Shown: piece by piece, positions 1-64,000 of the stretch
How the letters are laid out: every line of letters starts with the position of its first letter
Numbering within the stretch: the first letter of the stretch is position 1
Assembly: GCF_014863545.1 (NCBI RefSeq)
Contig: NZ_CP062260.1
Span: forward strand, 1,364,001-1,428,000
Direction: 5' to 3'
From: Paenibacillus sp. JNUCC32
Lineage (GTDB): Bacteria > Bacillota > Bacilli > Paenibacillales > Paenibacillaceae
DNA length: 64,000 bases
Made by a program: the position numbers and the translations under genes
The notes under the pieces: model-generated
Database searches by the model: none
What the model saw: the letters and a program-made list of their open reading frames with translations, nothing else
Told to the model about the DNA's origin: nothing

Positions 1-1286
1 ATCACGAGGGCTGGTATTATATGACGACAACCAACGTCAGCGGAATCGGCAACTTTTACGTCAAAAGCACGGATCCTGCGGGTCCTTGGTCTGACCCGAT
101 CCCTGTCGCCCAGCAAGGCATCGATCCATCGCTGCTATTCGACGACGATGGTTGCGTCTATTTTCAGACGGCTTGCTGCGGCGACGAGGGAGAGGGCATT
201 TATCAATGCGAAATCGATATTGCAAGCGGCAAGAAGCTGACGGAAAGCCGCTTAATCTGGAGAGGAACCGGGGGAGCCAGTCCGGAAGCTCCGCATTTAT
301 ACAAAATAGACGATCTGTATTATTTAATGATTGCCGAGGGCGGAACCGAGTATGGACATATGGTCACGGTCTCGCGAAGCCGACATCCTTACGGGCCGTT
401 TGAGCCTTGTCCCCATAATCCGATTCTGTCCCATCGAAGCAGGAGAAGCCCCATACACGCGACAGGACACGCGGATCTGGTGCAGGCTCAGGATGGCACG
501 TGGTGGGCCGTTTTCTTGGGAATCAGGCCGGTTTCATACCCCATGCGCCATCATCTCGGCAGAGAAACTTATCTGGCTCCGGTCACATGGACCGCGGACG
601 GTTGGCCGAGCATCGGTTTCGAGGGACGGGTCGAGCAGGTAATGGACAGTCCTCAGCTGCCGGAATGCCGGTGGCCCGCAAAGCCGTCCAGAGACGATTT
701 CGATCACGCCTCCCTCGGTTTGGACTGGGTCTTTTTGCGCAACCCATTACCAGGGAGCTGGTCGCTGCAGGAACATCCGGGATATCTCATGCTGCGGGGC
801 AACCCATCGTCCTTGAACGACGCGGCATCCCCTGCTTTTGTCGGGCGACGATTAAGGCACTTTTCTTGCAACATATCCGCTGTTCTGGACTTTGAGCCTG
901 CAAACGAGGGAGAAGAAGCGGGATTAACCGTATTTATGAATGAAAGGTATCATTATGATCTGGCCGTAAAGCTTATAAACGGGGAAAAAACGATCGTATT
1001 CAGACGTACCGTGGGGTCGCTTAGCGTAGAACAAACCAGTCGATGTCCGGAGGGGCCTGTCGTGTTACGAATCGAAGCAATGCCCGAGCATTTCCGATTC
1101 TCCATGGGACAAAGTTCATCAGAGGTCCTGAATATGGGATCAGGTGAAACCCATCTGCTTGCGACGGAAGTAGCCGGCGGATTTACAGGGTTAATGATTG
1201 CTATGTATGCATTCGGCGACAATGGAACAACCCCTGCGCTGTTCGACTGGTTCGATTATGAAGTCATCGATAGCCGGGCCGAATAG
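1..1286 (+). CDS. Glycoside hydrolase family 43 (beta-xylosidase/arabinofuranosidase type), 5'-truncated by the window edge
   Basis: The frame is open through base 1, so this is the C-terminal part of a longer gene; the ATG at 21 is internal (HEGWYY precedes it). The visible protein has the GH43 five-bladed propeller signatures: a DPSLLFDDDG stretch holding the pKa-modulating Asp and SPEAPHLYK holding the general-acid Glu, followed by GHADLVQ. The catalytic-base Asp should lie upstream, outside the window. From about residue 225 of the visible part a beta-sandwich (RDDFDHASLGLDW onward) matches the C-terminal domain of GH43 beta-xylosidases. The likely role is removing xylose or arabinose from oligosaccharides; the absence of a visible signal peptide is uninformative because the N-terminus is missing. 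Substrate is inferred from family only. Confidence 0.88.
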   Translation, partial: HEGWYYMTTTNVSGIGNFYVKSTDPAGPWSDPIPVAQQGIDPSLLFDDDGCVYFQTACCGDEGEGIYQCEIDIASGKKLTESRLIWRGTGGASPEAPHLYKIDDLYYLMIAEGGTEYGHMVTVSRSRHPYGPFEPCPHNPILSHRSRRSPIHATGHADLVQAQDGTWWAVFLGIRPVSYPMRHHLGRETYLAPVTWTADGWPSIGFEGRVEQVMDSPQLPECRWPAKPSRDDFDHASLGLDWVFLRNPLPGSWSLQEHPGYLMLRGNPSSLNDAASPAFVGRRLRHFSCNISAVLDFEPANEGEEAGLTVFMNERYHYDLAVKLINGEKTIVFRRTVGSLSVEQTSRCPEGPVVLRIEAMPEHFRFSMGQSSSEVLNMGSGETHLLATEVAGGFTGLMIAMYAFGDNGTTPALFDWFDYEVIDSRAE

Positions 1287-1428
1287 TCGAATTCGATAAG
1301 ATGAAAGAGAGGGGACCGTTTATTTCGGTAACATGTTAAGAAGTAGAGAAAGAAGACATCTTCCTTGCGGCAGATGTCTTTTTGCGCGAACCTTGCTGCC
1401 CGCCGCAGCGGGGTATTTTGCTCACCGT

Positions 1429-2544
1429 TCAAGCTACCACCTGAACGGTGAGATACAGCACCTCCAGCAAGATGGGCGTTCCGGCCAGAAGCACATCGCC
1501 GGGAGAATATAAGGTTAGCGCCTCCGAAGTGATGGTGTAGATACGGCCTTCCTGAATCATGCCGTTGATATAAACGGTCGAGGAGCTGTTCGGACCTACC
1601 ATAATGCTCTGAAATGCCTGGTTACCGTCGTCATCCGTAAATTGTCCGGCAGATATGACGAAGGGATCATCCAGACTAACCTCGGACATCAATACGTAAA
1701 AATAGCGAAGCGTGGTCGGCAGCACGTTAATCTCCGGCACGATGACGCTTCCGGGGATTCCTTGAGGGCCTTGCGGCCCCGTGGGCCCCTGGATTCCAGC
1801 CGGCCCCTCCATACCTGGAGTGCCTGGAGCACCCTGAGGGCCTTGGGGTCCCATCGGTCCGGGAATGCCCGCCGGGCCTTCCATACCTGGAGTGCCTGGA
1901 GCACCCTGAGGGCCTTGGGGTCCCATCGGTCCGGGAATGCCCGCCGGGCCTTCCATACCTGGAGTGCCTGGAGCACCCTGAGGGCCTTGGGGTCCCATCG
2001 GTCCGGGAATGCCCGCCGGGCCTTCCATACCTGGAGTGCCTGGAACGCCTTGAGGACCTTGGGGTCCCATCGGTCCGGGAATGCCCGCCGGCCCCTCCAT
2101 GCCAGGGTTGCCTGGAGCGCCCTGAGGACCTTGGGGCCCCACCGGTCCGGGAATGCCCGCCGGCCCCTCCACACCTGGAGTGCCTAGAGCGCCCTGAGGG
2201 CCTTGGGGTCCCACCGGTCCGGGAATGCCCGCCGGCCCCTCCGAGCCAGGGTTGCCATGAATGCCCTGGGGTCCTTGGAACCCGGCTGGCCCCGCTAAGC
2301 CCGGGTTCCCAGGAACGACTTGAGGGAATAGAGGTAATAGTGTCGATAAGAAGTCTTTTGGACTGCGTCCCACTTGACGTCTATGCTGAACAGCTGAGGG
2401 GGTGGTCCGATGAGTGGATCTGGGGTTGCATCTCCATTTTCGTTTGCCTGCCGACACGACTCGTTTGTATTTTCGCTTCTTGCAGTTGCTTCGTTTTCGA
2501 TATTCTGCAGCTTTTAGAATTCGATATCGTTTCCGCTTGATCAC
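1429..2544 (-). CDS. Collagen-like protein with C-terminal DUF4183 domain (spore surface type)
   Basis: About 371 residues. A strongly basic Lys/Arg-rich N-terminus (roughly residues 1-60) is followed by about 190 residues of Gly-X-Y repeats (units such as [20 protein letters not shown]) and a C-terminal domain of about 95 residues with the motif [10 protein letters not shown], the DUF4183 family. Collagen-like stalks with a globular C-terminal domain are typical of exosporium filaments in Bacillus and Paenibacillus; location on the spore is inferred. The domain is shared with the neighbouring gene at 2792, pointing in the opposite direction. The start is uncertain: GTG at 2544 gives the longest frame but has no well-spaced ribosome binding site, the purine-rich stretch lying about 20 bases upstream. 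Confidence 0.85.
1797..2300. repeat. 72-bp tandem repeat inside the collagen-like gene
   Basis: About seven units of 72 bp (24 codons). The marker CCATACCTGGAGTGCCTGG recurs at 1809, 1881, 1953 and 2025, exactly 72 bp apart, and those units are nearly identical; diverged versions lie at 2097, 2169 and 2241. Near-identity of the central units suggests recent expansion by slippage or unequal crossover, so length probably varies among strains (inference). Confidence 0.92.
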
Positions 2545-2791
2545 GGGAGTTTTCAGTCTTATCCCCCCTCCCCCCGGATGAATGTCTGTACTTAGTTTAT
2601 GTCATTGGAGAAGGACTCGAGTGGACATTTATCCTTTCTTCGGTGATATATTGGCCTGAGCACGGATTCATTCACTGTTTGTTTTTTTATATAGTGGGAG
2701 AATGTCAGAACCAAATCTCAGAATCTATCATTTAATGATAATGTGGCGCAGCCATATTTTTTCTATCTAAGACAAGAGAGGAGTGAAGATA

Positions 2792-3205
2792 ATGCCAGTT
2801 ATTAAACCTATCATTACCGCGGTCGCATCGGTTCCCGTTGCAACCGGCGGCACGATCACCACGACGGTAACGCCAACCGTAACCCGTTATTTTGCGCTGG
2901 TCGACGAAGCGATGATCGGTGCAGACTCGATTACCATGCCGGCCACGAGTTTCATCGATGATGCCGAAGCACCCGTGACGGCATTTCCCGCGTTGACAGG
3001 CACTGAATACTTTAATGTGTATATTAACGGGATGCTGCAGCAGCTTGCGTTATCGACTTTGACAACCGCCAGCTTGGTGCTCGATACGACGGATGTCCCG
3101 GCGGGAATACCGGTACTGTTGGAAATTGCCAGCTTCACGAATACGGCCTCCGCCATCACGACACAGCCTACCATTTCGGCGCCGGTCATTACGATCATCA
3201 GTTAA
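2792..3205 (+). CDS. DUF4183 domain protein, spore-surface type
   Basis: 137 residues, consisting almost entirely of a DUF4183 domain: TRYFALVDEAMIG, then NVYINGMLQQ and IPVLLEIASF align with the C-terminal domain of the collagen-like protein on the opposite strand. The ATG at 2792 is chosen because AGAGGAG at 2776-2782 is well spaced from it; an in-frame GTG at 2783 overlaps that site. There is no signal peptide and a low-complexity Thr-rich start, as in many spore-coat proteins deposited from the mother cell. Function is unknown; spore association is inferred from the domain. Confidence 0.8.
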   Translation: MPVIKPIITAVASVPVATGGTITTTVTPTVTRYFALVDEAMIGADSITMPATSFIDDAEAPVTAFPALTGTEYFNVYINGMLQQLALSTLTTASLVLDTTDVPAGIPVLLEIASFTNTASAITTQPTISAPVITIIS

Positions 3206-3216
3206 ATTGGTAAGCA

Positions 3217-3254
3217 AAGGGCTGCCCCGATTAACAAAATGGGGCGGCCTTTTG
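3217..3254 (+). terminator. Rho-independent terminator after the DUF4183 gene
   Basis: GGCTGCCCC pairs with GGGGCGGCC across a 13-base loop, followed by TTTTG. It lies 15 bases after the stop codon. Confidence 0.8.
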
Positions 3255-3536
3255 TGTATGTAATTTCTTTAATAAGGGATAACATTCTATTATTTTACCA
3301 TAAGATATTATCCTTGTAAGAAATGATAAATATAGTATATTAAAATTATCCTGCAAGCCAGCTAGTTAGCATAAACCACTTACACCCCTCAGAAATTGAA
3401 CCCGCTTACAAACGACTCGGCATAAAAAAATTGGAAGATCCCTACAGCCAGCGTTCAACACACTCCAAAGCTTTTTGCATGGCAACACCTTTCATATAAA
3501 TGGATGAACTTCATGATTGAAAGGAGGTGAGCATTA
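3255..3536 (+). promoter_or_regulatory. AT-rich upstream region of the cysteine-rich peptide gene
   Basis: No gene is seen here. A possible SigA-type promoter is TTGTAA (3314-3319), a 16-base spacer, TATATT (3336-3341), which would leave a 5' untranslated leader of roughly 190 bases before the peptide gene. The leader has no terminator or riboswitch that I recognise. The promoter is an inference from similarity to consensus. Confidence 0.35.
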
Positions 3537-3662
3537 ATGTGCATTCTTCGTCATACTTCCTGTAACACTACGGAGCAATGCGGACGCGACAAATTCGGCG
3601 TTCGTCTTGAAGTATGGGACTGCGGCAACGGTTCCGAAGAGAGATATACTTGCGGCTGTTAA
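3537..3662 (+). CDS. Small six-cysteine peptide, candidate disulfide-rich exported peptide (bacteriocin-like)
   Basis: A 41-residue ORF with a near-perfect ribosome binding site (AAAGGAGGTGA, 3520-3530) seven bases before the ATG. Cysteines are at positions 2, 9, 15, 29, 39 and 41; the peptide starts MCILRHTSC and ends YTCGC. There is no signal peptide and no double-glycine leader. It is followed by a strong hairpin (3693-3725) and then by MauE-like, thioredoxin-like and ABC-exporter genes on the same strand. That context, plus six cysteines able to form three disulfides, suggests a ribosomally made, oxidised, exported peptide. I do not recognise the sequence from a named family, so antimicrobial or signalling activity is inference only. 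Confidence 0.7.
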   Translation: MCILRHTSCNTTEQCGRDKFGVRLEVWDCGNGSEERYTCGC

Positions 3663-3692
3663 TTTTTTTGTGAACGCATGAACCTATCACTT

Positions 3693-3726
3693 ATAAACAG
3701 CGGAACTTCTTGTTCCGCTGTTTATA
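3693..3726 (+). terminator. Strong hairpin between the peptide gene and its putative maturation genes
   Basis: A perfect 14-bp stem, ATAAACAGCGGAAC (3693-3706) with GTTCCGCTGTTTAT (3712-3725), and a five-base loop. The trailing U-run is weak (ATTTC). Such a partial terminator or processing stem would let the peptide message accumulate above the downstream membrane-protein genes, a common layout in peptide clusters (inference). Confidence 0.7.
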
Positions 3727-3915
3727 TTTCACGCAGGGCATGCGGCTTCCTATTACGGTTGAAGAGTGAGGGGTCGAATATGGTTTTGGGTCCATTGCAG
3801 TATGATCGTGAACGGGTGAACAGCGAAGAAGAACGGCAAGGTGCAGTCCAAGCAAGATATCAAAGTCATCGAATGGGGGCTTGGTCCCCTTGGTTGTCGG
3901 GAAGGAGAATGAACC

Positions 3916-4452
3916 ATGTCCATGAGCGCGCTTTGCCTTTTGTTTCTGACCTTGGTGTTTGTGTTTTCGGGAGTGTCGAAACTGTTATCGTTAGCGGATT
4001 TCAGGACGACGATCGAACGGTTGCAGATGCCTGCAGGCCGCTTACGGATTGTACCTGTTCTCATTTGCGCCGCTGAGATTGCAGCCGGGGCGGGTTTATT
4101 GTTTTCCTGGAGCAGAGCCTCTGCGCAGATCGCGATTTTTACTTTGCTGGCAGGGTTCGGATACGCCGTTTATCAAGCCAGGGTGGTGCAGAATCAGGAG
4201 ATCCAATGCAGCTGCTTTGGCTCATGGTCTAGTGAGGCCCTCGGCTTGAATACGGTCGTTAGGATTGCATGCTTAGGTATATTGAATGCGCTAATTTGGC
4301 TTTTGTCCGAACCCGTGAATCTCTTCCTCATGCCGGCCCAAGAAGCGGTTCTTACTTTGCTGTCGGCCGGCGGCATTGCCGTTATTTCGTTGGTGGCGGT
4401 GAATGCGTATACTCTTGATTCATTACAGGCGAAGGAGGGAACGAATCCATGA
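3916..4452 (+). CDS. MauE/DoxX-family redox membrane protein
   Basis: 178 residues with four predicted membrane helices and the MauE-type motif IQCSCFGSW, two cysteines in a CxC arrangement next to a helix. MauE works with MauD to form disulfides in the extremely disulfide-rich small subunit of methylamine dehydrogenase; members in other clusters pass electrons between membrane quinone and extracytoplasmic thioredoxin-like partners. The ATG at 3916 follows AAGGAG (3902-3907). The stop overlaps the start of the next gene (ATGA at 4449), so the two are translationally coupled. No methylamine dehydrogenase gene is present; the nearby cysteine-rich peptide is the plausible substrate (inference). 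Confidence 0.8.
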   Translation: MSMSALCLLFLTLVFVFSGVSKLLSLADFRTTIERLQMPAGRLRIVPVLICAAEIAAGAGLLFSWSRASAQIAIFTLLAGFGYAVYQARVVQNQEIQCSCFGSWSSEALGLNTVVRIACLGILNALIWLLSEPVNLFLMPAQEAVLTLLSAGGIAVISLVAVNAYTLDSLQAKEGTNP

Positions 4453-5039
4453 ATTTGATTACGACCGTGCTCGTGATTCAGTATGGCTTGATATTCAGCT
4501 TGGCTTTCTTCGTGTTCAGACTGTACCGTCAGGTTCGGGAGTTGAAGTTGAAGCCGCAGACAGTCGTGACCGGGCACGAGATGCCTGCGGTTCCGAAGGA
4601 AGGGCTCGAGCTTGGCACGCAGATTCCTCGGGCAGCCTATACGAGCATGGCCGGTGATACCGTGAATTTGTACGACGGCAAGCCCAAAATTCTATTGTTC
4701 ACGATGAACCATTGCAATGCCTGCAAAGAAACGTACGGGGCCATCAAAGCGTTTATGGCTTCGCATCCGGATCTTTCGGTCACGCTATTCCTATATGCCC
4801 AGGATGCGGATGAGGCCGCAGAAATGGCGGTTGCCAATGAGTTAACCGATATGCAGGTCGTGTGGGCAGACCGGGCTATGATCGATTCGTTTAAAGTGAA
4901 CCGGTTTCCGTTGGCGTTCTACCTATCCGAGGAGCAGCTCGTCATCAACAAAAGCGTCACGAATTATTTGCATCATTTAGAACAAATGATCAACCAGCTG
5001 CCTCATGCTAAACCTTCAGCCCTAAACAAATCGGCTTAG
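4449..5039 (+). CDS. Membrane-anchored thioredoxin-like protein (MauD/TlpA type)
   Basis: 196 residues. A single N-terminal membrane helix (about residues 4-24) anchors an extracytoplasmic thioredoxin fold. The active site is CNAC (Cys89 and Cys92), and the cis-proline loop is seen as RFPLAFYL. It overlaps the MauE-like gene by four bases and is followed after 28 bases by the ABC exporter. The MauE-MauD pair is a known route for making disulfides in a secreted substrate, so this protein is likely the thiol oxidase or isomerase partner for the peptide encoded at 3537. Whether it oxidises or reduces cannot be told from sequence. Confidence 0.82.
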   Translation: MNLITTVLVIQYGLIFSLAFFVFRLYRQVRELKLKPQTVVTGHEMPAVPKEGLELGTQIPRAAYTSMAGDTVNLYDGKPKILLFTMNHCNACKETYGAIKAFMASHPDLSVTLFLYAQDADEAAEMAVANELTDMQVVWADRAMIDSFKVNRFPLAFYLSEEQLVINKSVTNYLHHLEQMINQLPHAKPSALNKSA

Positions 5040-5067
5040 CGACGAAGGAGGCTCAAGGTTATACAAC

Positions 5068-6846
5068 ATGAAATATGCGAACCTGATGTTCGAGGTTATG
5101 AAGCAGGTGTACCGCGTCTCTCCGCGGATGTTCACCAGATCGACCATGATTTATTTAATGCAGGCCTTTTTGCCCGTTGCCCAGATTTATATTACGGCTC
5201 AAGTCATAGACGACGTTACCGGCGTGTTGATTCGGGATCAAGCTCCATACCAAGCATTGTATTGGCTGTTACTCCAGATGGCGGTCATTCTAATTGGCCT
5301 CGTGCTGGCATCTCTTCAAAAGTATACCGAGCGAAAGATGAATGCTTATGTATCCTACTGGTTTAATCTCCAAGTGTCGGAGAAGCTAAGCAAGCTTCCG
5401 TTCGTATTCTTTGAATCTCCGGAAAGCTACGACAAGCTGCAGCGTGCTCTTCGCAATCTGAATATATGCGGAATTAACATGGTGTTTTACATGTTCTCGA
5501 TTATTCAGAACCTCATCACGTTGACGGGTTTGCTCGTGCTCTTGTTCAGCTTTCATTACATATTGCCTATCGTTATGCTGCTTCTGATCGTTCCGCTGTT
5601 GATCATCCAGAAGAAAGAGGGGGCTTCCCGCTTCGTGGTCATTCATCAGCAGACGGCTTCGTCCCGTATGGCGGCCTACATGAACCAACTGCTGCAGACG
5701 AAGGAAGCGGCCAAGGAAATCCGGCTGTTTCATGCCAAAGATTATTTATTGAACAAATGGCGGGGCATCTATTTCAAAAATACGTATGAAATGCTGGGCG
5801 TCGAGCGGAAAAACATGAAGAATCGCCTGATCGTGGAAGGGGCGGTGACGATTTGTTCTTTTAGCATTTTAGCCGTGTTCGTCTGGCTCGGCTCACGCCT
5901 CAAACTAACCATCGGCAGTTATGTCGCCCTCTATCAAGCGGTCCAGGACACGCGATATTCCATCCAGAACATCAGTCAGAACATCGGGCAAATCTATCAT
6001 GACGGTCTGTTTATCCACGAATTGTTCGAATTTCTGGATACGCCGGTTCCGCAGCCGGAAAAAGCTCTGCCGATGACCACGCCTTTGCGGGAAGGAATCG
6101 AAGTCGATCGCGTTACCTTTTGCTATCCGAATCAAGATAAGCCTGTGCTTGACGATTTGACGATTCGTATCAAGCCCGGAGAAAAGGTTGCCATTGTCGG
6201 GGAGAACGGTGCGGGGAAGAGCACGCTCGTAAAAATCATGCTAGGCTTGTATGAACCGACGCATGGCGTTGTGCGCTATGGCGGCATCCCGATCCAGGAT
6301 TATGATACCGTCAGCTTCCGCAGCAAAGTAACGGCGGTGTTCCAGGATTTTTATCGATATGAATGGACCCTTGAGGCTAACATTGCGCTGCGTGAGCATG
6401 ATCCGGACGACCGGCAAGCCCATCGCCGATTGAATCATGCCATGGAGAAGGCCGCGATGACCCCGCTAGTAGATTCGCTGCCGGACGGAGTAGCAACCCA
6501 GCTGGGTACGCGCTTCTCCGGCGGGCGCGAACTGTCTCAGGGCCAATGGCAGAAGGTCGCGATCGCCCGGGCGTTCTATCGGGAATTCGAAGTGATCTAT
6601 CTGGACGAGCCGACGGCGGCCGTAGACCCGCTTACGGAATCCGCGATATTTGAGAGCCTGATGTACATGACCGAAGGCAAAACCGCCATCTTCATATCGC
6701 ACCGATTGGGAAGCTGCAGACATGCGGACCGCATTCTCGTCCTCAAGGAAGGGAGAATCGTTGAAGAGGGAAAACATGAGGAATTAATCGGACAGGGAGC
6801 CCATTATGCCGAGATGTTCAATAAGCAGGCCCAGTGGTATCGCTAG
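5068..6846 (+). CDS. ABC exporter, fused membrane and ATPase domains
   Basis: 592 residues. Residues 1 to about 320 form a six-helix type-IV exporter membrane domain; the C-terminal ATPase carries Walker A GENGAGKST, signature LSQGQWQKVAIAR, Walker B VIYLDEPTAA and a switch histidine in FISHRLG. There is no N-terminal C39 peptidase domain, so a double-glycine leader would not be cut by this protein, consistent with the leaderless peptide upstream. It is last in the peptide-MauE-thioredoxin cluster. The substrate is inferred from context; lipid or drug export by the same fold cannot be excluded. Confidence 0.85.
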   Translation: MKYANLMFEVMKQVYRVSPRMFTRSTMIYLMQAFLPVAQIYITAQVIDDVTGVLIRDQAPYQALYWLLLQMAVILIGLVLASLQKYTERKMNAYVSYWFNLQVSEKLSKLPFVFFESPESYDKLQRALRNLNICGINMVFYMFSIIQNLITLTGLLVLLFSFHYILPIVMLLLIVPLLIIQKKEGASRFVVIHQQTASSRMAAYMNQLLQTKEAAKEIRLFHAKDYLLNKWRGIYFKNTYEMLGVERKNMKNRLIVEGAVTICSFSILAVFVWLGSRLKLTIGSYVALYQAVQDTRYSIQNISQNIGQIYHDGLFIHELFEFLDTPVPQPEKALPMTTPLREGIEVDRVTFCYPNQDKPVLDDLTIRIKPGEKVAIVGENGAGKSTLVKIMLGLYEPTHGVVRYGGIPIQDYDTVSFRSKVTAVFQDFYRYEWTLEANIALREHDPDDRQAHRRLNHAMEKAAMTPLVDSLPDGVATQLGTRFSGGRELSQGQWQKVAIARAFYREFEVIYLDEPTAAVDPLTESAIFESLMYMTEGKTAIFISHRLGSCRHADRILVLKEGRIVEEGKHEELIGQGAHYAEMFNKQAQWYR

Positions 6847-6886
6847 CATGGGGCACCGGTTTTGAAGCGCATGCGAAAGTTAAGCG

Positions 6887-6919
6887 GAGCGGATCAAGAA
6901 GTCATTCTTGGTCCGCTTC
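6887..6919 (+). terminator. Terminator-like hairpin after the ABC exporter
   Basis: AGCGGATCAAGAA (6888-6900) pairs with TTCTTGGTCCGCT (6905-6917) through a four-base loop with one G-U pair. The tail is not U-rich, so termination strength is uncertain. Confidence 0.5.
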
Positions 6920-6954
6920 CTGCGTTTAGTTTACGTTAGGAGGGGCAAGCCGCC

Positions 6955-7065
6955 ATGGGAGACGAGAGAGCCGCTAAGATGCCGACCGATTGCATGCCAG
7001 AAGGAGTTTCGTGTCTGAGTCCCGAATTGAATAGGGACTTGAAACGTCTGGAGGCTAAAATATGA
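6955..7065 (+). CDS. Small ORF, 36 residues, function unknown
   Basis: The ATG at 6955 is preceded by TTAGGAGGGG with good spacing. The product begins MGDERAAKMPTDCMPEG and ends KRLEAKI; it is hydrophilic, with two cysteines (positions 13 and 20), no membrane helix and no signal peptide. It lies between the exporter terminator and the amidase, 52 bases before the amidase start. I do not recognise it. The strong ribosome binding site is the main evidence; a leader peptide for the amidase gene is possible. Confidence 0.42.
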   Translation: MGDERAAKMPTDCMPEGVSCLSPELNRDLKRLEAKI

Positions 7066-7117
7066 AACGTTAAACCCCACACCTGCCGCAAGATCAGAAA
7101 AATAAGGGGGACCATAT

Positions 7118-8611
7118 ATGAGCTTGGATAAAAGAACATGGATTGTGGAAGCAACCATAGCGGATATGCAGCATGCCATGGAAGAAGGCTGGATGTCTTC
7201 GGTCGAACTGGTTCAATTGTATCTGGAACGGATCGGGTTATACGATGGATGGCTTCGCTCGATTCTAGAGGTGAACCCGGATGCGCTGCAGATTGCCCAA
7301 GAGCTGGATCAGGAGCGCAGAAACTTGGGAGCGCGGGGACGGCTGCACGGGATTCCGATACTGCTCAAAGACAACATCGACACCGGGGATCGGCTGCATA
7401 CGAGCGCCGGCTCCATCACGCTGGCCGATTCGTACGCCGCCAAAGATTCCTTTGTTGCCGCAAAACTCCGAGAGGCGGGGGCCGTTATTCTGGGCAAGAG
7501 CAACATGACCGAGTGGGCGAATTTCATGTCCTCGACCATGTGGGCAGGATACTCGTCAAGACGCGGGCTTACTTTAAATCCCTACGGTCCCGGCGAAATG
7601 TTCGTCGGAGGTTCGAGCTCCGGTTCCGGAGCTGCAGTGGCGGCGAATTTGGCTGCGGCAGCCATCGGCACGGAAACTTCAGGATCGATTATCAGCCCTT
7701 CCAGCCAGAACAGTCTGGTTGGCTTGAAGCCGACGATCGGTCTGGTAAGCCGGACGGGCATCATTCCCATCACGCATACGCAGGATACGGCAGGTCCAAT
7801 GACCCGAACGGTGGAAGATGCCGCGATTCTGCTTAGCGCGATCGCAGGTGCGGATGACCTGGACGAGGTGACCAAGACAGCTGCTCAAGCAAGGGTAGAG
7901 GATTACACGAAGTTTCTGGACGCCAGTTATCTGAAGCGGGCACGAATCGGGATTCCCCGATATTACTATAAGCATCTGGATCGGGATAGACTAGATATCG
8001 TAGAGTCTGCCATTGATGTTCTTCGCGAACAAGGCGCGACCATCATCGATCCGGTGGAACTGCCATGCCAGGGCACCCGCTGGGATGCCAACGTACTTCG
8101 CTATGAATTCAAGAAATACGTCAATGATTATTTGGCGAATGTAGCTCCGTCGCTGCCGGTTCATTCATTAGCTGAGGTTATCGCTTATAATGAGGCACAC
8201 GCCGACACAGCCCTGAAATATGGACAGGATACGCTGATTTGGGCCGAGGAAACGAGCGGTGCGTTAACCGAAAAAGAGTATTTGGAGAGCAAGCGGAAGA
8301 ACAAGGAAAGGGCGGGCACCATGGGGATTGACCATGTACTTAGGGAGCATCAGCTGGACGCGCTGCTGTTTCTGGGTAATGAATATGGACCCGATCTGGC
8401 TGCCCGCGCAGGGTATCCTTCGGTTACCGTTCCCGGCGGTTATGCCGAGAATGGGATCATAGCTCCGGGAGGATACAACACCAAAGGTCCTCAGGGCATT
8501 ACATTCATCGGGACGGCTTATAGCGAGCCGGTGCTGATTCGGTTAGCCTACGGCTTCGAGCAGGCCACCAAGCATCGTGTACCGCCGAAGCTTTCATCCC
8601 AGTCATCATAG
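7118..8611 (+). CDS. Amidase, amidase-signature family
   Basis: 497 residues, matching the amidase-signature fold. The Ser-Ser-Lys triad is visible: the Lys in LLKDNIDTG, the cis-Ser in GGSSSGSGAA, and the nucleophilic Ser within GTETSGSI. There is no signal peptide, so it is probably cytoplasmic. The family hydrolyses amides or transfers ammonia (GatA, 6-aminohexanoate hydrolase and others); the lack of gatC/gatB neighbours and the overall length argue for a stand-alone amidase of unknown substrate. The start at 7118 follows AAGGGGG. Confidence 0.88.
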   Translation: MSLDKRTWIVEATIADMQHAMEEGWMSSVELVQLYLERIGLYDGWLRSILEVNPDALQIAQELDQERRNLGARGRLHGIPILLKDNIDTGDRLHTSAGSITLADSYAAKDSFVAAKLREAGAVILGKSNMTEWANFMSSTMWAGYSSRRGLTLNPYGPGEMFVGGSSSGSGAAVAANLAAAAIGTETSGSIISPSSQNSLVGLKPTIGLVSRTGIIPITHTQDTAGPMTRTVEDAAILLSAIAGADDLDEVTKTAAQARVEDYTKFLDASYLKRARIGIPRYYYKHLDRDRLDIVESAIDVLREQGATIIDPVELPCQGTRWDANVLRYEFKKYVNDYLANVAPSLPVHSLAEVIAYNEAHADTALKYGQDTLIWAEETSGALTEKEYLESKRKNKERAGTMGIDHVLREHQLDALLFLGNEYGPDLAARAGYPSVTVPGGYAENGIIAPGGYNTKGPQGITFIGTAYSEPVLIRLAYGFEQATKHRVPPKLSSQSS

Positions 8612-8633
8612 TAAAGAGAGGTGATGTTCCATC

Positions 8634-9170
8634 ATGCCGCGCAATTTGGAGTATGTCCCATACGGCTACGAGCCCCCGAAGCCGACCACGAAAGGCACCT
8701 TGATATTCTACGATCTTTTTGAGCAGGATCAGGTGGCCCTCGAGCAGGCGGCTGCCATCTTGGAGGAACGATCCTTCGCAAAGTTGGTGTTGTATCCGCT
8801 GCACGAAGAGACGGTGAAGCGGATGTTCAAGGAGCCGGTGAGCCCTTATTACAAGCGGGAGAAACAGCTTCAGGAATGGATTGAGGAGCTTGGAAGATCT
8901 TCGGTCGTGATTGAATCGTTCGAGTCGAAGCGAAAAAAATACACGCCGATCGATACGGCGCTTCGACATCTGGCCGAGAAGTACGGAAGTCCCCATTTTC
9001 TTCTCATGACTCCGGAGGTAGCTAACGTGTTTGCTTCGTTTTCTTCCTTCGAGGAATGGATCGTGAAGCTGAGGCTGATCTTGTTGTCCGAGCCGCCGGT
9101 TCTGCATCCGAGGCTGGAGAAATTCCGCCATCGATGGGATGTAGCCGGGGAGAAGCGGGAAGAACTTTAG
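8634..9170 (+). CDS. Conserved protein of unknown function, 178 residues
   Basis: It starts 22 bases after the amidase stop with an AGAGAGGTGATG context, so the two are probably co-transcribed. The sequence is mixed alpha/beta with alternating hydrophobic strands (GTLIFYDLF, AKLVLYPLH, HFLLMTPEV), suggesting a small Rossmann-like cytoplasmic domain. No catalytic motif, membrane segment or signal peptide is seen. It ends in a basic tail before a strong terminator. Function not assigned. Confidence 0.7.
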   Translation: MPRNLEYVPYGYEPPKPTTKGTLIFYDLFEQDQVALEQAAAILEERSFAKLVLYPLHEETVKRMFKEPVSPYYKREKQLQEWIEELGRSSVVIESFESKRKKYTPIDTALRHLAEKYGSPHFLLMTPEVANVFASFSSFEEWIVKLRLILLSEPPVLHPRLEKFRHRWDVAGEKREEL

Positions 9171-9181
9171 GGTACAATCAA

Positions 9182-9216
9182 GCCCGGCTGCAGCTCGTTT
9201 GCAGCCGGGCCTTTTC
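9182..9216 (+). terminator. Rho-independent terminator
   Basis: GCCCGGCTGC (9182-9191) pairs perfectly with GCAGCCGGGC (9201-9210) and is followed by CTTTTCT. It closes the amidase/unknown-protein transcript. Confidence 0.88.
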
Positions 9217-9316
9217 TATGGTGCAGACCAATCGGACAGGGTGGCAATGCGGTAAAAATGCCGAACAGCCCTAAAAACGGTACATCGCGGGTTCACCGTG
9301 CCCGATCCATGCAACA

Positions 9317-9348
9317 TGAAAAGGACTGTACCCCGTGGGAACAGTCCT
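9317..9348 (-). terminator. Probable terminator of the CD3324-type gene
   Basis: AGGACTGT and ACAGTCCT (9322-9329 and 9341-9348) form an eight-bp stem. Read on the minus strand it is followed by TTTTC, fitting termination of the gene starting at 9667. Confidence 0.55.
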
Positions 9349-9385
9349 ATGTTAATCCGTGCGGAGACCGTTAAACCTCATCGGT

Positions 9386-9667
9386 TCAGGTCCCTACGCG
9401 GGTAAGTTTACTTATGATCTTGCGTACGCTTTCTCCAGACAGGAAGTAGGTCCGTTCCAATTCCTCAATGGACCGTCCTTTGCAGTAAGCGCGATACATT
9501 TCTTTATTGCGACTTTCGATGCGTTGTTTGGAACCGCTTAACTCTCCCCAGCCGGCTCTTTGCTCGCTCTGTTTCGGTATGTAGAGTAATTCTCCGTCTA
9601 TATACTGTTGAATTTGCTGCAGCAGCTCGGGGGGAAGCACTTCTCTTCCGTTCTTGTAATGGCCCAT
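9386..9667 (-). CDS. CD3324-family helix-turn-helix protein (Mor-like regulator)
   Basis: 93 residues. The N-terminal motif MGHYKNGREVLPPELL and following helix, then a helix-turn-helix near the C-terminus (SIEELERTYFLSGESVRKI), match the CD3324/Mor-activator-like family of small regulators. It is preceded by AGAGGAGGG. Upstream on the same strand lies tiny-ORF element A, ending about 140 bases before this start, so expression could depend on read-through of that element. It is transcribed away from the histidine kinase gene at 10104. Its DNA targets are unknown. Confidence 0.75.
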   Translation of the reverse strand: MGHYKNGREVLPPELLQQIQQYIDGELLYIPKQSEQRAGWGELSGSKQRIESRNKEMYRAYCKGRSIEELERTYFLSGESVRKIISKLTRVGT

Positions 9668-9799
9668 CGATGCCCTCCTCTTTCTGTGTACATATTTAAG
9701 CTATCGCTGAGTTTCAAAACAATTGCATTGATCATGCTTGCCCTCCTCCTTTCGTGAAATTGGTTTTTTTAGATTTTGGTTTTATTGGAGTTGAAAATA

Positions 9800-9985
9800 G
9801 ATATAGGGAGCCCGCGGCGGGCTCCCATTTAACGGATATTCGCTTTACGCGAATACCACCTCACGGATCTGAATCATTGCAATCAGCCTCCTTTCAGCTC
9901 ATTTCGTCGGCCCGACTTCTATATTAAGCCATATGTAGGTGGAAATTTGCAAGAGATAAAACAATATTAATTGTTTTTTACCACA
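9800..9985 (-). ncRNA. Structured tiny-ORF RNA element, copy A
   Basis: Read on the minus strand: box GGTAAAAAACAATTAA (9967-9982), -10-like TAATAT (9921-9926), dyad GTCGG/CCGAC near the predicted RNA start (9906-9916), ribosome binding site AAAGGAGG (9887-9894), a ten-codon ORF, a hairpin over the stop codon (9834-9857; GGTATTCGC pairs with GCGAATATC allowing wobble), and a terminator-like hairpin (9806-9826). The same parts in the same order recur in copies B and C. A transcript of about 110-120 bases is predicted. Function unknown; possibilities are an attenuator leader for the regulator at 9667 or an autonomous short RNA encoding a peptide. Confidence 0.7.
9845..9877 (-). CDS. Ten-codon ORF MIQIREVVFA in element A
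   Basis: ATG start nine bases after AAAGGAGG, the best match to anti-Shine-Dalgarno in this region. The last codons and the TAA stop are in the stem-loop of the overlying hairpin. The other two copies encode MIQNMEVASA, so M-I-Q, E-V and the final Ala are conserved. It is too short for a secretion signal; translation is inferred from the ribosome binding site and its conservation. Confidence 0.6.
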   Translation of the reverse strand: MIQIREVVFA

Positions 9986-10103
9986 ATTCATGGGATGAAT
10001 GATCTGCACCGGCCAGGAATTCCATTCGGAATTTGGATGGTGCGTGACAGGATTATATAATATAGTTACTTCAGAATGCAAAATAAAGAAGGAGCTTGCT
10101 TGT

Positions 10104-11822
10104 ATGTCCACTCACGACCCGCATATCCAGGAGTTAATCACGTTGAAGACGATTGCCGAAACGCTGAACGAATCCAATGAGTTAGCCCCCATGCTGGACG
10201 TTGTTATCGGCAAACTGCTGGAGCTGACCGGACTTACGACCGGCTGGCTGTTCCTGGTGGAAGAGAAGAGAACGCATGAATTCGTAGCGGGCCGGAATCT
10301 GCCGCCCGCTCTGAGACGGGAAGATGACGAACCGATGAGGTGCGGCAGCTGCTGGTGCCTGGAGCGCTATGATGACGGCCGACTGAAAAATGCCGTGAAC
10401 ATTTTGAATTGCAAACGTCTGGATAACGCCGTTCGTTATCAGTGGGGCGACACGGAGGGAATTACCCATCATGCTACCGTTCCGCTGCGTTCCGGCAGCC
10501 GCAGGTTCGGCGTGCTGAATGTGGCCGCACCCGGGAAGCTTCATTTTTCCAAGGAGGAGCTGGCGCTGCTGGAATCGGTAGCCTACCAAATCGGCACCGC
10601 CATCGAGCGCATGCGTCTGTACGCGGCTGAGCAGCGTCGGGCTGATTTGTTCGCCCGGCTAGGAGAATATAGCAGCGCGCTAGGCGCTTATGCATCCCAA
10701 GCGGTGAGCCGGGCCGAATTAACGGAGCAGGTGATGAGTTTGCTCGGCCGTTATTTTGATTGGCCGGTTGCGGCGCTGCTGGAACCGGTGGGCCAGGAAA
10801 TCACGCTGCGTGCGCTATACAGCGGCGGACAGACCACGCTGCCCCATGCCAAATTTCCGCTAGCCGACATGGCTCGGAACGGTCCTGATGCAGTGAAGCG
10901 CTCAGCAGAGCCGGTCGGCGATCCGGATGCGCAGCAACTTGCGGATCAACTGGTGGAGAAAGGATGGATAGCTCCCATTCGTCGAGCCGTTGCGGTACCG
11001 CTTGCGGTTGCTTCGGACTCCTTAACCGGGATGCTTTTGGTGGGCTATGATCAGTATGGAGACCAGCATCGGGCGGACATGGAGGTTATCGAGGCCATAG
11101 CGGAGCATATCGGCATGACGCTTCAGCGCATCCGTTTGGAGGAGAACCGGAGGGAGCTCGCAAGGATGGATGAACGAAATCGCCTGGCCCGGGACCTGCA
11201 CGACTCGGTAAGCCAAACCCTGTTCTCGCTGGTGATGATGTCCAAAGGTGTAGGGGGGATGATTGCCGCTGAACCGGATGGGCAGAAAAGCTTGCTCCAG
11301 GACACGATCCGCGATATCCAGTCATTATCGCAAAGCGCACTAAAGGAAATGCGGGAGCTGATCATGCAGCTTCGCCCGCCCGGACTTGAGGAGGGGCTGA
11401 TGACAGGTCTAAAGCAATACGGCGAACGATTGAAGCTTCATGTGCGTACACATATCACCGGGATGCAGGAGCTGCCGCGGATCGCGGAAGAGGCGTTGTG
11501 GAGGATCGGGCAAGAGGCGCTGAACAATGTGAGCAAGCATGCGGATACGAAGGAAGTAACGGTAGCGTTGTCCTTGCAAAACGATGAAGCGGAGCTTCGG
11601 ATCGAGGATCAAGGGCGCGGGATAACCAAGCAGCGATGGAACGAGCTGACGCGGCATTCCATCGGCCTGTCCAGCATGCGGGAGCGGGCCGAATCGCTCG
11701 GAGGCCAGTTCCGTTTATACAGCGTGCACCGGGAGGGAACCATCATTGAGGTTACGATACCCTTGAAGGCGGTCACAACAGAGAAAGGGGGGATAACCGA
11801 TGATCCGATTGTTAATAGCTGA
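10104..11822 (+). CDS. Sensor histidine kinase with two GAF domains (NarL-type partner)
   Basis: 572 residues from the ATG at 10104, which has AAGAAGGAG upstream; an in-frame ATG at 9999 would extend into the promoter of the opposite-strand element and is rejected. Domains: GAF (about 20-170), which carries a cysteine-rich patch CGSCWCLE that could bind metal or sense redox; a second GAF-like domain (about 200-355); a HisKA_3 dimerisation domain with phospho-acceptor His366 in ARDLHDSVSQ; and an HATPase domain with N-box and G-box (HADTKEV, IEDQGRGI). No membrane segments are seen, so it senses a cytoplasmic signal. It overlaps the response regulator gene by 23 bases. Confidence 0.88.
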   Translation: MSTHDPHIQELITLKTIAETLNESNELAPMLDVVIGKLLELTGLTTGWLFLVEEKRTHEFVAGRNLPPALRREDDEPMRCGSCWCLERYDDGRLKNAVNILNCKRLDNAVRYQWGDTEGITHHATVPLRSGSRRFGVLNVAAPGKLHFSKEELALLESVAYQIGTAIERMRLYAAEQRRADLFARLGEYSSALGAYASQAVSRAELTEQVMSLLGRYFDWPVAALLEPVGQEITLRALYSGGQTTLPHAKFPLADMARNGPDAVKRSAEPVGDPDAQQLADQLVEKGWIAPIRRAVAVPLAVASDSLTGMLLVGYDQYGDQHRADMEVIEAIAEHIGMTLQRIRLEENRRELARMDERNRLARDLHDSVSQTLFSLVMMSKGVGGMIAAEPDGQKSLLQDTIRDIQSLSQSALKEMRELIMQLRPPGLEEGLMTGLKQYGERLKLHVRTHITGMQELPRIAEEALWRIGQEALNNVSKHADTKEVTVALSLQNDEAELRIEDQGRGITKQRWNELTRHSIGLSSMRERAESLGGQFRLYSVHREGTIIEVTIPLKAVTTEKGGITDDPIVNS

Positions 11823-12462
11823 CGATCACGCCATGGTACGGCGGGGCCTCCAGGTTTTTCTGGCGACGCAGCCGGATATCGAAATGGTGGGAGAAGCCGC
11901 GAATGGCGAAGAGACGCTGGAACAGGCCAAACTTTTGCTGCCTGATGTCGTGTTGATGGATTTGAATATGCCTGTATTGAATGGCATCGATACCACGGCA
12001 CGTTTGAAAAAAGAACTGCCTCATATCAAAGTGATCGTACTGACCTCGTTTGTTGATTACGATCATGTTCTGCCTGCGATTCGAGCGGGTGCTCGCGGCT
12101 ATCTCCTGAAGGATATCGAGCCGGAGGAATTGGTAGCCGGGATCCGACGCGTGTTCCAAGGACAGGTCGAATTGCATCCGGATGCTGCCGGCCTGCTCAT
12201 GACGCATGTTACTTCCCCGGCGGGAGAGGATGAGGCCAATGGGTCCAGCCATCAGGAAGCTGCGCAGCTCGATAAGCTTACCCGCCGAGAGCAGGAAGTA
12301 TTGCAGCTGATTGCCTCCGGGATGAATAACAGGGAAATCAGCGAAGCGCTTTATATTACCGAGAAGACGGTGAAAACCCATGTCAGCCACCTGCTGGATA
12401 AGCTGGGGGTTGCCGACCGGACACAGGCTGCCATCTATGCGCTTAAGCATGGAATCGTATAG
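11800..12462 (+). CDS. NarL/FixJ-type response regulator
   Basis: 220 residues: a receiver domain with acidic pair Asp8-Asp9 and phospho-acceptor Asp54 (VVLMDLNMP), then a LuxR-type helix-turn-helix (TRREQEVLQLIASGMNNREIS, with KTVKTHVSH). It overlaps the kinase gene by 23 bases, so the two are a cognate pair made from one message. The target genes are not evident. It is closely similar in layout to LiaR/DegU-type regulators. Confidence 0.92.
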   Translation: MIRLLIADDHAMVRRGLQVFLATQPDIEMVGEAANGEETLEQAKLLLPDVVLMDLNMPVLNGIDTTARLKKELPHIKVIVLTSFVDYDHVLPAIRAGARGYLLKDIEPEELVAGIRRVFQGQVELHPDAAGLLMTHVTSPAGEDEANGSSHQEAAQLDKLTRREQEVLQLIASGMNNREISEALYITEKTVKTHVSHLLDKLGVADRTQAAIYALKHGIV

Positions 12463-12530
12463 GATTAGGGATTTGCTGCTTATGCAATATAACCGTACAT
12501 AATGATCATTTCTCAGACTATAGTCGTAGA

Positions 12531-12560
12531 AGCTCTCAGCCGAAGGCATGAGAGCTTTTG
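12531..12560 (+). terminator. Rho-independent terminator of the two-component operon
   Basis: AGCTCTCA (12531-12538) pairs with TGAGAGCT (12549-12556), followed by TTTTG. Confidence 0.72.
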
Positions 12561-12656
12561 CTCGTAAAATCACTCGATATGTTGACGATTTCATGATGTG
12601 CCTCCACTACAATGTATTTAACAAAACATTCGAATACGAATAAGGGAGGCATTACC

Positions 12657-13217
12657 ATGAAGATCGTAATTATTGCAGGCAGCAATCGCAAAGAAGCGAC
12701 AAGCACCATTTTGGCCAAAGCCTTGGAAGCGCAAATGAACCGGTTGTTCGTCGAAGTGAAGCTGTTTAATTTGTATGAAACGCCGCTCCCGTTCTATTCC
12801 CCGGACGAAATATTCAACCGGCATGAGGGCGTGCGTGAGCTGCAGCGTTTATTAATGGAGGCGGACGGCGTCATTTTGACTACCCCGGAGTATCACGGCG
12901 GGATGAGCGGCGTGTTGAAAAATGCTCTGGATCATTTGGGGCAGATGCATTTCTCGGGCAAACCAGTCTTATCGGTAAGCTCGGCTGGCGGGGCGGTCGG
13001 CGTAAGTTCACTGCAGCAAATGCAGGCCACCATACGCAATTTGCATGGTATTAATAGTCCGGAATGGATTTCCATCGGCGGATCTCAACGGGCCATTTAC
13101 GAATCGGAAGCGGCTGAGGGCACGATCGTGCTGGATTATCGGGCGAAAGAGGCGCTTTCCATCTTTTTGGAGCTGGTTAAGAAGATCAGCAATAAAGTGG
13201 AGGCTGAAATCTCATGA
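12657..13217 (+). CDS. NADPH-dependent FMN reductase family protein
   Basis: 186 residues from the ATG at 12657 (AGGGAGGC upstream). The flavodoxin-like fold is shown by the FMN phosphate loop GSNRKEATS near the N-terminus and the TPEYHGGMSGVLKNALDH motif typical of the FMN_red/ArsH-like family. The likely activity is reduction of quinones, azo compounds or metal ions at the expense of NADPH. Its TGA overlaps the ATG of the next gene (ATGA at 13214), implying coupled translation with the VOC fusion protein. Confidence 0.9.
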   Translation: MKIVIIAGSNRKEATSTILAKALEAQMNRLFVEVKLFNLYETPLPFYSPDEIFNRHEGVRELQRLLMEADGVILTTPEYHGGMSGVLKNALDHLGQMHFSGKPVLSVSSAGGAVGVSSLQQMQATIRNLHGINSPEWISIGGSQRAIYESEAAEGTIVLDYRAKEALSIFLELVKKISNKVEAEIS

Positions 13218-14926
13218 TCACCCATTTCGCCGGATTAACATTAAGGACCGTCTCCATCGAGGGAGTGAAGCAATTCTATCACGGATTGCTTCAATTCCCG
13301 GTCGTCAGAGAAAGCGAGGCCGAAATTGCATTTCAGCCTACACCCGATTTCACGCTTGTATTTGAAGAGGTGTTTGAACCTATAGCCCCTGCCCATATCG
13401 CGTTTGAAGTGGCTTTTTCCCAATTTGATTCCACCGTCCGGAGCCTCGCGGAACAGGTGCCGTTGTTGAAATGGCCGGACGGCAAGGTGGTCGAACCCTT
13501 CGATTCCGGCGTGAACGTATACTTCAGGGATGGGGATGGAAATTTGCTGGAGTTTATCGCCCATCCGGATATAAAGGAAGGGGTCCTGACCCCGAGCGGT
13601 AAATATGGCGTCCTCTATTTGCGGGAAGTGGGACTGCCTGTCGAGGATCCGGTAGCTGCCCGACTGTGGATGCAGCGGACGCTCGGATTCACCATCGCCA
13701 AGGAATCGGAACAATTTGCTTTTGTTATCGGCGGAACGGCCCATGCCGTTGTGGTATCCACGAGGCGCAAATGGATCCCGATCTCGATGTACGCGCTGGC
13801 ACCGACGCTGGAATTAACGTATGGCGTCACCGACGAGCGGTTTATAGACCGGGTCCGCTCGGCCCTGGATCGGCGGATGATCCTATCGGATAACGATGAG
13901 GGACTGCGTTTTAGAATGTACGGCTACAGCATCAGGTTGAAGATAACCAGCTTTCCCAAGGACATTGCAGCCAAGCTGAATTTGCCGAGTGCCGCCGAAG
14001 GGGAGGAGGTGAACCCGGTCATTGACGACCAATATTTGATAGACGGTCTCACGGCTTTGAGCCGCGGCGGCGAAGTCGGTTGGTTTGAAGGGCATGTCGG
14101 CGGAGCGTATTTGGCAGCGTATTACATGCAGAAGGAGCAAGATCTGCCGCAAGATGTGCTTCATGGTTTGGCTGCCAATTGCCGTCATCTGCGCGCTCAG
14201 CATGAAGATTGGTTTGAACCGTATCCATCCGAGCCCGCACAGCCTGAATTGATGGATCAATTGCTGGAAGGGCTTCTACCCAACCTGACAAGCCTGAGCA
14301 CCTCGGGCCACGGCGTGACCCTGGGCGTGCTCGGACTGAAAGCGCTGCGGGAACGTCCGGACTTACTGACACCGTCCATCGTGAGAGGTTTGCTTAAGCT
14401 CATGGACGATGCAGCGAGTGAACATAAGCTTGCAAGGTATTACGGCATTGACGATTATACGCAGCTGGATCTATCGGAAATCTCACTCTCGGAAATACCG
14501 CCTTACCGGGATGCGTCCGATTTGGCATGCCGCGCACTTTCCGAGCTGGATCACGTGCTGCCGGATCAGCATGTGGATGGCCAATATTATTTTTTTGCCG
14601 GTGAGCTTGAGCATGGGATTACCCACGCCCACGCGCTGATTGAGCTGGAACGGCTCGGTTATGCCCAGCTGGCCAAGCTGGGCCAAGGCAATCACCGGCT
14701 CCAAACGAAACTTAACCGTCTCAGACCTCAAGCGCTTATGGCTCAGGGGATCGATGCGCCTGCCAAGGCTTCCATCACGGAATCGGCCTATTGGAGCCGG
14801 CTGTATGAAGATCCGCATGCCATCAAGGTACCTTACGCCGCCATGGCACTGCTGCGGCATGTGCCTGTTGAAAGAAGGGGAGATCTGGAACGCGATGTGT
14901 GCAAGCTGCTTTCCCTAATGAAGTAG
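13214..14926 (+). CDS. Glyoxalase/VOC-domain protein fused to an alpha-helical domain
   Basis: 570 residues. The first 250 or so hold two VOC beta-alpha-beta-beta-beta modules: THFAGLTLRTVSIEGVK and later VNVYFRDGDGNLLEFIAH, the latter with the Glu usually used as a metal ligand. From about residue 275 to the end the protein is predominantly helical, with GWFEGHVGGAYLAAYY, SGHGVTLGVLGLKAL and a GELEHGITHAHALIELE stretch rich in His, which I do not recognise. It is translationally coupled to an FMN reductase, and another FMN reductase follows. A dioxygenase or lyase acting on a small ring compound would fit the family, but the reaction is not assigned. Confidence 0.72.
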   Translation: MITHFAGLTLRTVSIEGVKQFYHGLLQFPVVRESEAEIAFQPTPDFTLVFEEVFEPIAPAHIAFEVAFSQFDSTVRSLAEQVPLLKWPDGKVVEPFDSGVNVYFRDGDGNLLEFIAHPDIKEGVLTPSGKYGVLYLREVGLPVEDPVAARLWMQRTLGFTIAKESEQFAFVIGGTAHAVVVSTRRKWIPISMYALAPTLELTYGVTDERFIDRVRSALDRRMILSDNDEGLRFRMYGYSIRLKITSFPKDIAAKLNLPSAAEGEEVNPVIDDQYLIDGLTALSRGGEVGWFEGHVGGAYLAAYYMQKEQDLPQDVLHGLAANCRHLRAQHEDWFEPYPSEPAQPELMDQLLEGLLPNLTSLSTSGHGVTLGVLGLKALRERPDLLTPSIVRGLLKLMDDAASEHKLARYYGIDDYTQLDLSEISLSEIPPYRDASDLACRALSELDHVLPDQHVDGQYYFFAGELEHGITHAHALIELERLGYAQLAKLGQGNHRLQTKLNRLRPQALMAQGIDAPAKASITESAYWSRLYEDPHAIKVPYAAMALLRHVPVERRGDLERDVCKLLSLMK

Positions 14927-15024
14927 GGGCTGTTTTGACAATGGTAAAATATGGTGATACGCTAAAATAAGTTACCCAATAACTGAATCATGTGTGCTGG
15001 AAAGGCATAGAACTGGAGGATATC

Positions 15025-15567
15025 ATGAACGTCGCAATCGTTGTGGGAAGCATTAGAAAAGAGTCGTACAATCGGAAACTGGCGGAATATTTGAAGCAGC
15101 GCTATTCGGATCAGATCGCCTTTGATATCGTGGATCTTCGCGATCTTCCGTTCTACGATCAAGACACGGAGTTGGACCCTCCTGCGGCCGTCAAGGAATT
15201 CAAGGAGCGGATTGCCGCTTCCGATGCCGTATTGTGGATCACGCCGGAATATAATTATTCCATACCGGGCGTGCTCAAGAATGCGCTGGATTGGTTATCG
15301 CGCGTCGATAAGGTCATGAACGGGAAGCCTTCATGGATCATGGGGGCGTCGATGGGGCAGCTCGGTACGGTTCGCGCCCAAGAGCATCTTCGGGACATTC
15401 TCTTCTCCGTTGGCATCACCTCGCCGCTGCTTCCTAACAATGAAGTTTATATCGGCGCCGTGCACGAGAAGATGGATGAGTCCGGCAAGCTGATCCATGA
15501 ACCGACGATCGGTTTCATCGATATCGTGGTGAACAATTTCATGACGTGGATGAATGCCCGGAAATAA
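15025..15567 (+). CDS. NAD(P)H-dependent FMN reductase family protein
   Basis: 180 residues from the ATG at 15025, with TGGAGG upstream. It has the phosphate loop GSIRKESYNRKLAE and the ITPEYNYSIPGVLKNALDW signature of the FMN reductase/chromate-quinone reductase family. It is the second member of this family within 3 kb but is not a close copy of the one at 12657. A soluble dimeric flavin enzyme protecting against quinone or chromate stress is the usual role. Confidence 0.9.
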   Translation: MNVAIVVGSIRKESYNRKLAEYLKQRYSDQIAFDIVDLRDLPFYDQDTELDPPAAVKEFKERIAASDAVLWITPEYNYSIPGVLKNALDWLSRVDKVMNGKPSWIMGASMGQLGTVRAQEHLRDILFSVGITSPLLPNNEVYIGAVHEKMDESGKLIHEPTIGFIDIVVNNFMTWMNARK

Positions 15568-15581
15568 AACATGAAGTCTGG

Positions 15582-15616
15582 AGCCCTTTGGCAGTTGCCT
15601 GCCGAAGGGCTTTTCC
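15582..15616 (+). terminator. Rho-independent terminator
   Basis: AGCCCTTTGGCAG (15582-15594) pairs with CTGCCGAAGGGCT (15599-15611) with a short loop, then TTTTCC. Confidence 0.88.
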
Positions 15617-15685
15617 TGTATTATTCACCTCGTAACACGATAAACCAAAGCGAATGGATTTGCTTTTGAACGGGGGAGGCTTTGA

Positions 15686-17305
15686 TTGTATACGATTCTT
15701 ATTGTGGACGACGAACCGATCGTAAGGGAAGGGATCCGAAACCGGATTCAGTGGTCGGAGCATGGCTATGAATGCATCGGGGATTGCGAGAACGGCAGAG
15801 ATGCGTTGGAGGCCGTAACCCGCCATCAGCCCGATGTCGTGTTAACGGACATCAACATGCCGTACATGGATGGCTTGGAATTGTCCCGTCATATTACGGA
15901 ACGTTTTCCTAAGACGAAGATCATCATCCTGACCGGGTTCGACGATTTCGAATACGCCCAGCAGGCGGTGAAGCTGCAGGTGACGGATTTTATTTTGAAA
16001 CCGGTTACGGCGGCGGAATTAAGGGACATGCTCGACAAGCTCAAGCTGGAAATGGATGAGGAGCGCGGTCACACCGAGCACTTGAAGAGACTCAAGAAGC
16101 AGTTGAACGAGAGCTTGGTCCTGCTTAGGGAACGTTTTCTGGAACGATTGGCGTCATCGCCGATGAAGCGGTCCGAAATGGAGAGCCGGCTGGCTTATTT
16201 CGATATTCCGCTGCGCGGGCCGCTGTATATCGCCATGGCAGCGGATATGGATGAGCTGCGCTCGGATGAACAGCACGCCGATAATGAACTGCATGCTTTT
16301 GCCTTATACAACATCATGCAGGAGATCCTGGCGGGTGAGCCTGGTGCGGCCGTGTTTCGGTACAAAGAGAATAAGGTCATGACCATTCTGTCGGGCTCCG
16401 ACGAGAAAGATCTGTACGCCCGGGCCCAGGAACTGGCGGAGGACATTCGCGGCTCCACCAAGCAGTTCATGAAATTCACGGTCACGGTTGGCATCGGAAC
16501 GATCTGTCGCGAGCTGCAGGACATACGATATTCCTGCAAGGCCTCGGAGGCCGCCCTGGAGTACCGGCTTCTGATCGGCCGCGATCAGGTGGTCCATATC
16601 ACCGATCTTGAAAAACGCGGGAGCGGTCCTCTCCTGGATGGGATCGAAACGGAGACGGCGCTGGTTTCGGCAATCCGGGCGGGCACAGGCTCAGAGGTGA
16701 AGGCGTGCATCCGGCGGCTGATCAGCGAACTTGGAAGCGCTTCAATTTCAATCGAGCTCTGTTACGTGCGGGTCCTTCGGGTCATGCTTTCCGTGCTTCA
16801 AACCTTGATGGAAATCGGCAGCAATGGGAACGAGCTGATCGGCAAGGAGAAGAGGCTGCTGTCCGATCTGTATTCTTTTCGGTCCTTGGATGAGATCGAG
16901 AGCTGGTTAAACGAGGTATGCGAGCAGGCGTTAAGGGACGTAGCCAAGACCAGAAAGGATATTACACGCTCCCAGATGCTGGAGGCGGTCGATTTCATCC
17001 AGCGGCATTATGAGGATGCGGAGTTATCGATTAAGACCGTGTGCAGCCGGATCTTCATGAGCACGAGTTATTTCAGCGCCTTGTTCAAGTCGCATACCGG
17101 GAAGACCTTCGTCGAATACGTTACGGAAGTCCGCATGGAGAAAGCGAAGGAACTTCTGAAGCATTCCTTGTTAAAAACCTATGAAATTGCGGCGAAAACC
17201 GGCTATCAGGATCCTCAATATTTTAGCGTGCTGTTTAAGAAACATACCGGAGATACCCCGACGGAGTACCGGAATAAAATGGCGTCTGGCGGGGTACAGC
17301 CATGA
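15686..17305 (+). CDS. YesN-type response regulator with AraC output domain
   Basis: 539 residues. The receiver has Asp8-Asp9 and phospho-acceptor Asp55 (VVLTDINMP). A middle region of about 250 residues is typical of YesN regulators, and the C-terminal 100 residues are two AraC helix-turn-helix motifs (SIKTVCSRIFMSTSYFSALF and KTGYQDPQYFSVLFKKHTG). The start is TTG at 15686, chosen because GGGGGAGG precedes it and the sequence then reads YTILIVDDE. It overlaps the kinase gene by four bases (ATGA at 17302). It probably activates the sugar transporter genes at 20207-23859. Confidence 0.93.
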   Translation: MYTILIVDDEPIVREGIRNRIQWSEHGYECIGDCENGRDALEAVTRHQPDVVLTDINMPYMDGLELSRHITERFPKTKIIILTGFDDFEYAQQAVKLQVTDFILKPVTAAELRDMLDKLKLEMDEERGHTEHLKRLKKQLNESLVLLRERFLERLASSPMKRSEMESRLAYFDIPLRGPLYIAMAADMDELRSDEQHADNELHAFALYNIMQEILAGEPGAAVFRYKENKVMTILSGSDEKDLYARAQELAEDIRGSTKQFMKFTVTVGIGTICRELQDIRYSCKASEAALEYRLLIGRDQVVHITDLEKRGSGPLLDGIETETALVSAIRAGTGSEVKACIRRLISELGSASISIELCYVRVLRVMLSVLQTLMEIGSNGNELIGKEKRLLSDLYSFRSLDEIESWLNEVCEQALRDVAKTRKDITRSQMLEAVDFIQRHYEDAELSIKTVCSRIFMSTSYFSALFKSHTGKTFVEYVTEVRMEKAKELLKHSLLKTYEIAAKTGYQDPQYFSVLFKKHTGDTPTEYRNKMASGGVQP

Positions 17306-19098
17306 AGACTCCGCAGCGAATCAAAAGCATTCAGTCCCGCATTGCCAGTTCCTTCGTGATGCTCGTGCTGTTCACGGCGCTGCTGCTTATCTTCATCTCC
17401 TATCGGCTGTCCGAATCGGCTGTTCGCGAAACGGCGGAAAGTTATACCTCCGAGCTGATCAATCAAGTCAATGCGAATATCCAAACCTACATTACAGGCA
17501 TGAAGGACATTTCGCTGGCCGCGATGAACAATCCGAACGTAAGAGAATACCTGGCCTCGGCCGACGAGCTGGAGCCTGCGCAGCTGGCGGTATTAAAGGC
17601 GAAGATATCGGATTATTTTCACTCGATTCGCATTTCGCGCAAAGACATTGCTTCGATCAACATCTTCGGAGCGGGCGGAACCTTCATATCCGATCGGTCC
17701 AACGCGGAGTTAAATCCTTATATTGAAATATCCGATCAGCCCTGGTATCGGCAGGCGAAGGAAAACCAAGGACAGACGGTGATCTCTTCCTCGCATGTAC
17801 AGCCCGTCATTAAGGGAGAGTACCGCTGGGTTGTATCGCTGAGCCGTGAGCTCAGCGGCATGGATTCGACCCAAGGGCTTGGCATCCTGCTAATCGATCT
17901 TAACTTCAAAGTGATTAACGATATGCTCAGCAAGCTCGATCTGGGGAACCGGGGGTATGTGTTCGTTATCGACCGCGAAGGCCGGATTGTTTATCACCCC
18001 CAGCAGCAGCTGCTTTACAGCAATCTGAAAACGGAGAGATTGGACCAGGTGCTGCAGGACAAACATGGAAGTTTTGTCGTGAAGGAGGACGGCGCGAGCC
18101 GGATTTACAGCATTAAGAACACGGATTTCGGCTGGAAAATCGTAGGCGTTTTTTACGAGAATGAGCTGGTGGACAATAAGAAGCAGATGCAGCTGTCTTT
18201 TGCTATAGCGGGATTGTTATGCCTCGTCGTCGGCGTGCTGTTCTCCGTCGTCCTCTCGCGCAATCTGACGCGTCCCATCAAGAAGCTGCAAGAGAAGATG
18301 ATGGAGGTGGAGAAGGGGAATTTCGACATCCGGGTCCCGGTGGGGCATTCCAGGGAAATCTCCGGACTTGCCCGCAGCTTCAACGTGATGGTGCTGAAGA
18401 TTAAGGAATTGATGTATCAAATCGTGGTAGAGCAGGAGATTAAGAGAAAAAGCGAGCTGAATGCCCTGCAAGCCCAAATCAACCCCCATTTTCTCTACAA
18501 TACGCTGGATTCCATCATATGGATGGCCGAGAGCAAGAAGCATGACGAGGTGATTTTGATGACATCGGCTTTAGCCAGGCTGTTTCGGGCTTCGCTCAGC
18601 AAGGGGAAGGAAATGATACCGATTGCGACCGAGGTGGAGCATATAACGAATTATTTGAAAATACAACAGATGCGTTATCAGGACAAAATCACGTTTGCCC
18701 TGGATATCGATCGCGGACTTTACCCGTATCTGACGCTGAAGGTGCTGCTGCAGCCGCTGGTGGAGAATGCCATTTATCATGGCATCAAAAACAAGGAAGG
18801 GCCGGGGACGATCACGATTACGGGGGTGCGTCGAGATACCCGCATCGAATTTCAAGTTAAGGACGACGGCATCGGGATGGATCAGTCCAAGGTGGAGACG
18901 CTGCTCACGTCCAAAGAAGGCACACGATCGAGAAACAGCGTTGGCATTGCGAATGTTCATCAGCGGATACAGTTATATTTTGGAACGGAATATGGTCTTA
19001 GCTATGCAAGCGTGCCCGGATCGGGTACAAGCGTAACGCTGGTCATTCCGGCCGTTCATGCAGATGAGTGGCAGCGTGTGGAGGGGGATGTGCCTTGA
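17302..19098 (+). CDS. YesM-type membrane sensor histidine kinase
   Basis: 598 residues: N-terminal helix (about 14-34), a large extracellular Cache-type sensor region, a second helix (about 295-318), a HAMP linker, the His_kinase domain with phospho-acceptor His396 in AQINPHFLYN, and an HATPase domain (LVENAIYHGIKNK and DDGIGMDQ). It is coupled to the YesN gene by ATGA and to the next gene by TTGA. The following gene encodes a membrane-anchored sugar-binding protein, so this kinase is probably the middle part of a three-component sugar sensor. Confidence 0.93.
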   Translation: MKTPQRIKSIQSRIASSFVMLVLFTALLLIFISYRLSESAVRETAESYTSELINQVNANIQTYITGMKDISLAAMNNPNVREYLASADELEPAQLAVLKAKISDYFHSIRISRKDIASINIFGAGGTFISDRSNAELNPYIEISDQPWYRQAKENQGQTVISSSHVQPVIKGEYRWVVSLSRELSGMDSTQGLGILLIDLNFKVINDMLSKLDLGNRGYVFVIDREGRIVYHPQQQLLYSNLKTERLDQVLQDKHGSFVVKEDGASRIYSIKNTDFGWKIVGVFYENELVDNKKQMQLSFAIAGLLCLVVGVLFSVVLSRNLTRPIKKLQEKMMEVEKGNFDIRVPVGHSREISGLARSFNVMVLKIKELMYQIVVEQEIKRKSELNALQAQINPHFLYNTLDSIIWMAESKKHDEVILMTSALARLFRASLSKGKEMIPIATEVEHITNYLKIQQMRYQDKITFALDIDRGLYPYLTLKVLLQPLVENAIYHGIKNKEGPGTITITGVRRDTRIEFQVKDDGIGMDQSKVETLLTSKEGTRSRNSVGIANVHQRIQLYFGTEYGLSYASVPGSGTSVTLVIPAVHADEWQRVEGDVP

Positions 19099-20075
19099 AG
19101 TCGTACCTGCGAATGCGTTATATGGTACTGCTGCTGATTCCGTTGCTTCTTCTGGGTTATGCCGTTTATCAGTGGTCCAAGGAAGAACCCGGAACCAAGA
19201 AGATCATCGTCGGCGTAAAGGCGCTGGACGAGAATGAATTCTGGCGGGTACTGATTGAAGGGGTGAACACGGCTTCCCGGGAATTCGGCGTTGACGTCTC
19301 GGTGGTAGGACCGTCTCAGGAAATCGAGGTTGACTTGCAGATTCAATTGTTGGAGGAAGCCGTCAAGCAGAAGCCGGATGCGATCGTTTTGGCCGCGGGT
19401 GATTATCATCGCCTGGTTCCCGTAGCAGAGTCGATTCGTAAGGCCGGCATCCCGCTCATTATGATTGATTCGGCCGTGAATGGCGATTACGCGCAGAGCT
19501 TGATCGCGACCGACAATGTGAATGCGGGACAGAAGGCCGGCAAGGAGCTTTCGTCGCGCCTGCCGGAACATGCCAAGGTTGCTATCATCAGTTTCGTGCA
19601 GGGCACCTCGACGCAGATCGAGAGGGAGCAAGGGGTTCGAAGCATTCTGGAGCAGCGCGGCGGCACGGAAATCGTGGGCACCTACTACAGCGAAGGCAAG
19701 GAGGAGAGGGCGTACGAAATCACGAAAAAGCTCCTGCTTGAAAGGCCTGACCTGAATGGAATCGTCGGACTGAATGAGCCTTCTACGGTGGGGGCCGGCA
19801 GAGCGATTCGGGAACTGGGGCTGGTGGGCAAAGTCAAGCTGGTCGGATTCGACAGCTCGGTGAAGGAAGTCAAGCTGCTCGAAGAGGGAGTCTTGCAATC
19901 CACGATCGTTCAGAAGCCCTTCAACATCGGTTATTTGGGCATCAAAACAGCCGTATCCGTTATCGAGGGCGACAGGATGCCCCGGCATATATACACCGAT
20001 TCCGTTATCATCAATAAGGACAATATGTATACCGAGGAAAACCAGAAGCTGCTCTTTCCCTTTGTGGAGGAGTAG
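19095..20075 (+). CDS. Membrane-anchored sugar-binding protein, probable sensor component of the kinase system
   Basis: 326 residues from TTG at 19095, which overlaps the kinase stop (TTGA) and has GGAGGGGG at the right distance; an in-frame GTG at 19068 lies before that ribosome binding site. It has one N-terminal membrane helix (MVLLLIPLLLLGYAVYQW) without a lipobox, then a type-I periplasmic binding fold of the RbsB family (GIPLIMIDSAVNG, GIVGLNEPSTVGAGRA, VKLVGFDSS). The order regulator-kinase-anchored binding protein is that of the XylFII-LytS-YesN type, in which the anchored protein binds sugar and activates the kinase rather than feeding the transporter. The ligand is inferred to be a pentose or related sugar. 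Confidence 0.82.
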   Translation: MKSYLRMRYMVLLLIPLLLLGYAVYQWSKEEPGTKKIIVGVKALDENEFWRVLIEGVNTASREFGVDVSVVGPSQEIEVDLQIQLLEEAVKQKPDAIVLAAGDYHRLVPVAESIRKAGIPLIMIDSAVNGDYAQSLIATDNVNAGQKAGKELSSRLPEHAKVAIISFVQGTSTQIEREQGVRSILEQRGGTEIVGTYYSEGKEERAYEITKKLLLERPDLNGIVGLNEPSTVGAGRAIRELGLVGKVKLVGFDSSVKEVKLLEEGVLQSTIVQKPFNIGYLGIKTAVSVIEGDRMPRHIYTDSVIINKDNMYTEENQKLLFPFVEE

Positions 20076-20206
20076 CTTCTTCTCTTTTGGGTTTCTGCGG
20101 CGGATCATAGATTATTCAACATCGATCAGAGAATATTCCATTCCTTCGCGGGGTAGCGGTTTGTACAATGATTCATAAAAGGTGCCAGCTAGAGAGGTGA
20201 GGGACG

Positions 20207-21706
20207 TTGAGCGAATGGCTGATACAGATGGAAGGAATCATGAAGGAATTTCCGGGCGTGCTTGCATTAAATAACTGCCGGTTCGACCTTCGGGCCGGTG
20301 AAGTCCATGCCCTTATGGGTGAAAACGGTGCGGGCAAGTCAACCCTGATGAAAATCCTGACCGGCGTTTATCAGAAGGATGCAGGAACGATCGAATTCAA
20401 AGGGCAGCCCGTTGAGTTATCGAACCCGAAAGCGGCTCAGGACGCGGGAATCAGCATGATTCATCAGGAGCTGAATCTGGCCCCTGACCTGACGGTCGCC
20501 CAGAATATCTTCATCGGGCGGGAGCCGCGGCGAAAGCTCCGATTGTTTCTGGACGACCGGGCGCTGCACCGGCAGGTGAAGGAACTGTTCGAACGGATGG
20601 GCCTCGACATGGACCCCTCCATCAAGGTTTCGGAATTAACGGTTGCCAAGCAGCAGATGGTGGAGATCGCCAAGGCATTATCCTACAACGCCGATGTGCT
20701 GGTCATGGATGAGCCGACGGCGGCTTTGAGCGAAACGGAGATTGAGGATTTGTTCCGCATCATACGGCAGCTTCGCGAGAGCGGAGTTGGAATCGTTTAC
20801 ATTTCCCACCGAATGGACGAGATCAAACGAATCACGGATCGCATTACAGTGATGCGCGACGGGCAGTACATCGATACGGTATCCACGGCTGAAGTCACGA
20901 CCCAGGACATTATCTCGAAGATGGTCGGTCGGCAGATTTACGAGACCTCGAAGCCGGAGAGGACGGCTGGTGAGCGCGAGACGGTATTGGAGGTTATAGG
21001 ACTGAATCAAGGCAGAAACTTGAAGAATATTAACCTGACTCTGAAAAAGGGAGAAATTCTTGGCATTGCCGGCCTCGTCGGCGCGGGACGGACCGAGCTT
21101 GCCCGGGCCATCTTCGGCGCCGACCGCATCCAATCCGGCGAGATCCGCGTGCACGGCCGCAAGGTAACGATCAAGGGCCCGCACGATGCGGTGCGGCAAG
21201 GGATCGGCTATCTATCCGAGGATCGCAAGCGCTATGGATGCGTCGTCGATCTCGACGTGAAGAGCAATGTGGCTATCGCCTCATACGGCAGCTTCCTCCG
21301 TCCCGGCGGCTGGATGAATACGGCGAAGATTCGCGAGCAGGCGGAGGATATGGTGTCTCGATTGAAGGTCAAAACGCCGCATGTCGATCAGGAGGTCAAG
21401 TTCCTCTCCGGGGGCAATCAGCAGAAGGTCGTCATTGGCAAATGGCTGACGAGGGATTGCGACATCCTGATCTTCGACGAGCCGACGCGAGGAATCGACG
21501 TTGGGGCCAAGAGCGAAATCTACCGATTGCTGAACGATCTTGCAGCACAGGGCAAGTCGATCATCATGATCTCGTCGGAGCTGCCGGAAATTCTTCGGAT
21601 GAGCCACCGGATTCTCGTCATGTGCGAAGGCCGGATTACGGGCGAGCTGGATCATGAAGAGGCGACCCAAGAAAGCATAATGCATCTGGCTACAGCGAGG
21701 ATGTAA
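20207..21706 (+). CDS. Sugar ABC transporter ATPase, RbsA/XylG/MglA type
   Basis: 499 residues with two tandem ATPase domains. The N-terminal one has Walker A GENGAGKST, signature-region VAKQQMVEIAKAL and Walker B VLVMDEPTAAL; the C-terminal one has the characteristic altered Walker A GLVGAGRTEL and signature LSGGNQQKVVIGKWL, as in ribose and xylose importers. The start is TTG at 20207 after AGAGAGGTGAGG. It is followed by a permease and a sugar-binding lipoprotein. The 131-base gap after the sensor gene could carry the promoter controlled by YesN. Confidence 0.93.
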   Translation: MSEWLIQMEGIMKEFPGVLALNNCRFDLRAGEVHALMGENGAGKSTLMKILTGVYQKDAGTIEFKGQPVELSNPKAAQDAGISMIHQELNLAPDLTVAQNIFIGREPRRKLRLFLDDRALHRQVKELFERMGLDMDPSIKVSELTVAKQQMVEIAKALSYNADVLVMDEPTAALSETEIEDLFRIIRQLRESGVGIVYISHRMDEIKRITDRITVMRDGQYIDTVSTAEVTTQDIISKMVGRQIYETSKPERTAGERETVLEVIGLNQGRNLKNINLTLKKGEILGIAGLVGAGRTELARAIFGADRIQSGEIRVHGRKVTIKGPHDAVRQGIGYLSEDRKRYGCVVDLDVKSNVAIASYGSFLRPGGWMNTAKIREQAEDMVSRLKVKTPHVDQEVKFLSGGNQQKVVIGKWLTRDCDILIFDEPTRGIDVGAKSEIYRLLNDLAAQGKSIIMISSELPEILRMSHRILVMCEGRITGELDHEEATQESIMHLATARM

Positions 21707-21749
21707 GACGCCGTCGCCGTCATCTATTCACGTCAGGAGGAACAAGCAG

Positions 21750-22718
21750 ATGAACATTCAAATCAAATCGGGCGCGCTCCAGCAAGTGCTGGCTCTTGCC
21801 AGCTTGGTCGTTCTCGTCCTATTCTTTACGTTCTCGTCCAGCAATTTCTTTCAGTTCTCCAACATCGTGGGCATTCTTCTTTCCACGGCGGTAATCGGCG
21901 TGCTGGCTTTGGGATCCACCTTTGTCATTATTACCGGCGGCATCGACCTGTCCGTCGGGACGGTCATGACGCTGAGCGGCGTTATGACCGGGGTATGCAT
22001 CACCTTCTGGGGATTGCCGGTCCCCGTCGGCATTCTTGGGGGCATCTTGACCGGCGCCCTGTGCGGGCTTCTGTCCGGGACGGCGGTGGCGAAAATGAAG
22101 ATTCCGCCTTTTATCGCAACGCTGGCGATGATGATGATCGCCAAAGGTCTCGCGCTCATCATCTCCGGGGCCAAACCGGTCTATTTCAACGATGCCGAAA
22201 GCTTTGCCGAGGTGTCCCAGGGCAGCGTGCTGGGCTGGCTGGTGCCGGGGCTCGATATTCCCAATGCGGTCGTCATTTTCTTCATTGCGGCGATCCTCGG
22301 CTATCTCATCTTGTCGAAGACCATCCTCGGCCGGTATAACTTTGCGCTGGGCAGCAACGAAGAGGCGACCCGCTTGTCCGGCGTCAACGTGGGCTTCTGG
22401 AAAATCGTGATCTACACCTTAACCGGCGCTTTTACCGGTTTGGCGGGCGTCATGATGGCATCGAGGCTGAACTCGGCCAATCCGGCGCTGGGTGCCGGGT
22501 ATGAACTGGAAGCCATCGCGGCGGTCGTGATCGGGGGAACTTCGCTCAGCGGAGGGAAGGGTACCATTATCGGAACGGTCATCGGGGCGTTGATCATGAG
22601 CGTGCTGACGAACGGATTGCGCATTCTGTCCGTACCCCAGGAATGGCAAACCGTTGTTGTAGGGTTCGTTATTATACTCGCGGTGTATGCGGATATTTTG
22701 CGCAGACGCAAAGCGTAA
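21750..22718 (+). CDS. Sugar ABC transporter permease, RbsC type
   Basis: 322 residues with about eight to ten membrane helices and the family signatures GGIDLSVGTVMTLSG and GTSLSGGKGTIIGTVIGA. It forms the homodimeric membrane channel for the ATPase at 20207. The start follows CAGGAGGAACAAGCAG. It sits 43 bases after the ATPase and 121 bases before the binding protein, consistent with one operon. Confidence 0.93.
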   Translation: MNIQIKSGALQQVLALASLVVLVLFFTFSSSNFFQFSNIVGILLSTAVIGVLALGSTFVIITGGIDLSVGTVMTLSGVMTGVCITFWGLPVPVGILGGILTGALCGLLSGTAVAKMKIPPFIATLAMMMIAKGLALIISGAKPVYFNDAESFAEVSQGSVLGWLVPGLDIPNAVVIFFIAAILGYLILSKTILGRYNFALGSNEEATRLSGVNVGFWKIVIYTLTGAFTGLAGVMMASRLNSANPALGAGYELEAIAAVVIGGTSLSGGKGTIIGTVIGALIMSVLTNGLRILSVPQEWQTVVVGFVIILAVYADILRRRKA

Positions 22719-22839
22719 GCCCTTACTAGTGCTTGCTCCGGAGCTCGGTTGGCCGTAGGTTGGCTTGATCTCGATAGAAGCTTCCATAACGGAAGATCTA
22801 TAGCTGTACCAATATGTCTAAACAAGGGGAGATTGCATT

Positions 22840-23859
22840 ATGAAAAAGCTTTCCGTATTAGCTCTGATTCTTTTGCTGACTGCAAGCATGCTGGCGGCTT
22901 GCGGTTCATCGGGCAAAAACGCTGCCGGAGGTACCGACAGTCCAGGCGAGGGCGGATCCGGATCAGGAGCCGGTTCTCAAGCCGAAGGAGAGATCTACAT
23001 CCCGATCATTTCCAAGGGCTTTCAGCACCAGTTTTGGCAGGCGGTGAAAGCCGGTGCCGAGCAAGCAGGGGAAGAGCTTGGCGTGCGGATTACCTTTGAA
23101 GGTCCGGAGACGGAATCCCAGGTGGATAAGCAGATCGAAATGCTGCAGGCCGCGCTCGACAAGAAACCAAACGCGATCGGCTTTGCCGCATTGGATAGCC
23201 AGGCCTCCATACCTTATCTGAAAAAAGCCCAGGAAAACAACATTCCGGTCATCGCCTTCGATTCGGGCGTGGAAAGCGACATTCCGGTAACGACGGCTTC
23301 AACGGACAATATGGCTGCATCGGCGCTCGCGGCGGACAAAATGGCGGAGCTCATCGGGAATGAAGGCAAAATCGCCATGGTGGTCCATGACCAGACCAGC
23401 GTAACCGGGGTCAGCCGCCGAGACGGCTTCAAGAAGCAGATCGAAGAGAAGTATCCGAATATCGAGATCGTGGACATTCAATATGGCGGCGGGGATCACT
23501 TGAAGTCGACGGACCTGGCCAAAGCGATGATGCAGGCGCATCCGGATTTAAAAGGGATATTCGGCGCGAATGAAGGCTCCGCCGTCGGCGTCATCAATGC
23601 GGTGACGGAGATGAAGAAGGAAGGCCAAATCATCGTGGTCGGATTCGATTCCGGAAAAGCTCAGATCGACGCGATCAAGAACGGAACGATGGCGGGAGCC
23701 ATCACGCAAAATCCGGTCGGCATCGGATATGAGACGGTAAAAGCCGCCGTGGCGGCCATCAAAGGGGAGAAGGTCGAACCGCAGATCGATACGGGGTTCT
23801 ACTGGTACGACAAAAACAATATCGATAGCGACGAAATCAAAGCCGTAATCTATGAATAA
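22840..23859 (+). CDS. Sugar-binding lipoprotein of the ABC transporter, RbsB type
   Basis: 339 residues. A signal peptide ends in lipobox LAAC (Cys at about residue 21), followed by a Gly/Ser-rich linker and a periplasmic-binding fold (IPVIAFDSGVES, GIFGANEGSAVGVINA, IIVVGFDSGKAQ). It delivers the sugar to the RbsA/RbsC-type transporter. It is homologous to the anchored sensor at 19095, a sign that transporter and sensor binding proteins recognise related ligands. Ribose, xylose or an analogue cannot be separated from sequence alone. Confidence 0.92.
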   Translation: MKKLSVLALILLLTASMLAACGSSGKNAAGGTDSPGEGGSGSGAGSQAEGEIYIPIISKGFQHQFWQAVKAGAEQAGEELGVRITFEGPETESQVDKQIEMLQAALDKKPNAIGFAALDSQASIPYLKKAQENNIPVIAFDSGVESDIPVTTASTDNMAASALAADKMAELIGNEGKIAMVVHDQTSVTGVSRRDGFKKQIEEKYPNIEIVDIQYGGGDHLKSTDLAKAMMQAHPDLKGIFGANEGSAVGVINAVTEMKKEGQIIVVGFDSGKAQIDAIKNGTMAGAITQNPVGIGYETVKAAVAAIKGEKVEPQIDTGFYWYDKNNIDSDEIKAVIYE

Positions 23860-23867
23860 ATGAAATG

Positions 23868-24048
23868 AAGGGGAGCCCTGTAGGGGCTCCCCTTAACGCG
23901 GCATCCGCTTACGCAGATGCCACCTCCATATTCTGAATCAATTCGTTCAGCCTCCTTTCCGATCATTTGGTCCAGCCGGACATCTATATTAAACCACGGC
24001 CGGCGGCAGGACTGAAGTGAATAAACAAGCTTAATTGTTTTTTACCAG
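23868..24048 (-). ncRNA. Structured tiny-ORF RNA element, copy B
   Basis: Read on the minus strand: box GGTAAAAAACAATTAA (24031-24046), -10-like TAATAT (23986-23991) in TGGTTTAATAT, dyad GTCC...GGAC (23970-23981), AAAGGAGG (23951-23958), a ten-codon ORF, a nine-bp hairpin GGCATCTGC/GCGGATGCC (one G-U pair) with GUAA loop containing the stop codon (23900-23921), and terminator hairpin GGGGAGCCC/GGGCTCCCC (23870-23892). The terminator is shared with the convergent sugar-binding gene. It lies downstream of the kinase gene at 24080-24628, and no gene follows it on its strand. Confidence 0.72.
23909..23941 (-). CDS. Ten-codon ORF MIQNMEVASA in element B
   Basis: TTG start nine bases after AAAGGAGG, the same spacing as the ATG in copy A. 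The peptide is identical to that of copy C, while the serine codon differs (TCT here, TCC there); in the hairpin both nucleotides pair with the same downstream G. An internal ATG at codon 5 is not preceded by its own ribosome binding site. Translation is inferred. Confidence 0.58.
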   Translation of the reverse strand: MIQNMEVASA

Positions 24049-24079
24049 GAAGTCCGGTCGTGAAGATGCAGGGTATGGG

Positions 24080-24628
24080 TTAATGGATCTTACCCTCATC
24101 CCAAATCCGCTTCCAAATCTCTTGGGCGGTCTCTTGGGGTGTTAAATCGGAAGTATCCAGCCAGAGGCCGATTCTGGGCGTTTCGTCGGTTAACCGCCGG
24201 TTCAGCTCATGAATGCCCCAGACTCCGTAGCCTTTTTTGCCTCGATTCTGTTCCCGGGCACGGATGGTATCCTCGGAAGGATTCAGCACAACGACGAACA
24301 CGGGAACGCCTCTTAACATAACGGTCATTTCTTGCAGCGCCGGGCCGAGAATGACGTCCTGCAGAACGACATGAAAACCGGCCTCGGCATAAGCTTTGGC
24401 AGCGGAGGCGGATAATTTGTAGCGCAAGGCAAGCTGCCGCATAGCTTCGTCGGAAGCATCCGGAAGCATTTCTTCCCTGCCCCTGACCATCATTTTCCGG
24501 AACGAGTCTCCCCGCAAATGGACTCCGCGATCAAACTTCTCGGCCAGCAGCTGGGCTACGGTCGACTTACCTGATGCCATGACGCCGGTGACAACGATAA
24601 CGGCAGGTTGACGTGGATAGGACATCAT
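24080..24628 (-). CDS. Small P-loop kinase (AAA family ATP-binding protein)
   Basis: 182 residues from ATG at 24628 (GGAGGAAAC upstream). Walker A is GVMASGKST near the N-terminus; the acceptor-loop region HLRGDSFRKMM and lid-like REQNRGKKGYG resemble small-molecule kinases of the chloramphenicol phosphotransferase/gluconokinase/adenylylsulfate kinase group. It probably phosphorylates a small molecule in the cytoplasm. The gene lies between tiny-ORF elements C (upstream) and B (downstream), and the 31 bases between the terminator hairpin of C and this start leave little room for a separate promoter, so transcription may come through element C. Confidence 0.75.
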   Translation of the reverse strand: MMSYPRQPAVIVVTGVMASGKSTVAQLLAEKFDRGVHLRGDSFRKMMVRGREEMLPDASDEAMRQLALRYKLSASAAKAYAEAGFHVVLQDVILGPALQEMTVMLRGVPVFVVVLNPSEDTIRAREQNRGKKGYGVWGIHELNRRLTDETPRIGLWLDTSDLTPQETAQEIWKRIWDEGKIH

Positions 24629-24658
24629 GTTTCCTCCGGTTCTGTGGATTTCAAATGA

Positions 24659-24840
24659 AAGGGAGCCCTGGCATGGGGCTCCCCTAAACGCGACACCCGC
24701 TTACGCGGATGCCACCTCCATATTCTGAATCAATTCGTTCAGCCTCCTTTCCGATCATTTTGTCCGGCCTGACAACTATATTAAACCACAGCCGAAGACT
24801 GGACTAAAGTGAGCAAACAGGCTTAATTGTTTTTTACCAG
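24659..24840 (-). ncRNA. Structured tiny-ORF RNA element, copy C
   Basis: Read on the minus strand: box GGTAAAAAACAATTAA (24823-24838), -10-like TAATAT (24778-24783), an imperfect dyad (TGTC...GACA), AAAGGAGG, a ten-codon ORF, a hairpin GGCATCCGC/GCGGGTGTC with GUAA loop (24692-24713), and terminator hairpin GGGAGCCC/GGGCTCCC (24661-24683). Compared with copy B several stem positions change while pairing is kept through G-U or G-C pairs. Its terminator ends about 31 bases before the kinase gene start, which fits a leader or attenuator for that gene. Confidence 0.72.
24701..24733 (-). CDS. Ten-codon ORF MIQNMEVASA in element C
   Basis: TTG start nine bases after AAAGGAGG. It encodes the same peptide as copy B. 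The stop codon falls in the GUAA loop of the hairpin at 24692-24713, so a ribosome reaching the stop would melt the stem. Translation is inferred. Confidence 0.58.
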   Translation of the reverse strand: MIQNMEVASA

Positions 24841-24898
24841 CATCGAGACGAACGATCCGCAAATAAACGAAAACCTGAGAACCCTTGTCCCTCCCTAT

Positions 24899-24968
24899 TA
24901 CTTACTTCCACGTAAGTATCTCACTTATAAGTACGTACTTCCGTAAAGTAAACTGTCTACTCTACAAT
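24899..24968 (+). promoter_or_regulatory. hxlA promoter with repeated HxlR-type boxes
   Basis: Two related boxes, ACTTCCACGTAAGTA (24904-24918) and ACTTCCGTAAAGTA (24937-24950), flank the palindrome ACTTATAAGT. A -10 hexamer TACAAT is at 24963-24968, and the second box covers the -35 position. In Bacillus subtilis HxlR activates hxlAB from tandem sites upstream of the promoter, so these are the likely HxlR sites; the direct role is inferred. Confidence 0.65.
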
Positions 24969-25015
24969 GATCGTGTAGTTATTAACCAATACACTCATAA
25001 GGAGAGATTGACAAT

Positions 25016-25648
25016 ATGGAACTTCAATTGGCGTTGGATTTGGTGAATATTCCGGAAGCAAAAGAAGTCGTGGCAGAGGTAGCCGAGTTTATCGATATCG
25101 TGGAGATCGGTACGCCGGTTGTTATTAACGAAGGGCTTCATGCCGTCAAAGCGATTAAAGAGGCGTTCCCGCATCTGCGCGTGCTGGCCGACCTTAAAAT
25201 TATGGATGCCGGCGGTTATGAAGTGATGAAGGCATCCGAAGCCGGTGCGGATATCATTACGGTGCTTGGCGTATCCGACGATTCCACGATCAAAGGCGCG
25301 GTAGCGGAAGCCCTCAAGCAAGGCAAGCAGGTAATGGTGGATATGATCAATGTAAAGGACATTGAAGGCAGGGCGCGGGAGATCGATGCTTTCGGCGTGG
25401 ATTACATCTGCGTTCATTCCGGCTACGACCACCAGGCGGAAGGCAAAAACTCATTCGAGGAATTGGCGGCGATCAAACGCGTCGTGAAACAAGCCAAAAC
25501 TGCCGTTGCGGGCGGAATCAAAATGGAGACGCTCCCTGAGGTGATTCAGGCAAATCCCGATCTCGTCATCGTCGGTGGCGGAATTACAAGCCAAACCGAC
25601 AAAAAGGCCACAGCGGCTCAAATGAACGAGCTTGTGAAGCAGGCATAA
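25016..25648 (+). CDS. hxlA: 3-hexulose-6-phosphate synthase
   Basis: 210 residues, an orotidine-monophosphate-decarboxylase superfamily TIM barrel: MELQLALDL start, LADLKIMDAGGYE (metal and phosphate site) and VAGGIKMETLP. It condenses formaldehyde with ribulose 5-phosphate, the first step of the ribulose monophosphate pathway, used in non-methylotrophs to detoxify formaldehyde. The start has AAGGAGAG upstream. It is followed by hxlB after six bases. Confidence 0.95.
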   Translation: MELQLALDLVNIPEAKEVVAEVAEFIDIVEIGTPVVINEGLHAVKAIKEAFPHLRVLADLKIMDAGGYEVMKASEAGADIITVLGVSDDSTIKGAVAEALKQGKQVMVDMINVKDIEGRAREIDAFGVDYICVHSGYDHQAEGKNSFEELAAIKRVVKQAKTAVAGGIKMETLPEVIQANPDLVIVGGGITSQTDKKATAAQMNELVKQA

Positions 25649-25654
25649 GTCGCC

Positions 25655-26218
25655 ATGAGTCATAACATCTTTCAACATGCATCCGTCATTGCCAAGGAGT
25701 TATCGGAATCCGTTCAGCAGGTGGATGCTGGCCAGATCGAGGAATTGATTGAACGGATCGTGCAATCCGATGCCGTCTTCTTGGCAGGGGGAGGCAGATC
25801 CGGCCTGATGATCCGGGCTTTCGGCATGCGGTTAATGCAGATGGGATTTAAGGTTCATATCGTCGGCGATACGGTAACACCGGCCATCGGAGCGAATGAC
25901 CTGCTTCTTATCGGTTCGGGCTCCGGCGAAACGCAAGGATTGGTATCCATGGCTCGGAAAGCCAAAGGGATCGGGTCCGCGGTTGCGGTCGTAACCGTGA
26001 GACCGGAATCGAGTATCGGCAAGCTTTCGGATGCGATGGTCCAGCTTCCGGGAACAACGAAGGAGCAGAATCAGGATATCCTCGTCACCGTTCAACCGAT
26101 GGCTTCATTATTTGAGCAAAGCATGCTGATCGTGCTCGATGCGGTTATCCTGAGATTGATGGAAAAAAGCAAGCTTCGCTCAGACCAAATGTTTAGCCTG
26201 CATGCCAATTTGGAATAA
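25655..26218 (+). CDS. hxlB: 6-phospho-3-hexuloisomerase
   Basis: 187 residues, one SIS sugar-isomerase domain (GGGRSGLMIRAFGMRLMQMG, IGSGSGETQG, VVTVRPESSIG). It converts hexulose 6-phosphate to fructose 6-phosphate, completing formaldehyde fixation with HxlA. It is in one operon with hxlA and is followed by the regulator gene after 86 bases. Confidence 0.95.
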   Translation: MSHNIFQHASVIAKELSESVQQVDAGQIEELIERIVQSDAVFLAGGGRSGLMIRAFGMRLMQMGFKVHIVGDTVTPAIGANDLLLIGSGSGETQGLVSMARKAKGIGSAVAVVTVRPESSIGKLSDAMVQLPGTTKEQNQDILVTVQPMASLFEQSMLIVLDAVILRLMEKSKLRSDQMFSLHANLE

Positions 26219-26304
26219 GAAGAAACGGTAATGATGATAAGTTTGCCGCTTTGATGATATCCCCGCAACCGTTGTATACTATAGGGAAGAAGGGGTGATG
26301 CATT

Positions 26305-26724
26305 ATGGCAAACGAGGTCAAGCAGCGAATTAATCTGAAGGAAATAAACTGCCATAAGGAGTTAACCCTGGCGGTCATCGGCGGCAAATGGAAGCTGATC
26401 ATCCTCTGGCATCTCGGTTTGGAGGGCGTGAAACGCTTCGGTGAACTGAACCGGATGATTCCCCACATCACGCAAAAAATGCTGACCAATCAGCTTCGTG
26501 AATTGGAGGAAGACCAGCTGGTCCACCGCGTGGTTTACCCTGAGGTTCCCCCTCGGGTGGAATATTCGCTTACTCCTTACGGGGAGAGTTTGATGCCGAT
26601 TTTGAAATTGATGTACGATTGGGGAAAAGATTACGGCGAACAAGTCATCTGGAAAGACGGCGAGTTGCCTGAGAATAAAGACGATGTACAGGCAGCGGAA
26701 CAAGCGGTCGCCCAAAAGCTGTAA
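26305..26724 (+). CDS. hxlR: HxlR-type winged-helix regulator
   Basis: 139 residues with the HxlR family winged helix ([57 protein letters not shown]). A cysteine (INCHKE) sits just before the domain, at the place used by redox- or electrophile-sensing members of this family and plausible for formaldehyde sensing. In B. subtilis hxlR is divergent from hxlAB; here it lies downstream on the same strand. Assignment as the hxlAB activator rests on position and the repeated boxes at 24899. Confidence 0.85.
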
Positions 26725-26754
26725 TTTCTCGAACCTGCATGCGAATGCAAGTAT

Positions 26755-26788
26755 GAAAAACCCTCCTTAAATTTTAAGGGGGGTTTTC
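26755..26788 (+). terminator. Rho-independent terminator after hxlR
   Basis: A long stem AACCCTCCTTAAA/TTTAAGGGGGGTT centred at 26772, with U-rich tail TTTTC. Confidence 0.85.
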
Positions 26789-26815
26789 GAGCGTGATGAT
26801 GCTGCATTCTGAAGA

Positions 26816-26846
26816 ATTAAAAAAAGGCGAACCAACAGGTTCGCCT
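26816..26846 (-). terminator. Terminator of the AHSA1 gene operon
   Basis: On the minus strand GGCGAACC pairs with GGTTCGCC through a four-base loop, followed by TTTTTTTAATT. Confidence 0.88.
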
Positions 26847-26877
26847 CCGCTCGGTTGAGCTTCCTTAATCGATGTAA

Positions 26878-27384
26878 TTATAGCTGGCTTTCAAGGTGTT
26901 CAGCGAGTTGATCAAAAGTACCGCCAAATCCTTGTTTCACCATTGGAGCCATTTCATCGAACGCTGCCCGTTCTTCCGCGGTCGCGTTTACGGGGCCTCC
27001 CTGCATGGTAAGCGTAGTTTTTCCGTCGATTTCTTCAAATGTGATGATATTCATAATTTCAAGCGGCCAGTTTGCGTTAAAAGGTGCACGTATCGTGTTC
27101 CCTTTCTCATCAGAGAATGATTGAACGAATACCAGCTTCTCAGGTTCGATAACTTCCTGATATACAAATTTACCCCACATGGCTTGACTGCCGTCCGGAG
27201 ACTTCTGACAGCCTAGAAACATGCCTCCGGGACGTACATCCATTTTGATAACGTCTAAGGAAAACCCTTGAGGACCCCACCATTTGCCGAAGTGTTCAGG
27301 GTCGGTCCAAACTTTAAAAACCAGTTCCCGGGGGGCATTGAAAACACGTGACAGAAGTAAGCCTTGTTTGCTTTGCTCGGTCAT
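26878..27384 (-). CDS. SRPBCC (AHSA1-type) domain protein
   Basis: 168 residues with the START-like signatures ARVFNAPRELVFKVWTDPEHF-type N-terminus (read LLSRVFNAPRELVFKVWTD), KWWGPQGFSLD and FDQLAEHLESQL. The fold binds hydrophobic ligands; this subgroup is nearly always paired with an ArsR-type regulator, as here. Cytoplasmic; ligand unknown. It is last in a three-gene minus-strand group (DUF1801, ArsR, AHSA1). Confidence 0.9.
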   Translation of the reverse strand: MTEQSKQGLLLSRVFNAPRELVFKVWTDPEHFGKWWGPQGFSLDVIKMDVRPGGMFLGCQKSPDGSQAMWGKFVYQEVIEPEKLVFVQSFSDEKGNTIRAPFNANWPLEIMNIITFEEIDGKTTLTMQGGPVNATAEERAAFDEMAPMVKQGFGGTFDQLAEHLESQL

Positions 27385-27417
27385 TTGAATTCCTCCTAAG
27401 AAGAAGGGTAGCGGCAG

Positions 27418-27735
27418 CTACCTTTTCTTTTGTATTTTTTCCAAATAATCCTCAAGTTGATCTAAGCGCTTTTCCCAAATACTGCGGAACGAGTCCAACC
27501 ATTCGTCCATTTCTTGAAGCGGTTCAGGACGTAGTTTATAAATTCGTCGATTAGCTTCCGCTTGGACTTCTACCAGTCCAGCTTCATGTAATATTTTTAA
27601 ATGTTTGGAAGTCTGAGGTTGCCGGATTTGAAGACGTTCAGCAATCTGATTGACGGTTAAAGGACCTTCTCGTAACAGTTCGACCATCTGTAATCGGTTA
27701 GGTTCGGCTAGCGCGTTCAACGTTGTCTGTTTCAT
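27418..27735 (-). CDS. ArsR-family winged-helix regulator
   Basis: 105 residues; the winged helix reads ALAEPNRLQMVELLREG, TVNQIAERLQIRQPQTSKHLKILHEAGLV. The C-terminal helix PLQEMDEWLDSFRSIWEKRLDQLEDYL is the extension seen in ArsR regulators paired with SRPBCC proteins and lacks the metal-binding cysteines of true arsenic sensors. It lies 33 bases upstream of the AHSA1-type gene and probably regulates that operon. Confidence 0.9.
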   Translation of the reverse strand: MKQTTLNALAEPNRLQMVELLREGPLTVNQIAERLQIRQPQTSKHLKILHEAGLVEVQAEANRRIYKLRPEPLQEMDEWLDSFRSIWEKRLDQLEDYLEKIQKKR

Positions 27736-27759
27736 GGGACCTTACCCCCGATCTGGTTA

Positions 27760-28098
27760 TTACAATGAACTTGATGCTTGAACTAATAATTCGGATAGCT
27801 GTTCATAGTCAGGAGTATCGTCTTTTCGAATTTTAAGCCATTTCCGTTCGGGTGGACCATCGAAAGTTGAAGGGACTTCTAGATTGGTTGTGTTCATGAT
27901 CATAAAGGCGATTGCATCTTTGGATGGCGAAATCACGGCTGCATAGTGTCCGTTTTTGAGAAAATGCGGTTTTTTGTACTGAATCCGTTCTTCTACCTCC
28001 GGAATGGCTTCATGGACCATAAGTCGAAGCTTTTTGCCGACTTCTGCTTGCCAAGGCAAACTCAGGTTTTCAATGAACGAAATTACGTCTTGGCTCAT
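27760..28098 (-). CDS. DUF1801 domain protein (YdhG type)
   Basis: 112 residues. EVGKKLRLMVHEAIPEVEERIQYKKPHF and AVISPSKDAIAFMI match the DUF1801 domain, a small alpha/beta fold often beside SRPBCC and ArsR genes, as here. Cytoplasmic; function unknown. It starts after AGGAGGATACGTT and is the first gene of the group. Confidence 0.85.
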   Translation of the reverse strand: MSQDVISFIENLSLPWQAEVGKKLRLMVHEAIPEVEERIQYKKPHFLKNGHYAAVISPSKDAIAFMIMNTTNLEVPSTFDGPPERKWLKIRKDDTPDYEQLSELLVQASSSL

Positions 28099-28237
28099 AA
28101 CGTATCCTCCTTATTTGTAAAGATTAACCAATGATTAAATGTAATATACCATCAAGAGAATATTCTTGTAAAGGAATATTTTGAAATTGATTGCGGAGAT
28201 TTTTTTTGCTTGTAGAAATGTTTTTAAACGTGAAGGA

Positions 28238-28295
28238 TTGACAATTTAATGGAGGGGATATATCATCATACCATAAATCGTAATTATTACGATTA
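28238..28295 (+). promoter_or_regulatory. Promoter and Zur operator of the G3E GTPase gene
   Basis: -35 TTGACA (28238-28243), 17-base spacer, -10 TATCAT (28261-28266). A perfect Zur box TCGTAATTATTACGA at 28278-28292 lies just after the -10, where Zur bound to zinc would block transcription. The box matches the Bacillus Zur consensus TCGTAATNATTACGA at all positions. Confidence 0.88.
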
Positions 28296-28317
28296 AGGAA
28301 TGGAGGAAGTTCATTTG

Positions 28318-29526
28318 ATGAATTACAACAATAGAATTCCGGTTACTGTTCTTAGCGGTTACCTCGGTTCAGGCAAAACGACGGTCCTGAATCATGTGCT
28401 ACATAATCGCGAAGGGTTGAAGGTAGCGGTCATCGTGAACGACATGAGCGAAGTGAACATCGATGCGGATTTGGTGAGAGGGGAAGGAAGCCTGTCCCGA
28501 ACGGATGAGAAGCTGGTCGAAATGTCCAATGGCTGCATCTGCTGCACGCTCCGGGAAGATTTGGTGCAGGAAGTTCAGAAGCTGGCTCAAGAGAATCGTT
28601 TTGATTACATACTGATCGAATCGACGGGAATCAGCGAGCCCGTGCCCGTTGCGCAGACCTTTGTTTACCCGGATGAGGTGTCCGGCGTACAGCTGTCCGA
28701 TCTCGCTCGGCTGGATTGCACGGTAACGGTGGTGGACGCGAACCGATTCTGGAAAGATTTCTCTTCGGGGCAAAGCCTGCTTGATCGGAAGGAAGCGCTG
28801 GGCGAAGAGGATACGCGGGAAGTGGTGGATTTGTTAATCGACCAGGTAGAGACTTGCGATGTGCTGCTGTTGAACAAATGCGATCTGGTAAGCGAGGACG
28901 AATTGGCCAAGGTAGAGGGCATACTGCGAAAACTTCAGCCAAGCGCCAAAATCATCCGCACCGTGAAGGGACAAGTGGCACCTGAGGAAATTCTGAATAC
29001 CGGTTTATTCGATTTTGAAAAAGCCAGTCAGTCCCCCGGCTGGATCCAGGAGCTTCAGAAGGAGGAGCACGTGCCGGAAACGGATGAATACGGCATCAGC
29101 TCTTTTGTCTATCGGAGAAGAAGACCGTTTCATCCGGAGCGGTTGGCGGCATTCATGGGTGATTGGCCGGAAGAAGTCGTACGTGCGAAAGGGATCGCTT
29201 GGCTGGCCGTGCGCGAGGATGTTGCGGCAAGTGTAAGCCAGGCCGGGCCTTCGATTCATTTCGGGCCTGCAGGATACTGGGTCGCGGCTTTAACCGAGCA
29301 GGAGCAGCAGGAGCTGTTACGAAGTGAGCCGGATGTTCGGAGGAAATGGGATAACGTCTGGGGAGATCGGATGACCGAGCTCGTGATGATCGGGATTGGG
29401 ATGGAACAGGAACAAATCGAGCGGGAGCTGGACGAGTGTTTGTTGACCGACCGGGAAATGCAGCTGGACTGGTCAACGTTTCACAATCCGCTGCCATGGA
29501 TGGCCATCGAAGAGCTATCGCTGTAA
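28318..29526 (+). CDS. yciC: Zinc-responsive G3E GTPase (YciC/ZagA-type metallochaperone)
   Basis: 402 residues from ATG at 28318 (GGAGGAAG upstream; an in-frame ATG at 28300 overlaps that site). G1 loop GYLGSGKTT, metal motif GCICCT, switch ESTGISEP and G4 motif NKCD are all intact; the C-terminal CobW_C domain begins near residue 255. The Zur box in the promoter shows expression under zinc starvation, as for B. subtilis YciC/ZagA, which delivers zinc to essential enzymes such as folate synthesis. Client proteins here are not visible. Confidence 0.9.
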
Positions 29527-29571
29527 GGCTGCTTATCTGTTCGATCCGATATGGAATGCGGTAATAGAATT

Positions 29572-29608
29572 AAAAAAGCCAACTCGTCTAAACGAGTTGG
29601 CTTTTTAA
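29572..29608. terminator. Bidirectional terminator between convergent genes
   Basis: AAAAAAGCCAACTCGT pairs with ACGAGTTGGCTTTTT across a four-base loop, with A/T runs at both ends, serving the GTPase gene on plus and the monooxygenase gene on minus. Confidence 0.92.
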
Positions 29609-29629
29609 TACGGATTGTAGTTTGCTTCA

Positions 29630-29926
29630 TTATTTGTTGATCAGTTGGCCTGCATAGGCCTGCACGTTTAGCGGAGCTGTCAGGTATTTTGGAGCTTTAG
29701 CCACAAACGCCTGAAAATGGCTGCTCGCATTGTGGAGCCCCACAGCATCCTGGTCTTTCCACTGTTCAACCATGAGATACGTGTTATCCTGCTCCGTATC
29801 TTTGAGCAGCTTATAAGATTCATTTCCTTGTTCCGCACGGGATGCTTCAATAAGTTCTTTTACGGATTCCAGAAATTCAGCCTCACGTTCGCCGTTTACT
29901 TTCATTTCTGCATGAATAATAATCAT
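29630..29926 (-). CDS. Antibiotic-biosynthesis-monooxygenase-type (ABM) small protein
   Basis: 98 residues from ATG at 29926 (GAAGTGAGGTC upstream; a longer frame starting at 29962 would run into the preceding gene's end). The ferredoxin-like ABM fold is shown by MIIIHAEMKVNGEREAEF and YLMVEQWKDQDAV. Members include quinol monooxygenases and heme-degrading or antioxidant proteins. It immediately follows the nitroreductase gene on the same strand, suggesting joint expression in electrophile or quinone stress. Confidence 0.88.
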   Translation of the reverse strand: MIIIHAEMKVNGEREAEFLESVKELIEASRAEQGNESYKLLKDTEQDNTYLMVEQWKDQDAVGLHNASSHFQAFVAKAPKYLTAPLNVQAYAGQLINK

Positions 29927-29936
29927 CGCTGTGACC

Positions 29937-30575
29937 TCACTTCCACTCTGCAATACGATCAATAGGAAGACGAGTCGTCAAACGCGCCTCTTTGGCAGCT
30001 TTACCTACCGAGATGAGCATGACCGGCACATAACGTTCCTTCTCCATACCAAATGCTTCTGCAATTCGGGATTTGTCATATCCGCCGATGGGGTTCGTGT
30101 CATATCCACGGGCACGGGCAGCAAGCATAAGCTGCATGGAAACCAAGCCGCTATCTATAAGGATCATTTCGCGGAAAGCCTGTGCCGGAATACGTCCGAA
30201 CAGATCGGTATAGTTCGCCATCATCTGATCTTTTATCTCTTGCGGCAGATAACCGCGTTCCACAGCAGTGCCCATAATTTCATCTGCATTGTCGAATGCG
30301 TTCATATCTCCAAACACCGCAATGACTGCCGAAGAAGTTGAAACTTGTGTTTTGTTCCCTGGTGCATGCTCTTCAAGCGTCGCTTTTCCTTCCGGGCTAT
30401 CAACGACAAGAAATCTCCAAGGCTGAAGATTAACGGATGACGGAGCCAAAGTCGCTTCTTCCAAAATTTCAGTCATCTCTTCACGGCTGATTTTGACCGA
30501 TGGGTCGTATACCCGCACAGAGCGGCGGGAAGTAATAATTTCTTTATAATCATTGTTTAGGGTCGTTACAGACAT
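29937..30575 (-). CDS. Nitroreductase-family flavoprotein
   Basis: 212 residues: SRRSVRVYDPSVKIS and LAPSSVNLQPWRFLVVDS contribute FMN contacts, and GYDTNPIGGYDK is the family C-terminal signature. A soluble FMN-dependent NAD(P)H oxidoreductase acting on nitro compounds or quinones. It lies 27 bases downstream of a MarR-type regulator and ten bases before the ABM gene; a three-gene quinone or electrophile response operon is likely. Confidence 0.92.
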   Translation of the reverse strand: MSVTTLNNDYKEIITSRRSVRVYDPSVKISREEMTEILEEATLAPSSVNLQPWRFLVVDSPEGKATLEEHAPGNKTQVSTSSAVIAVFGDMNAFDNADEIMGTAVERGYLPQEIKDQMMANYTDLFGRIPAQAFREMILIDSGLVSMQLMLAARARGYDTNPIGGYDKSRIAEAFGMEKERYVPVMLISVGKAAKEARLTTRLPIDRIAEWK

Positions 30576-30602
30576 GGTATTCTCTCCTTTAGTCTCTATA
30601 AG

Positions 30603-31061
30603 TTAATCGGTTTTGCTTGGGTGTTTCATCTGTTGAATCTGGCTGTTCAATTTCTGTAAAGCATGAACAAGCGCAAGTCGTTCTGATTCCGTGAGGTCTG
30701 CCTGCAGTTCCTCCATAAATCGATCTTTCTCCGCCTTAAACGCTGCGACTTTACTTTTGCCCACTTCAGTTAGCTGAACCAACGTAATCCGGTTGTCATT
30801 CTCGCATCTCGTCCGCAGAAGCAATCCTTCCGCTTCCAGCTGTTGAACATGACGGGTCACCGCAGCTGGATCGATAGACACTGCCTTCTGGAGATCCGAC
30901 TGGCTAATTTCGCCGCCGGTCAGTTTGCAGAGGAGTTCCAGCCGATTGGGACTAACACCGGCACATCGTTCAAACCGAGTCGCAATGTGCTTATTCAGAT
31001 GCATTAGCAAGTACAGCAGGTCTTGTGTATGGCATGTAGAGATGATAAAGACCTCCTTCAA
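30603..31061 (-). CDS. MarR-family regulator
   Basis: About 150 residues with the MarR winged helix (ISQSDLQKAVSIDPAAVTRHVQQLEAEG, wing LRTRCENDNRITLV). A cysteine (FERCAG) near the dimerisation helices might sense electrophiles. The start is uncertain: the longest frame begins at a TTG that overlaps the ribosome binding site AAGGAGGTC, so the true start is probably a few codons later, possibly at a rare codon. It heads the nitroreductase operon and faces its own likely operator at 31065. Confidence 0.85.
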   Translation of the reverse strand: MKEVFIISTCHTQDLLYLLMHLNKHIATRFERCAGVSPNRLELLCKLTGGEISQSDLQKAVSIDPAAVTRHVQQLEAEGLLLRTRCENDNRITLVQLTEVGKSKVAAFKAEKDRFMEELQADLTESERLALVHALQKLNSQIQQMKHPSKTD

Positions 31062-31064
31062 TTC

Positions 31065-31092
31065 ATTGACTGGTCAATGGTTGATGGGTCAA
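31065..31092. promoter_or_regulatory. Probable operator of the MarR-type regulator
   Basis: ATTGACTGGTCAAT (31065-31078) is a near-perfect inverted repeat, followed immediately by TTGATGGGTCAA (31081-31092), a second imperfect copy. They overlap the 5' end of the regulator gene, a position typical of autorepression. Confidence 0.6.
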
Positions 31093-31315
31093 TCATATAG
31101 GATTATTTTCTGAAAATCAAGTCTTTTGTATAAAAAAGCGAATCGAGTCCATAGTTCCTTCAGATATTCTGAATCCTGGGAGAGCCCGAGAATTCTGAAT
31201 CGCATTTGATGTATAATAGGTAGTAGATTCCTAATTCATAGAATGGATGAAAGATTCGTTTTCATTGAGAATGTAATGCTGACGCATGAACAACATAAAT
31301 CAGGAGGACAAGATT

Positions 31316-31567
31316 ATGGCAAAAGCAAAAGTTCCAAAGCGACCCACTAGGGATGAGTTTGTACTGGAAGAGCTCGGAAATCAGCTAACGGAAGCTTACC
31401 AGGAGGAATCGGTCATCGTACTGACGGTCTGGGGATGGGAAGAGGCGGTCCGCGGACAAATCGATCAAATGGACTCCCGCACAGGGAAGGTGCATATGAA
31501 ACAGAACGGCGTCATTACGAAGGTTCCTTTTATGGATATTATGGAAGTGAATTATCCTAGGGACTAA
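31316..31567 (+). CDS. YolD-like protein
   Basis: 83 residues from ATG at 31316 (CAGGAGGAC upstream). The sequence ESVIVLTVWGWEEAVRGQIDQMDSRTGKVHM matches the YolD-like family, often found with UmuC-type polymerases, although none is adjacent here. A small cytoplasmic beta-rich protein; a role in DNA damage tolerance is suggested for some members but not shown here. Confidence 0.85.
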   Translation: MAKAKVPKRPTRDEFVLEELGNQLTEAYQEESVIVLTVWGWEEAVRGQIDQMDSRTGKVHMKQNGVITKVPFMDIMEVNYPRD

Positions 31568-31586
31568 TCATAAACGAACCGAAAAA

Positions 31587-31620
31587 AAGGAGATCCCTGA
31601 GGATCTCCTTATCTTTTTTT
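31587..31620 (+). terminator. Rho-independent terminator after the YolD-like gene
   Basis: AAGGAGATCC/GGATCTCCTT stem with a four-base loop, then ATCTTTTTTT. Confidence 0.88.
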
Positions 31621-31644
31621 CATATCCCTGCATGCATTCAAATG

Positions 31645-32748
31645 TCACTGCACCACGCCGCTGAGCAAGTCCTCCCACTGCTGGACAATGCGCGTTTTAT
31701 CCAGGCGATGGCCGATTAACGTAAGATAGCCCCGCTGCAGCTTCAGCGTGCTGGGCTCGATGGCAAGCTGTGAACCTGCCCACTGAACCAGGGAGGGACC
31801 CGTGGAGAGCTGAATATATCCTTTGGCCCGTAGCAGGCCGGAACCGCGTGCAGCGAGAAAGGTTTCGATGAGGCTGATCTCAAGCGGGAAAGGGGTCGGG
31901 GCAGATAGAGTCAAGGTATCCAGGCCGGTATAGGAATGGCTGCCATGCCCGGCCTCTTCTCCGTGACCATGGCGATGCTCATTATGAATGAAAGCTCCTT
32001 CATGGTTGCGGTGCCCCAGCTTGCTCCGATCTTCTTCGCTGGTCCATGCGCTGCCTTGCAGGCGTTCCGCAGGACTCCCTTGCCGGTTGGAAGAATGAGA
32101 TGAATGGCTATGATTCTCCGTTGGCTCTAGCTGAAGGGCCGTACACATTTCATGCTCATCCAAACGGCTGTAGTCGGTTACGGACAGGCTTGCCGTCGTA
32201 TTGATTTTTCTAATGGAGGTAATGACTTTATGGATCTGTTTCTCTTCGCATTCTCCCGCCTTGTTCAGGATGATCCGGTCCGCGAAGCTGATTTGTCCCC
32301 GCAGGGTACGGACCAGCTCGCGACTGGATGCAAAGAAGCTGTTATACTCGAGGAATTTGCTGCAGTCGGCCAAGGCGATTTTGCCACGGATCGATATTCG
32401 ATCAGCCAATGACGGATCCTGCAAATCCTCAAGAATCTGTTCAGGATTCGCCACTCCGGTCGTCTCGATGAAGACGAGATCGGGCTTCCGATCTAACAGG
32501 CTTTTCAGGGCTTGCCCCAGCTCGTCTCGTTTGGTGCAGCAGATGCAGCCGTCAAGCAGCTTCTCGATCGGAAGATCAGGCATTTCACCGGATAGGATAT
32601 CGCCATCCACGTCCTGTTCGCCCATCTCATTCATCAGGACGGCGGTTCTCCATTGCCGATTGGCGGCATACGCCAACAGCCTGAGGAGCAGCGTGGTTTT
32701 GCCGCTCCCCAAAAATCCGCTAATCAGCACGACGGGTATCTTGTTCAT
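31645..32748 (-). CDS. G3E-family GTPase with histidine-rich loop (CobW type)
   Basis: 367 residues: G1 GFLGSGKTT, metal motif GCICCT, switch ETTGVANP. The G4 motif reads NKAG instead of NKxD, so the residue that normally specifies guanine is changed. Residues about 212-275 hold a long histidine-rich stretch (HSHSSHSS, HNEHRHGHGEE) that could store or bind zinc. It is coupled to ycgQ by an ATGA overlap and belongs to the ycgR-ycgQ-GTPase operon. Probably a metal chaperone or regulator partner for the membrane proteins. Confidence 0.88.
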   Translation of the reverse strand: MNKIPVVLISGFLGSGKTTLLLRLLAYAANRQWRTAVLMNEMGEQDVDGDILSGEMPDLPIEKLLDGCICCTKRDELGQALKSLLDRKPDLVFIETTGVANPEQILEDLQDPSLADRISIRGKIALADCSKFLEYNSFFASSRELVRTLRGQISFADRIILNKAGECEEKQIHKVITSIRKINTTASLSVTDYSRLDEHEMCTALQLEPTENHSHSSHSSNRQGSPAERLQGSAWTSEEDRSKLGHRNHEGAFIHNEHRHGHGEEAGHGSHSYTGLDTLTLSAPTPFPLEISLIETFLAARGSGLLRAKGYIQLSTGPSLVQWAGSQLAIEPSTLKLQRGYLTLIGHRLDKTRIVQQWEDLLSGVVQ

Positions 32749-33722
32749 TTATTGATTACCTCCTTGGTCTCGATATCATTCGAATACAGTTCATCAAACT
32801 CTGCGACAGAGTCGGGATTCGTGAAAATGTAAGGGGATGACGGCTGCTCGATCGGCTGAATCCGTTCCGCTTGAATCTGCAGCGTTTCCATACCGTTCAC
32901 GGTGGTGACCTGGATCGTGCCATCGATCTGAACCCACGCGTCATTCGCGAATGACGAAGCATTCGCGGCGCGCACCATGACCCCGAACGGGACGGCGTCT
33001 GCCGTGCAGCACATCACGAGGAAGCGGCTGACGGCGAAGGCGTCTTCGTTCATATGTCCATCGCGGAAAACAAATCCTTGGACGGTGATGGCCTTTCCTT
33101 GAAAATGCTGTTTGTACATATCCATGGCCCCAACGGTCTCCGAGAAAATGTCCGGCTCCACTCGGATGACGGGTAAGGTATATAAGCGCTTGGCCAGCTC
33201 CGCGAATTCCACGCTGTAGATGTCTTTGGGAACAAAACGCTCGTTCAGTGCGATGTCCTCCGCTGCCGCCAGGTCATCATTCGTTCCATGCTTCTCCATG
33301 CCCGAAACGGCGGAAGCATTCCGCTCCTCGGCTTTACGGCGAACATCGGGGTTCGGATAGGTGTAGATCATGCCTTTTTTGGCCGCCATATCGCTGCCGA
33401 GGGCTTGGTCCGGCAGGAGCAGGCCGAACAGCAGCGGCACCGTGAATAACCCGTAAACCGATATGTTTTTGATCAGTCCGCTGGGCAGGGGGTGCTCGCA
33501 ATCGCACACCTCGCCGGAAGCTCCCGCAATGGCGTGCCACAGCATGCCGAAAGCTATGAACAACAGCGGCACCGGACAGAGCAGAAGCAGGGTCTGCATA
33601 TGGGGAGCCAAGTAATAGTCCAGCGAATTTGATGCGTTCAGATGCATGATATAGGCGGCCAGAGCTGCGATAAGCAGCGATCGCAGTATATAGTGGCTTC
33701 GCAGGCTCAGACGGGGCTTCAC
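32745..33722 (-). CDS. ycgQ: TIGR03943/DUF1980 family membrane protein (YcgQ type)
   Basis: 325 residues from GTG at 33722, which has GGAGGTGTT upstream; the open frame continues far upstream but there it is antisense-like low-quality sequence. Two N-terminal helices (about 12-30 and 40-60) are followed by another helix and an extracytoplasmic domain with FVFRDGHMNEDAFAVSRFLVMCCTADA, the family signature. YcgQ and YcgR occur as a pair in B. subtilis, and such pairs with CobW GTPases are linked to metal homeostasis. Start overlaps nothing; its stop overlaps the GTPase gene. Confidence 0.85.
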   Translation of the reverse strand: MKPRLSLRSHYILRSLLIAALAAYIMHLNASNSLDYYLAPHMQTLLLLCPVPLLFIAFGMLWHAIAGASGEVCDCEHPLPSGLIKNISVYGLFTVPLLFGLLLPDQALGSDMAAKKGMIYTYPNPDVRRKAEERNASAVSGMEKHGTNDDLAAAEDIALNERFVPKDIYSVEFAELAKRLYTLPVIRVEPDIFSETVGAMDMYKQHFQGKAITVQGFVFRDGHMNEDAFAVSRFLVMCCTADAVPFGVMVRAANASSFANDAWVQIDGTIQVTTVNGMETLQIQAERIQPIEQPSSPYIFTNPDSVAEFDELYSNDIETKEVINK

Positions 33723-33829
33723 GTCCCGAACACCTCCAATCTCAAGTGGATATCCGAAGGCATAACAGCCTGAAGGTGCCGTTATTCCAACCGTTTTCGT
33801 GTATTGCCACTCCAGTTTGTTTACTACAC

Positions 33830-34840
33830 CTAACCGCCGAATAGCGCGTTGACGGCTACAGAGCCGATAAAGACAAGCGTAATCACCAGCAGGCTTAAGC
33901 CGATCACGAATTTGGTCTTGAAGGTAGCCGACAGCATGAGCAGGCTTTTGAAATCCAGCATCGGGCCGAGAACCAGGAAGGAAACCAGCGGGCCGACGGT
34001 AAAGGTGTGCGTGAATGCCGATGCCACGAAGGCGTCCGAAGTTGAGCAAAGGGACAGGATGAAGGCAAAGCCCATCATGAACAGATAGGAGGCGGCAGGA
34101 CCGTTCCCCAGAGCCAGCAGCTCCTCCCTCGGAATGAAGGATTGGATGCAGGCCGTCAGGAAAGCGCCCAGGACTAAATATTTGCACATCTCGATCAGCT
34201 CGTCTCCGGCGTGGACAAACATGCTTCTCCAGGTTTTGGGATGCTCATGCAACAAACGTTCCCCCTTGCTGGAGCCCTGTTCGGCGAACTCTTGAAAGGA
34301 ACGCTTCAGGGGGCTGCTTCTTGAAAAAACATAAACGAGCAAACCCGTCGTCACCGCGACTGCAAAAGCCAGTCCCATTCGTCCGATCGTCACTTCGGGA
34401 TGCGAACGGAAGGCCATGATCGTTGATGCGAATACAATGGGATTCAGAATAGGACCGCTGAGGATAAAGGTGACGGCGATATAGGCGGGCATCCCCTTCA
34501 GCATCAACCTGCGAACGACCGGGATCATCCCGCATTCGCAGATGGGAAACAGGATGCCGAGCATGGAAGCGAACAGGACGCCAACCATCGGATTCTTCGG
34601 CGTGAGACGCCGCACCCATTGCTCTTTTACGAACAACTGCAAAAGGGACGACAGCAGCACTCCAAGCAAAATGAAAGGAAGTGCCTCAAGGAAGATGCCC
34701 GTGAAGACGGTTTTAACCTGCTGCAGGTCTTGGCTGGGTATGGGGTTTAAGTCCTTCTGCAGCCATATCGTCAAGACCGGAATCACGAACACAAGCGGCA
34801 GTATAAAGGGCAGCATTTTGAAGATCGCCGGATATCTCAT
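33830..34840 (-). CDS. ycgR: UPF0718-family permease (YcgR type)
   Basis: 336 residues from ATG at 34840 (CAGGAGGCC upstream). About eight to ten membrane helices. The conserved motif FPICECGMIPVVRRL (CxCG with two cysteines in a helix) and SGPILNPIVFAST are typical of the family, and LCSTSDAFVASAF forms the second half. Members are proposed divalent-metal or sulfur-compound transporters. It is first in the operon with ycgQ and a G3E GTPase. A half-site resembling a Zur box (TTTACGATTAA, about 34932-34942) lies upstream but is not a full operator. Confidence 0.85.
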   Translation of the reverse strand: MRYPAIFKMLPFILPLVFVIPVLTIWLQKDLNPIPSQDLQQVKTVFTGIFLEALPFILLGVLLSSLLQLFVKEQWVRRLTPKNPMVGVLFASMLGILFPICECGMIPVVRRLMLKGMPAYIAVTFILSGPILNPIVFASTIMAFRSHPEVTIGRMGLAFAVAVTTGLLVYVFSRSSPLKRSFQEFAEQGSSKGERLLHEHPKTWRSMFVHAGDELIEMCKYLVLGAFLTACIQSFIPREELLALGNGPAASYLFMMGFAFILSLCSTSDAFVASAFTHTFTVGPLVSFLVLGPMLDFKSLLMLSATFKTKFVIGLSLLVITLVFIGSVAVNALFGG

Positions 34841-34994
34841 CAAGGCCTCCTGAAGCGAATTGTTCTTAAGACATTCTATGCTTGTACCATCGGCAACATA
34901 CGTGATTTCAGCCAATAAATCAAAAACTTTACGATTAAAGGGCGGCCGCATAGCCGGTGGCGCGAAGTCCAAAGTCGTGATATATTAAAAAAAG

Positions 34995-35070
34995 TTATCC
35001 ATGTGTTACTGGCGTAGCTTGGGTTACCAAGAGGGAGCACATGGGATCATATGCCGTACGCCTGGGCAAG
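34995..35070 (+). promoter_or_regulatory. ZTP (pfl) riboswitch upstream of folD
   Basis: P1 stem CCATGTG (34999-35005) with CACATGG (35038-35044); conserved core ACTGGCG and AGGGAGC within it; then the hallmark GCCGTACGCCTGGGC (35053-35067). This matches the pfl motif that binds ZTP/ZMP and turns on one-carbon genes when 10-formyl-tetrahydrofolate is short. The terminator follows directly. Confidence 0.92.
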
Positions 35071-35114
35071 AGGTAAGGAGACGTTCGAGTCGCCTTGCCT
35101 CTTTATGTTTTTTA
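35068..35114 (+). terminator. Expression-platform terminator of the ZTP riboswitch
   Basis: AAGAGGTAAGGAGAC (35068-35082) pairs with GTCGCCTTGCCTCTT (35089-35103), then TATGTTTTTTT. Its 5' side adjoins the conserved GCCTGGGCA, so ligand binding can compete with terminator folding. Confidence 0.88.
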
Positions 35115-35140
35115 ATACAATGGCGAAGGAGCGGATTAGC

Positions 35141-35989
35141 ATGAGTAAGGAACCCGTAATTTTGGATGGGAAAAAAGTATCCGATGATATCAAGGCAAAG
35201 CTGGCGGTGAAGGTACAGGAATTGAAACAGCAAGGGGTAACCCCCTGTCTGGCAACGATTCTGGTTGGCGATGATCCTGCTTCGGCGACCTATGTGCGGA
35301 TGAAGGGAAATGCGTGCGAGCGGCTTGGCATCATATCCAAAAAAGTAGTGCTGGAGACATCGACAACGACGGAGGAGCTGATCGCCGCGATTCAAGCACT
35401 GAACGAGGATCCGGACGTCCACGGTATTCTGCTTCAGCACCCGGTACCGCACCATATCGATGAGCGGGCGGCTTTTGATGCCATCGACATGAAAAAAGAC
35501 GTGGATGGAGTAACCACGCTCGGGTTCTCGCAAAATGCGTTTGGTTTCGCCGATTACCCGTCATGTACGCCGGCGGCGATTATCGCGATTATGGACTATT
35601 ACAGCCTGCCGATCGAAGGGAAGCATGCGGTGGTGGTCGGACGCAGTCCGATTCTGGGCAAGCCGGTATCGATGATGCTGCTCAATCGCAACGCCACGGT
35701 TACGATCTGCCATTCGAGAACGAAGAACCTTGGGGAGATTGTGTCCCAAGCGGATATTGTGGTTGCGGCCGTAGGCAAGCCTAATTTCATTCAAGGGGAC
35801 TGGATCAAGCCGGGTGCCGTCGTGTTGGACGCCGGTTACAATAAAGGGAATATCGGGGACTGCGATTACGAAGCCTGCGCCAAGGCGGCTTCCGCAATCA
35901 CGCCGGTACCGGCGGGCGTCGGCCCCGTGACGATAGCGACATTGCTGAAGCATACCGTCGAATCGGCCGAGCGAACCGTCCAAGCTTAA
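35141..35989 (+). CDS. folD: Bifunctional methylenetetrahydrofolate dehydrogenase/cyclohydrolase
   Basis: 282 residues from ATG at 35141 (AAGGAGCG upstream). Signatures: LVGDDPASATYVRMKGNACERLG with the catalytic Lys in the YxxxK arrangement, GILLQHPVP, KDVDG, and VVGRSPILGKPVSMMLL for NADP binding. It interconverts 5,10-methylene-, methenyl- and 10-formyl-tetrahydrofolate for purine and methionine synthesis. Controlled by the ZTP riboswitch just upstream; no downstream operon partner. Confidence 0.97.
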   Translation: MSKEPVILDGKKVSDDIKAKLAVKVQELKQQGVTPCLATILVGDDPASATYVRMKGNACERLGIISKKVVLETSTTTEELIAAIQALNEDPDVHGILLQHPVPHHIDERAAFDAIDMKKDVDGVTTLGFSQNAFGFADYPSCTPAAIIAIMDYYSLPIEGKHAVVVGRSPILGKPVSMMLLNRNATVTICHSRTKNLGEIVSQADIVVAAVGKPNFIQGDWIKPGAVVLDAGYNKGNIGDCDYEACAKAASAITPVPAGVGPVTIATLLKHTVESAERTVQA

Positions 35990-36187
35990 GGGAATGCACT
36001 TGACTACTTGCACGTGAAGCAAGGCTGCACCCATGAATCATCCCCTTCGAATCTTTCATTTTATGCCAGAGCCTGGAACATAGAAGCAAATATGGACCAT
36101 GCAATGCTAGGCTTGGAGCCCCATTTCACGGACCCCTGGACGTCATGGTATAGTTAGGAATAAGAGAAATACGAAGGGGAGAGATTC

Positions 36188-36289
36188 ATGTTTATACGAA
36201 TCATGGCCTGTTGTGCGGGACAACAGGGAGCTCCAGAGAATGATCCGTTCGATGCAGCGCTGCTAACGGCTCCGGAGATCTTGACATGA
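36188..36289 (+). CDS. Small ORF overlapping the LacI gene start, possible leader peptide
   Basis: 33 residues: MFIRIMACCAGQQGAP at the start, with adjacent cysteines. The ATG at 36188 follows AAGGGGAGAG, and its TGA overlaps the ATG of the regulator (ATGA at 36286). The regulator itself has only a weak upstream ribosome binding site inside this ORF (CCGGAG), so coupled translation is plausible. Not recognised; a leader for the regulator is the best guess. Confidence 0.42.
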   Translation: MFIRIMACCAGQQGAPENDPFDAALLTAPEILT

Positions 36290-37278
36290 AGAACACGATC
36301 GCCGATATTGCCCACAAAGCCGGAGTTGCCAAAAGCACGGTCTCCCGTTTCTTGAACGGAGGATCCGTCAGTCATGCGACACGCCGCAAGATTGAGCAGG
36401 TTATTCAGGAAACCGGCTATATCCCGAATTCTTTTGCGCAAAGCCTGAAAGCGAAAAAAACGAGCATGATCGGCACCATTATGCCGCGTCTGGACTCCTT
36501 CTCCGCATCGCAGACTGTCGCCGGCATGGACGAAGAATTAAGAAAACACGGATATCAGCTACTGATCATCAACGCAAGCCAGGATTTATCCAGGGAGATC
36601 GAAGCGCTGTATGATCTCGCCAGACAAAAAATATCAGGCATTATTCTGTTCGCCACGCAGGTTACGGAAACCCATCTTGCCGCGATTCAAGAGATCGGCA
36701 TTCCGGTCATTCTGCTCGGACAACAGCACGACCATGTCCACAGCATGATCTATAACGATTATGCCGCAGGTTATGACATGGGCCGGTACGTGCTGTCGAT
36801 GGGACATCGTCAAATTGCCTATATCGGGGTGACGGAAAAGGACGTAGCCGTCGGAGTCAAGCGGAAGGAAGGGTTCCTCAAAGCGGTAAGCGAGTATGAA
36901 GAGGCGGAAGCGGTTCTCTATGAGAGTGGATTCAAGATGTCGGATGGTGTGAAGACGGCATGCTCCATGTTTGAGCTTCACCGAACGCTGCCAACGGCCG
37001 TGGTCTGCGCCACGGACAACATTGCGCTAGGCGTGATGAAAGCTGCGCACATGAAAGGCATCTCTATTCCCGACCAACTTTCCGTGACCGGATTTGGCGG
37101 ATACGACGTAACCGAGGTGATTCATCCCGGGTTAACAACGGTGAAATATGGATATTTCCAAGCGGGCCACCTCGCGGCACAGCATATTATGAAGCTGGTC
37201 AACGACGAGCCGGTGGATTTCCTGACGGTCATGAATTGCGAGATGATTCATCGGGAAAGCGTTGACAATCTGAATTAG
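36286..37278 (+). CDS. scrR: LacI-family repressor of the sucrose operon
   Basis: 330 residues. N-terminal LacI helix-turn-helix TIADIAHKAGVAKSTVSRFLNGGSVS, hinge helix NSFAQSLKAKKT, then a periplasmic-binding-like effector domain (IPVILLGQQHDHVHS, VCATDNIALGVMKAAH). The adjacent sucrose hydrolase and PTS genes, and two perfect GGAACCGGTTCC palindromes between them, identify it as the likely local repressor, relieved by a sugar (fructose or phosphorylated sucrose). Confidence 0.88.
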   Translation: MKNTIADIAHKAGVAKSTVSRFLNGGSVSHATRRKIEQVIQETGYIPNSFAQSLKAKKTSMIGTIMPRLDSFSASQTVAGMDEELRKHGYQLLIINASQDLSREIEALYDLARQKISGIILFATQVTETHLAAIQEIGIPVILLGQQHDHVHSMIYNDYAAGYDMGRYVLSMGHRQIAYIGVTEKDVAVGVKRKEGFLKAVSEYEEAEAVLYESGFKMSDGVKTACSMFELHRTLPTAVVCATDNIALGVMKAAHMKGISIPDQLSVTGFGGYDVTEVIHPGLTTVKYGYFQAGHLAAQHIMKLVNDEPVDFLTVMNCEMIHRESVDNLN

Positions 37279-37299
37279 GTATTTTATACTTCAAATAAC

Positions 37300-37377
37300 G
37301 GAACCGGTTCCAATCCGAGTGTTTGCTTGGTATTGGAACTGAGTTCATTATTTTTACCTTTGATTGGAACCGGTTCC
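37300..37377 (+). promoter_or_regulatory. Sucrose operon promoter with two LacI-type operators
   Basis: GGAACCGGTTCC occurs perfectly at 37300-37311 and 37366-37377, 66 bp apart (about six helical turns). Between them is a weaker palindrome GGAACtgaGTTC and a possible promoter TTGGTA (37328) with a -10 TATTTT. Spacing at an integral number of turns suits repression by looping. Confidence 0.8.
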
Positions 37378-37449
37378 ACTACGGTAGCGTGCACGCGTTA
37401 GCATGTTCAGTTTGATTTTTCAGCAAGCCCATTTATAAGGAGAAGAGAT

Positions 37450-38952
37450 ATGGACAGAGAACTGAAATACCGACGCCTGGATCAGGCTTCTCCCGAAGAG
37501 CTTTCCTCCATTAGGAAGAAAGTGCGATTAAGCGAATGGAGGCAAAAATTTCACGTGCAGCCCATCATGGGCCTGATGAATGATCCCAATGGATTTTCTT
37601 ATTACAACGGAGAGTATCACTTGTTTTACCAATGGTTTCCTCTGGGTACGTTTCACGGCTTGAAATACTGGTACCATACTTCCTCGAAAGATCTGGTGTT
37701 TTGGCAGAACCAAGGCATCGCTATTGAACCCGGTCACCCCCATGATGCTTATGGCGCTTATTCGGGCAGCGGTATCGTGAAAGATGGCAAACTATGCCTC
37801 ATGTATACCGGGAATGCCCGGGATGAGGAATGGAACAGGCAATCTTATCAATGCATGGCTGTGATGGACCGCGACGGATCCATCACGAAGCTCGATAAGC
37901 CGCTGATCGACCATGTGCCGGACGGATATACCGAACACTTCAGGGATCCGAAAGTATGGCAAGACAAAGACAAGTACCGGTTCGTCATCGGTGCCCAAAG
38001 GGTTAATCAGACAGGTGCGGCTGTCGTTTATGAATCCTCGGATTTGTTGGTTTGGGAATTCAAGGGGGAGATACAAACCCGGCTTCAGCATTTCGGCTAT
38101 ATGTGGGAATGCCCCGACTATTTTGAACTGGATGGCCAGGGCGTGCTTCTGTTTTCCCCGCAAGGGCTGCTTCCGGAGGACGACCATTTTCGAAACATTT
38201 ACCAATCCGGCTATGTTTCAGGCAAGCCGCTCAATAGGGATACGCTGGAGTTTGATCACGGTCCTTTTTGCGAGCTGGACAGAGGTTTTGATTTCTACGC
38301 GCCGCAGACCATGCTGGATGAGAAAGACAGGCGCATCATGGTGGGCTGGATGGGTTTGCCGGATATCGGGTATCCCACCGATTCGCATGGCTGGGCCCAT
38401 TGTTTGACGCTTCCGCGTATGCTTACGTTCCGTGAAGGCAGGCTGATTCAACAGCCGGTTCCCGAGCTTCAAGCGCTCCGCGATCATGCCGCTCAGGCAG
38501 TGGATACGCTTCACAGCGAAGTGAAGAGTTACGAGGGGGTTCAAGGAACCGCATTCGAAATGATATGCGAGTTCCAAGCCATCGAGGCGGACGTCGTTGG
38601 CATTGAATTTCGGGCTGGCGAAGGGGAACGAACCGTTATTCGATATGAATCCGGCCAACGGAAGGTTACGCTGGATCGCTCTTCTTCGGGTGCAACGATT
38701 GTCAGTGATTACGGAGCGGAACGATCCTGTATGCTGCCAACCGAAAGAAATTCGATCAAATTTCATCTGTTCGTGGACATTTCTTCGGTCGAGCTGTTCA
38801 TCAACGATGGCGAAGAGGTGTTTACAAGCAGAATTTTTCCGAAGTGGAACAGCCGTAACATTCGATTTTTCGTACAGAACGGCAGTGCCGGCTTGAAGGT
38901 CGAGAAATGGGATCTGACCGAAGCCGTAAAAGATAAAGAAGGGGCTGAATGA
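37450..38952 (+). CDS. scrB: Sucrose-6-phosphate hydrolase (GH32)
   Basis: 500 residues. The GH32 propeller motifs are GLMNDPNGF (nucleophile Asp), FRDPKVW (transition-state Asp) and WECPDYF (acid/base Glu); the C-terminal beta-sandwich begins near residue 345. No signal peptide, so it acts in the cytoplasm on phosphorylated sucrose imported by the PTS protein of the next gene, whose start overlaps its stop. It has AAGGAGAAG upstream. Confidence 0.93.
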   Translation: MDRELKYRRLDQASPEELSSIRKKVRLSEWRQKFHVQPIMGLMNDPNGFSYYNGEYHLFYQWFPLGTFHGLKYWYHTSSKDLVFWQNQGIAIEPGHPHDAYGAYSGSGIVKDGKLCLMYTGNARDEEWNRQSYQCMAVMDRDGSITKLDKPLIDHVPDGYTEHFRDPKVWQDKDKYRFVIGAQRVNQTGAAVVYESSDLLVWEFKGEIQTRLQHFGYMWECPDYFELDGQGVLLFSPQGLLPEDDHFRNIYQSGYVSGKPLNRDTLEFDHGPFCELDRGFDFYAPQTMLDEKDRRIMVGWMGLPDIGYPTDSHGWAHCLTLPRMLTFREGRLIQQPVPELQALRDHAAQAVDTLHSEVKSYEGVQGTAFEMICEFQAIEADVVGIEFRAGEGERTVIRYESGQRKVTLDRSSSGATIVSDYGAERSCMLPTERNSIKFHLFVDISSVELFINDGEEVFTSRIFPKWNSRNIRFFVQNGSAGLKVEKWDLTEAVKDKEGAE

Positions 38953-40370
38953 ACATGGCAGCGGATAATCGGGAAATCGCAAGGCAGGTAGTGGAAGCCA
39001 TTGGCGGCAGGGAGAACATCGCTTCCTTTGCCCATTGTGCCACCAGGCTGAGAATCATGGTTCATGATCAGAAGAAAATTGACCAGAAGAAGGTCGAGCA
39101 GATCGACAAGGTCAAAGGAGCCTTTTTCAACTCCGGGCAGTATCAGATCATTTTCGGAACAGGAACCGTCAATCAGATTTTTGAAGCGGTCGAATCCCTT
39201 GGAATGGAGAGCACAAGCAAGGAAGAACTGAAATCTCAGGCGAAAAAGTCGGGGAATCCGTTTCAGCGGGCGATTCGTACATTCGGTGACGTGTTTGTGC
39301 CGATTATCCCGGTATTGGTCGCCACTGGCTTGTTCATGGGATTACGGGGGCTGCTGACCCAGGATACCGTGCTTGCCTGGTTCGGTGCGACACCGGATGA
39401 TATCTCGGCTAATTTCCTGCTCTTCACCCAGGTACTGACGGATACGGCTTTTGCTTTCTTGCCCGCCTTGGTGGCTTGGTCCGCGTTCAGGGTGTTCGGA
39501 GGCAGCCCCGTGCTGGGTATCGTCCTGGGATTGATGCTGGTTAACCCGGCTCTACCCAACGCGTACAGCGTGGCGAACGGCTCGGCTGAGGCACTCATGA
39601 TCTTTGATTTCATTCCGGTTGTCGGGTATCAGGGCTCGGTCCTGCCGGCATTCTTCATTGGACTGCTGGGCGCGAAATTCGAGAGATTTTTGCGAAAACG
39701 CATTCCTGACGCCATCGATCTGATCGTTACCCCGTTTCTGACCTTGCTCGTTATGATAACCCTCGGCCTGTTTGCGATCGGCCCCGTGTTCCACTCCCTG
39801 GAAGAAGTGGTTCTGAACGCGACGACGTTCTTGCTGGAGCTGCCGTTCGGTATCGCGGGTCTGGTCATCGGTTTCTTTAACCAGATCATTGTGGTCACCG
39901 GGGTGCATCATATTTTCAACTTCCTGGAGATCCAACTCCTTGAGAAGACAGGGAGCAATCCGTTCAATGCGATCGTGACCAGCGCCATGGCAGCGCAGGG
40001 TGCAGCTTGTCTGGCTGTCGGACTCAAGACGAGAAATAAAAAGCTCAAGGCATTATCCCTGCCATCGGCATTCTCCGCCTTGCTGGGAATCTCCGAGCCG
40101 GCGATCTTCGGGGTCAACCTCCGTTACGTCAGACCGTTTGTTATCGCCTTGATCGGCGGCGGCGTGGGCGGTTTCATGGCTTCCATCTTTCAGCTTGAGG
40201 CCACAGGCATGGCCATTACCGTCATCCCGGGCACGCTGTTGTACTTGAACAGCCAGCTTCCTCTTTACATTTTGTGCAACCTGACGGCGATGGCGATTAC
40301 GTTCGTGCTGACCTGGATGTTCGGATTCAATGATAAGATGCTTGAAGAGGTCCGCTCGGAAGCGAAATAA
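38949..40370 (+). CDS. scrA: PTS sucrose-type EIIBC component
   Basis: 473 residues. The EIIB domain carries the phospho-cysteine in FAHCATRLRIMV (Cys30), and the EIIC domain from about residue 110 has some ten helices with GVHHIFNFLEIQ and ISEPAIFGVNLRYV signatures of the sucrose/trehalose/beta-glucoside group. No EIIA domain is fused, so a general EIIA (glucose type) from elsewhere must supply phosphate. Coupled to scrB through ATGA; an alternative ATG lies at 38955. Confidence 0.92.
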   Translation: MNMAADNREIARQVVEAIGGRENIASFAHCATRLRIMVHDQKKIDQKKVEQIDKVKGAFFNSGQYQIIFGTGTVNQIFEAVESLGMESTSKEELKSQAKKSGNPFQRAIRTFGDVFVPIIPVLVATGLFMGLRGLLTQDTVLAWFGATPDDISANFLLFTQVLTDTAFAFLPALVAWSAFRVFGGSPVLGIVLGLMLVNPALPNAYSVANGSAEALMIFDFIPVVGYQGSVLPAFFIGLLGAKFERFLRKRIPDAIDLIVTPFLTLLVMITLGLFAIGPVFHSLEEVVLNATTFLLELPFGIAGLVIGFFNQIIVVTGVHHIFNFLEIQLLEKTGSNPFNAIVTSAMAAQGAACLAVGLKTRNKKLKALSLPSAFSALLGISEPAIFGVNLRYVRPFVIALIGGGVGGFMASIFQLEATGMAITVIPGTLLYLNSQLPLYILCNLTAMAITFVLTWMFGFNDKMLEEVRSEAK

Positions 40371-40381
40371 AGCCATATGAG

Positions 40382-40414
40382 AAAGGTCCGCCCTGAACAG
40401 GCGGGCCTTTTTTG
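40382..40414 (+). terminator. Rho-independent terminator of the sucrose operon
   Basis: AAGGTCCGCCC pairs with GGCGGGCCTTT, six-base loop, then TTTTTT. Confidence 0.9.
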
Positions 40415-40621
40415 GTCCGGATGCTGGTAAATCGTCTGGCTGACCGGCTTTCTTGTTCATTAAAATGGATATCTGAAAAGAGTGCTCTACTGCGGTTTTT
40501 TGGCGTTATCAAGGCTGACCCAGGGGAGCTTGGTAAAATTATGGCTTGCTCTGAAATGCTTTTCATCATTTACAATACAGTTACAAGCTTGAATATACGT
40601 AAAGAGAGGCGAGCGTGATTG

Positions 40622-41419
40622 ATGAAGAAGATCCTATTTTTTGATATTGACGGTACGCTGCTGGATCATGAAAAGCAGGTTCCGGCGACAACGAAGGAGT
40701 CCATTGCTGAATTAAAGAAGGCTGGCCATATCGTAGCCATTGCTACGGGACGCGCCCCCTATCATTTTGAGGAGCTGCGGGAAGAGCTCGGCATCGATTC
40801 TTATGTTTGCTTGAACGGTCAATATGTGGTTTATGAAGGCAAACCGATCTACGGTAATCCTCTGGCGGAGGATGCCTTGCAGGAGCTGACGGAACAAGCG
40901 GTTCGGCTGGATCATCCGATTATCTATGCCGGCAGCGAAGCGATGAAGATGAACGTAACCGAGCATGTCCATATCGATTCCAGCTGGGGGGAGCTGAAAC
41001 TGACGATCCCGGAATACGATCCGGAATATTACTTGGGCCGCGATATATATCAAGCCATTGTATTCTGTACCGAGGATGAGGAGGCCGATTACGTAAAAAG
41101 ATTCGAAGGGCGGTTCGATTTCGTGCGCTGGGGCCCCTATGGAATTGACGTGTTACCGGCAGGGGGCTCCAAAGCCGAAGGAATCAAACAATTGATTCAG
41201 CTGCTGCGCATCGATCTGGAGGATACCGTCGCGTTTGGCGATTATCTGAATGATCTGGAGATGCTGTCTTACGTGGGCCACGGCGTGGCAATGGGCAATG
41301 CGCCGGAGATCGTGAAGCAGGCGGCCAGGCATGTCACCCGCGATGTCGGCCAAGACGGAATACAATACGGACTTCGCATGCTCGGTTTGCTGGGCAAGGA
41401 GCCGCAGGAGATTAAGTAA
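40622..41419 (+). CDS. HAD-superfamily Cof-type phosphatase
   Basis: 265 residues from ATG at 40622 (AAAGAGAGGCGAG upstream; a TTG three bases earlier is possible). The HAD nucleophile motif is FFDIDGTLL, motif II IATGRAP, motif III Lys near AGGSKAEGI and motif IV VAFGDYLNDLEML. Type C2b cap. These soluble phosphatases act on sugar phosphates or flavin/pyridoxal phosphates; substrate not assigned. It is transcribed after its own gap from the sucrose operon. Confidence 0.9.
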   Translation: MKKILFFDIDGTLLDHEKQVPATTKESIAELKKAGHIVAIATGRAPYHFEELREELGIDSYVCLNGQYVVYEGKPIYGNPLAEDALQELTEQAVRLDHPIIYAGSEAMKMNVTEHVHIDSSWGELKLTIPEYDPEYYLGRDIYQAIVFCTEDEEADYVKRFEGRFDFVRWGPYGIDVLPAGGSKAEGIKQLIQLLRIDLEDTVAFGDYLNDLEMLSYVGHGVAMGNAPEIVKQAARHVTRDVGQDGIQYGLRMLGLLGKEPQEIK

Positions 41420-41633
41420 CGGGTTTTACGATAAAAAAACCTGGACAGCGTGTCAGTCTTAGCGCATTTTGCGGTGCGTGAGGACTGGCATGAATTTCCG
41501 TTCCGTATGCTAACGCCCCATCGCAGGTTTGACGACGGAAACAGGGACTTGCTATTATTAATAACTGACAGTGACCCGCTATATGGTAATACGAACTTTC
41601 TGGCGGAAATATACCGGAACAGGTGGAGACCCT

Positions 41634-42068
41634 ATGTCAGCCGATCAAACGCGACAACTCATCACAAGTTGGCTATCCTTGACGCAGATTCATGCATTGA
41701 TTTCCAACGAGCTGGAACAAAAGCTCCAGCAGAAGCACGATTTATCGCTGAATGAATTTTACGTGCTGTTATTTCTGTCCGAGGCTCCCGGGCAAAAATT
41801 AAGGCTTCAGCAGCTGCAAACGATGGTGGGGCTAAGCCAGAGTGCGATGTCGAGACTGGTCAGCCGCTTTGAAGCCAAAGGCTGCGGCGCCATGCAAAGG
41901 GCGATTTGCGAGGATGACAGGAGAGGAATCTACACGTCACTGACTCCGATTGGCGAAGAGAAGCTGCAAAAAGCCAAGAACACGGTCCAAGACGTGCTGG
42001 AGCAGCAATTCGCAATGCCCAAAATGAAGCATGGTCTGGAAGATGCATTGAAGCATATTCGAGGGTAA
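41634..42068 (+). CDS. MarR-family regulator
   Basis: 144 residues from ATG at 41634 (GGTGGAG upstream). The winged helix LRLQQLQTMVGLSQSAMSRLVSRFEAKG and wing CEDDRRGIYTSLT are clear. A cysteine pair region KGCGAMQRAICEDD might respond to oxidants. It is followed by the old yellow enzyme gene after 119 bases, which contains a palindromic site at 42123, so it probably controls that gene. Confidence 0.85.
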   Translation: MSADQTRQLITSWLSLTQIHALISNELEQKLQQKHDLSLNEFYVLLFLSEAPGQKLRLQQLQTMVGLSQSAMSRLVSRFEAKGCGAMQRAICEDDRRGIYTSLTPIGEEKLQKAKNTVQDVLEQQFAMPKMKHGLEDALKHIRG

Positions 42069-42122
42069 CTAGTTCGTTTCAACAGCCATTCTTGACGAAT
42101 GGTCTTTGTTTTGCTAACTTAG

Positions 42123-42138
42123 ATGCATGTGCATGCAT
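42123..42138. promoter_or_regulatory. Palindromic site upstream of namA
   Basis: ATGCATGTGCATGCAT, an inverted repeat with each half ATGCAT, located 50 bases before the namA start. Candidate operator for the MarR-type regulator encoded just upstream. Confidence 0.5.
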
Positions 42139-42187
42139 TTTGTTTAAAGAGATCAATATCATGAGGATAGAAGGAGCGTGTCTCTGA

Positions 42188-43225
42188 ATGGAACATTTAT
42201 TCAGTCCATATAAATTGAAATCGTTAGATCTGAAAAACCGGGTGGTTATGCCCCCCATGTGCCAATACTCGGTAACGAACAAAGACGGCATTGCCACCGA
42301 TTGGCATTATTTGCATTATACAAGCCGGGCAATCGGCGGAGCCGGACTCGTTATCGTGGAGATGACGGATGTGGAACCGGACGGCCGTATTTCCGATTAT
42401 GATCTTGGGTTATGGTCGGATGAGCAGATTCCCGCTTTGGCCCGCATAGTTGAAGCGATACATCAGCATGGCGCCAAGGCGGCGATTCAGATTGCGCATG
42501 CCGGACGCAAAGCGGAGGATGCGGATACGCCCGTTGCCCCATCGGCTATTCCATTCGATGAGCACTCGAAAACGCCAAGGGCACTCACAACCGAAGAAGT
42601 TAAGCAGATGGTGGAAAAATTCCGCGTGGCTGTACGCCGTGCGGTGAAGGCCGGTTTTGACGCAATTGAATTGCATGGTGCCCACGGCTATCTGATTCAT
42701 CAATTCCATTCTCCACTGACCAACCGGAGAACGGATGAATACGGCCAGGATCTAACCAAGTTCGGCCAAGAAGTGATTCAAGCCGCAAAAAGCGAAATGC
42801 CTGAGGACATGCCGCTAATCATGCGAATCTCGGCTAGAGAATACGTAACGGGCGGTTATGGCATCGAAGAGAGCATCGCATTCTCCAGGATATATCAGGC
42901 TGCAGGCGTTGACATGTTCCATGTCAGCGCTGGCGGCGAAGGACCAATCGCGGCGGAAGGAAGACCGGGCACCCACGTCGCCTACCAAGTACCGCTAGCC
43001 AGACAGATCAAAGAAGCGCTGCAAGTACCCGTCATTGCCGTGGGCCGTTTGGATGAACCCGCCTTGGCGAATGCGGTAATAGGCAACGAAGACGCTGATC
43101 TCGTCGCTGTTGGAAGAGGAATGCTGCGTAATCCGTACTGGGCATTAGAAGCAGCAACGGTGCTTCAGAAGGAGATCGCGATTCCGGCACAATACCAGAA
43201 CGGTTTTCCCAGAAAATCGAGATAG
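42188..43225 (+). CDS. namA: NADPH dehydrogenase, old yellow enzyme family (YqjM type)
   Basis: 345 residues. The thermophilic-like OYE signature MCQYS with the redox-tuning cysteine and active-site tyrosine is at the N-terminus (VVMPPMCQYSV), the substrate-binding His pair region is ELHGAHGYLIHQF, and the C-terminal VAVGRGMLRNPYW ends the TIM barrel. It reduces alpha,beta-unsaturated carbonyls and nitro compounds with NADPH. The start follows GAAGGAGCG. It probably belongs to an electrophile response with the upstream MarR-type regulator. Confidence 0.95.
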   Translation: MEHLFSPYKLKSLDLKNRVVMPPMCQYSVTNKDGIATDWHYLHYTSRAIGGAGLVIVEMTDVEPDGRISDYDLGLWSDEQIPALARIVEAIHQHGAKAAIQIAHAGRKAEDADTPVAPSAIPFDEHSKTPRALTTEEVKQMVEKFRVAVRRAVKAGFDAIELHGAHGYLIHQFHSPLTNRRTDEYGQDLTKFGQEVIQAAKSEMPEDMPLIMRISAREYVTGGYGIEESIAFSRIYQAAGVDMFHVSAGGEGPIAAEGRPGTHVAYQVPLARQIKEALQVPVIAVGRLDEPALANAVIGNEDADLVAVGRGMLRNPYWALEAATVLQKEIAIPAQYQNGFPRKSR

Positions 43226-43330
43226 ATAGGCGGCTGAACATATAGCTGCCAACGAACTATGGAGATTGGCTTATCATTCCCAGAAAGTGAACATTATCAG
43301 GAACCCGGTTATGGGTGAGCGTATTTAGAG

Positions 43331-43378
43331 AAGGTTATCTTACGGTCCGTCACGGCTGTAGGATAACCTTTTTTTTGC
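43331..43378 (+). terminator. Rho-independent terminator
   Basis: AAGGTTATCTTAC pairs with GTAGGATAACCTT, followed by eight T residues. Confidence 0.9.
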
Positions 43379-43523
43379 GTACAAGGAAATGCTTGGATTA
43401 TGGTAGCCATCAAGCTTGGGAGCCGTTAACATAAGGTTAACTAAAATATTTTTAAAAATTTATTAATTGTTTATTTACATTAGTGTGTGACGTACAGTAT
43501 AATAATTTCCAGGAGATGATGAT

Positions 43524-43868
43524 ATGCCAGAGGATCAGGATATTTTAAACAGTATGGTGCAGGAGCTTCGGCGGGGTACGATCATCCTTGGTGTTCTCAG
43601 TCAGTTGTCCGAACCGCAGTATGGATATTCATTGGTGACCATATTGCAGGAGAGGGGGATCAACGTGGAAGCGGGTACGCTTTATCCGTTGCTGCGTCGG
43701 CTGGAGAAACAAGGCTTGCTTAACAGCGAGTGGGATACGAATGAAGCCCGGCCCAGAAAATATTACATCATAAGTCAGACAGGCAAGGACATATATCGAC
43801 AGCTCTACCATGAATGGAAGGATATGATGACAAGTCTGGAGGGACTTGTGAATGACAAGGGGGACTAA
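43524..43868 (+). CDS. PadR-family regulator
   Basis: 114 residues: a PadR winged helix (TIILGVLSQLSEPQYGYSLVTILQERG, EAGTLYPLLRRLEKQGLL, PRKYYIISQTGKDIY). The start follows AGGAGATGATGAT. The next gene, encoding a membrane protein with a HAAS domain, starts five bases after the stop; PadR plus HAAS is a recurrent pair in Firmicutes in which the regulator controls the membrane protein. Confidence 0.92.
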   Translation: MPEDQDILNSMVQELRRGTIILGVLSQLSEPQYGYSLVTILQERGINVEAGTLYPLLRRLEKQGLLNSEWDTNEARPRKYYIISQTGKDIYRQLYHEWKDMMTSLEGLVNDKGD

Positions 43869-43872
43869 GGTG

Positions 43873-44889
43873 ATGGATCTGATTAACAGGTATATTTATG
43901 CGGTGACCCAGAAGCTGCCCGAATCGCAGCGGACGGATATTGAGAAGGAGCTTCAAGGACTCGTCGAAGACATGCTGGAAGACCGGGGAGTCGGCGTAGA
44001 GACCGCAAGTTTGGAAGAGGTGGAGCAGGTGCTGCTTGAGCTCGGCCCGCCCGGGGAAATGGCAGCCAGGTACAGAGGAAGGGAAAGGTATCTCATAGGT
44101 CCGGGTTTGATTAACAGCTATTGGTCCGTCCTGAGGATCGTACTGTATTCGATAGCCGTTGCTCTTGGCATCGTCTACATCATTGATTTCTTTACAAGCA
44201 CGGAACCCACTGCCGAGAAGCTGCTGGAATTACTTGTTTCGCTGCTTAGCGTGGGAATCCACGGATTTGCATGGGTTACCGTTATTTTTGCCTTTATCGA
44301 ATACCGCGGGGCTCGCCAAGTCCCCAATGATCCATGGAAACCCTCGGAATTGCCGGCAATTCCGGAACCAGCCGCTCGGATTAAACCGATCGAGCCTGTG
44401 CTCGGCATCCTGTTTTCCGTGCTGTTCTTCGTCCTGTTCACGTTTTCCATTAACCTGATCGGTGTTCATCGATTCGACGAAAACTCGATCGCCATTCCGG
44501 TGTTTGAACAGGCTGCCTTCGCCAAGTATTTACCGCTGATATGGCTTCTTACCGCCTTCAGCATATTCAATGAAGCCAGGAAATTAATCACAAGAAAGTG
44601 GACGCCGCAGATTGCCGTCATGCATGTCATATTTAACGTTGCTTCCGTTATCGTTACGGTGATCCTGTTCTCCGATATGACGATTTGGAATCCGACATTC
44701 ATGGATCAGCTCGTTCAAGCGGGTTTCGTAACACCGGGGGATGAAGCGTATGAGACCGTAAAATCAATTTGGGATCGATCCAGGGACGGCCTCATTTACG
44801 TCATTGTGGTCATTACCCTTATTGATACCGTATCTGTCGTGATGAAATGGTTTCGGGGAAAGGAAGGAAATACGGCGTTAACCAAGTAA
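43873..44889 (+). CDS. HAAS-domain membrane protein
   Basis: 338 residues from ATG at 43873 (AGGGGGAC upstream; in-frame GTG at 43870 and ATG at 43852 are alternatives). Residues 1 to about 70 form a HAAS-type cytoplasmic domain (YAVTQKLPESQRTDIEKELQ, VLLELGPPGEMAARY), followed by about seven predicted membrane helices. HAAS domains occur with PadR regulators and are thought to sense or transmit a membrane-linked signal. No enzyme motif is seen. Confidence 0.8.
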   Translation: MDLINRYIYAVTQKLPESQRTDIEKELQGLVEDMLEDRGVGVETASLEEVEQVLLELGPPGEMAARYRGRERYLIGPGLINSYWSVLRIVLYSIAVALGIVYIIDFFTSTEPTAEKLLELLVSLLSVGIHGFAWVTVIFAFIEYRGARQVPNDPWKPSELPAIPEPAARIKPIEPVLGILFSVLFFVLFTFSINLIGVHRFDENSIAIPVFEQAAFAKYLPLIWLLTAFSIFNEARKLITRKWTPQIAVMHVIFNVASVIVTVILFSDMTIWNPTFMDQLVQAGFVTPGDEAYETVKSIWDRSRDGLIYVIVVITLIDTVSVVMKWFRGKEGNTALTK

Positions 44890-44908
44890 AGATAAAAGTG
44901 TTGAAGCA

Positions 44909-44957
44909 AAGGGCGTCCCAACGGATCTTGGATCTGGCGGGATGCTCTCTTTTTTTG
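44909..44957 (+). terminator. Rho-independent terminator
   Basis: AGGGCGTCCC pairs with GGGATGCTCT (with G-U pairs) across a 19-base loop, then TTTTTTTG. Confidence 0.75.
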
Positions 44958-45162
44958 TTGTCAGGAAACAAACCGTGTATTTATATGGTTGGTTGGACCA
45001 TGAACGACACGACGCGAAATGGATAAGCATAGGATAAGGAGCGAGGCAAATAATTTTTTTGACAAAAATGTGAATGATATGTGTCAAAATTATGTACAAT
45101 GGTGTTATAATAAGGTAAGAGCTGAATGAAAACCCTTACAGAATGAACGGAGCTGATTAATC

Positions 45163-45639
45163 ATGAAATATGCGATCCATTACTCTACCAGAATGAAAGA
45201 CGTTATTTTGTTTTCCTTTGTCCTTAGTATTATCCTGTTTCAGGTAGCCACCTTGACCGAATATTCCTATCCTTTCTTCTTCTATATGCAGATGGCCGTG
45301 AATGTCGTTGTCGTTGCGGCACTGGCTATTGAAGGTTATGCGAGATTGGTGAAGCGGGAAGTGAATATTCAGGAGAATTCGGAGACGATTTCGATCAACG
45401 GCGTAGAGATTCACGCTGAACAGATCCGCGAAATCAAGGTTTCCGGTTGCCATAAAGCCGCTTTTCAAATTAGCCTCAAGGATAAGAGCGTAAATCCGAT
45501 GTACTGCTGCTTTAAATTTGAAGAGAAGAATTGTGAAGGCATTCGGAGTCTCACGCGTTGGGCCGAGCAAAATCAGGTTTCCGTGCGCAAGGTCGGACCG
45601 CAAACCCGTTCCGGCTTGGTACTCACATCTAACCATTAA
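45163..45639 (+). CDS. Membrane protein of unknown function, 158 residues
   Basis: Two N-terminal membrane helices (VILFSFVLSIILFQVATL and AVNVVVVAALAIEGYA) are followed by a soluble domain of about 90 residues with INGVEIHAEQIREIKVSG, resembling a pleckstrin-like beta-sandwich as in bacterial PH domains. Three cysteines are in the domain. Not recognised beyond this. It has its own terminator and no operon partners. Confidence 0.65.
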   Translation: MKYAIHYSTRMKDVILFSFVLSIILFQVATLTEYSYPFFFYMQMAVNVVVVAALAIEGYARLVKREVNIQENSETISINGVEIHAEQIREIKVSGCHKAAFQISLKDKSVNPMYCCFKFEEKNCEGIRSLTRWAEQNQVSVRKVGPQTRSGLVLTSNH

Positions 45640-45662
45640 TAGGCTGTATGTATATTAAGAAT

Positions 45663-45708
45663 AGAAGCATCTGAACCTTGACGAATGGGTTCGGGTGCTT
45701 CTTTGTTT
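45663..45708 (+). terminator. Rho-independent terminator
   Basis: AGAAGCATCTGAACC pairs with GGTTCGGGTGCTTCT, then TTGTTTT. Confidence 0.88.
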
Positions 45709-45855
45709 TAGTTGTAGAGGAAGGCTGTTTTTCCGGGCATCTGTACCTACGGGAACTGAAAGTTTAACCAATGTTAAGTTTCTGTTTCAATGCAGGTTCA
45801 TTTCGTCAGATATACTATTTATAACATTGGGTTTGAATATTAAGGAGGTTTGAAT

Positions 45856-46713
45856 ATGGTAGATGTTTCTAGGTTCCTGTTGAATGGGGAACATCGCAAG
45901 CTGTACGAGCTGTTCGGAGAGGATTTGCGTTCACTTGCAACGATCGAACAATTTGAAGCGATGGCAGTGGAGTATACGGCAGGCGTAAAAACGTTCCATA
46001 TCACGTTGGACGACACGCTCAACAAAATCCGATTGATAAACTGGATGGATGATAGCGGGCAAAAAGGCATTCAAGCGATGATCGATGAAACGGGTACCAT
46101 TGTAGGGCTTATGCTATCGCCTATTGAGAGATTTCCTGAATCGGATGCCAAGCAAACCGTCACGGTTTTCCGAGCTCCGTTTAAGGGGAAATGGTATGTG
46201 TTCTGGGGCGGCGAGAATGTTACGGATAATTACCATTACGCAGAGGAAAGCCAGCGGTACGCAATAGACGTCATCAAGACGGAGAACGCCATGTCCTATG
46301 AAGGAGATCCAGCCAAGAATGAGAGTTACTTCGCGTTTGGAGAGGAGATTCTTGCTGGTGCCCGCGGGAAGGTGGTGGGTATCGAGAATAACATCAGGGA
46401 CAATGAGCCTGTGGGTGAGACCAACGAAACAAAGTCCGTCGGCAACTATGTCATCATCGATCATGGACATTCAGAATATAGCCTATATGCACATTTAAAG
46501 CAGGGATCGGTATGCGTGAAGGAAGGCTCTGAGGTCGAAGCAGGGGATCTGATAGGTCTATGCGGAAATTCCGGCAACTCAACCGAAGCGCATTTGCATT
46601 TTCAAGTGTCGGATCATCCGGATTTGTTTTGGGTTAATACGAAATCTCTTAATATTAACTGGCTTGGCGATATCAAGGTAAGACGAGGCCAAGTTGTATA
46701 TGGCGGGGGTTGA
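45856..46713 (+). CDS. M23-like peptidase domain protein, no signal peptide
   Basis: 285 residues from ATG at 45856 (AAGGAGG seven bases upstream). Residues 1-90 resemble a DUF3887-type domain; residues about 115-285 carry an M23 fold with SQRYAIDV, GNYVIIDHG, SLYAHL and AHLHFQV. The HxH and Asp metal ligands are present, but the first His of the HxxxD motif reads Tyr (RYAID). No signal peptide or membrane helix is visible. Normally these enzymes cut peptidoglycan bridges; this one may be inactive, use another ligand (a His in NYHY is near), or act on a cytoplasmic substrate. Confidence 0.75.
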   Translation: MVDVSRFLLNGEHRKLYELFGEDLRSLATIEQFEAMAVEYTAGVKTFHITLDDTLNKIRLINWMDDSGQKGIQAMIDETGTIVGLMLSPIERFPESDAKQTVTVFRAPFKGKWYVFWGGENVTDNYHYAEESQRYAIDVIKTENAMSYEGDPAKNESYFAFGEEILAGARGKVVGIENNIRDNEPVGETNETKSVGNYVIIDHGHSEYSLYAHLKQGSVCVKEGSEVEAGDLIGLCGNSGNSTEAHLHFQVSDHPDLFWVNTKSLNINWLGDIKVRRGQVVYGGG

Positions 46714-46726
46714 ACGCTGGATATAA

Positions 46727-46764
46727 CAAAAAGCATGGCCTGAATTCTCAGGTCCATGCTTTTG
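46727..46764. terminator. Bidirectional terminator between convergent genes
   Basis: AAAAGCATGGCCTGA pairs with TCAGGTCCATGCTTTT, with A and T runs on either side. Confidence 0.9.
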
Positions 46765-46806
46765 TTCGATTCATGAATAAGCAAGCGATTCTTGTTAAGT
46801 TTGTAT

Positions 46807-47856
46807 TTAGCTGCTGCAGCCGCCTCCGCAGCTGCTGCAGGACGAACCGCTGCTGCAAGAGGACCCGCTGCTGCAGGAGGAACCGCCGCCTGATGAACCA
46901 TCGTTTGACGATCCGTCATGGGAATCCGAGCCGCCTGAGCCGCAAGCCGAAGCATAGGTGCAGGAGGAGCTGCTGTTGTTCTTATGAAGCTCTCGCTCAT
47001 CCGGGATCATATGATCAGTGAATTGATCCGGTGCATTCCAGGCAAAATAGACGGCCGCTGCCAGGAGCACATCGCTATTCTGAAAGTTGACCCTCTTCTC
47101 TTGACGCCCCGGCTCGGTTTGAGCGGTTCTGACCCGATCCTGCAGATCCCGGATCATAGCATCAATGGCCATGCGTGCTGCAGGAATCTTCTCATAGGTC
47201 CAGGCATTAAAGCGCTTCTGGCCATGATTCACGGCAAAATGGGGGGAGGTGCAAAGGTCCAGCTCTTCACGCGGCAGCGGGACGCGGAAGAAAGCTCCCC
47301 ATAGCTTGGCACTGTATTCATGCCAGCCGAATAATTGCACATATACGGTATCGAACCAGGCGCGTTCATTCGGAATCGGCACTTGTTCGGTACCGGTGTT
47401 GGGAGCATGGTGAAGCATCCGGCCAAGAAAGCGGTCCGAGAATTGTTGATATTCGTATGTATACATCAGCATTTCATGCCAGACCTCATCGACGTCCTTG
47501 CTGAACATCGGTACGCGGTCCAATACGGCGCACATGATAAAGAAACGTTTAAGCTCCTGCCATCTCCATTCATATTCCTGTTCGGACATGTCCGGATGCT
47601 CACTCATCACGCGCTGTTTCAGCATGCTCTGATAAGTATCGGGCAGCGCAGCCTCCAGTCTGCCGACAAGCTCGTTTGCCGGGCTTCCGGCCTTGACGAT
47701 CGGCGGCAGCTCCGGTATTTTCCCTCGCCGAGGCTTATTTCCCTTAGGGACCAGCTGGCTATTTTGTTTGCGTAACGAGCGTTTAACGAAAAAAGAAATA
47801 ATCCATACATCCACCACGATGAATACAATGAGCAGTATCCAGGTTGTTGAGTTCAT
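46807..47856 (-). CDS. Glycine-rich-domain-like protein with Cys/Ser/Gly tail
   Basis: 349 residues. An N-terminal membrane helix (TWILLIVFIVVDVWIISFF) is followed by a domain holding DVDEVWHEMLMYTYEYQQF and LGRMLHHAPN, the D-x-x-WH pattern of the glycine-rich domain-containing protein family. The last 50 residues are low-complexity Ser/Gly with regularly spaced cysteines ending SSCGGGCSS. Probably membrane anchored, with a flexible cysteine-rich tail that could bind metal. Function unknown. The start follows AGGAGGAGC on the minus strand. Confidence 0.75.
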   Translation of the reverse strand: MNSTTWILLIVFIVVDVWIISFFVKRSLRKQNSQLVPKGNKPRRGKIPELPPIVKAGSPANELVGRLEAALPDTYQSMLKQRVMSEHPDMSEQEYEWRWQELKRFFIMCAVLDRVPMFSKDVDEVWHEMLMYTYEYQQFSDRFLGRMLHHAPNTGTEQVPIPNERAWFDTVYVQLFGWHEYSAKLWGAFFRVPLPREELDLCTSPHFAVNHGQKRFNAWTYEKIPAARMAIDAMIRDLQDRVRTAQTEPGRQEKRVNFQNSDVLLAAAVYFAWNAPDQFTDHMIPDERELHKNNSSSSCTYASACGSGGSDSHDGSSNDGSSGGGSSCSSGSSCSSGSSCSSCGGGCSS

Positions 47857-48094
47857 ACATGCTCCTCCTGTCTATTTTGGTATGCGGAGGCGGGACTATC
47901 ATTTCTCTCCATGTGTAAATTATTGCAAATGAATCGCACGTTGGCAATCGAAATTCTGGATTCGGGCATAGCGGCCATAACTTGAATATAGGGTGTTCTT
48001 TATGATACATTCCGTGTGTGCCGGAGAGTTGGTTGATCATGAAGGTCTACGATCATATGGGACGGCAATTATGTTTACTTATAGGAGCATACAT

Positions 48095-48298
48095 ATGTTA
48101 ACAGGTTGGAAACTATCTGTATTAGGCATTATTATTGTAGGCATTACAGGCATTATAGCGTCCGTTACCGGTCTGATCGAGCCTGGCCGTGCCGCCGCAC
48201 TCTTCGTGGTATTCGTGCTTTTTATCGGGGCGCTGGAGCTGCTGGAACGAATGAAGAGCCGCAGGAAGAAGAGGGGAGACATGCGATCTTCCAAGTGA
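48095..48298 (+). CDS. Small two-helix membrane protein
   Basis: 67 residues from ATG at 48095 (ATAGGAGC upstream). Two hydrophobic segments (SVLGIIIVGITGIIASVTG and AAALFVVFVLFIGALELL) are followed by a basic Lys/Arg-rich tail. Not recognised. The next small gene begins within 30 bases, so they are likely co-transcribed. Confidence 0.68.
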   Translation: MLTGWKLSVLGIIIVGITGIIASVTGLIEPGRAAALFVVFVLFIGALELLERMKSRRKKRGDMRSSK

Positions 48299-48326
48299 GA
48301 ATATGAAGACGGCAAGGAGGGAGCTT

Positions 48327-48602
48327 GTGGATTGGGTAGCCGTACAGCCGTACTACAAAATCAACCGAATCGTGGACGGCATTGAACAACGAACGGAAGA
48401 GCAAGGGCGGGAGATGTTCCTGTACGAGGATCGAATCGTAACCAAATACCGGGAGTTTCCGATCCGGCAGGTGTTTGACCTGTCCTATCGGCCGATGGGA
48501 GACGGCGGAGGTTTCTTGTACCTGCATACCCAGCAAGGGGTGTATTCGTACACGGTAAAGGAGGATCCGGGGTCCTTCATTTCGGCATTTAAAAATCTCT
48601 GA
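48327..48602 (+). CDS. Small protein of unknown function, PH-like
   Basis: 91 residues from GTG at 48327, chosen because AAGGAGGG precedes it by five bases; an ATG at 48303 would add eight residues but lacks a ribosome binding site. Predicted all-beta with a C-terminal helix (REMFLYEDRIVTKYREFPIRQVFDLSY, VYSYTVKEDP, FISAFKNL), the pattern of small bacterial PH-like domains. Cytoplasmic, function unknown. Confidence 0.62.
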   Translation: MDWVAVQPYYKINRIVDGIEQRTEEQGREMFLYEDRIVTKYREFPIRQVFDLSYRPMGDGGGFLYLHTQQGVYSYTVKEDPGSFISAFKNL

Positions 48603-48728
48603 ACGAGCATAATCCCAAACAAACCTGGTCTCAGGTCCAGTTCATATCCTCGTCTACAGCACGTTTGCGAAAGCCGCGTTGTCATATAAGCTGATATATA
48701 TTCCAGGGACGGATTAGGGGGCCAGGGC

Positions 48729-49355
48729 GTGGATACGCTATTGAATTTTATTGAACAAATCGGGCATTACGCATTATTCCTCGTATTATGCCTGGGATTG
48801 GTCGGGCTTCCCGTGCCGAATGAAGTCGTGGCCATGACTGGCGGAGCGTTGGCGGCATCCGGGATATTATCGCCGGCCCCGTCTTTTATCATGACCTTTC
48901 TCGGCGTGTGCTCGGGATCGACGGTCGGTTTCATGCTTAGCCGCTTTACCGCCAGCAAGCTGTTAAACCGCGTAGGGGAAAAGTCGAAGATTCGCCAGTT
49001 TCTCGATGTATCCGAACGCTTGACCCGCCAATATGGCAATTATGCCATATGCATTAGCGCCTTTTTGCCCATCCTGCGCAATGTTACTCCGTATGCGGTC
49101 GGGATGAAGGGAATGCCGTATCGCCGGTTTGCGATCTACTCGTATACCGCGTCCTTGGTGTGGACCACCGGTTATTTTTCTTTGGGCATGTTTGTAGGCG
49201 ATCAGGTCGTCGATCATATTGGCGTGCTGATTAACCGGTACGGTTATTATGCGGCTGGAATCGTTGCGGCGCTGGCCGTCATCCTGATCATTTCGTGGTG
49301 GATGCGAAGAAATAAACGAAGCAAGGAGAATAATGAGATCCAATTTCATGGATAG
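48729..49355 (+). CDS. DedA-family membrane protein
   Basis: 208 residues from GTG at 48729. Five or six helices with the DedA signatures GLPVPNEVVAMTGGALAASG and FLPILRNVTPYAVGMKGMPYRRF. DedA proteins act as undecaprenyl-phosphate or phospholipid translocases and support membrane homeostasis; UptA/PopT-type carrier flipping is likely but not shown. Monocistronic in context. Confidence 0.9.
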   Translation: MDTLLNFIEQIGHYALFLVLCLGLVGLPVPNEVVAMTGGALAASGILSPAPSFIMTFLGVCSGSTVGFMLSRFTASKLLNRVGEKSKIRQFLDVSERLTRQYGNYAICISAFLPILRNVTPYAVGMKGMPYRRFAIYSYTASLVWTTGYFSLGMFVGDQVVDHIGVLINRYGYYAAGIVAALAVILIISWWMRRNKRSKENNEIQFHG

Positions 49356-49381
49356 GCCCACGGATTGGGTTCTGCGTTAGC

Positions 49382-49603
49382 TTAAGGCTGATCCGGCAAG
49401 GTTTCGGGTGAATGGCGAATGATTTTCACGTATTCCCGGGGAGAGAAAAAGGGGGCTCCTCCTTGGGAATGCTGCATGTGATATACGCCGTTTGACGGGT
49501 TTTCCTGTAGGTAGGCGGACTGCGTGCGTAGATTCGTCACGATGGCCGCCGCCAATATCACGAGAAAGACGAAGGCGCAAACTGCCGCTTTTTTGATCAT
49601 CAT
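49382..49603 (-). CDS. Small membrane-anchored protein of unknown function
   Basis: 73 residues from ATG at 49603 (AAAGGAG upstream; a GTG at 49612 is too close to that site). One N-terminal helix (AAVCAFVFLVILAAAIVTNL), then a hydrophilic tail predicted outside. Not recognised. It is convergent with the DedA gene and divergent from the Mrp operon. Confidence 0.55.
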   Translation of the reverse strand: MMIKKAAVCAFVFLVILAAAIVTNLRTQSAYLQENPSNGVYHMQHSQGGAPFFSPREYVKIIRHSPETLPDQP

Positions 49604-49667
49604 GGGAACCACTCCTTTACATACAGTAATTTCCCGAGAGCCTCCACTTCATTCCCCGACATACCCT

Positions 49668-49778
49668 TTGACAAAGCTTTGATCTCAAGATATACTGATT
49701 TTCAGTGTGATTCGAAAAAATACCATATGGTTTTACCTGGAGGAGCCTGCCAACAGCGGGCTCTTTTTGTGTTTTTTT
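49668..49778 (+). promoter_or_regulatory. Mrp operon promoter with short leader RNA and terminator
   Basis: TTGACA (49668-49673), 17-base spacer, TATACT (49691-49696) is a near-consensus SigA promoter. The leader contains the palindrome ACCATATGGT (49722-49731) and ends in an intrinsic terminator: GAGCCTGC (49743-49750) with GCGGGCTC (49756-49763), then TTTTTGTGTTTTTTT. The terminator lies 70 bases before mrpA with no gene between, so it must act on the mrp transcript. This is the layout of an attenuator or small riboswitch; no known class was recognised. Confidence 0.7.
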
Positions 49779-49847
49779 GGACTTATGCCTAAATTATGGG
49801 GAAATACTACTAATGAAGGAAAAATCGGACTATAGGAGGAGTAGACT

Positions 49848-52706
49848 TTGTCTTTGCTGCACATCGCCGTTTTGGCACCTTTTATCGTAGCGCTTGTGGT
49901 TATGCTGACCTACAAGCTCATCGGCCGCGTCCACACCGGATGGGTGGTTTTGCCGGTCCCGATTGCCCTGTTCGCCTATTTTTTGGGAGTTATCCCAACC
50001 ATTCAGGGAGGTGAACAGCTCCAAGCCGTCCTGGAATGGATTCCAAGAGCGGGAATAAACTTTACCGTTTATTTGGATGGATTAAGCTTGATTTTTGCAC
50101 TATTAATATCCGGCATTGGTTCACTCGTTGTCCTGTACTCTATCTTTTATATGGATAAAAACAAGGAAGCGGTCCACAGATTCTATGTGTACCTGCTACT
50201 GTTCATGGGCGCCATGCTGGGCGTCGTGCTCTCCGATAATTTGATGGTGCTGTACGGCTTCTGGGAACTGACCAGTATCTCGTCCTTCCTGCTGATTGCA
50301 TTCTGGCATCATCGGGACCGCTCCAGATACGGAGCCTTAAAATCCATGCTCATCACCGTATTCGGCGGACTTGCCATGTTCGCGGGGTTTATCCTGCTTT
50401 ATGTCATGACGGGCACCTTTAGCGTACGGGAGATCGTCGCCGATGTGGGGAGCATTGCCGGAAATGCGATGTTTATTCCGGCCATGATTCTGATCCTGCT
50501 CGGGGCCTTCACCAAGTCCGCGCAGTTTCCGTTCCATATTTGGCTGCCGGATGCGATGGAAGCACCGACTCCGGTAAGTGCTTATCTGCACTCCGCGACC
50601 ATGGTGAAGGCCGGGATCTATTTGGTGGCCAGGTTTAGTCCGGTGTTTGCCGGGCAGGCATCCTGGTTCTGGATCGTAGCGATAACGGGCTTGACCACGC
50701 TGATTTACGCTTCGATCCGCGCGATCAAGCAGACGGATCTAAAAGCGCTGCTGGCATTCTCCACCATCAGCCAATTGGGGCTGATCATGAGCTTGCTCGG
50801 TCTGGGCTCCGCCGCCGCTTATTATGGAGGCGGCGTGGACACGCTGCTCTACGCGAAAGCGACGACGGCGGCCATCTTTCATCTGATGAATCATGCCATA
50901 TTCAAAGGCGCCTTGTTTATGGTCGTCGGCATCGTGGATCATGAGACGGGCACCCGGGATCTGCGGAAGCTCGGCGGGCTGATGTCGCTTATGCCGATTA
51001 CGTTTACCGTGGCAGTCATAGGGGCTTTTTCCATGGCCGGGCTGCCTCCGTTCAACGGATTTTTGAGTAAAGAGATGTTCTTTACGGCGGTCCTTCAGGC
51101 CTCTGACATGAATTTCTGGAATGCAGAGACCTGGGGCATACTGATCCCGGTCGTCGCCTGGATTGCCAGCGTGTTTACGTTCCTGTACAGCATGATCCTG
51201 GTCTTCAAAACCTTTACCGGACGCTTCCAGCCTGAAAAGCTGGAGAAGAAGCCGCACGAAGCCCCGCTGGGAATGCTGATTCCACCGGTCATTCTGGCAT
51301 CGCTCGCCATCGTGTTCGGTTTGTTTCCGAACCTGTTGTCCCAAGCGCTCATCGAACCGGCGATGGCCGCGATTCATCCAGGGCTGCTCGGGGCGGAGGA
51401 TCGTTTTCACGTACACATCGAAATGTGGCACGGCTGGACGACGGAGATTTTCATGACCATCGGCATCATTGTTCTCGGTACCGTGCTGTATAAAATTCAC
51501 GGCAGAGCTCGAATATTGAATACATCGCTGATGAAGCGATGGACATGGAACAAACTGTATGACGGGGGATTGCGCGTTCTCGAAAGAGGCGGCGAAGCGC
51601 TGACCTCAACCTATATGACAGGCTCTCTCCGTCATTACGTGATGTATATCTTCGTGTTTTTTATAGCCGTTCTTGGCGGGGGGCTTCTGCTGATCGACAA
51701 TATCGGGTTTGATAGGACCGCTTACGCGCCGATGTCCTTCTATGAGGCCGTCGCCATACTCGGCCTGGTCATTCCGGTCATCGCGCTGCCGTTCGTCCGG
51801 ACGCGACTGATGGCGATCATATTGACCGGTGCTGCCGGTTACATGGTGACTCTGTTCTTCGTCCTGTTCCGGGCGCCGGATTTGGCGCTGACCCAGATGG
51901 TCGTCGAGACGGTATCCGTGATGCTGTTCCTGCTCTGTTTCTATCATCTGCCGAAGCTGAAGCGGGAGAAGGTGCCGATGAGCTTGAAATGGAGAAATCT
52001 GCTTATTTCGGCAGGCGTCGGTGCTGTCGTAACCTTGATCGCCCTGGCTGCGAGCAGCGGCAGGACTTTCGACTCCATTGCGGATTACTTCATTCAAGAG
52101 AGCTATCGCTCTGCCGGCGGCAAAAATATCGTCAACGTCATTCTGGTGGATTTCCGCGGCTTTGATACCCTGCTTGAAATTACGGTTCTGGGCATTGCAT
52201 CCCTTGGAATTTATGCCTTGATCAAAATCGATTTGGGAGAAGGGATTCTGGGAGAGCGGGATCGTTATGAAGGGGCATATCTGCCCAACAGCAATGATGT
52301 CATTCTTCGAACCGTATCCAAGGTGGTTATCTTTATCGTGGTAACCTTCTCCTGGTTCCTGTTCAACTCGGGACACCATGAGCCGGGCGGCGGATTTATC
52401 GGAGGACTGATGACCTCTGCGGCACTGGTTCTGTTATCCATGGCTTTCGGCATGGATATGACCCGCAAGATCGTGCCTTTCGAGTTCCGAAAGGTTACGG
52501 CGGCGGGACTTGCCATCGCCCTGCTTACAGGGATCGGCTCCTTTGCTTTTAACGCACCGTTCTTAAGTCATTCCTTCGGTTATTTCAACCTGCCGCTGCT
52601 CGGGAAAACGGAGCTGGCTACTGCGGTTCTCTTCGACCTCGGCGTTTATTTGGCCGTAGTCGGCGTGACGATGACCATCATCAATTCGATCGGGAGGGAT
52701 AACTGA
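49848..52706 (+). CDS. mrpA: Mrp Na+/H+ antiporter subunits A and B, fused
   Basis: 952 residues. The N-terminal 800 are MrpA (homologous to complex I NuoL) with about 21 helices, the conserved lysine and glutamate region ALLAFSTISQLG, LMNHAIFKGALFMVVG and LPDAMEAPTPVSAYLHSATMVKAGI. The last 140 residues are a complete MrpB/MnhB domain beginning at NDVILRTVSKVVIF with HEPGGGFIGGLM. The gene starts TTG at 49848 after AGGAGGAG. MrpB is separate in B. subtilis; the fusion explains why no mrpB gene follows. It is the first of six genes for the antiporter that maintains sodium and pH homeostasis. Confidence 0.93.
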   Translation: MSLLHIAVLAPFIVALVVMLTYKLIGRVHTGWVVLPVPIALFAYFLGVIPTIQGGEQLQAVLEWIPRAGINFTVYLDGLSLIFALLISGIGSLVVLYSIFYMDKNKEAVHRFYVYLLLFMGAMLGVVLSDNLMVLYGFWELTSISSFLLIAFWHHRDRSRYGALKSMLITVFGGLAMFAGFILLYVMTGTFSVREIVADVGSIAGNAMFIPAMILILLGAFTKSAQFPFHIWLPDAMEAPTPVSAYLHSATMVKAGIYLVARFSPVFAGQASWFWIVAITGLTTLIYASIRAIKQTDLKALLAFSTISQLGLIMSLLGLGSAAAYYGGGVDTLLYAKATTAAIFHLMNHAIFKGALFMVVGIVDHETGTRDLRKLGGLMSLMPITFTVAVIGAFSMAGLPPFNGFLSKEMFFTAVLQASDMNFWNAETWGILIPVVAWIASVFTFLYSMILVFKTFTGRFQPEKLEKKPHEAPLGMLIPPVILASLAIVFGLFPNLLSQALIEPAMAAIHPGLLGAEDRFHVHIEMWHGWTTEIFMTIGIIVLGTVLYKIHGRARILNTSLMKRWTWNKLYDGGLRVLERGGEALTSTYMTGSLRHYVMYIFVFFIAVLGGGLLLIDNIGFDRTAYAPMSFYEAVAILGLVIPVIALPFVRTRLMAIILTGAAGYMVTLFFVLFRAPDLALTQMVVETVSVMLFLLCFYHLPKLKREKVPMSLKWRNLLISAGVGAVVTLIALAASSGRTFDSIADYFIQESYRSAGGKNIVNVILVDFRGFDTLLEITVLGIASLGIYALIKIDLGEGILGERDRYEGAYLPNSNDVILRTVSKVVIFIVVTFSWFLFNSGHHEPGGGFIGGLMTSAALVLLSMAFGMDMTRKIVPFEFRKVTAAGLAIALLTGIGSFAFNAPFLSHSFGYFNLPLLGKTELATAVLFDLGVYLAVVGVTMTIINSIGRDN

Positions 52707-52708
52707 CC

Positions 52709-53047
52709 ATGGAACTATATATGTCGCTTGCCATCGGAATTATTTTCGCGGTTGGGATCTACCAGATCTTATCCAAGAGCCTGCTGCGGATCATTCTTGG
52801 CACTTCGCTGTTAACCCACGGCGTCCATCTGCTGCTGCTGACCATGTCAAGGCTGAAGACCGGGGCTGCGCCGCTGCTTGGCGAGGAGGCCTCCTCTTAC
52901 GTTGATCCGGTTCCGCAAGCATTGATTTTGACGTCCATCGTCATCAGCTTTGGCGTCACGTCGTTCTTTTTCGTACTGGCTTATAAAGCATATCAACGGT
53001 TGGGCACGGACAACATGGAGGAGTTAAGGGGGATGGACGATGAATAA
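52709..53047 (+). CDS. mrpC: Mrp antiporter subunit C
   Basis: 112 residues with three helices, homologous to complex I NuoK (GTSLLTHGVHLLLLTM, DPVPQALILTSIVISFGVTSF). Its start is two bases after the mrpA stop and it overlaps mrpD by eight bases, so it is a tight operon member. Confidence 0.95.
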   Translation: MELYMSLAIGIIFAVGIYQILSKSLLRIILGTSLLTHGVHLLLLTMSRLKTGAAPLLGEEASSYVDPVPQALILTSIVISFGVTSFFFVLAYKAYQRLGTDNMEELRGMDDE

Positions 53048-54521
53048 CGTGATTGTGCTTCCGCTCCTGATTCCTTTGGTTACGGCCGTCATGCTTATTT
53101 TCTGTTCCAAATACGTCCGCGCGCAGCGGTGGATCAGCGCGGTTAGTATTCTAATCAACCTGCTTTGTGCCCTGTTCATCGTCAACCAGGTGAGTAACGA
53201 AGGCATCCAGACGCTTCATATGGGCGGATGGCAGCCCCCGTACGGGATCGTGTTCGTGGCGGACATGCTGGCCGCACTGCTGGTGCTTACGACGCTGATC
53301 GTTGCGGGAGCCTGCCTGTTCTATGCTTTTCGGAGCATCGGGGAAGAGAGAGAGAAGCATTACTTCTATCCCTTTTTTCAATTTCTGCTGGCCGGCGTGA
53401 TCGGATCGTTTCTGACGGGGGATCTGTTCAACCTGTTTGTCTGCTTTGAGGTCATGCTGATCGCTTCCTATGCGCTGATCGTGCTGGGCGGCACCAAGCG
53501 ACAGCTGAGAGAAACCTTGAAGTACATGCTGATTAACATTATTTCATCCACCTTGTTTGTTGCAGCCGTAGCTTATTTGTACGGCACGGTCGGCACGCTG
53601 AACATGGCGCATCTGTCCCTGCGTGTGGCAGAAGTACAGCAGGACGGAATCTTGTCGGTCATTGGCCTTTTGTTCCTGATCGTATTCGCACTGAAGGCAG
53701 GCTTGTTCCTGTTCTTCTGGCTGCCCGGTTCCTACAGCGCACCTCCGGCGGCCGTAACGGCTCTGTTCGGCGCCCTGCTGACGAAGGTCGGGTTATATGC
53801 GATTATTCGAACCTTTACGCTGATCTTCCATCACGATACCGGCAACATTCACGCCGTCATCGGCTGGATGGCCGCAGCTACGCTCGTTCTGGGCAGCTTG
53901 GGCGCGGTTGCGTATAAGGATCTCGGACGCATCCTGAATTACAACATCATCATTAGCGTGGGCTTCATCGCCTTTGGTGTAGCAGTGGCCTCCTCCGATT
54001 CCTTAAACGGAGCCGTGTTCTATTTGATGCATGATATGATCGCTAAGGCGCTGCTGTTTATTCTGGGCGGTATCATCATGGCGAGCGCGGGCGCGAGCAA
54101 GCTGAGCGAAATGGGCGGCCTGATGAAGCGCCATCCCCTGGTAGGGTGGATGTTCTTCATCGTGGCGCTGGCGCTGGTCGGCATCCCGCCGCTTAGCGGA
54201 TTTCTTGGCAAAGTCCTTATCGTTCGCGGCGGACTGAGCGAGGGGCATTATGCGCTGACGGGATTGGCGCTGGCATCAAGCCTGGCGGTGCTCTACTCCC
54301 TGATCAAAGTGTTTATGGGAGCATTCTGGGGCGAATTCCCAGGGCCTAACGAATCGCGGCCGGTCAGAATCCATCGGACCGCATATGCGGGAGCGATCGG
54401 GCTTGCGATCATAGTGATTGTCCTGGGGGTCGGTTCAGAATGGGTATATTCCTATACCTCCCAAGCAAGCGCCGTATTATCCGATCCGTCACTATACATT
54501 CATGCCGTATTAAAGGAGTAG
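53040..54521 (+). CDS. mrpD: Mrp antiporter subunit D
   Basis: 493 residues, about 14 helices, homologous to NuoM/N. Motifs include LTGDLFNLFVCFEVMLIASYAL with the conserved Glu, KAGLFLFFWLPGSYSAPPAAVTALF, and YLMHDMIAKALLFILGG with the conserved Lys. It forms one of the two proton-translocating units with MrpA. Overlaps mrpC and is followed by mrpE after five bases. Confidence 0.95.
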   Translation: MNNVIVLPLLIPLVTAVMLIFCSKYVRAQRWISAVSILINLLCALFIVNQVSNEGIQTLHMGGWQPPYGIVFVADMLAALLVLTTLIVAGACLFYAFRSIGEEREKHYFYPFFQFLLAGVIGSFLTGDLFNLFVCFEVMLIASYALIVLGGTKRQLRETLKYMLINIISSTLFVAAVAYLYGTVGTLNMAHLSLRVAEVQQDGILSVIGLLFLIVFALKAGLFLFFWLPGSYSAPPAAVTALFGALLTKVGLYAIIRTFTLIFHHDTGNIHAVIGWMAAATLVLGSLGAVAYKDLGRILNYNIIISVGFIAFGVAVASSDSLNGAVFYLMHDMIAKALLFILGGIIMASAGASKLSEMGGLMKRHPLVGWMFFIVALALVGIPPLSGFLGKVLIVRGGLSEGHYALTGLALASSLAVLYSLIKVFMGAFWGEFPGPNESRPVRIHRTAYAGAIGLAIIVIVLGVGSEWVYSYTSQASAVLSDPSLYIHAVLKE

Positions 54522-54526
54522 TGGAT

Positions 54527-55006
54527 ATGGGCCATCAAATCCTGTTAAATATCATCATTGCCATTGTCTGGATGTTCCTGAACAATAACTGGTCTCCCCA
54601 GCAATTCATTGTTGGATACCTGATCGGCATCTTGCTCATTTATATGCTGCGGCGCTTCTGGCCGAACGACTTCTATTTGCGCAAGCTGTGGTCCATCCTG
54701 ATGCTGCTGCTCTTGTTTCTAAGCGAACTGTTTAAATCGAGCGTCACGGTCATCGGTCAGATCATAAGACCGAAGCTGAACGTTCGTCCCGGCATCTTCG
54801 CTTACTCCACGGAGCTGAAATCCGATTGGGAGATCACGGTGCTATCGTGCCTGATCTGCTTGACGCCAGGAACGCTTACCCTGGAAGTGTCGCGCGAGGG
54901 TCAGACGCTTTATATTCATGCGATGGATATCGAGGACGTCGAAGAGCTGTCGAATCAGATTCGCGGTACCTTCGAACGGGCGATCAAGGAGGTGACCCGC
55001 ACATGA
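54527..55006 (+). CDS. mrpE: Mrp antiporter subunit E
   Basis: 159 residues from ATG at 54527 (AAAGGAGTAG upstream). Two to three N-terminal helices (NIIIAIVWMFLNNNWSPQQFIVGYLIG) and a cytoplasmic domain with LTPGTLTLEVS, typical of MrpE/MnhE. Overlaps mrpF by four bases. It is a subunit specific to Mrp complexes, needed for assembly or activity. Confidence 0.94.
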   Translation: MGHQILLNIIIAIVWMFLNNNWSPQQFIVGYLIGILLIYMLRRFWPNDFYLRKLWSILMLLLLFLSELFKSSVTVIGQIIRPKLNVRPGIFAYSTELKSDWEITVLSCLICLTPGTLTLEVSREGQTLYIHAMDIEDVEELSNQIRGTFERAIKEVTRT

Positions 55007-55296
55007 TCCAGAGCATGCTGATTGCTTCGCTGGTGATTTTGTCGCTTGCCATCCTGGGCTGCTTGTATCGCTTGATCAAGGGACCCTCCATGAACGACCG
55101 GATCATGTCGCTGGATACGATCGGAATCATCCTGTTGTCCATGATCGCTGTGCTGTGCATGCTCTTCCGCACAACGGTCTATTTTGACATCATATTGCTG
55201 ATCGGAATTCTAACGTTTATCGGAACGACCGCACTCGCCAGATATATCGAAAGGGGTGACGTCATTGAACGCACAAACGATGAGTCAGATCGGTGA
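55003..55296 (+). CDS. mrpF: Mrp antiporter subunit F
   Basis: 97 residues from ATG at 55003, overlapping mrpE. Three helices with the MrpF motif LIKGPSMNDRIMSLDTIGI containing a conserved Asp implicated in ion binding. Overlaps the mrpG start region by about 30 bases. Confidence 0.94.
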   Translation: MIQSMLIASLVILSLAILGCLYRLIKGPSMNDRIMSLDTIGIILLSMIAVLCMLFRTTVYFDIILLIGILTFIGTTALARYIERGDVIERTNDESDR

Positions 55297-55675
55297 GTTT
55301 CTGATTGCGCTGATGGTGCTGCTCGGAGCTTTACTCGGCGCATTGAGCGCATTCGGCCTGATTCGCCTGCCGGATGTGTACATGAGATCCCACGCAGCCA
55401 CGAAGAGCGCTACCCTTGGCGTCCTCTTTATTCTTGCGGGCGCATTTCTATATTTCACCTTTTACTTGGAGCATGTCAGCGCGAAGCTGCTGCTGGGGAT
55501 CGTGTTCGTTTTCATTACGGGTCCGGTTGCCGGCCACTTGAACGGGAGGGCGGCTTACCGGTCTGGGGTATCCATGTGGGAGAAAAGCGTTCATGATGAC
55601 CTGAAGCCTGCTCTCAAGCGTGAACGTGAACGCATGCGCGATTCCCGGAAGGCCGAACATTCCGAGAAAGGATGA
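55265..55675 (+). CDS. mrpG: Mrp antiporter subunit G
   Basis: 136 residues from TTG at 55265, ten bases after AAAGGGG; GTG at 55256 and ATG at 55280 are alternative starts. Three helices with FGLIRLPDVYMRSHAATKSATLG, the MrpG/MnhG signature. The C-terminal tail is strongly charged (KRERERMRDSRKAEHSEKG), longer than in many homologues. Last gene of the Mrp operon, followed by a terminator. Confidence 0.92.
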   Translation: MNAQTMSQIGEFLIALMVLLGALLGALSAFGLIRLPDVYMRSHAATKSATLGVLFILAGAFLYFTFYLEHVSAKLLLGIVFVFITGPVAGHLNGRAAYRSGVSMWEKSVHDDLKPALKRERERMRDSRKAEHSEKG

Positions 55676-55718
55676 CCGCAAACCGTAAACAAGTTCCCGA
55701 TGAATAATGGAGAAGATG

Positions 55719-55753
55719 AGATGGGCTTTCCAAGCATATGGGAAGCCCATTTC
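55719..55753 (+). terminator. Rho-independent terminator of the Mrp operon
   Basis: GAGATGGGCTTTCC pairs with GGGAAGCCCATTTC through a seven-base loop, then TTTCT. Confidence 0.82.
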
Positions 55754-55871
55754 TGGATTGCATGCCTGGCTCACGAATATCATTTCGTGGTAAAATTGAC
55801 CAAAACGGGTTCGCGGAGTGATGGGATATCACGCTAGGAAAGCTGATCCTGAACAAGGAGAATGTGTACAG

Positions 55872-56753
55872 ATGGTATTGGATACAGATCAAACGAAAAT
55901 AAGAGAGCTGTCTTCCTTTCTTGCCCGAATGAATGGGGATCGTCATCATCATGTCGGATATTGCGGCGAACAGGAAGGGGAGATTTATAGCACGCTGCTG
56001 GAAGATTTTTCGGAAAATGGCCGGCTGAGCAGCCAGCGATTTACCGTGATCTATGATCAAGATCAGATGGTAGGCGCATTGGGTTTCGATGTGGACGAAG
56101 AAGAGGGAACTGCTGAGATATGGGGACCTTTTATCGATGGACAAGGCGAGCTTTGGCATCGATTGGCGAAGGAGCTATGGGTTGAAGGAACAACGAAGCT
56201 GAATGGCAGCGTATCACGCTATTTCGGATTTTATAATGCAGCTCATCTGTCCGCTGCGAGGTTTATGGAGGACAAAGGGGGAAGAAAGACAGGCGTGCAT
56301 CATGTACTGAGATTCCAAAAATCCACCTTGTTAACGAATGCCGCGCCTGGATTGCAGGATATCACGCCCGAGTATTGGGATGAGTTCGCGGATCTGCATG
56401 GCAAGGCCTTCCCGAATACCTATCTCAGCTCGGAGTCTATTTTGCGGAAGCTGGATGAGGATCACCGGCTCTTCATACTTACGGAAGATGGCCGTTTCGC
56501 CGGGTATGTGTATGTGGAGGGAGACCCCGAATTCCAGGAAGGAAGCATAGAGTACATTGCGGTATCCGAACATTTCCGGCGCAAAGGCTATGGCCGGATC
56601 CTGCTTGATCAAGCGCTCCATTATTTATTCCAGGTCCTGCAGCTGGAAGAAATCTCGCTATGCGTGGACCAGGACAATGCAGGGGCGCTCCAGCTGTATC
56701 ATCGTGCGGGCTTTGAAACGGTGCATAAACTGGCGGCATACGTATTGGAGTGA
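55872..56753 (+). CDS. Tandem GNAT acetyltransferase
   Basis: 293 residues from ATG at 55872 (CAAGGAGAATG upstream). Two GNAT folds: the N-terminal one is degenerate, while the C-terminal one has the acetyl-CoA loop VSEHFRRKGYGRILLDQAL and the ending NAGALQLYHRAGFE. A cytoplasmic N-acetyltransferase; substrate not assigned. It stands alone between the Mrp operon and a convergent TVP38-type gene. Confidence 0.88.
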   Translation: MVLDTDQTKIRELSSFLARMNGDRHHHVGYCGEQEGEIYSTLLEDFSENGRLSSQRFTVIYDQDQMVGALGFDVDEEEGTAEIWGPFIDGQGELWHRLAKELWVEGTTKLNGSVSRYFGFYNAAHLSAARFMEDKGGRKTGVHHVLRFQKSTLLTNAAPGLQDITPEYWDEFADLHGKAFPNTYLSSESILRKLDEDHRLFILTEDGRFAGYVYVEGDPEFQEGSIEYIAVSEHFRRKGYGRILLDQALHYLFQVLQLEEISLCVDQDNAGALQLYHRAGFETVHKLAAYVLE

Positions 56754-56790
56754 ACATGATGATTTCCAACATAGCACGCCCATAAATAAC

Positions 56791-56834
56791 AAGACCCGCC
56801 ATCCCAGCAATCGGGACCGGCGGGTCTTCTTGTT
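56791..56834. terminator. Bidirectional terminator between convergent genes
   Basis: AAGACCCGCCATCCC pairs with GGGACCGGCGGGTCTT around a seven-base loop, with TCTTGTT on the plus side. Confidence 0.85.
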
Positions 56835-56840
56835 AAACAT

Positions 56841-57494
56841 CTAACGCTTCGTCTTTTTACTGCTGATGACGACGCTTCCGGACTGATCATCGTGATGGTA
56901 ACGGTTTTCCATCTTTTTGCCGGCCAGCCACAACAGCCAGAGGACGACGGCCGCGATAAGAATGCGCCAAGGCTGCTGGATAAAGGCCTGCCAGTCATGT
57001 CCGATGAATGCCACCATGAAGATCATTACGGATTTGCCTGCCATAACGGCGATCGTGAACGTTGTAGCCGATACCGTGCTGATGCCGGATGCGATATTGA
57101 TCAGCGAGGAAGGCGTAAAGGGAAAGCAGTACAGGATGAAGATCGGCGTAAAGCCCTTTTCTTCAATCCAATGGAAGAAACGCTGGGAACCCGGCATTCT
57201 TTTTTGTATAAGCAATCCCAGTTTGCCTCCCAGCTTGCGAACAATCCAAAACACCGTGACGGATCCAAGGCAAACGCCGATCCAGGACAGCAGGAATCCC
57301 CACCATAAACCATAGGCTGCGGAGTTTCCCATCACCAGGACGATGAGGGGCAGAAAGGGGAGAAACGCCTCTATAAATGGAAGCAAAATACCCGGAATGG
57401 GACCCAGCCGCGAGTACTGCTGCAGCCATCCCTGCACTTGATCCATGTCAATTTCTTTCATATGGGTCCACACGTTCTGAAGCCATTCCAACAT
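56841..57494 (-). CDS. TVP38/TMEM64-family membrane protein
   Basis: 217 residues with five or six helices. IPGILLPFIEAFLPFLPLIVLVMGN, FWIVRKLGGKLG and FCFPFTPSSLINIASGIS-type motif (read YCFPFTPSSLINIASG) identify the VTT/SNARE-associated superfamily, related to DedA. Probably a lipid scramblase- or translocase-like protein. It has no operon partner; upstream lies a gene-poor stretch. Confidence 0.88.
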   Translation of the reverse strand: MLEWLQNVWTHMKEIDMDQVQGWLQQYSRLGPIPGILLPFIEAFLPFLPLIVLVMGNSAAYGLWWGFLLSWIGVCLGSVTVFWIVRKLGGKLGLLIQKRMPGSQRFFHWIEEKGFTPIFILYCFPFTPSSLINIASGISTVSATTFTIAVMAGKSVMIFMVAFIGHDWQAFIQQPWRILIAAVVLWLLWLAGKKMENRYHHDDQSGSVVISSKKTKR

Positions 57495-57740
57495 GATGAG
57501 TAAATCCTCTCCCTGCCTGGGGTAAATTATGTATTTTCTCGTCGATCGCGGATGGAATATATTATATCATAACCGGAATCAATATTATAAATTGCAAGTA
57601 TTGGCCCTGCCCGGTTCCAGTCGATTCGGTCATGCCCTGCAGCGATGGGTCAGGAATAGATCGAAAGGTATATGGGGCGGGACTGTACTCCTTATGTCCG
57701 GGGGACCCGGTCATGGTCTGAAAGATCCATGTGACATGGT
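57495..57740. other. Gene-free stretch upstream of the TVP38-type and YitT-type genes
   Basis: No convincing gene. It contains an AT-rich part (57540-57595) suitable as the promoter of the minus-strand gene, and short GC-rich palindromic pieces around 57690-57720 without a clear terminator. Nothing else is recognised. Confidence 0.5.
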
Positions 57741-57778
57741 GTGTCAACATTGACACGCCATTCCTTTTTTTAATACAA
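57741..57778 (+). promoter_or_regulatory. Promoter with overlapping palindrome upstream of the YitT-type gene
   Basis: GTGTCAACATTGACAC (57741-57756) is a palindrome whose right half contains -35 TTGACA (57750-57755); TACAAT follows after an 18-base spacer. An unidentified repressor could bind the palindrome and block the -35. Confidence 0.6.
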
Positions 57779-57830
57779 TGGTTCTTCGACAGGCTTTAGC
57801 GTGTGAAAAATGATACAAAAGGAGAATGGC

Positions 57831-58697
57831 ATGGTCAAAAATCACAAAAAACTGACAGTCGGCGAAATTCTGAAACGGTTCATCTTTATCACCGTCGGTG
57901 CAATTCTGATGGCCGTGGCGCTTGAGATCTTCCTGGTGCCCAACGAAATCATCGATGGTGGAATTACCGGTATTTCCATCGTATTATCATCGATTACGCC
58001 CATCAAATTGGGGGTATTCCTGTTTATCATCAACTTACCGTTTCTGTTTATCGGTTATAAGCAGATTGGCAAAACGTTTGCGTTTTCCACGCTGTACGGA
58101 ATCGTGGTGCTGTCGGTGGCGACAACCTTCCTGCATCATGTAGATCCGTTCACGAACGAGAAGATTTTGGCGGTATTATTCGGCGGATTGGTTCTGGGCC
58201 TCGGGGTCGGTCTTGTCATCCGTTACGGCGGTGCGCTTGACGGGACGGAGATCGTAGCCATCCTGCTGTCCAAGAAGCTGCGAATGCCGGTCGGTCAGAT
58301 CATCATGATCATCAACGTTTTCATATTCATTACCGCAGGGTTTGTATTCGGTGCAGATTCGGCGATGTATTCGATCTTCTCATACTACATAGCGGCAAAA
58401 GTGATGGATATTGTGGTAGAGGGCTTGGACGAGTCCAAATCCGTTACGATTATATCCAACGAATATGAGGAAATTTCGAGTGCCATCATGCAGCGTCTGG
58501 GACGCAGCACGACCATGATCTATGCTAAGGGCGGATATTCGAAAGAGGACACGCAGATGATTTATTGCGTCATCACCAGGCTGGAGATTGCGAAGCTGAA
58601 GACCGTGGTGCAGGAGATAGACAAGAACGCATTTATTTCGATTCAAAATGTCGCGGACGTGCTGGGCGGAAGCATGGCAAAGTCCGATATTCATTAG
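57831..58697 (+). CDS. YitT-family membrane protein (DUF161/DUF2179)
   Basis: 288 residues from ATG at 57831 (AAAAGGAGAATGGC upstream). Six helices with VPNEIIDGGITGISIVLS and GALDGTEIVAILLSK motifs, then a C-terminal cytoplasmic DUF2179 domain (SKSVTIISNEYEEISSAIM, GYSKEDTQMIYCVI). Function is not established for the family. Monocistronic, ended by the strong terminator at 58739. Confidence 0.9.
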   Translation: MVKNHKKLTVGEILKRFIFITVGAILMAVALEIFLVPNEIIDGGITGISIVLSSITPIKLGVFLFIINLPFLFIGYKQIGKTFAFSTLYGIVVLSVATTFLHHVDPFTNEKILAVLFGGLVLGLGVGLVIRYGGALDGTEIVAILLSKKLRMPVGQIIMIINVFIFITAGFVFGADSAMYSIFSYYIAAKVMDIVVEGLDESKSVTIISNEYEEISSAIMQRLGRSTTMIYAKGGYSKEDTQMIYCVITRLEIAKLKTVVQEIDKNAFISIQNVADVLGGSMAKSDIH

Positions 58698-58738
58698 GGA
58701 TACGTTTAAGCTATCGTCTTGATACGCTGATTAACGAA

Positions 58739-58780
58739 GCGGCCCTCTGCAGATAAGTTCTGCAGAGGGCCGCTGTTTTC
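58739..58780 (+). terminator. Rho-independent terminator
   Basis: GCGGCCCTCTGCAG (58739-58752) pairs perfectly with CTGCAGAGGGCCGC (58760-58773), then TGTTTTC. Confidence 0.88.
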
Positions 58781-58799
58781 GTGATCGGCAATCCGCCGA

Positions 58800-59012
58800 T
58801 CACTTCCGTACTTCAAAAAACTCGCATTCGTCCCGTTTGTGATAGCCGAGCGAACTGACGCTGGATTGCGTAATGACGGTATCGTCGGTGAAACGGATGA
58901 CAAGACTCCCGGAATCAATCAAATGATTATCCTTGAAGATGCGTATACGGATCTGCTGCTCCATGACTTCTTGAAAGTCCTGGTCGGTCAATAACGGTCT
59001 GACGATCGGCAT
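58800..59012 (-). CDS. Small conserved protein of unknown function
   Basis: 70 residues; predicted all-beta (IRIRIFKDNHLIDSGSLVIRFTDDTVIT) with an acidic-basic C-terminal tail. TTAGGAGTTGG lies upstream of the ATG at 59012. It follows thymidine kinase on the same strand after 48 bases and may be co-transcribed. Not recognised. Confidence 0.6.
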   Translation of the reverse strand: MPIVRPLLTDQDFQEVMEQQIRIRIFKDNHLIDSGSLVIRFTDDTVITQSSVSSLGYHKRDECEFFEVRK

Positions 59013-59060
59013 GGATGACCAACTCCTAACGTAAAAAGGTGGTTTGATTGCGATAACGTC

Positions 59061-59633
59061 CTATGCTAAAGGGGGATTGGTATGGCATTTGCGGCAGACA
59101 GGGAAGTAGGTATCATTCCCGCCGATCAGGATCTGTTCGCCGGCATAGACGGGCTTGCCGTCGATGACGCGAAGGTTCATGATCGCTTTGCGCTCGCAGA
59201 ACCAGCAGATCGTCTTCATTTCCTCGATTTTATCGGCGTAAATCAGCATCCAGCGGCTGCCTTCAAACAGCTCGTTGCGGAAGTCGTTCTTTAGTCCGAA
59301 GCCCATGACAGGCACGTTAAGCTCATCGACGATTCGAACGAGCTGGAGGATGCTGTCCTTGGACAGGAACTGGCATTCGTCAACAAGAACGCAGTAGGGC
59401 TTAGGCTGATGATCCTTCACGATCCCGTAGATATCGGTCGTATCGGATATAGGTATCGCTTCACGGCGGAGGCCGATTCGCGACGATACATAACCGACGG
59501 CATCCCGGTCATCGAGAGCGGACGTAAAGAGAAGCACCGGTTTGTTCTGTTCTTCGTAGTTATGGGCGACTTTCAAAATCTCGATGGATTTACCACTGTT
59601 CATGGAGCCGTACTTGAAAAATAATTGAGCCAT
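59061..59633 (-). CDS. tdk: Thymidine kinase
   Basis: 190 residues. P-loop YGSMNSGKS, the DECQF motif with the catalytic Glu, and two zinc-ribbon pairs (CWFCERKA and CRKCH) characterise type II thymidine kinase. It phosphorylates thymidine to dTMP in the salvage pathway. The start at 59633 has AGGAAGGGAACG upstream on the minus strand. Confidence 0.95.
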
Positions 59634-59639
59634 GCTTTC

Positions 59640-59815
59640 GTTCCCTTCCTATAGGTGCAATGTTGCTTTTATAAGCGCAATGGTGCAAATTTCGTTATTC
59701 TTACTATATAAGATATGACATGCAGAGTATATTGTCGCATTATTGGGCGGTATTTGTCCATTGCTGGTGTTGAATATATTCTGACAAACCTGTTACCAGG
59801 GAACGAAAAAAAGGT
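59640..59815. other. Gene-free AT-rich stretch between tdk and the leader RNA
   Basis: No gene recognised. It contains the promoter region of tdk on the minus strand and short AT-rich segments; no repeats or hairpins of note. Confidence 0.5.
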
Positions 59816-59957
59816 TTGACAACCATTACCAGCAGTTGTAATATAACGGCATACCAAATGAATACCAAGATTATCGACCAGATAACTGGAGATATCACGC
59901 AAAGGAACAAGTACGACGATTGAGCGTACTTTGAGCAGCGTGATATCTCTTTTTTTT
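59816..59957 (+). promoter_or_regulatory. Promoter, leader RNA and terminator upstream of the sulfonate transporter
   Basis: TTGACA (59816-59821), 17-base spacer ending in TG, TAATAT (59839-59844) is a near-consensus extended promoter. The leader carries the direct repeat ATACCAA twice (about 59852 and 59864), then a nested hairpin: GAGATATCACGC (59889-59900) with GCGTGATATCTC (59938-59949), enclosing AAGTACG/CGTACTT, ended by eight T residues. It lies 57 bases before the first transporter gene with nothing between, so it should attenuate that operon. No known riboswitch consensus (S-box was checked) is apparent. Confidence 0.7.
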
Positions 59958-60013
59958 CACCTCTTAACCAAGTAAACAGGTGTGAATAATTATAATATGG
60001 GATGGTGAGGAAA

Positions 60014-60790
60014 ATGTCAGCAGACACATTGATTATTGAACAGGTAAACAAAATTTTTCAAGCCCCGACAGGGAATGTTACGGCGCTGAAAGGCATTGAC
60101 TTGCGGGTTCGTAAAGGGGAATTCATCACATTGATCGGACCGAGCGGTTGCGGGAAGAGCACCTTGCTCAAAATCGTTGCCGGCCTGGATACATCGTACG
60201 AGGGAAGCGTCCTGCTGAATGACAAGCCGATATCGGGCCCAAGCATCGAGAAGGGGTTTATATTTCAAGAGCCGCGCTTGTTTCCATGGCTGACGGTGGA
60301 AAAGAATATCGCAGGCAATTTATCGCTGAAGCAGAAGGACGTCCGGAAAAAGGTGGATGAATTCATTGAGCTCGTTCGGCTGAAAGGCTTCGAGAAGGCA
60401 TATCCCAGGGAGCTGTCGGGAGGGATGGCCCAGCGGGTAGCCATCGCCAGGGCGCTGCTGCGGAATCCGGACGTGCTGCTGCTGGATGAACCTTTTGGCG
60501 CGCTGGATGCGTTCACTCGCTCCCATATGCAGGAGGTGCTGCTGGACATCTGGCAAAATAACCGCACGACCATGCTATTTGTTACCCATGATCTGGATGA
60601 GGCTGTGTTTCTTGGCGAGCGGGTCGTCATTATGAACCCGAGACCGGGCCATATTCGTTCCATCCTGCCGATCGATCTGCCGTTTCCGCGGAAACGGACC
60701 GGATCCTCCTTCCAGGAGCTGCGAACCAAAGTGCTGCGAGAGTTCGAGAAAGTGGAAGAACCGGAGTTCGATACCGGTGCAGGAATTTAA
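60014..60790 (+). CDS. Sulfonate/taurine-type ABC transporter ATPase
   Basis: 258 residues from ATG at 60014 (GGTGAGGAA upstream; an ATG at 60002 is in frame but overlaps that site). Walker [11 protein letters not shown]-loop FQEPRLFPW, signature [15 protein letters not shown], Walker [13 protein letters not shown], and [13 protein letters not shown]. This SsuB/TauB/NrtD-type ATPase powers import with the permeases at 61919 and 62785. Confidence 0.92.
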
Positions 60791-60861
60791 TCGGTCCAGG
60801 GTTGTCGAGCGTCAAACGAAATGAACGATAGAGAACGAGAACAGGGGGAGAGAATCTGATC

Positions 60862-61881
60862 ATGAATACAAAGAAAAAGAACGTCGCCATTATGCTATTG
60901 CTTATCCTTTCCGTCTTCGCATCCGGCTGCGCCGGGGCAAACAGCCAGCCCGCGGCTGAAGCCGTCAAGAAGGGAGCAGACGGCAAATACACAGATTTGA
61001 CCGTACGGCTCGGGGTCCAGGGAAGCGGCGGTTTGTTCGGCAAGGCGCGCGAGGAGAGATGGTTCGAGGAGGAGTTCGGCAAGCTAGGCGTCAAGGTGGA
61101 GTGGGCAGAGTTTCAGAGCGGCCCTCCCATGACCGAAGCGATGGCTTCGAATCGTCTGGACTTTGCGGGGCTCGGCAATATGCCGATTATCGCCGCCCAG
61201 GCGGCCGATATTCCGTTTAAGGTTATCTCCCAGAGCTTGCACGGCCAGAAGAATGTGGCCATCATCGTGCCGCCGGATAGCACTGCGCAGACCCTCAGTG
61301 ATCTGAAGGGAAAGAAGGTAGCGGTAACCAAAGGGAGCAATGCCTTTAACTTTTTGTACCGGGGATTGGCGGATCAAGGACTCAAGGTATCCGACATCGA
61401 AATCATTCAGCTTCAGCCCGACGAAGCCCAGCCTGCATTCGAATCGGGCGGCGTCGACGCCTGGGCAACCTGGGACCCGTACATTACCTTGAACACGCTG
61501 ACAGGCAAAGGCAACGTGCTGGCGGACGGCGAGCAGCTTGGCGTCCTGTCGCCTTCGTTCAATATCGTGCGGAAGGATTTTGCCGATCAATATCCGGATT
61601 TGGTCACGCTCTATCTGACCGTGCTGAACAAGACTCTCGCCTGGGAGAAAGAAAACGAAGCGGAGGCGATTAAACGTTACGCCGATGAGCGCGGCATCCC
61701 GCAGGAAGTCATTCAAGGCACGTTTGACCGTTCAAGGTCGATCAACATTCCCGTAACGGATGACATCATCGCGGAGCAGCAGAAAACCGCCGACTTCCAA
61801 TTCGAGCAAAAAACGATCCGCAAAAAAATCCAGGTCAAAGAGGTGTTTGATAATCAGTACATTGAGGCTGCAACCCAATAA
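60862..61881 (+). CDS. Aliphatic sulfonate-type substrate-binding lipoprotein
   Basis: 339 residues. Signal peptide with lipobox ASGC, then an SsuA/NrtA-like fold: VRLGVQGSGGLFGKAREERWFEEEF, GLGNMPIIAAQAADIPFKVISQ, KVAVTKGSNAFNFLYRGL, GVDAWATWDPYI. It captures an organosulfonate or similar anion outside the membrane. Position within a complete SsuABC-like operon followed by an LLM monooxygenase supports sulfur scavenging; the exact ligand is unknown. Confidence 0.92.
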   Translation: MNTKKKNVAIMLLLILSVFASGCAGANSQPAAEAVKKGADGKYTDLTVRLGVQGSGGLFGKAREERWFEEEFGKLGVKVEWAEFQSGPPMTEAMASNRLDFAGLGNMPIIAAQAADIPFKVISQSLHGQKNVAIIVPPDSTAQTLSDLKGKKVAVTKGSNAFNFLYRGLADQGLKVSDIEIIQLQPDEAQPAFESGGVDAWATWDPYITLNTLTGKGNVLADGEQLGVLSPSFNIVRKDFADQYPDLVTLYLTVLNKTLAWEKENEAEAIKRYADERGIPQEVIQGTFDRSRSINIPVTDDIIAEQQKTADFQFEQKTIRKKIQVKEVFDNQYIEAATQ

Positions 61882-61918
61882 GCGGCACATCATCTGAAAT
61901 TGAAAGGAGGTAGCGCTT

Positions 61919-62788
61919 ATGCTCCCGGAAGGGATCAGCAAAGGGGCGGTTGTCGTGACCGCCGACCCCGTCGAAACCCGTCTCCGTCCTAAGCGGATTG
62001 ACCGCAGGTTCCTGTTTAAACTTACCCATGCATGGATCGGCTGGCTTGTTCCGCTCTTTATCATCATCGCGTGGCAGGCGGCTGGGGCCATGGGTTGGCT
62101 CAATCCGATCCTGCTTCCGACTCCGCTCGATATCTGGAAGGAATTCGTTCATTTAACAAGCTCCGGCGAGCTGATTCGCCATTTGGGCATCTCATCCTGG
62201 CGAGCGCTGCTCGGGTTTCTGCTCGGCGGCAGCCTCGGTTTGGCCGCGGGGATATGGGTTGGTTTCTCGTACAAGGCCGAGCGGCTTGTCGATCCTACCT
62301 TGCAAATGCTGCGGACGCTTCCCCATCTGGCCATTGCGCCGCTGTTCATTCTATGGTTCGGATTCGGGGAAACCTCGAAAATCCTGCTTATTGCCAAGGG
62401 CTCGTTCTTTCCGCTCTACGTGAACACATTCCTCGGCATCCGCTCCGTGGACAACAGGCTGTTTGACGTAGCCCGCGTCCTGCAATTCAGCCGTTGGGAT
62501 ATGATCCGCAGGCTGATCGTTCCCGCTTCGCTGCCCCATATTTTCCTCGGCATACGCCTCTCGATCGGGGTGGCATGGCTTGGCCTGGTTGTGGCGGAGC
62601 TGATGGGTTCCAGCTCCGGCATCGGTTATATCATCAATGATGCGCGTTCCTTCTCCTGGACCACGGTGGTCTTCGTTGGAATTTTGGTGTTTGCGCTCGT
62701 CGGGAAGCTGTCGGATTCCCTCGTCAAAGGGCTCGAAGGCAGACTTCTGCGTTGGCAGGACAGCTATAAGGGAGGCGACTCGTCATGA
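61919..62788 (+). CDS. Sulfonate-type ABC transporter permease, first copy
   Basis: 289 residues. Six helices with the binding-protein-dependent permease signature (LPHLAIAPLFILWFGFGETSKILLIAKGSFF and the EAA-like loop ARVLQFSRWDMIRRLIVPASLPHIFLG). The ATG has a perfect AAAGGAGGT upstream. Its N-terminal 30 residues are a basic extension. It overlaps the next gene, which encodes a homologous permease, by four bases. Confidence 0.92.
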   Translation: MLPEGISKGAVVVTADPVETRLRPKRIDRRFLFKLTHAWIGWLVPLFIIIAWQAAGAMGWLNPILLPTPLDIWKEFVHLTSSGELIRHLGISSWRALLGFLLGGSLGLAAGIWVGFSYKAERLVDPTLQMLRTLPHLAIAPLFILWFGFGETSKILLIAKGSFFPLYVNTFLGIRSVDNRLFDVARVLQFSRWDMIRRLIVPASLPHIFLGIRLSIGVAWLGLVVAELMGSSSGIGYIINDARSFSWTTVVFVGILVFALVGKLSDSLVKGLEGRLLRWQDSYKGGDSS

Positions 62789-63594
62789 GAAGTCATGCAG
62801 ACACTTCAGAAACAGGGGGGCGGGACTGGCTGAAGGCCATTCCAAAGCCCCTCCATGCCTGGCTTGTGCCCGCAGCGATCTTGGCTTTATGGCAGGCAGC
62901 CGGCGGATTTGGCTGGATTTCGGCGTCCCTGCTGCCTACTCCGCTTACGATAGCCAAGCAATTCTCGAGTTTGGGGGCCAACGGCGAGCTGTGGGAGCAT
63001 TTTCGGATCAGTCTCCTTCGAGCGCTATCGGGCTTTTTGCTGGGCGGCTTGACGGGGCTGGCTCTGGGATTGTCCACGGGGCTTGGCAAAATGGCGGAGC
63101 GTACGCTGGACCCTTCATTTCAAATGCTGCGTACCGTACCGTTATTATCGCTGATTCCGCTGTTTATTCTATGGTTCGGCATCGGGGAATTCTCGAAGAT
63201 TCTCATGATCTCCCTCGGAGCCTTTTTCCCGATCTATGTAAATACCTTCCTTGGCATTCGCAGCGTGGATGCAAAGCTATATGAAGTATCGAGGATCTTT
63301 CAATATTCAAAGCTGCAGCTGCTGATCCGGTTGATCGTACCGGCTGCACTGCCGAACATCTTGCTTGGCATCCGCCTGTCGCTCGGCGTTTCCTGGCTTG
63401 TGCTGGTCGTAGCGGAGATGATGGGGACCAGCGCGGGCATCGGATACATGATTCAAGACGCCCGAGCCTATTCCCAAACGGACATTGTGTTTGTAGGCAT
63501 TATTATTTTTGCAGTCGTGGGCAAGCTCTCCGATTCCGTTGTACGCCGGCTGGAATCCAGGCTGCTGGGCTGGAGAGAGACATATAAGGGCTGA
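62785..63594 (+). CDS. Sulfonate-type ABC transporter permease, second copy
   Basis: 269 residues, clearly homologous to the preceding permease (LRTVPLLSLIPLFILWFGIGEFSKIL; SRIFQYSKLQLLIRLIVPAALPNILLG). The pair probably arose by tandem duplication and may form a heterodimer with one ATPase, whereas the usual SsuC is a homodimer. Coupled to the first copy by ATGA. Confidence 0.9.
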   Translation: MRSHADTSETGGRDWLKAIPKPLHAWLVPAAILALWQAAGGFGWISASLLPTPLTIAKQFSSLGANGELWEHFRISLLRALSGFLLGGLTGLALGLSTGLGKMAERTLDPSFQMLRTVPLLSLIPLFILWFGIGEFSKILMISLGAFFPIYVNTFLGIRSVDAKLYEVSRIFQYSKLQLLIRLIVPAALPNILLGIRLSLGVSWLVLVVAEMMGTSAGIGYMIQDARAYSQTDIVFVGIIIFAVVGKLSDSVVRRLESRLLGWRETYKG

Positions 63595-63642
63595 TCAAGG
63601 ATGGTTGGCTGACAATTTTATATGAATTGGAGTGGTACGAAG

Positions 63643-64000
63643 ATGGGGACAACCAACCGCAGAGATCATCAGATGCACCTGGGAGCGTTTATCTATTATG
63701 CAGGACATCATCACGCCGGATGGCGTCATCCAACCTCGGACGTGGAGGGCATGTTTGGCATTGAGCTGTATAAGCAGCTGGCAGCCACGGCAGAGCGGGG
63801 AAAGTTCGACATGATGTTTTTTGCCGATTTGCTGTACGTGACCCAGGTCGAAAATTCCGCTTCCGGCATGCTGGACCCGTTAACGCTGTTATCCGCACTC
63901 TCCGCCGTGACGGACAAACTGGGGCTGACCGCCACGGTCTCCACAACGTACAATGAGCCATATAACGTGGCTCGGAAATTTGCTTCTCTCGATTGGATCA
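63643..64000 (+). CDS. LLM-class flavin-dependent monooxygenase, 3'-truncated by the window edge
   Basis: The ATG at 63643 opens a frame that runs to the window end (119 complete codons). MHLGAFIYYAGHHHAGWRHP, GKFDMMFFADLLYV and LTATVSTTYNEPYNVARKFA match the NtaA/SnaA/DszA-type subgroup of bacterial luciferase-like monooxygenases, which use reduced FMN to cleave C-S or C-N bonds in organosulfur or aminopolycarboxylate compounds. It follows the transporter closely, so it probably degrades the imported substrate. It differs from classical SsuD. Confidence 0.85.
   Translation, partial: MGTTNRRDHQMHLGAFIYYAGHHHAGWRHPTSDVEGMFGIELYKQLAATAERGKFDMMFFADLLYVTQVENSASGMLDPLTLLSALSAVTDKLGLTATVSTTYNEPYNVARKFASLDWI

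Follow-up and report, generated by a model that had tools for sequence, protein, structure and literature searches.

The question raised by this locus is what kind of element is repeated three times on the minus strand of the 64,000-nucleotide stretch of the Paenibacillus sp. JNUCC32 genome analysed here (the window), and whether its product serves the gene behind it or acts elsewhere. An earlier note, made from the sequence alone, had read the copies as a structured and conserved RNA that carries a micro-ORF and has a promoter of its own, apparently a regulated one; our analysis supports this. Upon re-reading of the coordinates, all features named in that note were present in all three copies, that is, an identical 16-base box, the motif TAATAT, a dyad at the predicted RNA start, AAAGGAGGCTGA, a ten-codon ORF, a hairpin at the stop codon and a terminator-like hairpin; the spacing from box to TAATAT, given as 38–39 bases, had to be corrected to 40, 39, and 39. 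Comparison with other genomes confirmed that the three copies are members of a widespread module of Bacillus- and Paenibacillus-like bacteria.

Copy A includes a dyad operator AAAACAAT-TAAT-ATTGTTTT (9958–9977), the position of which was compared across relatives and which overlaps the box (9967–9982); an extended −10 promoter TG-G-CTTAAT (9923–9931); a 5′-end hairpin GUCGGGCCGAC (H1, 9906–9916); a Shine–Dalgarno (SD) sequence AAAGGAGG (9887–9894); the ten-codon ORF MIQIREVVFA* (9845–9877) with an SD-like GAGGUG (9857–9862) 9 nt 5′ of the stop codon; a hairpin whose loop contains the stop codon (H3, 9834–9857); and the terminator-like hairpin H4 (9806–9826). It is followed by a gene for a 93-residue regulator of the CD3324 family with a Mor helix-turn-helix (9386–9667, minus strand). 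Copy B has the box (24823–24838), which makes up the left half of the dyad operator, an extended −10 hexamer TTTAAT (24780–24785; TG at 24787–24788), H1 (24762–24773), the same SD sequence (24743–24750), the ORF MIQNMEVASA* with a TTG start (24701–24733; GAGGTG at 24713–24718), H3, again enclosing the stop codon in its loop (24690–24715), and H4 (24659–24685). Directly 3′ of copy B, and likewise in 5 relatives, lies a P-loop kinase gene (CPT/AAA_33-like; 24080–24628, minus strand). Copy C is equally complete, with the box as left half of the dyad (24031–24046), an extended −10 hexamer TTTAAT (23988–23993), H1 (23970–23981), the SD sequence (23951–23958), the TTG-started ORF MIQNMEVASA* (23909–23941; GAGGTG at 23921–23926), H3, whose loop likewise contains the stop codon (23898–23923), and H4 (23868–23894). 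No same-strand gene follows copy C, and a sugar-binding-protein gene (22840–23859) runs toward it.

Two of the promoter assignments were revised. The TAATAT motif is present, but shifting the −10 hexamer three bases upstream gives the better reading, TGn followed by nTTAAT. The box is real, but it is the left half of a dyad operator that the earlier note had not seen; in 86 of 145 upstream sequences, the dyad centre preceded the −10 hexamer by 38–39 bp, which places it near −50, and the TTG of a −35 element was kept at a spacing of 16–18 in 104 of 147 copies. In 5 of 5 genomes from the clade used to derive it, the operator pattern had a single occurrence, which was at the element. In the 7.0-Mb genome, the exact box occurred three times, each time within a copy, and the exact reversed control not at all; with 2 mismatches allowed, the pattern was no commoner than its reversed control (8 versus 10 sites), and therefore only the exact box is informative. 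The match of the hexamer to TATAAT averaged 4.09 of 6 positions in the 129 copies with TGn and 5.33 of 6 in the 18 copies without it. The stronger hexamer may represent promoter compensation, and we count it in favour of the reading preferred below; as the 18 copies form one block of related loci, it does not stand for many independent events.

A covariance model built on nine copies matched 84 of 100 genomes of the genus, and a second model matched 167 of 295 genomes of the family and 21 of 398 of the class; a covariance search of the phylum matched 4 of 348, including one genome outside the class (all counts include the window's genome and the source genomes of the models). These searches found the further copies in related genomes that the earlier note had set as its own test, with the ORF and the stem kept. 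Three of 100 genus hits (one each in G111, G128, and G129) were left out, and 97 copies were studied. Against the whole genome, a model whose building set included one window copy (R2) returned the three copies at E-values of 3e-21, 5e-20, and 1e-18, with no further hit at E ≤ 0.001. The earlier statement that no named family has this layout held: at gathering scores, Rfam 15 gave no match to the element in the whole window, in which only ZMP-ZTP was found, elsewhere, and no match in 8 loci, three of them with the element. An E-value search of positions 23800–25000 placed BSnc120 over copy B on the opposite strand at 23.8 bits against a gathering score of 114, and we judged this match to be chance. 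One match of model R1 (L157, 28.4 bits, E 1e-4) lacked both SD sequence and ORF and was judged false; thus, low scores were never used alone as evidence. A second site in one genome (L185, 34 bits) lacked GAGGTG and was excluded from the 175 distinct cores analysed below.

The partner regulator gene was absent from the earlier account. It followed the copy on the same strand in 82 and 88 of 97 copies in two counts, and in 213 of 244 listed copies by HMM (three overlapping sets with some copies listed twice; six of the 31 misses had less than 400 bases of downstream sequence). The window regulator exceeded the cut-offs of Pfam PF08765 (Mor; 33.2 versus 24.9 bits) and of the CD3324 family NF040785 (113.1 versus 65 bits). 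In the CD3324 tree, the 104 rows linked to the element made up one side of a single branch against 41 other rows (support 100/98), so that only one clade of this family is tied to the element; 40 of 50 other CD3324 loci passed a motif test for a quite different leader. A profile search matched the regulator to Mu C (PDB 9l0x) with an E-value of 0.002, and to Mor with 0.6. The predicted model (pLDDT 81.9, pTM 0.51) had Mu C as its best Foldseek match, which was not significant (E 0.28), and PADLOC returned nothing for the regulator. Nine neighbour proteins from six loci revealed no consistent neighbour: RarA/MgsA followed the regulator in two Paenibacillus loci, BioY lay beside it in one Oceanobacillus locus, and three of the nine had no family. 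The small DNA-binding protein, usually encoded next to the RNA, probably controls it.

The resemblance to the Mor/C system and middle promoter Pm of phage Mu includes the Mor domain, the HMM link to Mu C, and a dyad operator 5′ of a promoter whose −35 is poor. The Mor site is a 16-bp dyad. A Mor dimer is centred at −43.5 and takes the place of the −35 element (PMC4390567). By contrast, the dyad of the element lies near −50 with the TTG of the −35 mostly retained, and the element is chromosomal, with no Pfam phage family among the nine neighbour proteins.

The ORF is constrained in length and at its end. A start option that gives exactly ten codons was found in 167 of the 175 cores, with TAA as stop in 131, TAG in 44, and TGA in none. 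The pN/pS ratios of codon 9 (0.13) and codon 10 (0.05) indicate strong amino-acid selection at these two positions only; codons 2–5 (2.14) are without purifying selection and codon 8 (1.11) has little. The SD-like GAGGUG lies 9–10 nt before the stop and was present as GAGGTG in 97 of 97 and 49 of 50 model-found copies, counts that favour copies keeping it, as the models contain these columns. In 3 of 4 CD3324 loci from one class other than Bacilli, GAGGTG lies one base nearer the start and in another frame, and the ORF is still ten codons long (MIYNKRWCFA, MIKTKRCYSS, and MINDKRCLSS, read by eye). Glu-Val at residues 6–7 is thus better explained by the nucleotides than by the peptide. A programmed frameshift at the stop was considered and dropped: the −1 and +1 extensions vary widely in length (74 and 83 of 175 continue past the end of the sequence examined), and since the shifted frames are not conserved in length after codon 10, no such product is indicated.

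Comparison of the copies revealed shared parts consisting of the 5′ hairpin, a very strong SD sequence, the ten-codon ORF, the internal GAGGUG, and the terminator-like hairpin, to which the copies in Bacilli add the covarying hairpin that loops around the stop codon. In H3, two-sided compensatory changes occurred at 6 of 10 pairs (40 sequences), and the joint score of H1 and H3 was reached by 0 of 500 shuffles; H1 is present in many variants. Two of the three loci outside Bacilli (L366 and L368) have no usual H3, and their GAGG can pair with a CCUC before the stop (by eye). The terminator-like hairpins are present as earlier described, with weak U-tails (a mean of 3.9 U of 8, and 4 U in the first 8 nt of each window copy), and termination at H4 may therefore be partial. 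We do not claim a start-codon hairpin (H2, CUGAA/UUCAG). Its arms pair in the window's clade, where they are nearly invariant and hence uninformative, and other clades gave no sign of it. A pairing of GAGGUG with a CACCU in the regulator's leader ORF was also set aside, as the CACCU is not conserved (by eye).

What follows H4 bears on whether the RNA acts in cis or in trans. That the great majority of copies precede the regulator suits a cis role. Among 166 copies preceding it, 136 had a promoter-like site behind H4 that outscored the average of that copy's shuffles (chance alone would give about 83, or half), and in 75 its −10 was exactly TATAAT; between window copy A and the regulator there is no good second promoter, the best −10 being CATGAT. 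In the window's clade, 15 copies without a downstream regulator had a mean column identity of 0.97 from the SD sequence to the start and 0.96 in the ORF, as compared with 0.59 and 0.63 in the flanks. Because six of these 15 precede a kinase gene, not all of them are tests of trans action.

We read the module as a dedicated DNA-binding protein of the Mor/CD3324 family together with a micro-mRNA of about 110–120 nt, and we give the whole reading, in which the RNA is activated by the regulator, held by a ribosome at the stop, and acts beyond the downstream gene, a probability of roughly 0.45. Activation, arrest, and trans action are all proposed on the basis of sequence comparison. A regulator dimer would bind the dyad at about −50 and activate the weak extended −10 promoter. 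At the stop codon, the anti-SD of the terminating ribosome would pair with GAGGUG at an initiation-like spacing and the ribosome would then meet H3, while carrying the constrained C-terminal dipeptide [S/F][A/V]; it would thus be held there. The anti-SD sequence used is the one we presume for this organism, a search for the 16S 3′ end in its own genome having given no match. Occupancy at the stop would govern both the lifetime and the action of the RNA. From the retention of complete copies that have no gene behind them, we infer that the translated micro-mRNA itself is the output. The element beside the regulator may also feed back on its expression via read-through, most strongly in the window's lineage, since no good second promoter lies there between terminator and regulator.

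The strongest competitor, though distinctly less probable, is a cis-acting leader, in which translation of the micro-ORF would report on a drug or on the state of a release factor or amino acid, and would thereby determine how often transcription passes H4 into the regulator; the geneless copies would be relics or decoys. The frequent regulator, the kinase gene behind copies of type B in 6 genomes, the weak U-tails, and the poor second promoter after copy A all suit it; against it stand the complete copy C, the conservation of the 15 B/C-type copies, and the promoter-like sites of the cis loci. In addition, no conserved alternative structure supports it: the only antiterminator pairing considered, between the SD sequence and H4, was dropped because the CUCC-rich 3′ arm of H4 is common in Paenibacillaceae and missing in several Bacillaceae (e.g., L248 and L284; by eye). 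The attenuator class proposed in the earlier note is therefore not well supported.

The micropeptide proposed alongside it is supported only in part. Its frame, length, and last two residues are constrained, and free-standing copies carry their own promoter and terminator-like hairpin, which suits a decapeptide acting in trans, for example as a ligand for either the regulator or the ribosome; yet residues 3–5 are free to vary and Glu-Val follows the nucleotides, and we regard this explanation as unlikely. Less likely still is a small regulatory RNA that works by pairing with a target or by binding a protein, with translation incidental or merely stabilising. The covarying structure and the recurrent H1 would fit it, but the near-universal ten-codon start and the constraint on codons 9–10 are not expected of an untranslated RNA, and in the regulator's own leader, which was the single target considered, no complement is conserved (by eye). 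A mobile or repeated DNA element with no regulatory role, which three copies within one window might suggest, is very improbable: 73 of the 84 matching genus genomes carry a single copy, usually before the same regulator, copy B had no match in 72,556 plasmid and 50,697 phage records, and one Virgibacillus copy had none in the phage records.

Under the preferred reading of a ribosome-held micro-mRNA, the element combines traits of two known groups. Like the internal-SD recoding sites prfB and dnaX, it would use an SD-like motif inside an ORF to act on a ribosome near a stop or hairpin; unlike them, its spacing is initiation-like and its shifted frames lack a conserved length. ermCL and TnaC are leader-peptide RNAs that act by ribosome arrest, and the topAI uORF is reportedly grouped with them. 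The element shares with these RNAs the very short ORF, the strong SD sequence, the hairpins, and constrained last residues before a presumed arrest point, and differs from them in its complete copies without a downstream gene, in the nucleotide-fixed SD-like motif before the stop, and in that no conserved alternative pairing was found (SD–H4, by eye). ermCL is described as such an arrest leader peptide (PMC10219788).

No earlier description of the module was found in the literature that we searched. It is a conserved RNA family that is widespread within Bacilli and had no match in Rfam; a sharp consensus and a covariance model are now at hand for it, together with a named partner gene. The most specific form of our reading, which we put forward only tentatively, is a "stop-codon trap" that would span two or more classes of Bacillota and has no counterpart in the literature that was searched: the anti-SD-pairing motif, the fixed ten-codon length, the C-terminal dipeptide, and, in Bacilli, the stop hairpin would park the terminating ribosome, the parked RNA–ribosome complex and not the downstream gene would be the output, and this promoter would be the only recognisable genomic site of the Mor-like activator. 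If true, the trap would provide a compact natural system for studying how the dwell time of the ribosome at termination depends on an SD-like motif within the ORF, on a hairpin, and on the two C-terminal residues, and it would place phage-type Mor activators in the chromosomal control of a micro-mRNA.

Re-reading of the window bore out the earlier note's three minus-strand copies, A (9800–9985), B (24659–24840) and C (23868–24048), each consisting of a dyad operator, an extended −10, the hairpin H1, a Shine-Dalgarno sequence (SD), a ten-codon ORF, the hairpin H3 over its stop codon and the terminator-like H4. The 16-base box, which is the left half of the dyad, lies at a similar distance from the −10-like TAATAT in all three copies, as that note had said, although the distances are 40, 39 and 39 bases rather than 38–39. 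The exact box occurs at 3 sites in the 7.0-Mb genome, every one inside a copy of the element; with 2 mismatches allowed, it is not commoner in this genome than a reversed control (8 versus 10 sites). No Rfam family reached its gathering score at the window copies, in agreement with the claim that the layout belongs to no named family, and none did so at eight other loci, three of which carry the element. Locus L013 of another genome (G054) has an exact box without the element, 5′ of an ordinary-looking promoter. The window also holds a ZMP/ZTP riboswitch (34995–35074, plus strand, 58.3 bits) and, just beyond copy B, the hxlA-hxlB genes of the formaldehyde RuMP pathway (25016–26218, plus strand).

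Covariance search, the check that the earlier note had suggested, revealed further copies in related genomes: at a cut-off of E ≤ 0.01, R1, a model built from nine copies and covering −10 to H3, matched 84 of the 100 genomes of the genus, its source genomes counted in. One copy is present in 73 of these genomes, two in six and three in five, among them the window's genome, which gives 100 matches, 97 of which were studied. A model built from 40 diverse copies (R2) matched 167 of 295 genomes of the family, spread over 12 of 19 genera. For the class and the phylum, the counts are 21 of 398 and 4 of 348, the four of the phylum being the window's genome itself, two others from its genus and a single one that does not belong to the class. 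Named genomes scanned with a pattern gave at least 120 matches in 119 stretches; among the matches listed, 97 qualify as elements, having their stop five codons past GAG, and the remaining 23 are long ORFs, mostly of Paracoccus. The named carriers include Paenibacillus, Oceanobacillus, Virgibacillus, Lentibacillus, Lederbergia, Pseudalkalibacillus, Scopulibacillus and Alkalihalobacillus. The 244 copies listed comprise three overlapping sets (97, 50 and 97; 38 of 167 distinct 70-nt cores are common to the first and third) and contain 175 distinct longer cores. In one genome, a decayed-looking second site without GAGGTG (L185) lies near an intact element.

The gene 3′ of copy A encodes a 93-aa Mor-domain protein of the CD3324 family. 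A same-strand CD3324 gene lies 3′ of 82 of the 97 genus copies, of 88 of the 97 scan copies among the matches listed, and of 213 of the 244 listed copies of the overlapping sets (HMM, within 1.2–1.7 kb); six of the remaining 31 have less than 400 bases of sequence downstream. The 15 genus copies without the gene are of the B/C type of the window's clade, and six of them precede a P-loop kinase gene; L205 (identical to L350, one of two copies in its genome), L257 and L259 also lack the regulator. CD3324 genes occur in 13 of the 16 genomes of the genus that lack the element, and the window's genome has three further paralogs. R1 found one true element among 52 CD3324 loci, L152, from another family; a second match, L157, was judged false. 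In a CD3324 tree of 145 rows, 128 of them different (dereplicated within sets, with six element-carrying loci removed from the comparison group), a single branch with support of 100/98 separates the 104 element-linked rows from the rest; the alignment has only 94 columns, and 31 of 125 inner branches are open. The predicted structure of the regulator has HTH helices at residues 46–92; its top Foldseek match, not significant, is Mu C, which the sequence profile matches at E 0.002. A leader ORF (MINAIVLKL.. in the window, minus strand, 9733–9735 onward, read by eye) overlaps the start of the regulator and contains its SD, likewise in L033, L241 and others (by eye), which suggests translational coupling.

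CD3324 genes that are not linked to the element may have another leader, for which 40 of 50 loci pass a motif test (L106, L120, L133, L151, L155, L161 and others); in the window's genome, such genes lie near 1669322, 1932919 and 3161830 (G000:C1). The leader's GCTCyATGCAAAGCC has two possible pairing partners, TTTGCATrGAGC and a distal GGCTTTGC directly 5′ of the SD, and a short upstream ORF runs through this stretch in the loci read by eye. Judged from its sequence, this leader resembles an attenuator switch; five loci tested had no match in Rfam.

In the element itself, TGn precedes a weak hexamer (mean match to TATAAT 4.09/6) in 129 of 147 model-found copies; in the 18 copies without TG, which are one block of related loci, the hexamer is better (5.33/6), a compensation that a functional extended −10 promoter should show. 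A −35 TTG remains in 104 of the 147. The dyad is a perfect palindrome in some copies, such as AAGAACAGTTATAACTGTTCTT in L033; with 3 mismatches allowed, the L033-type operator has one site, at the element, in each of five genomes from its clade; the window's genome has a different operator and gives no site. According to PMC4390567, the 16-bp binding site of Mu Mor lies at −43.5 and takes the place of the −35, whereas here the dyad centre falls at about −50 from the start, 38–39 bases 5′ of the hexamer, in 86 of the 145 distinct upstream sequences; the putative operator and promoter are thus like those of Mor in a placement unlike Mor.

The conserved structure claimed for the element was upheld, the covariation score of H1 and H3 being reached by 0 of 500 shuffles in an imperfect alignment in which H1 is paired in only 72.4% of cells. 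H1 occurs as 44 variant strings (a few are scan artefacts), most with an intact stem and a loop of varying length, so that an RNA hairpin fits better than a DNA site. H3 is paired in 92.3% of cells, with changes on both sides at 6 of 10 pairs, and its mean score falls from 23.6 to 17.1 when 3′ arms are exchanged between copies (standard deviation of single swaps 5.9).

In 167 of the 175 distinct cores, a possible start codon gives an ORF of ten codons; of the other eight, seven allow ORFs of 8 to 13 codons from different in-frame starts, and one lacks any standard start. The stop is TAA in 131 cores, TAG in 44 and TGA in 0. GAG GTG shows no nucleotide change in one set of model-found copies (97 of 97) and is present in 49 of 50 of another, counts favoured by the search because the models hold these columns, and it stands 9 nt 5′ of the stop in all 146 model-found copies that have it. 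Values of pN/pS, from 278 mutually non-independent close pairs and rough because H3 pairing also limits silent changes, are 2.14 for codons 2–5, 1.11 for codon 8, 0.13 for codon 9 and 0.05 for codon 10. Outside the class, the element was found by eye at 3 of 4 CD3324 loci in 59 genomes; the ORFs (MIYNKRWCFA, MIKTKRCYSS and MINDKRCLSS) are all still ten codons long, the ending [S/F][A/S]-stop is kept, and GAGGTG persists one base away from its usual place, 10 nt 5′ of the stop. H3 has its usual form in L365 and not in L366 and L368, where GAGG can pair with CCUC directly 5′ of the stop (by eye). The pN/pS pattern and these shifted-frame ORFs argue that the most conserved features are the bases GAGGUG, the ORF length and the last two residues, and not the whole peptide; that the element serves to make an effector micropeptide is improbable. 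The pairing partner of GAGGUG is presumably the 16S anti-SD; no match to the 16S tail was obtained in the window's genome.

That the element is a leader acting in cis on the downstream gene is somewhat likelier than an effector peptide, and still doubtful. Among 166 regulator-preceding loci, 136 have a promoter-like site 3′ of H4 above their own-shuffle mean (about half expected), with an exact TATAAT in 75; copy A has no good site there. Copy C has no gene 3′ on its strand. In the 15 B/C-type copies of that clade, which test gene-less copies only in part because six precede the kinase, mean column identity is 0.97 from SD to start, 0.96 in the ORF, 0.91 from −10 to H1, 0.87 in the H3 3′ arm, 0.86 in the operator, 0.82 in H4 and 0.78 in the promoter spacer, with flanks at 0.59 and 0.63. 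No description of the layout was found among the listed titles and abstract openings of open-access papers on CD3324, the Mor family, Paenibacillus and Bacillus leaders, micropeptide stalling, structured and small RNAs, or an internal SD with a stop codon. The reading that we tentatively prefer, at a probability of about 0.45, is that the regulator would activate a micro-mRNA, which would hold its ribosome at the stop codon and would act beyond the downstream gene.
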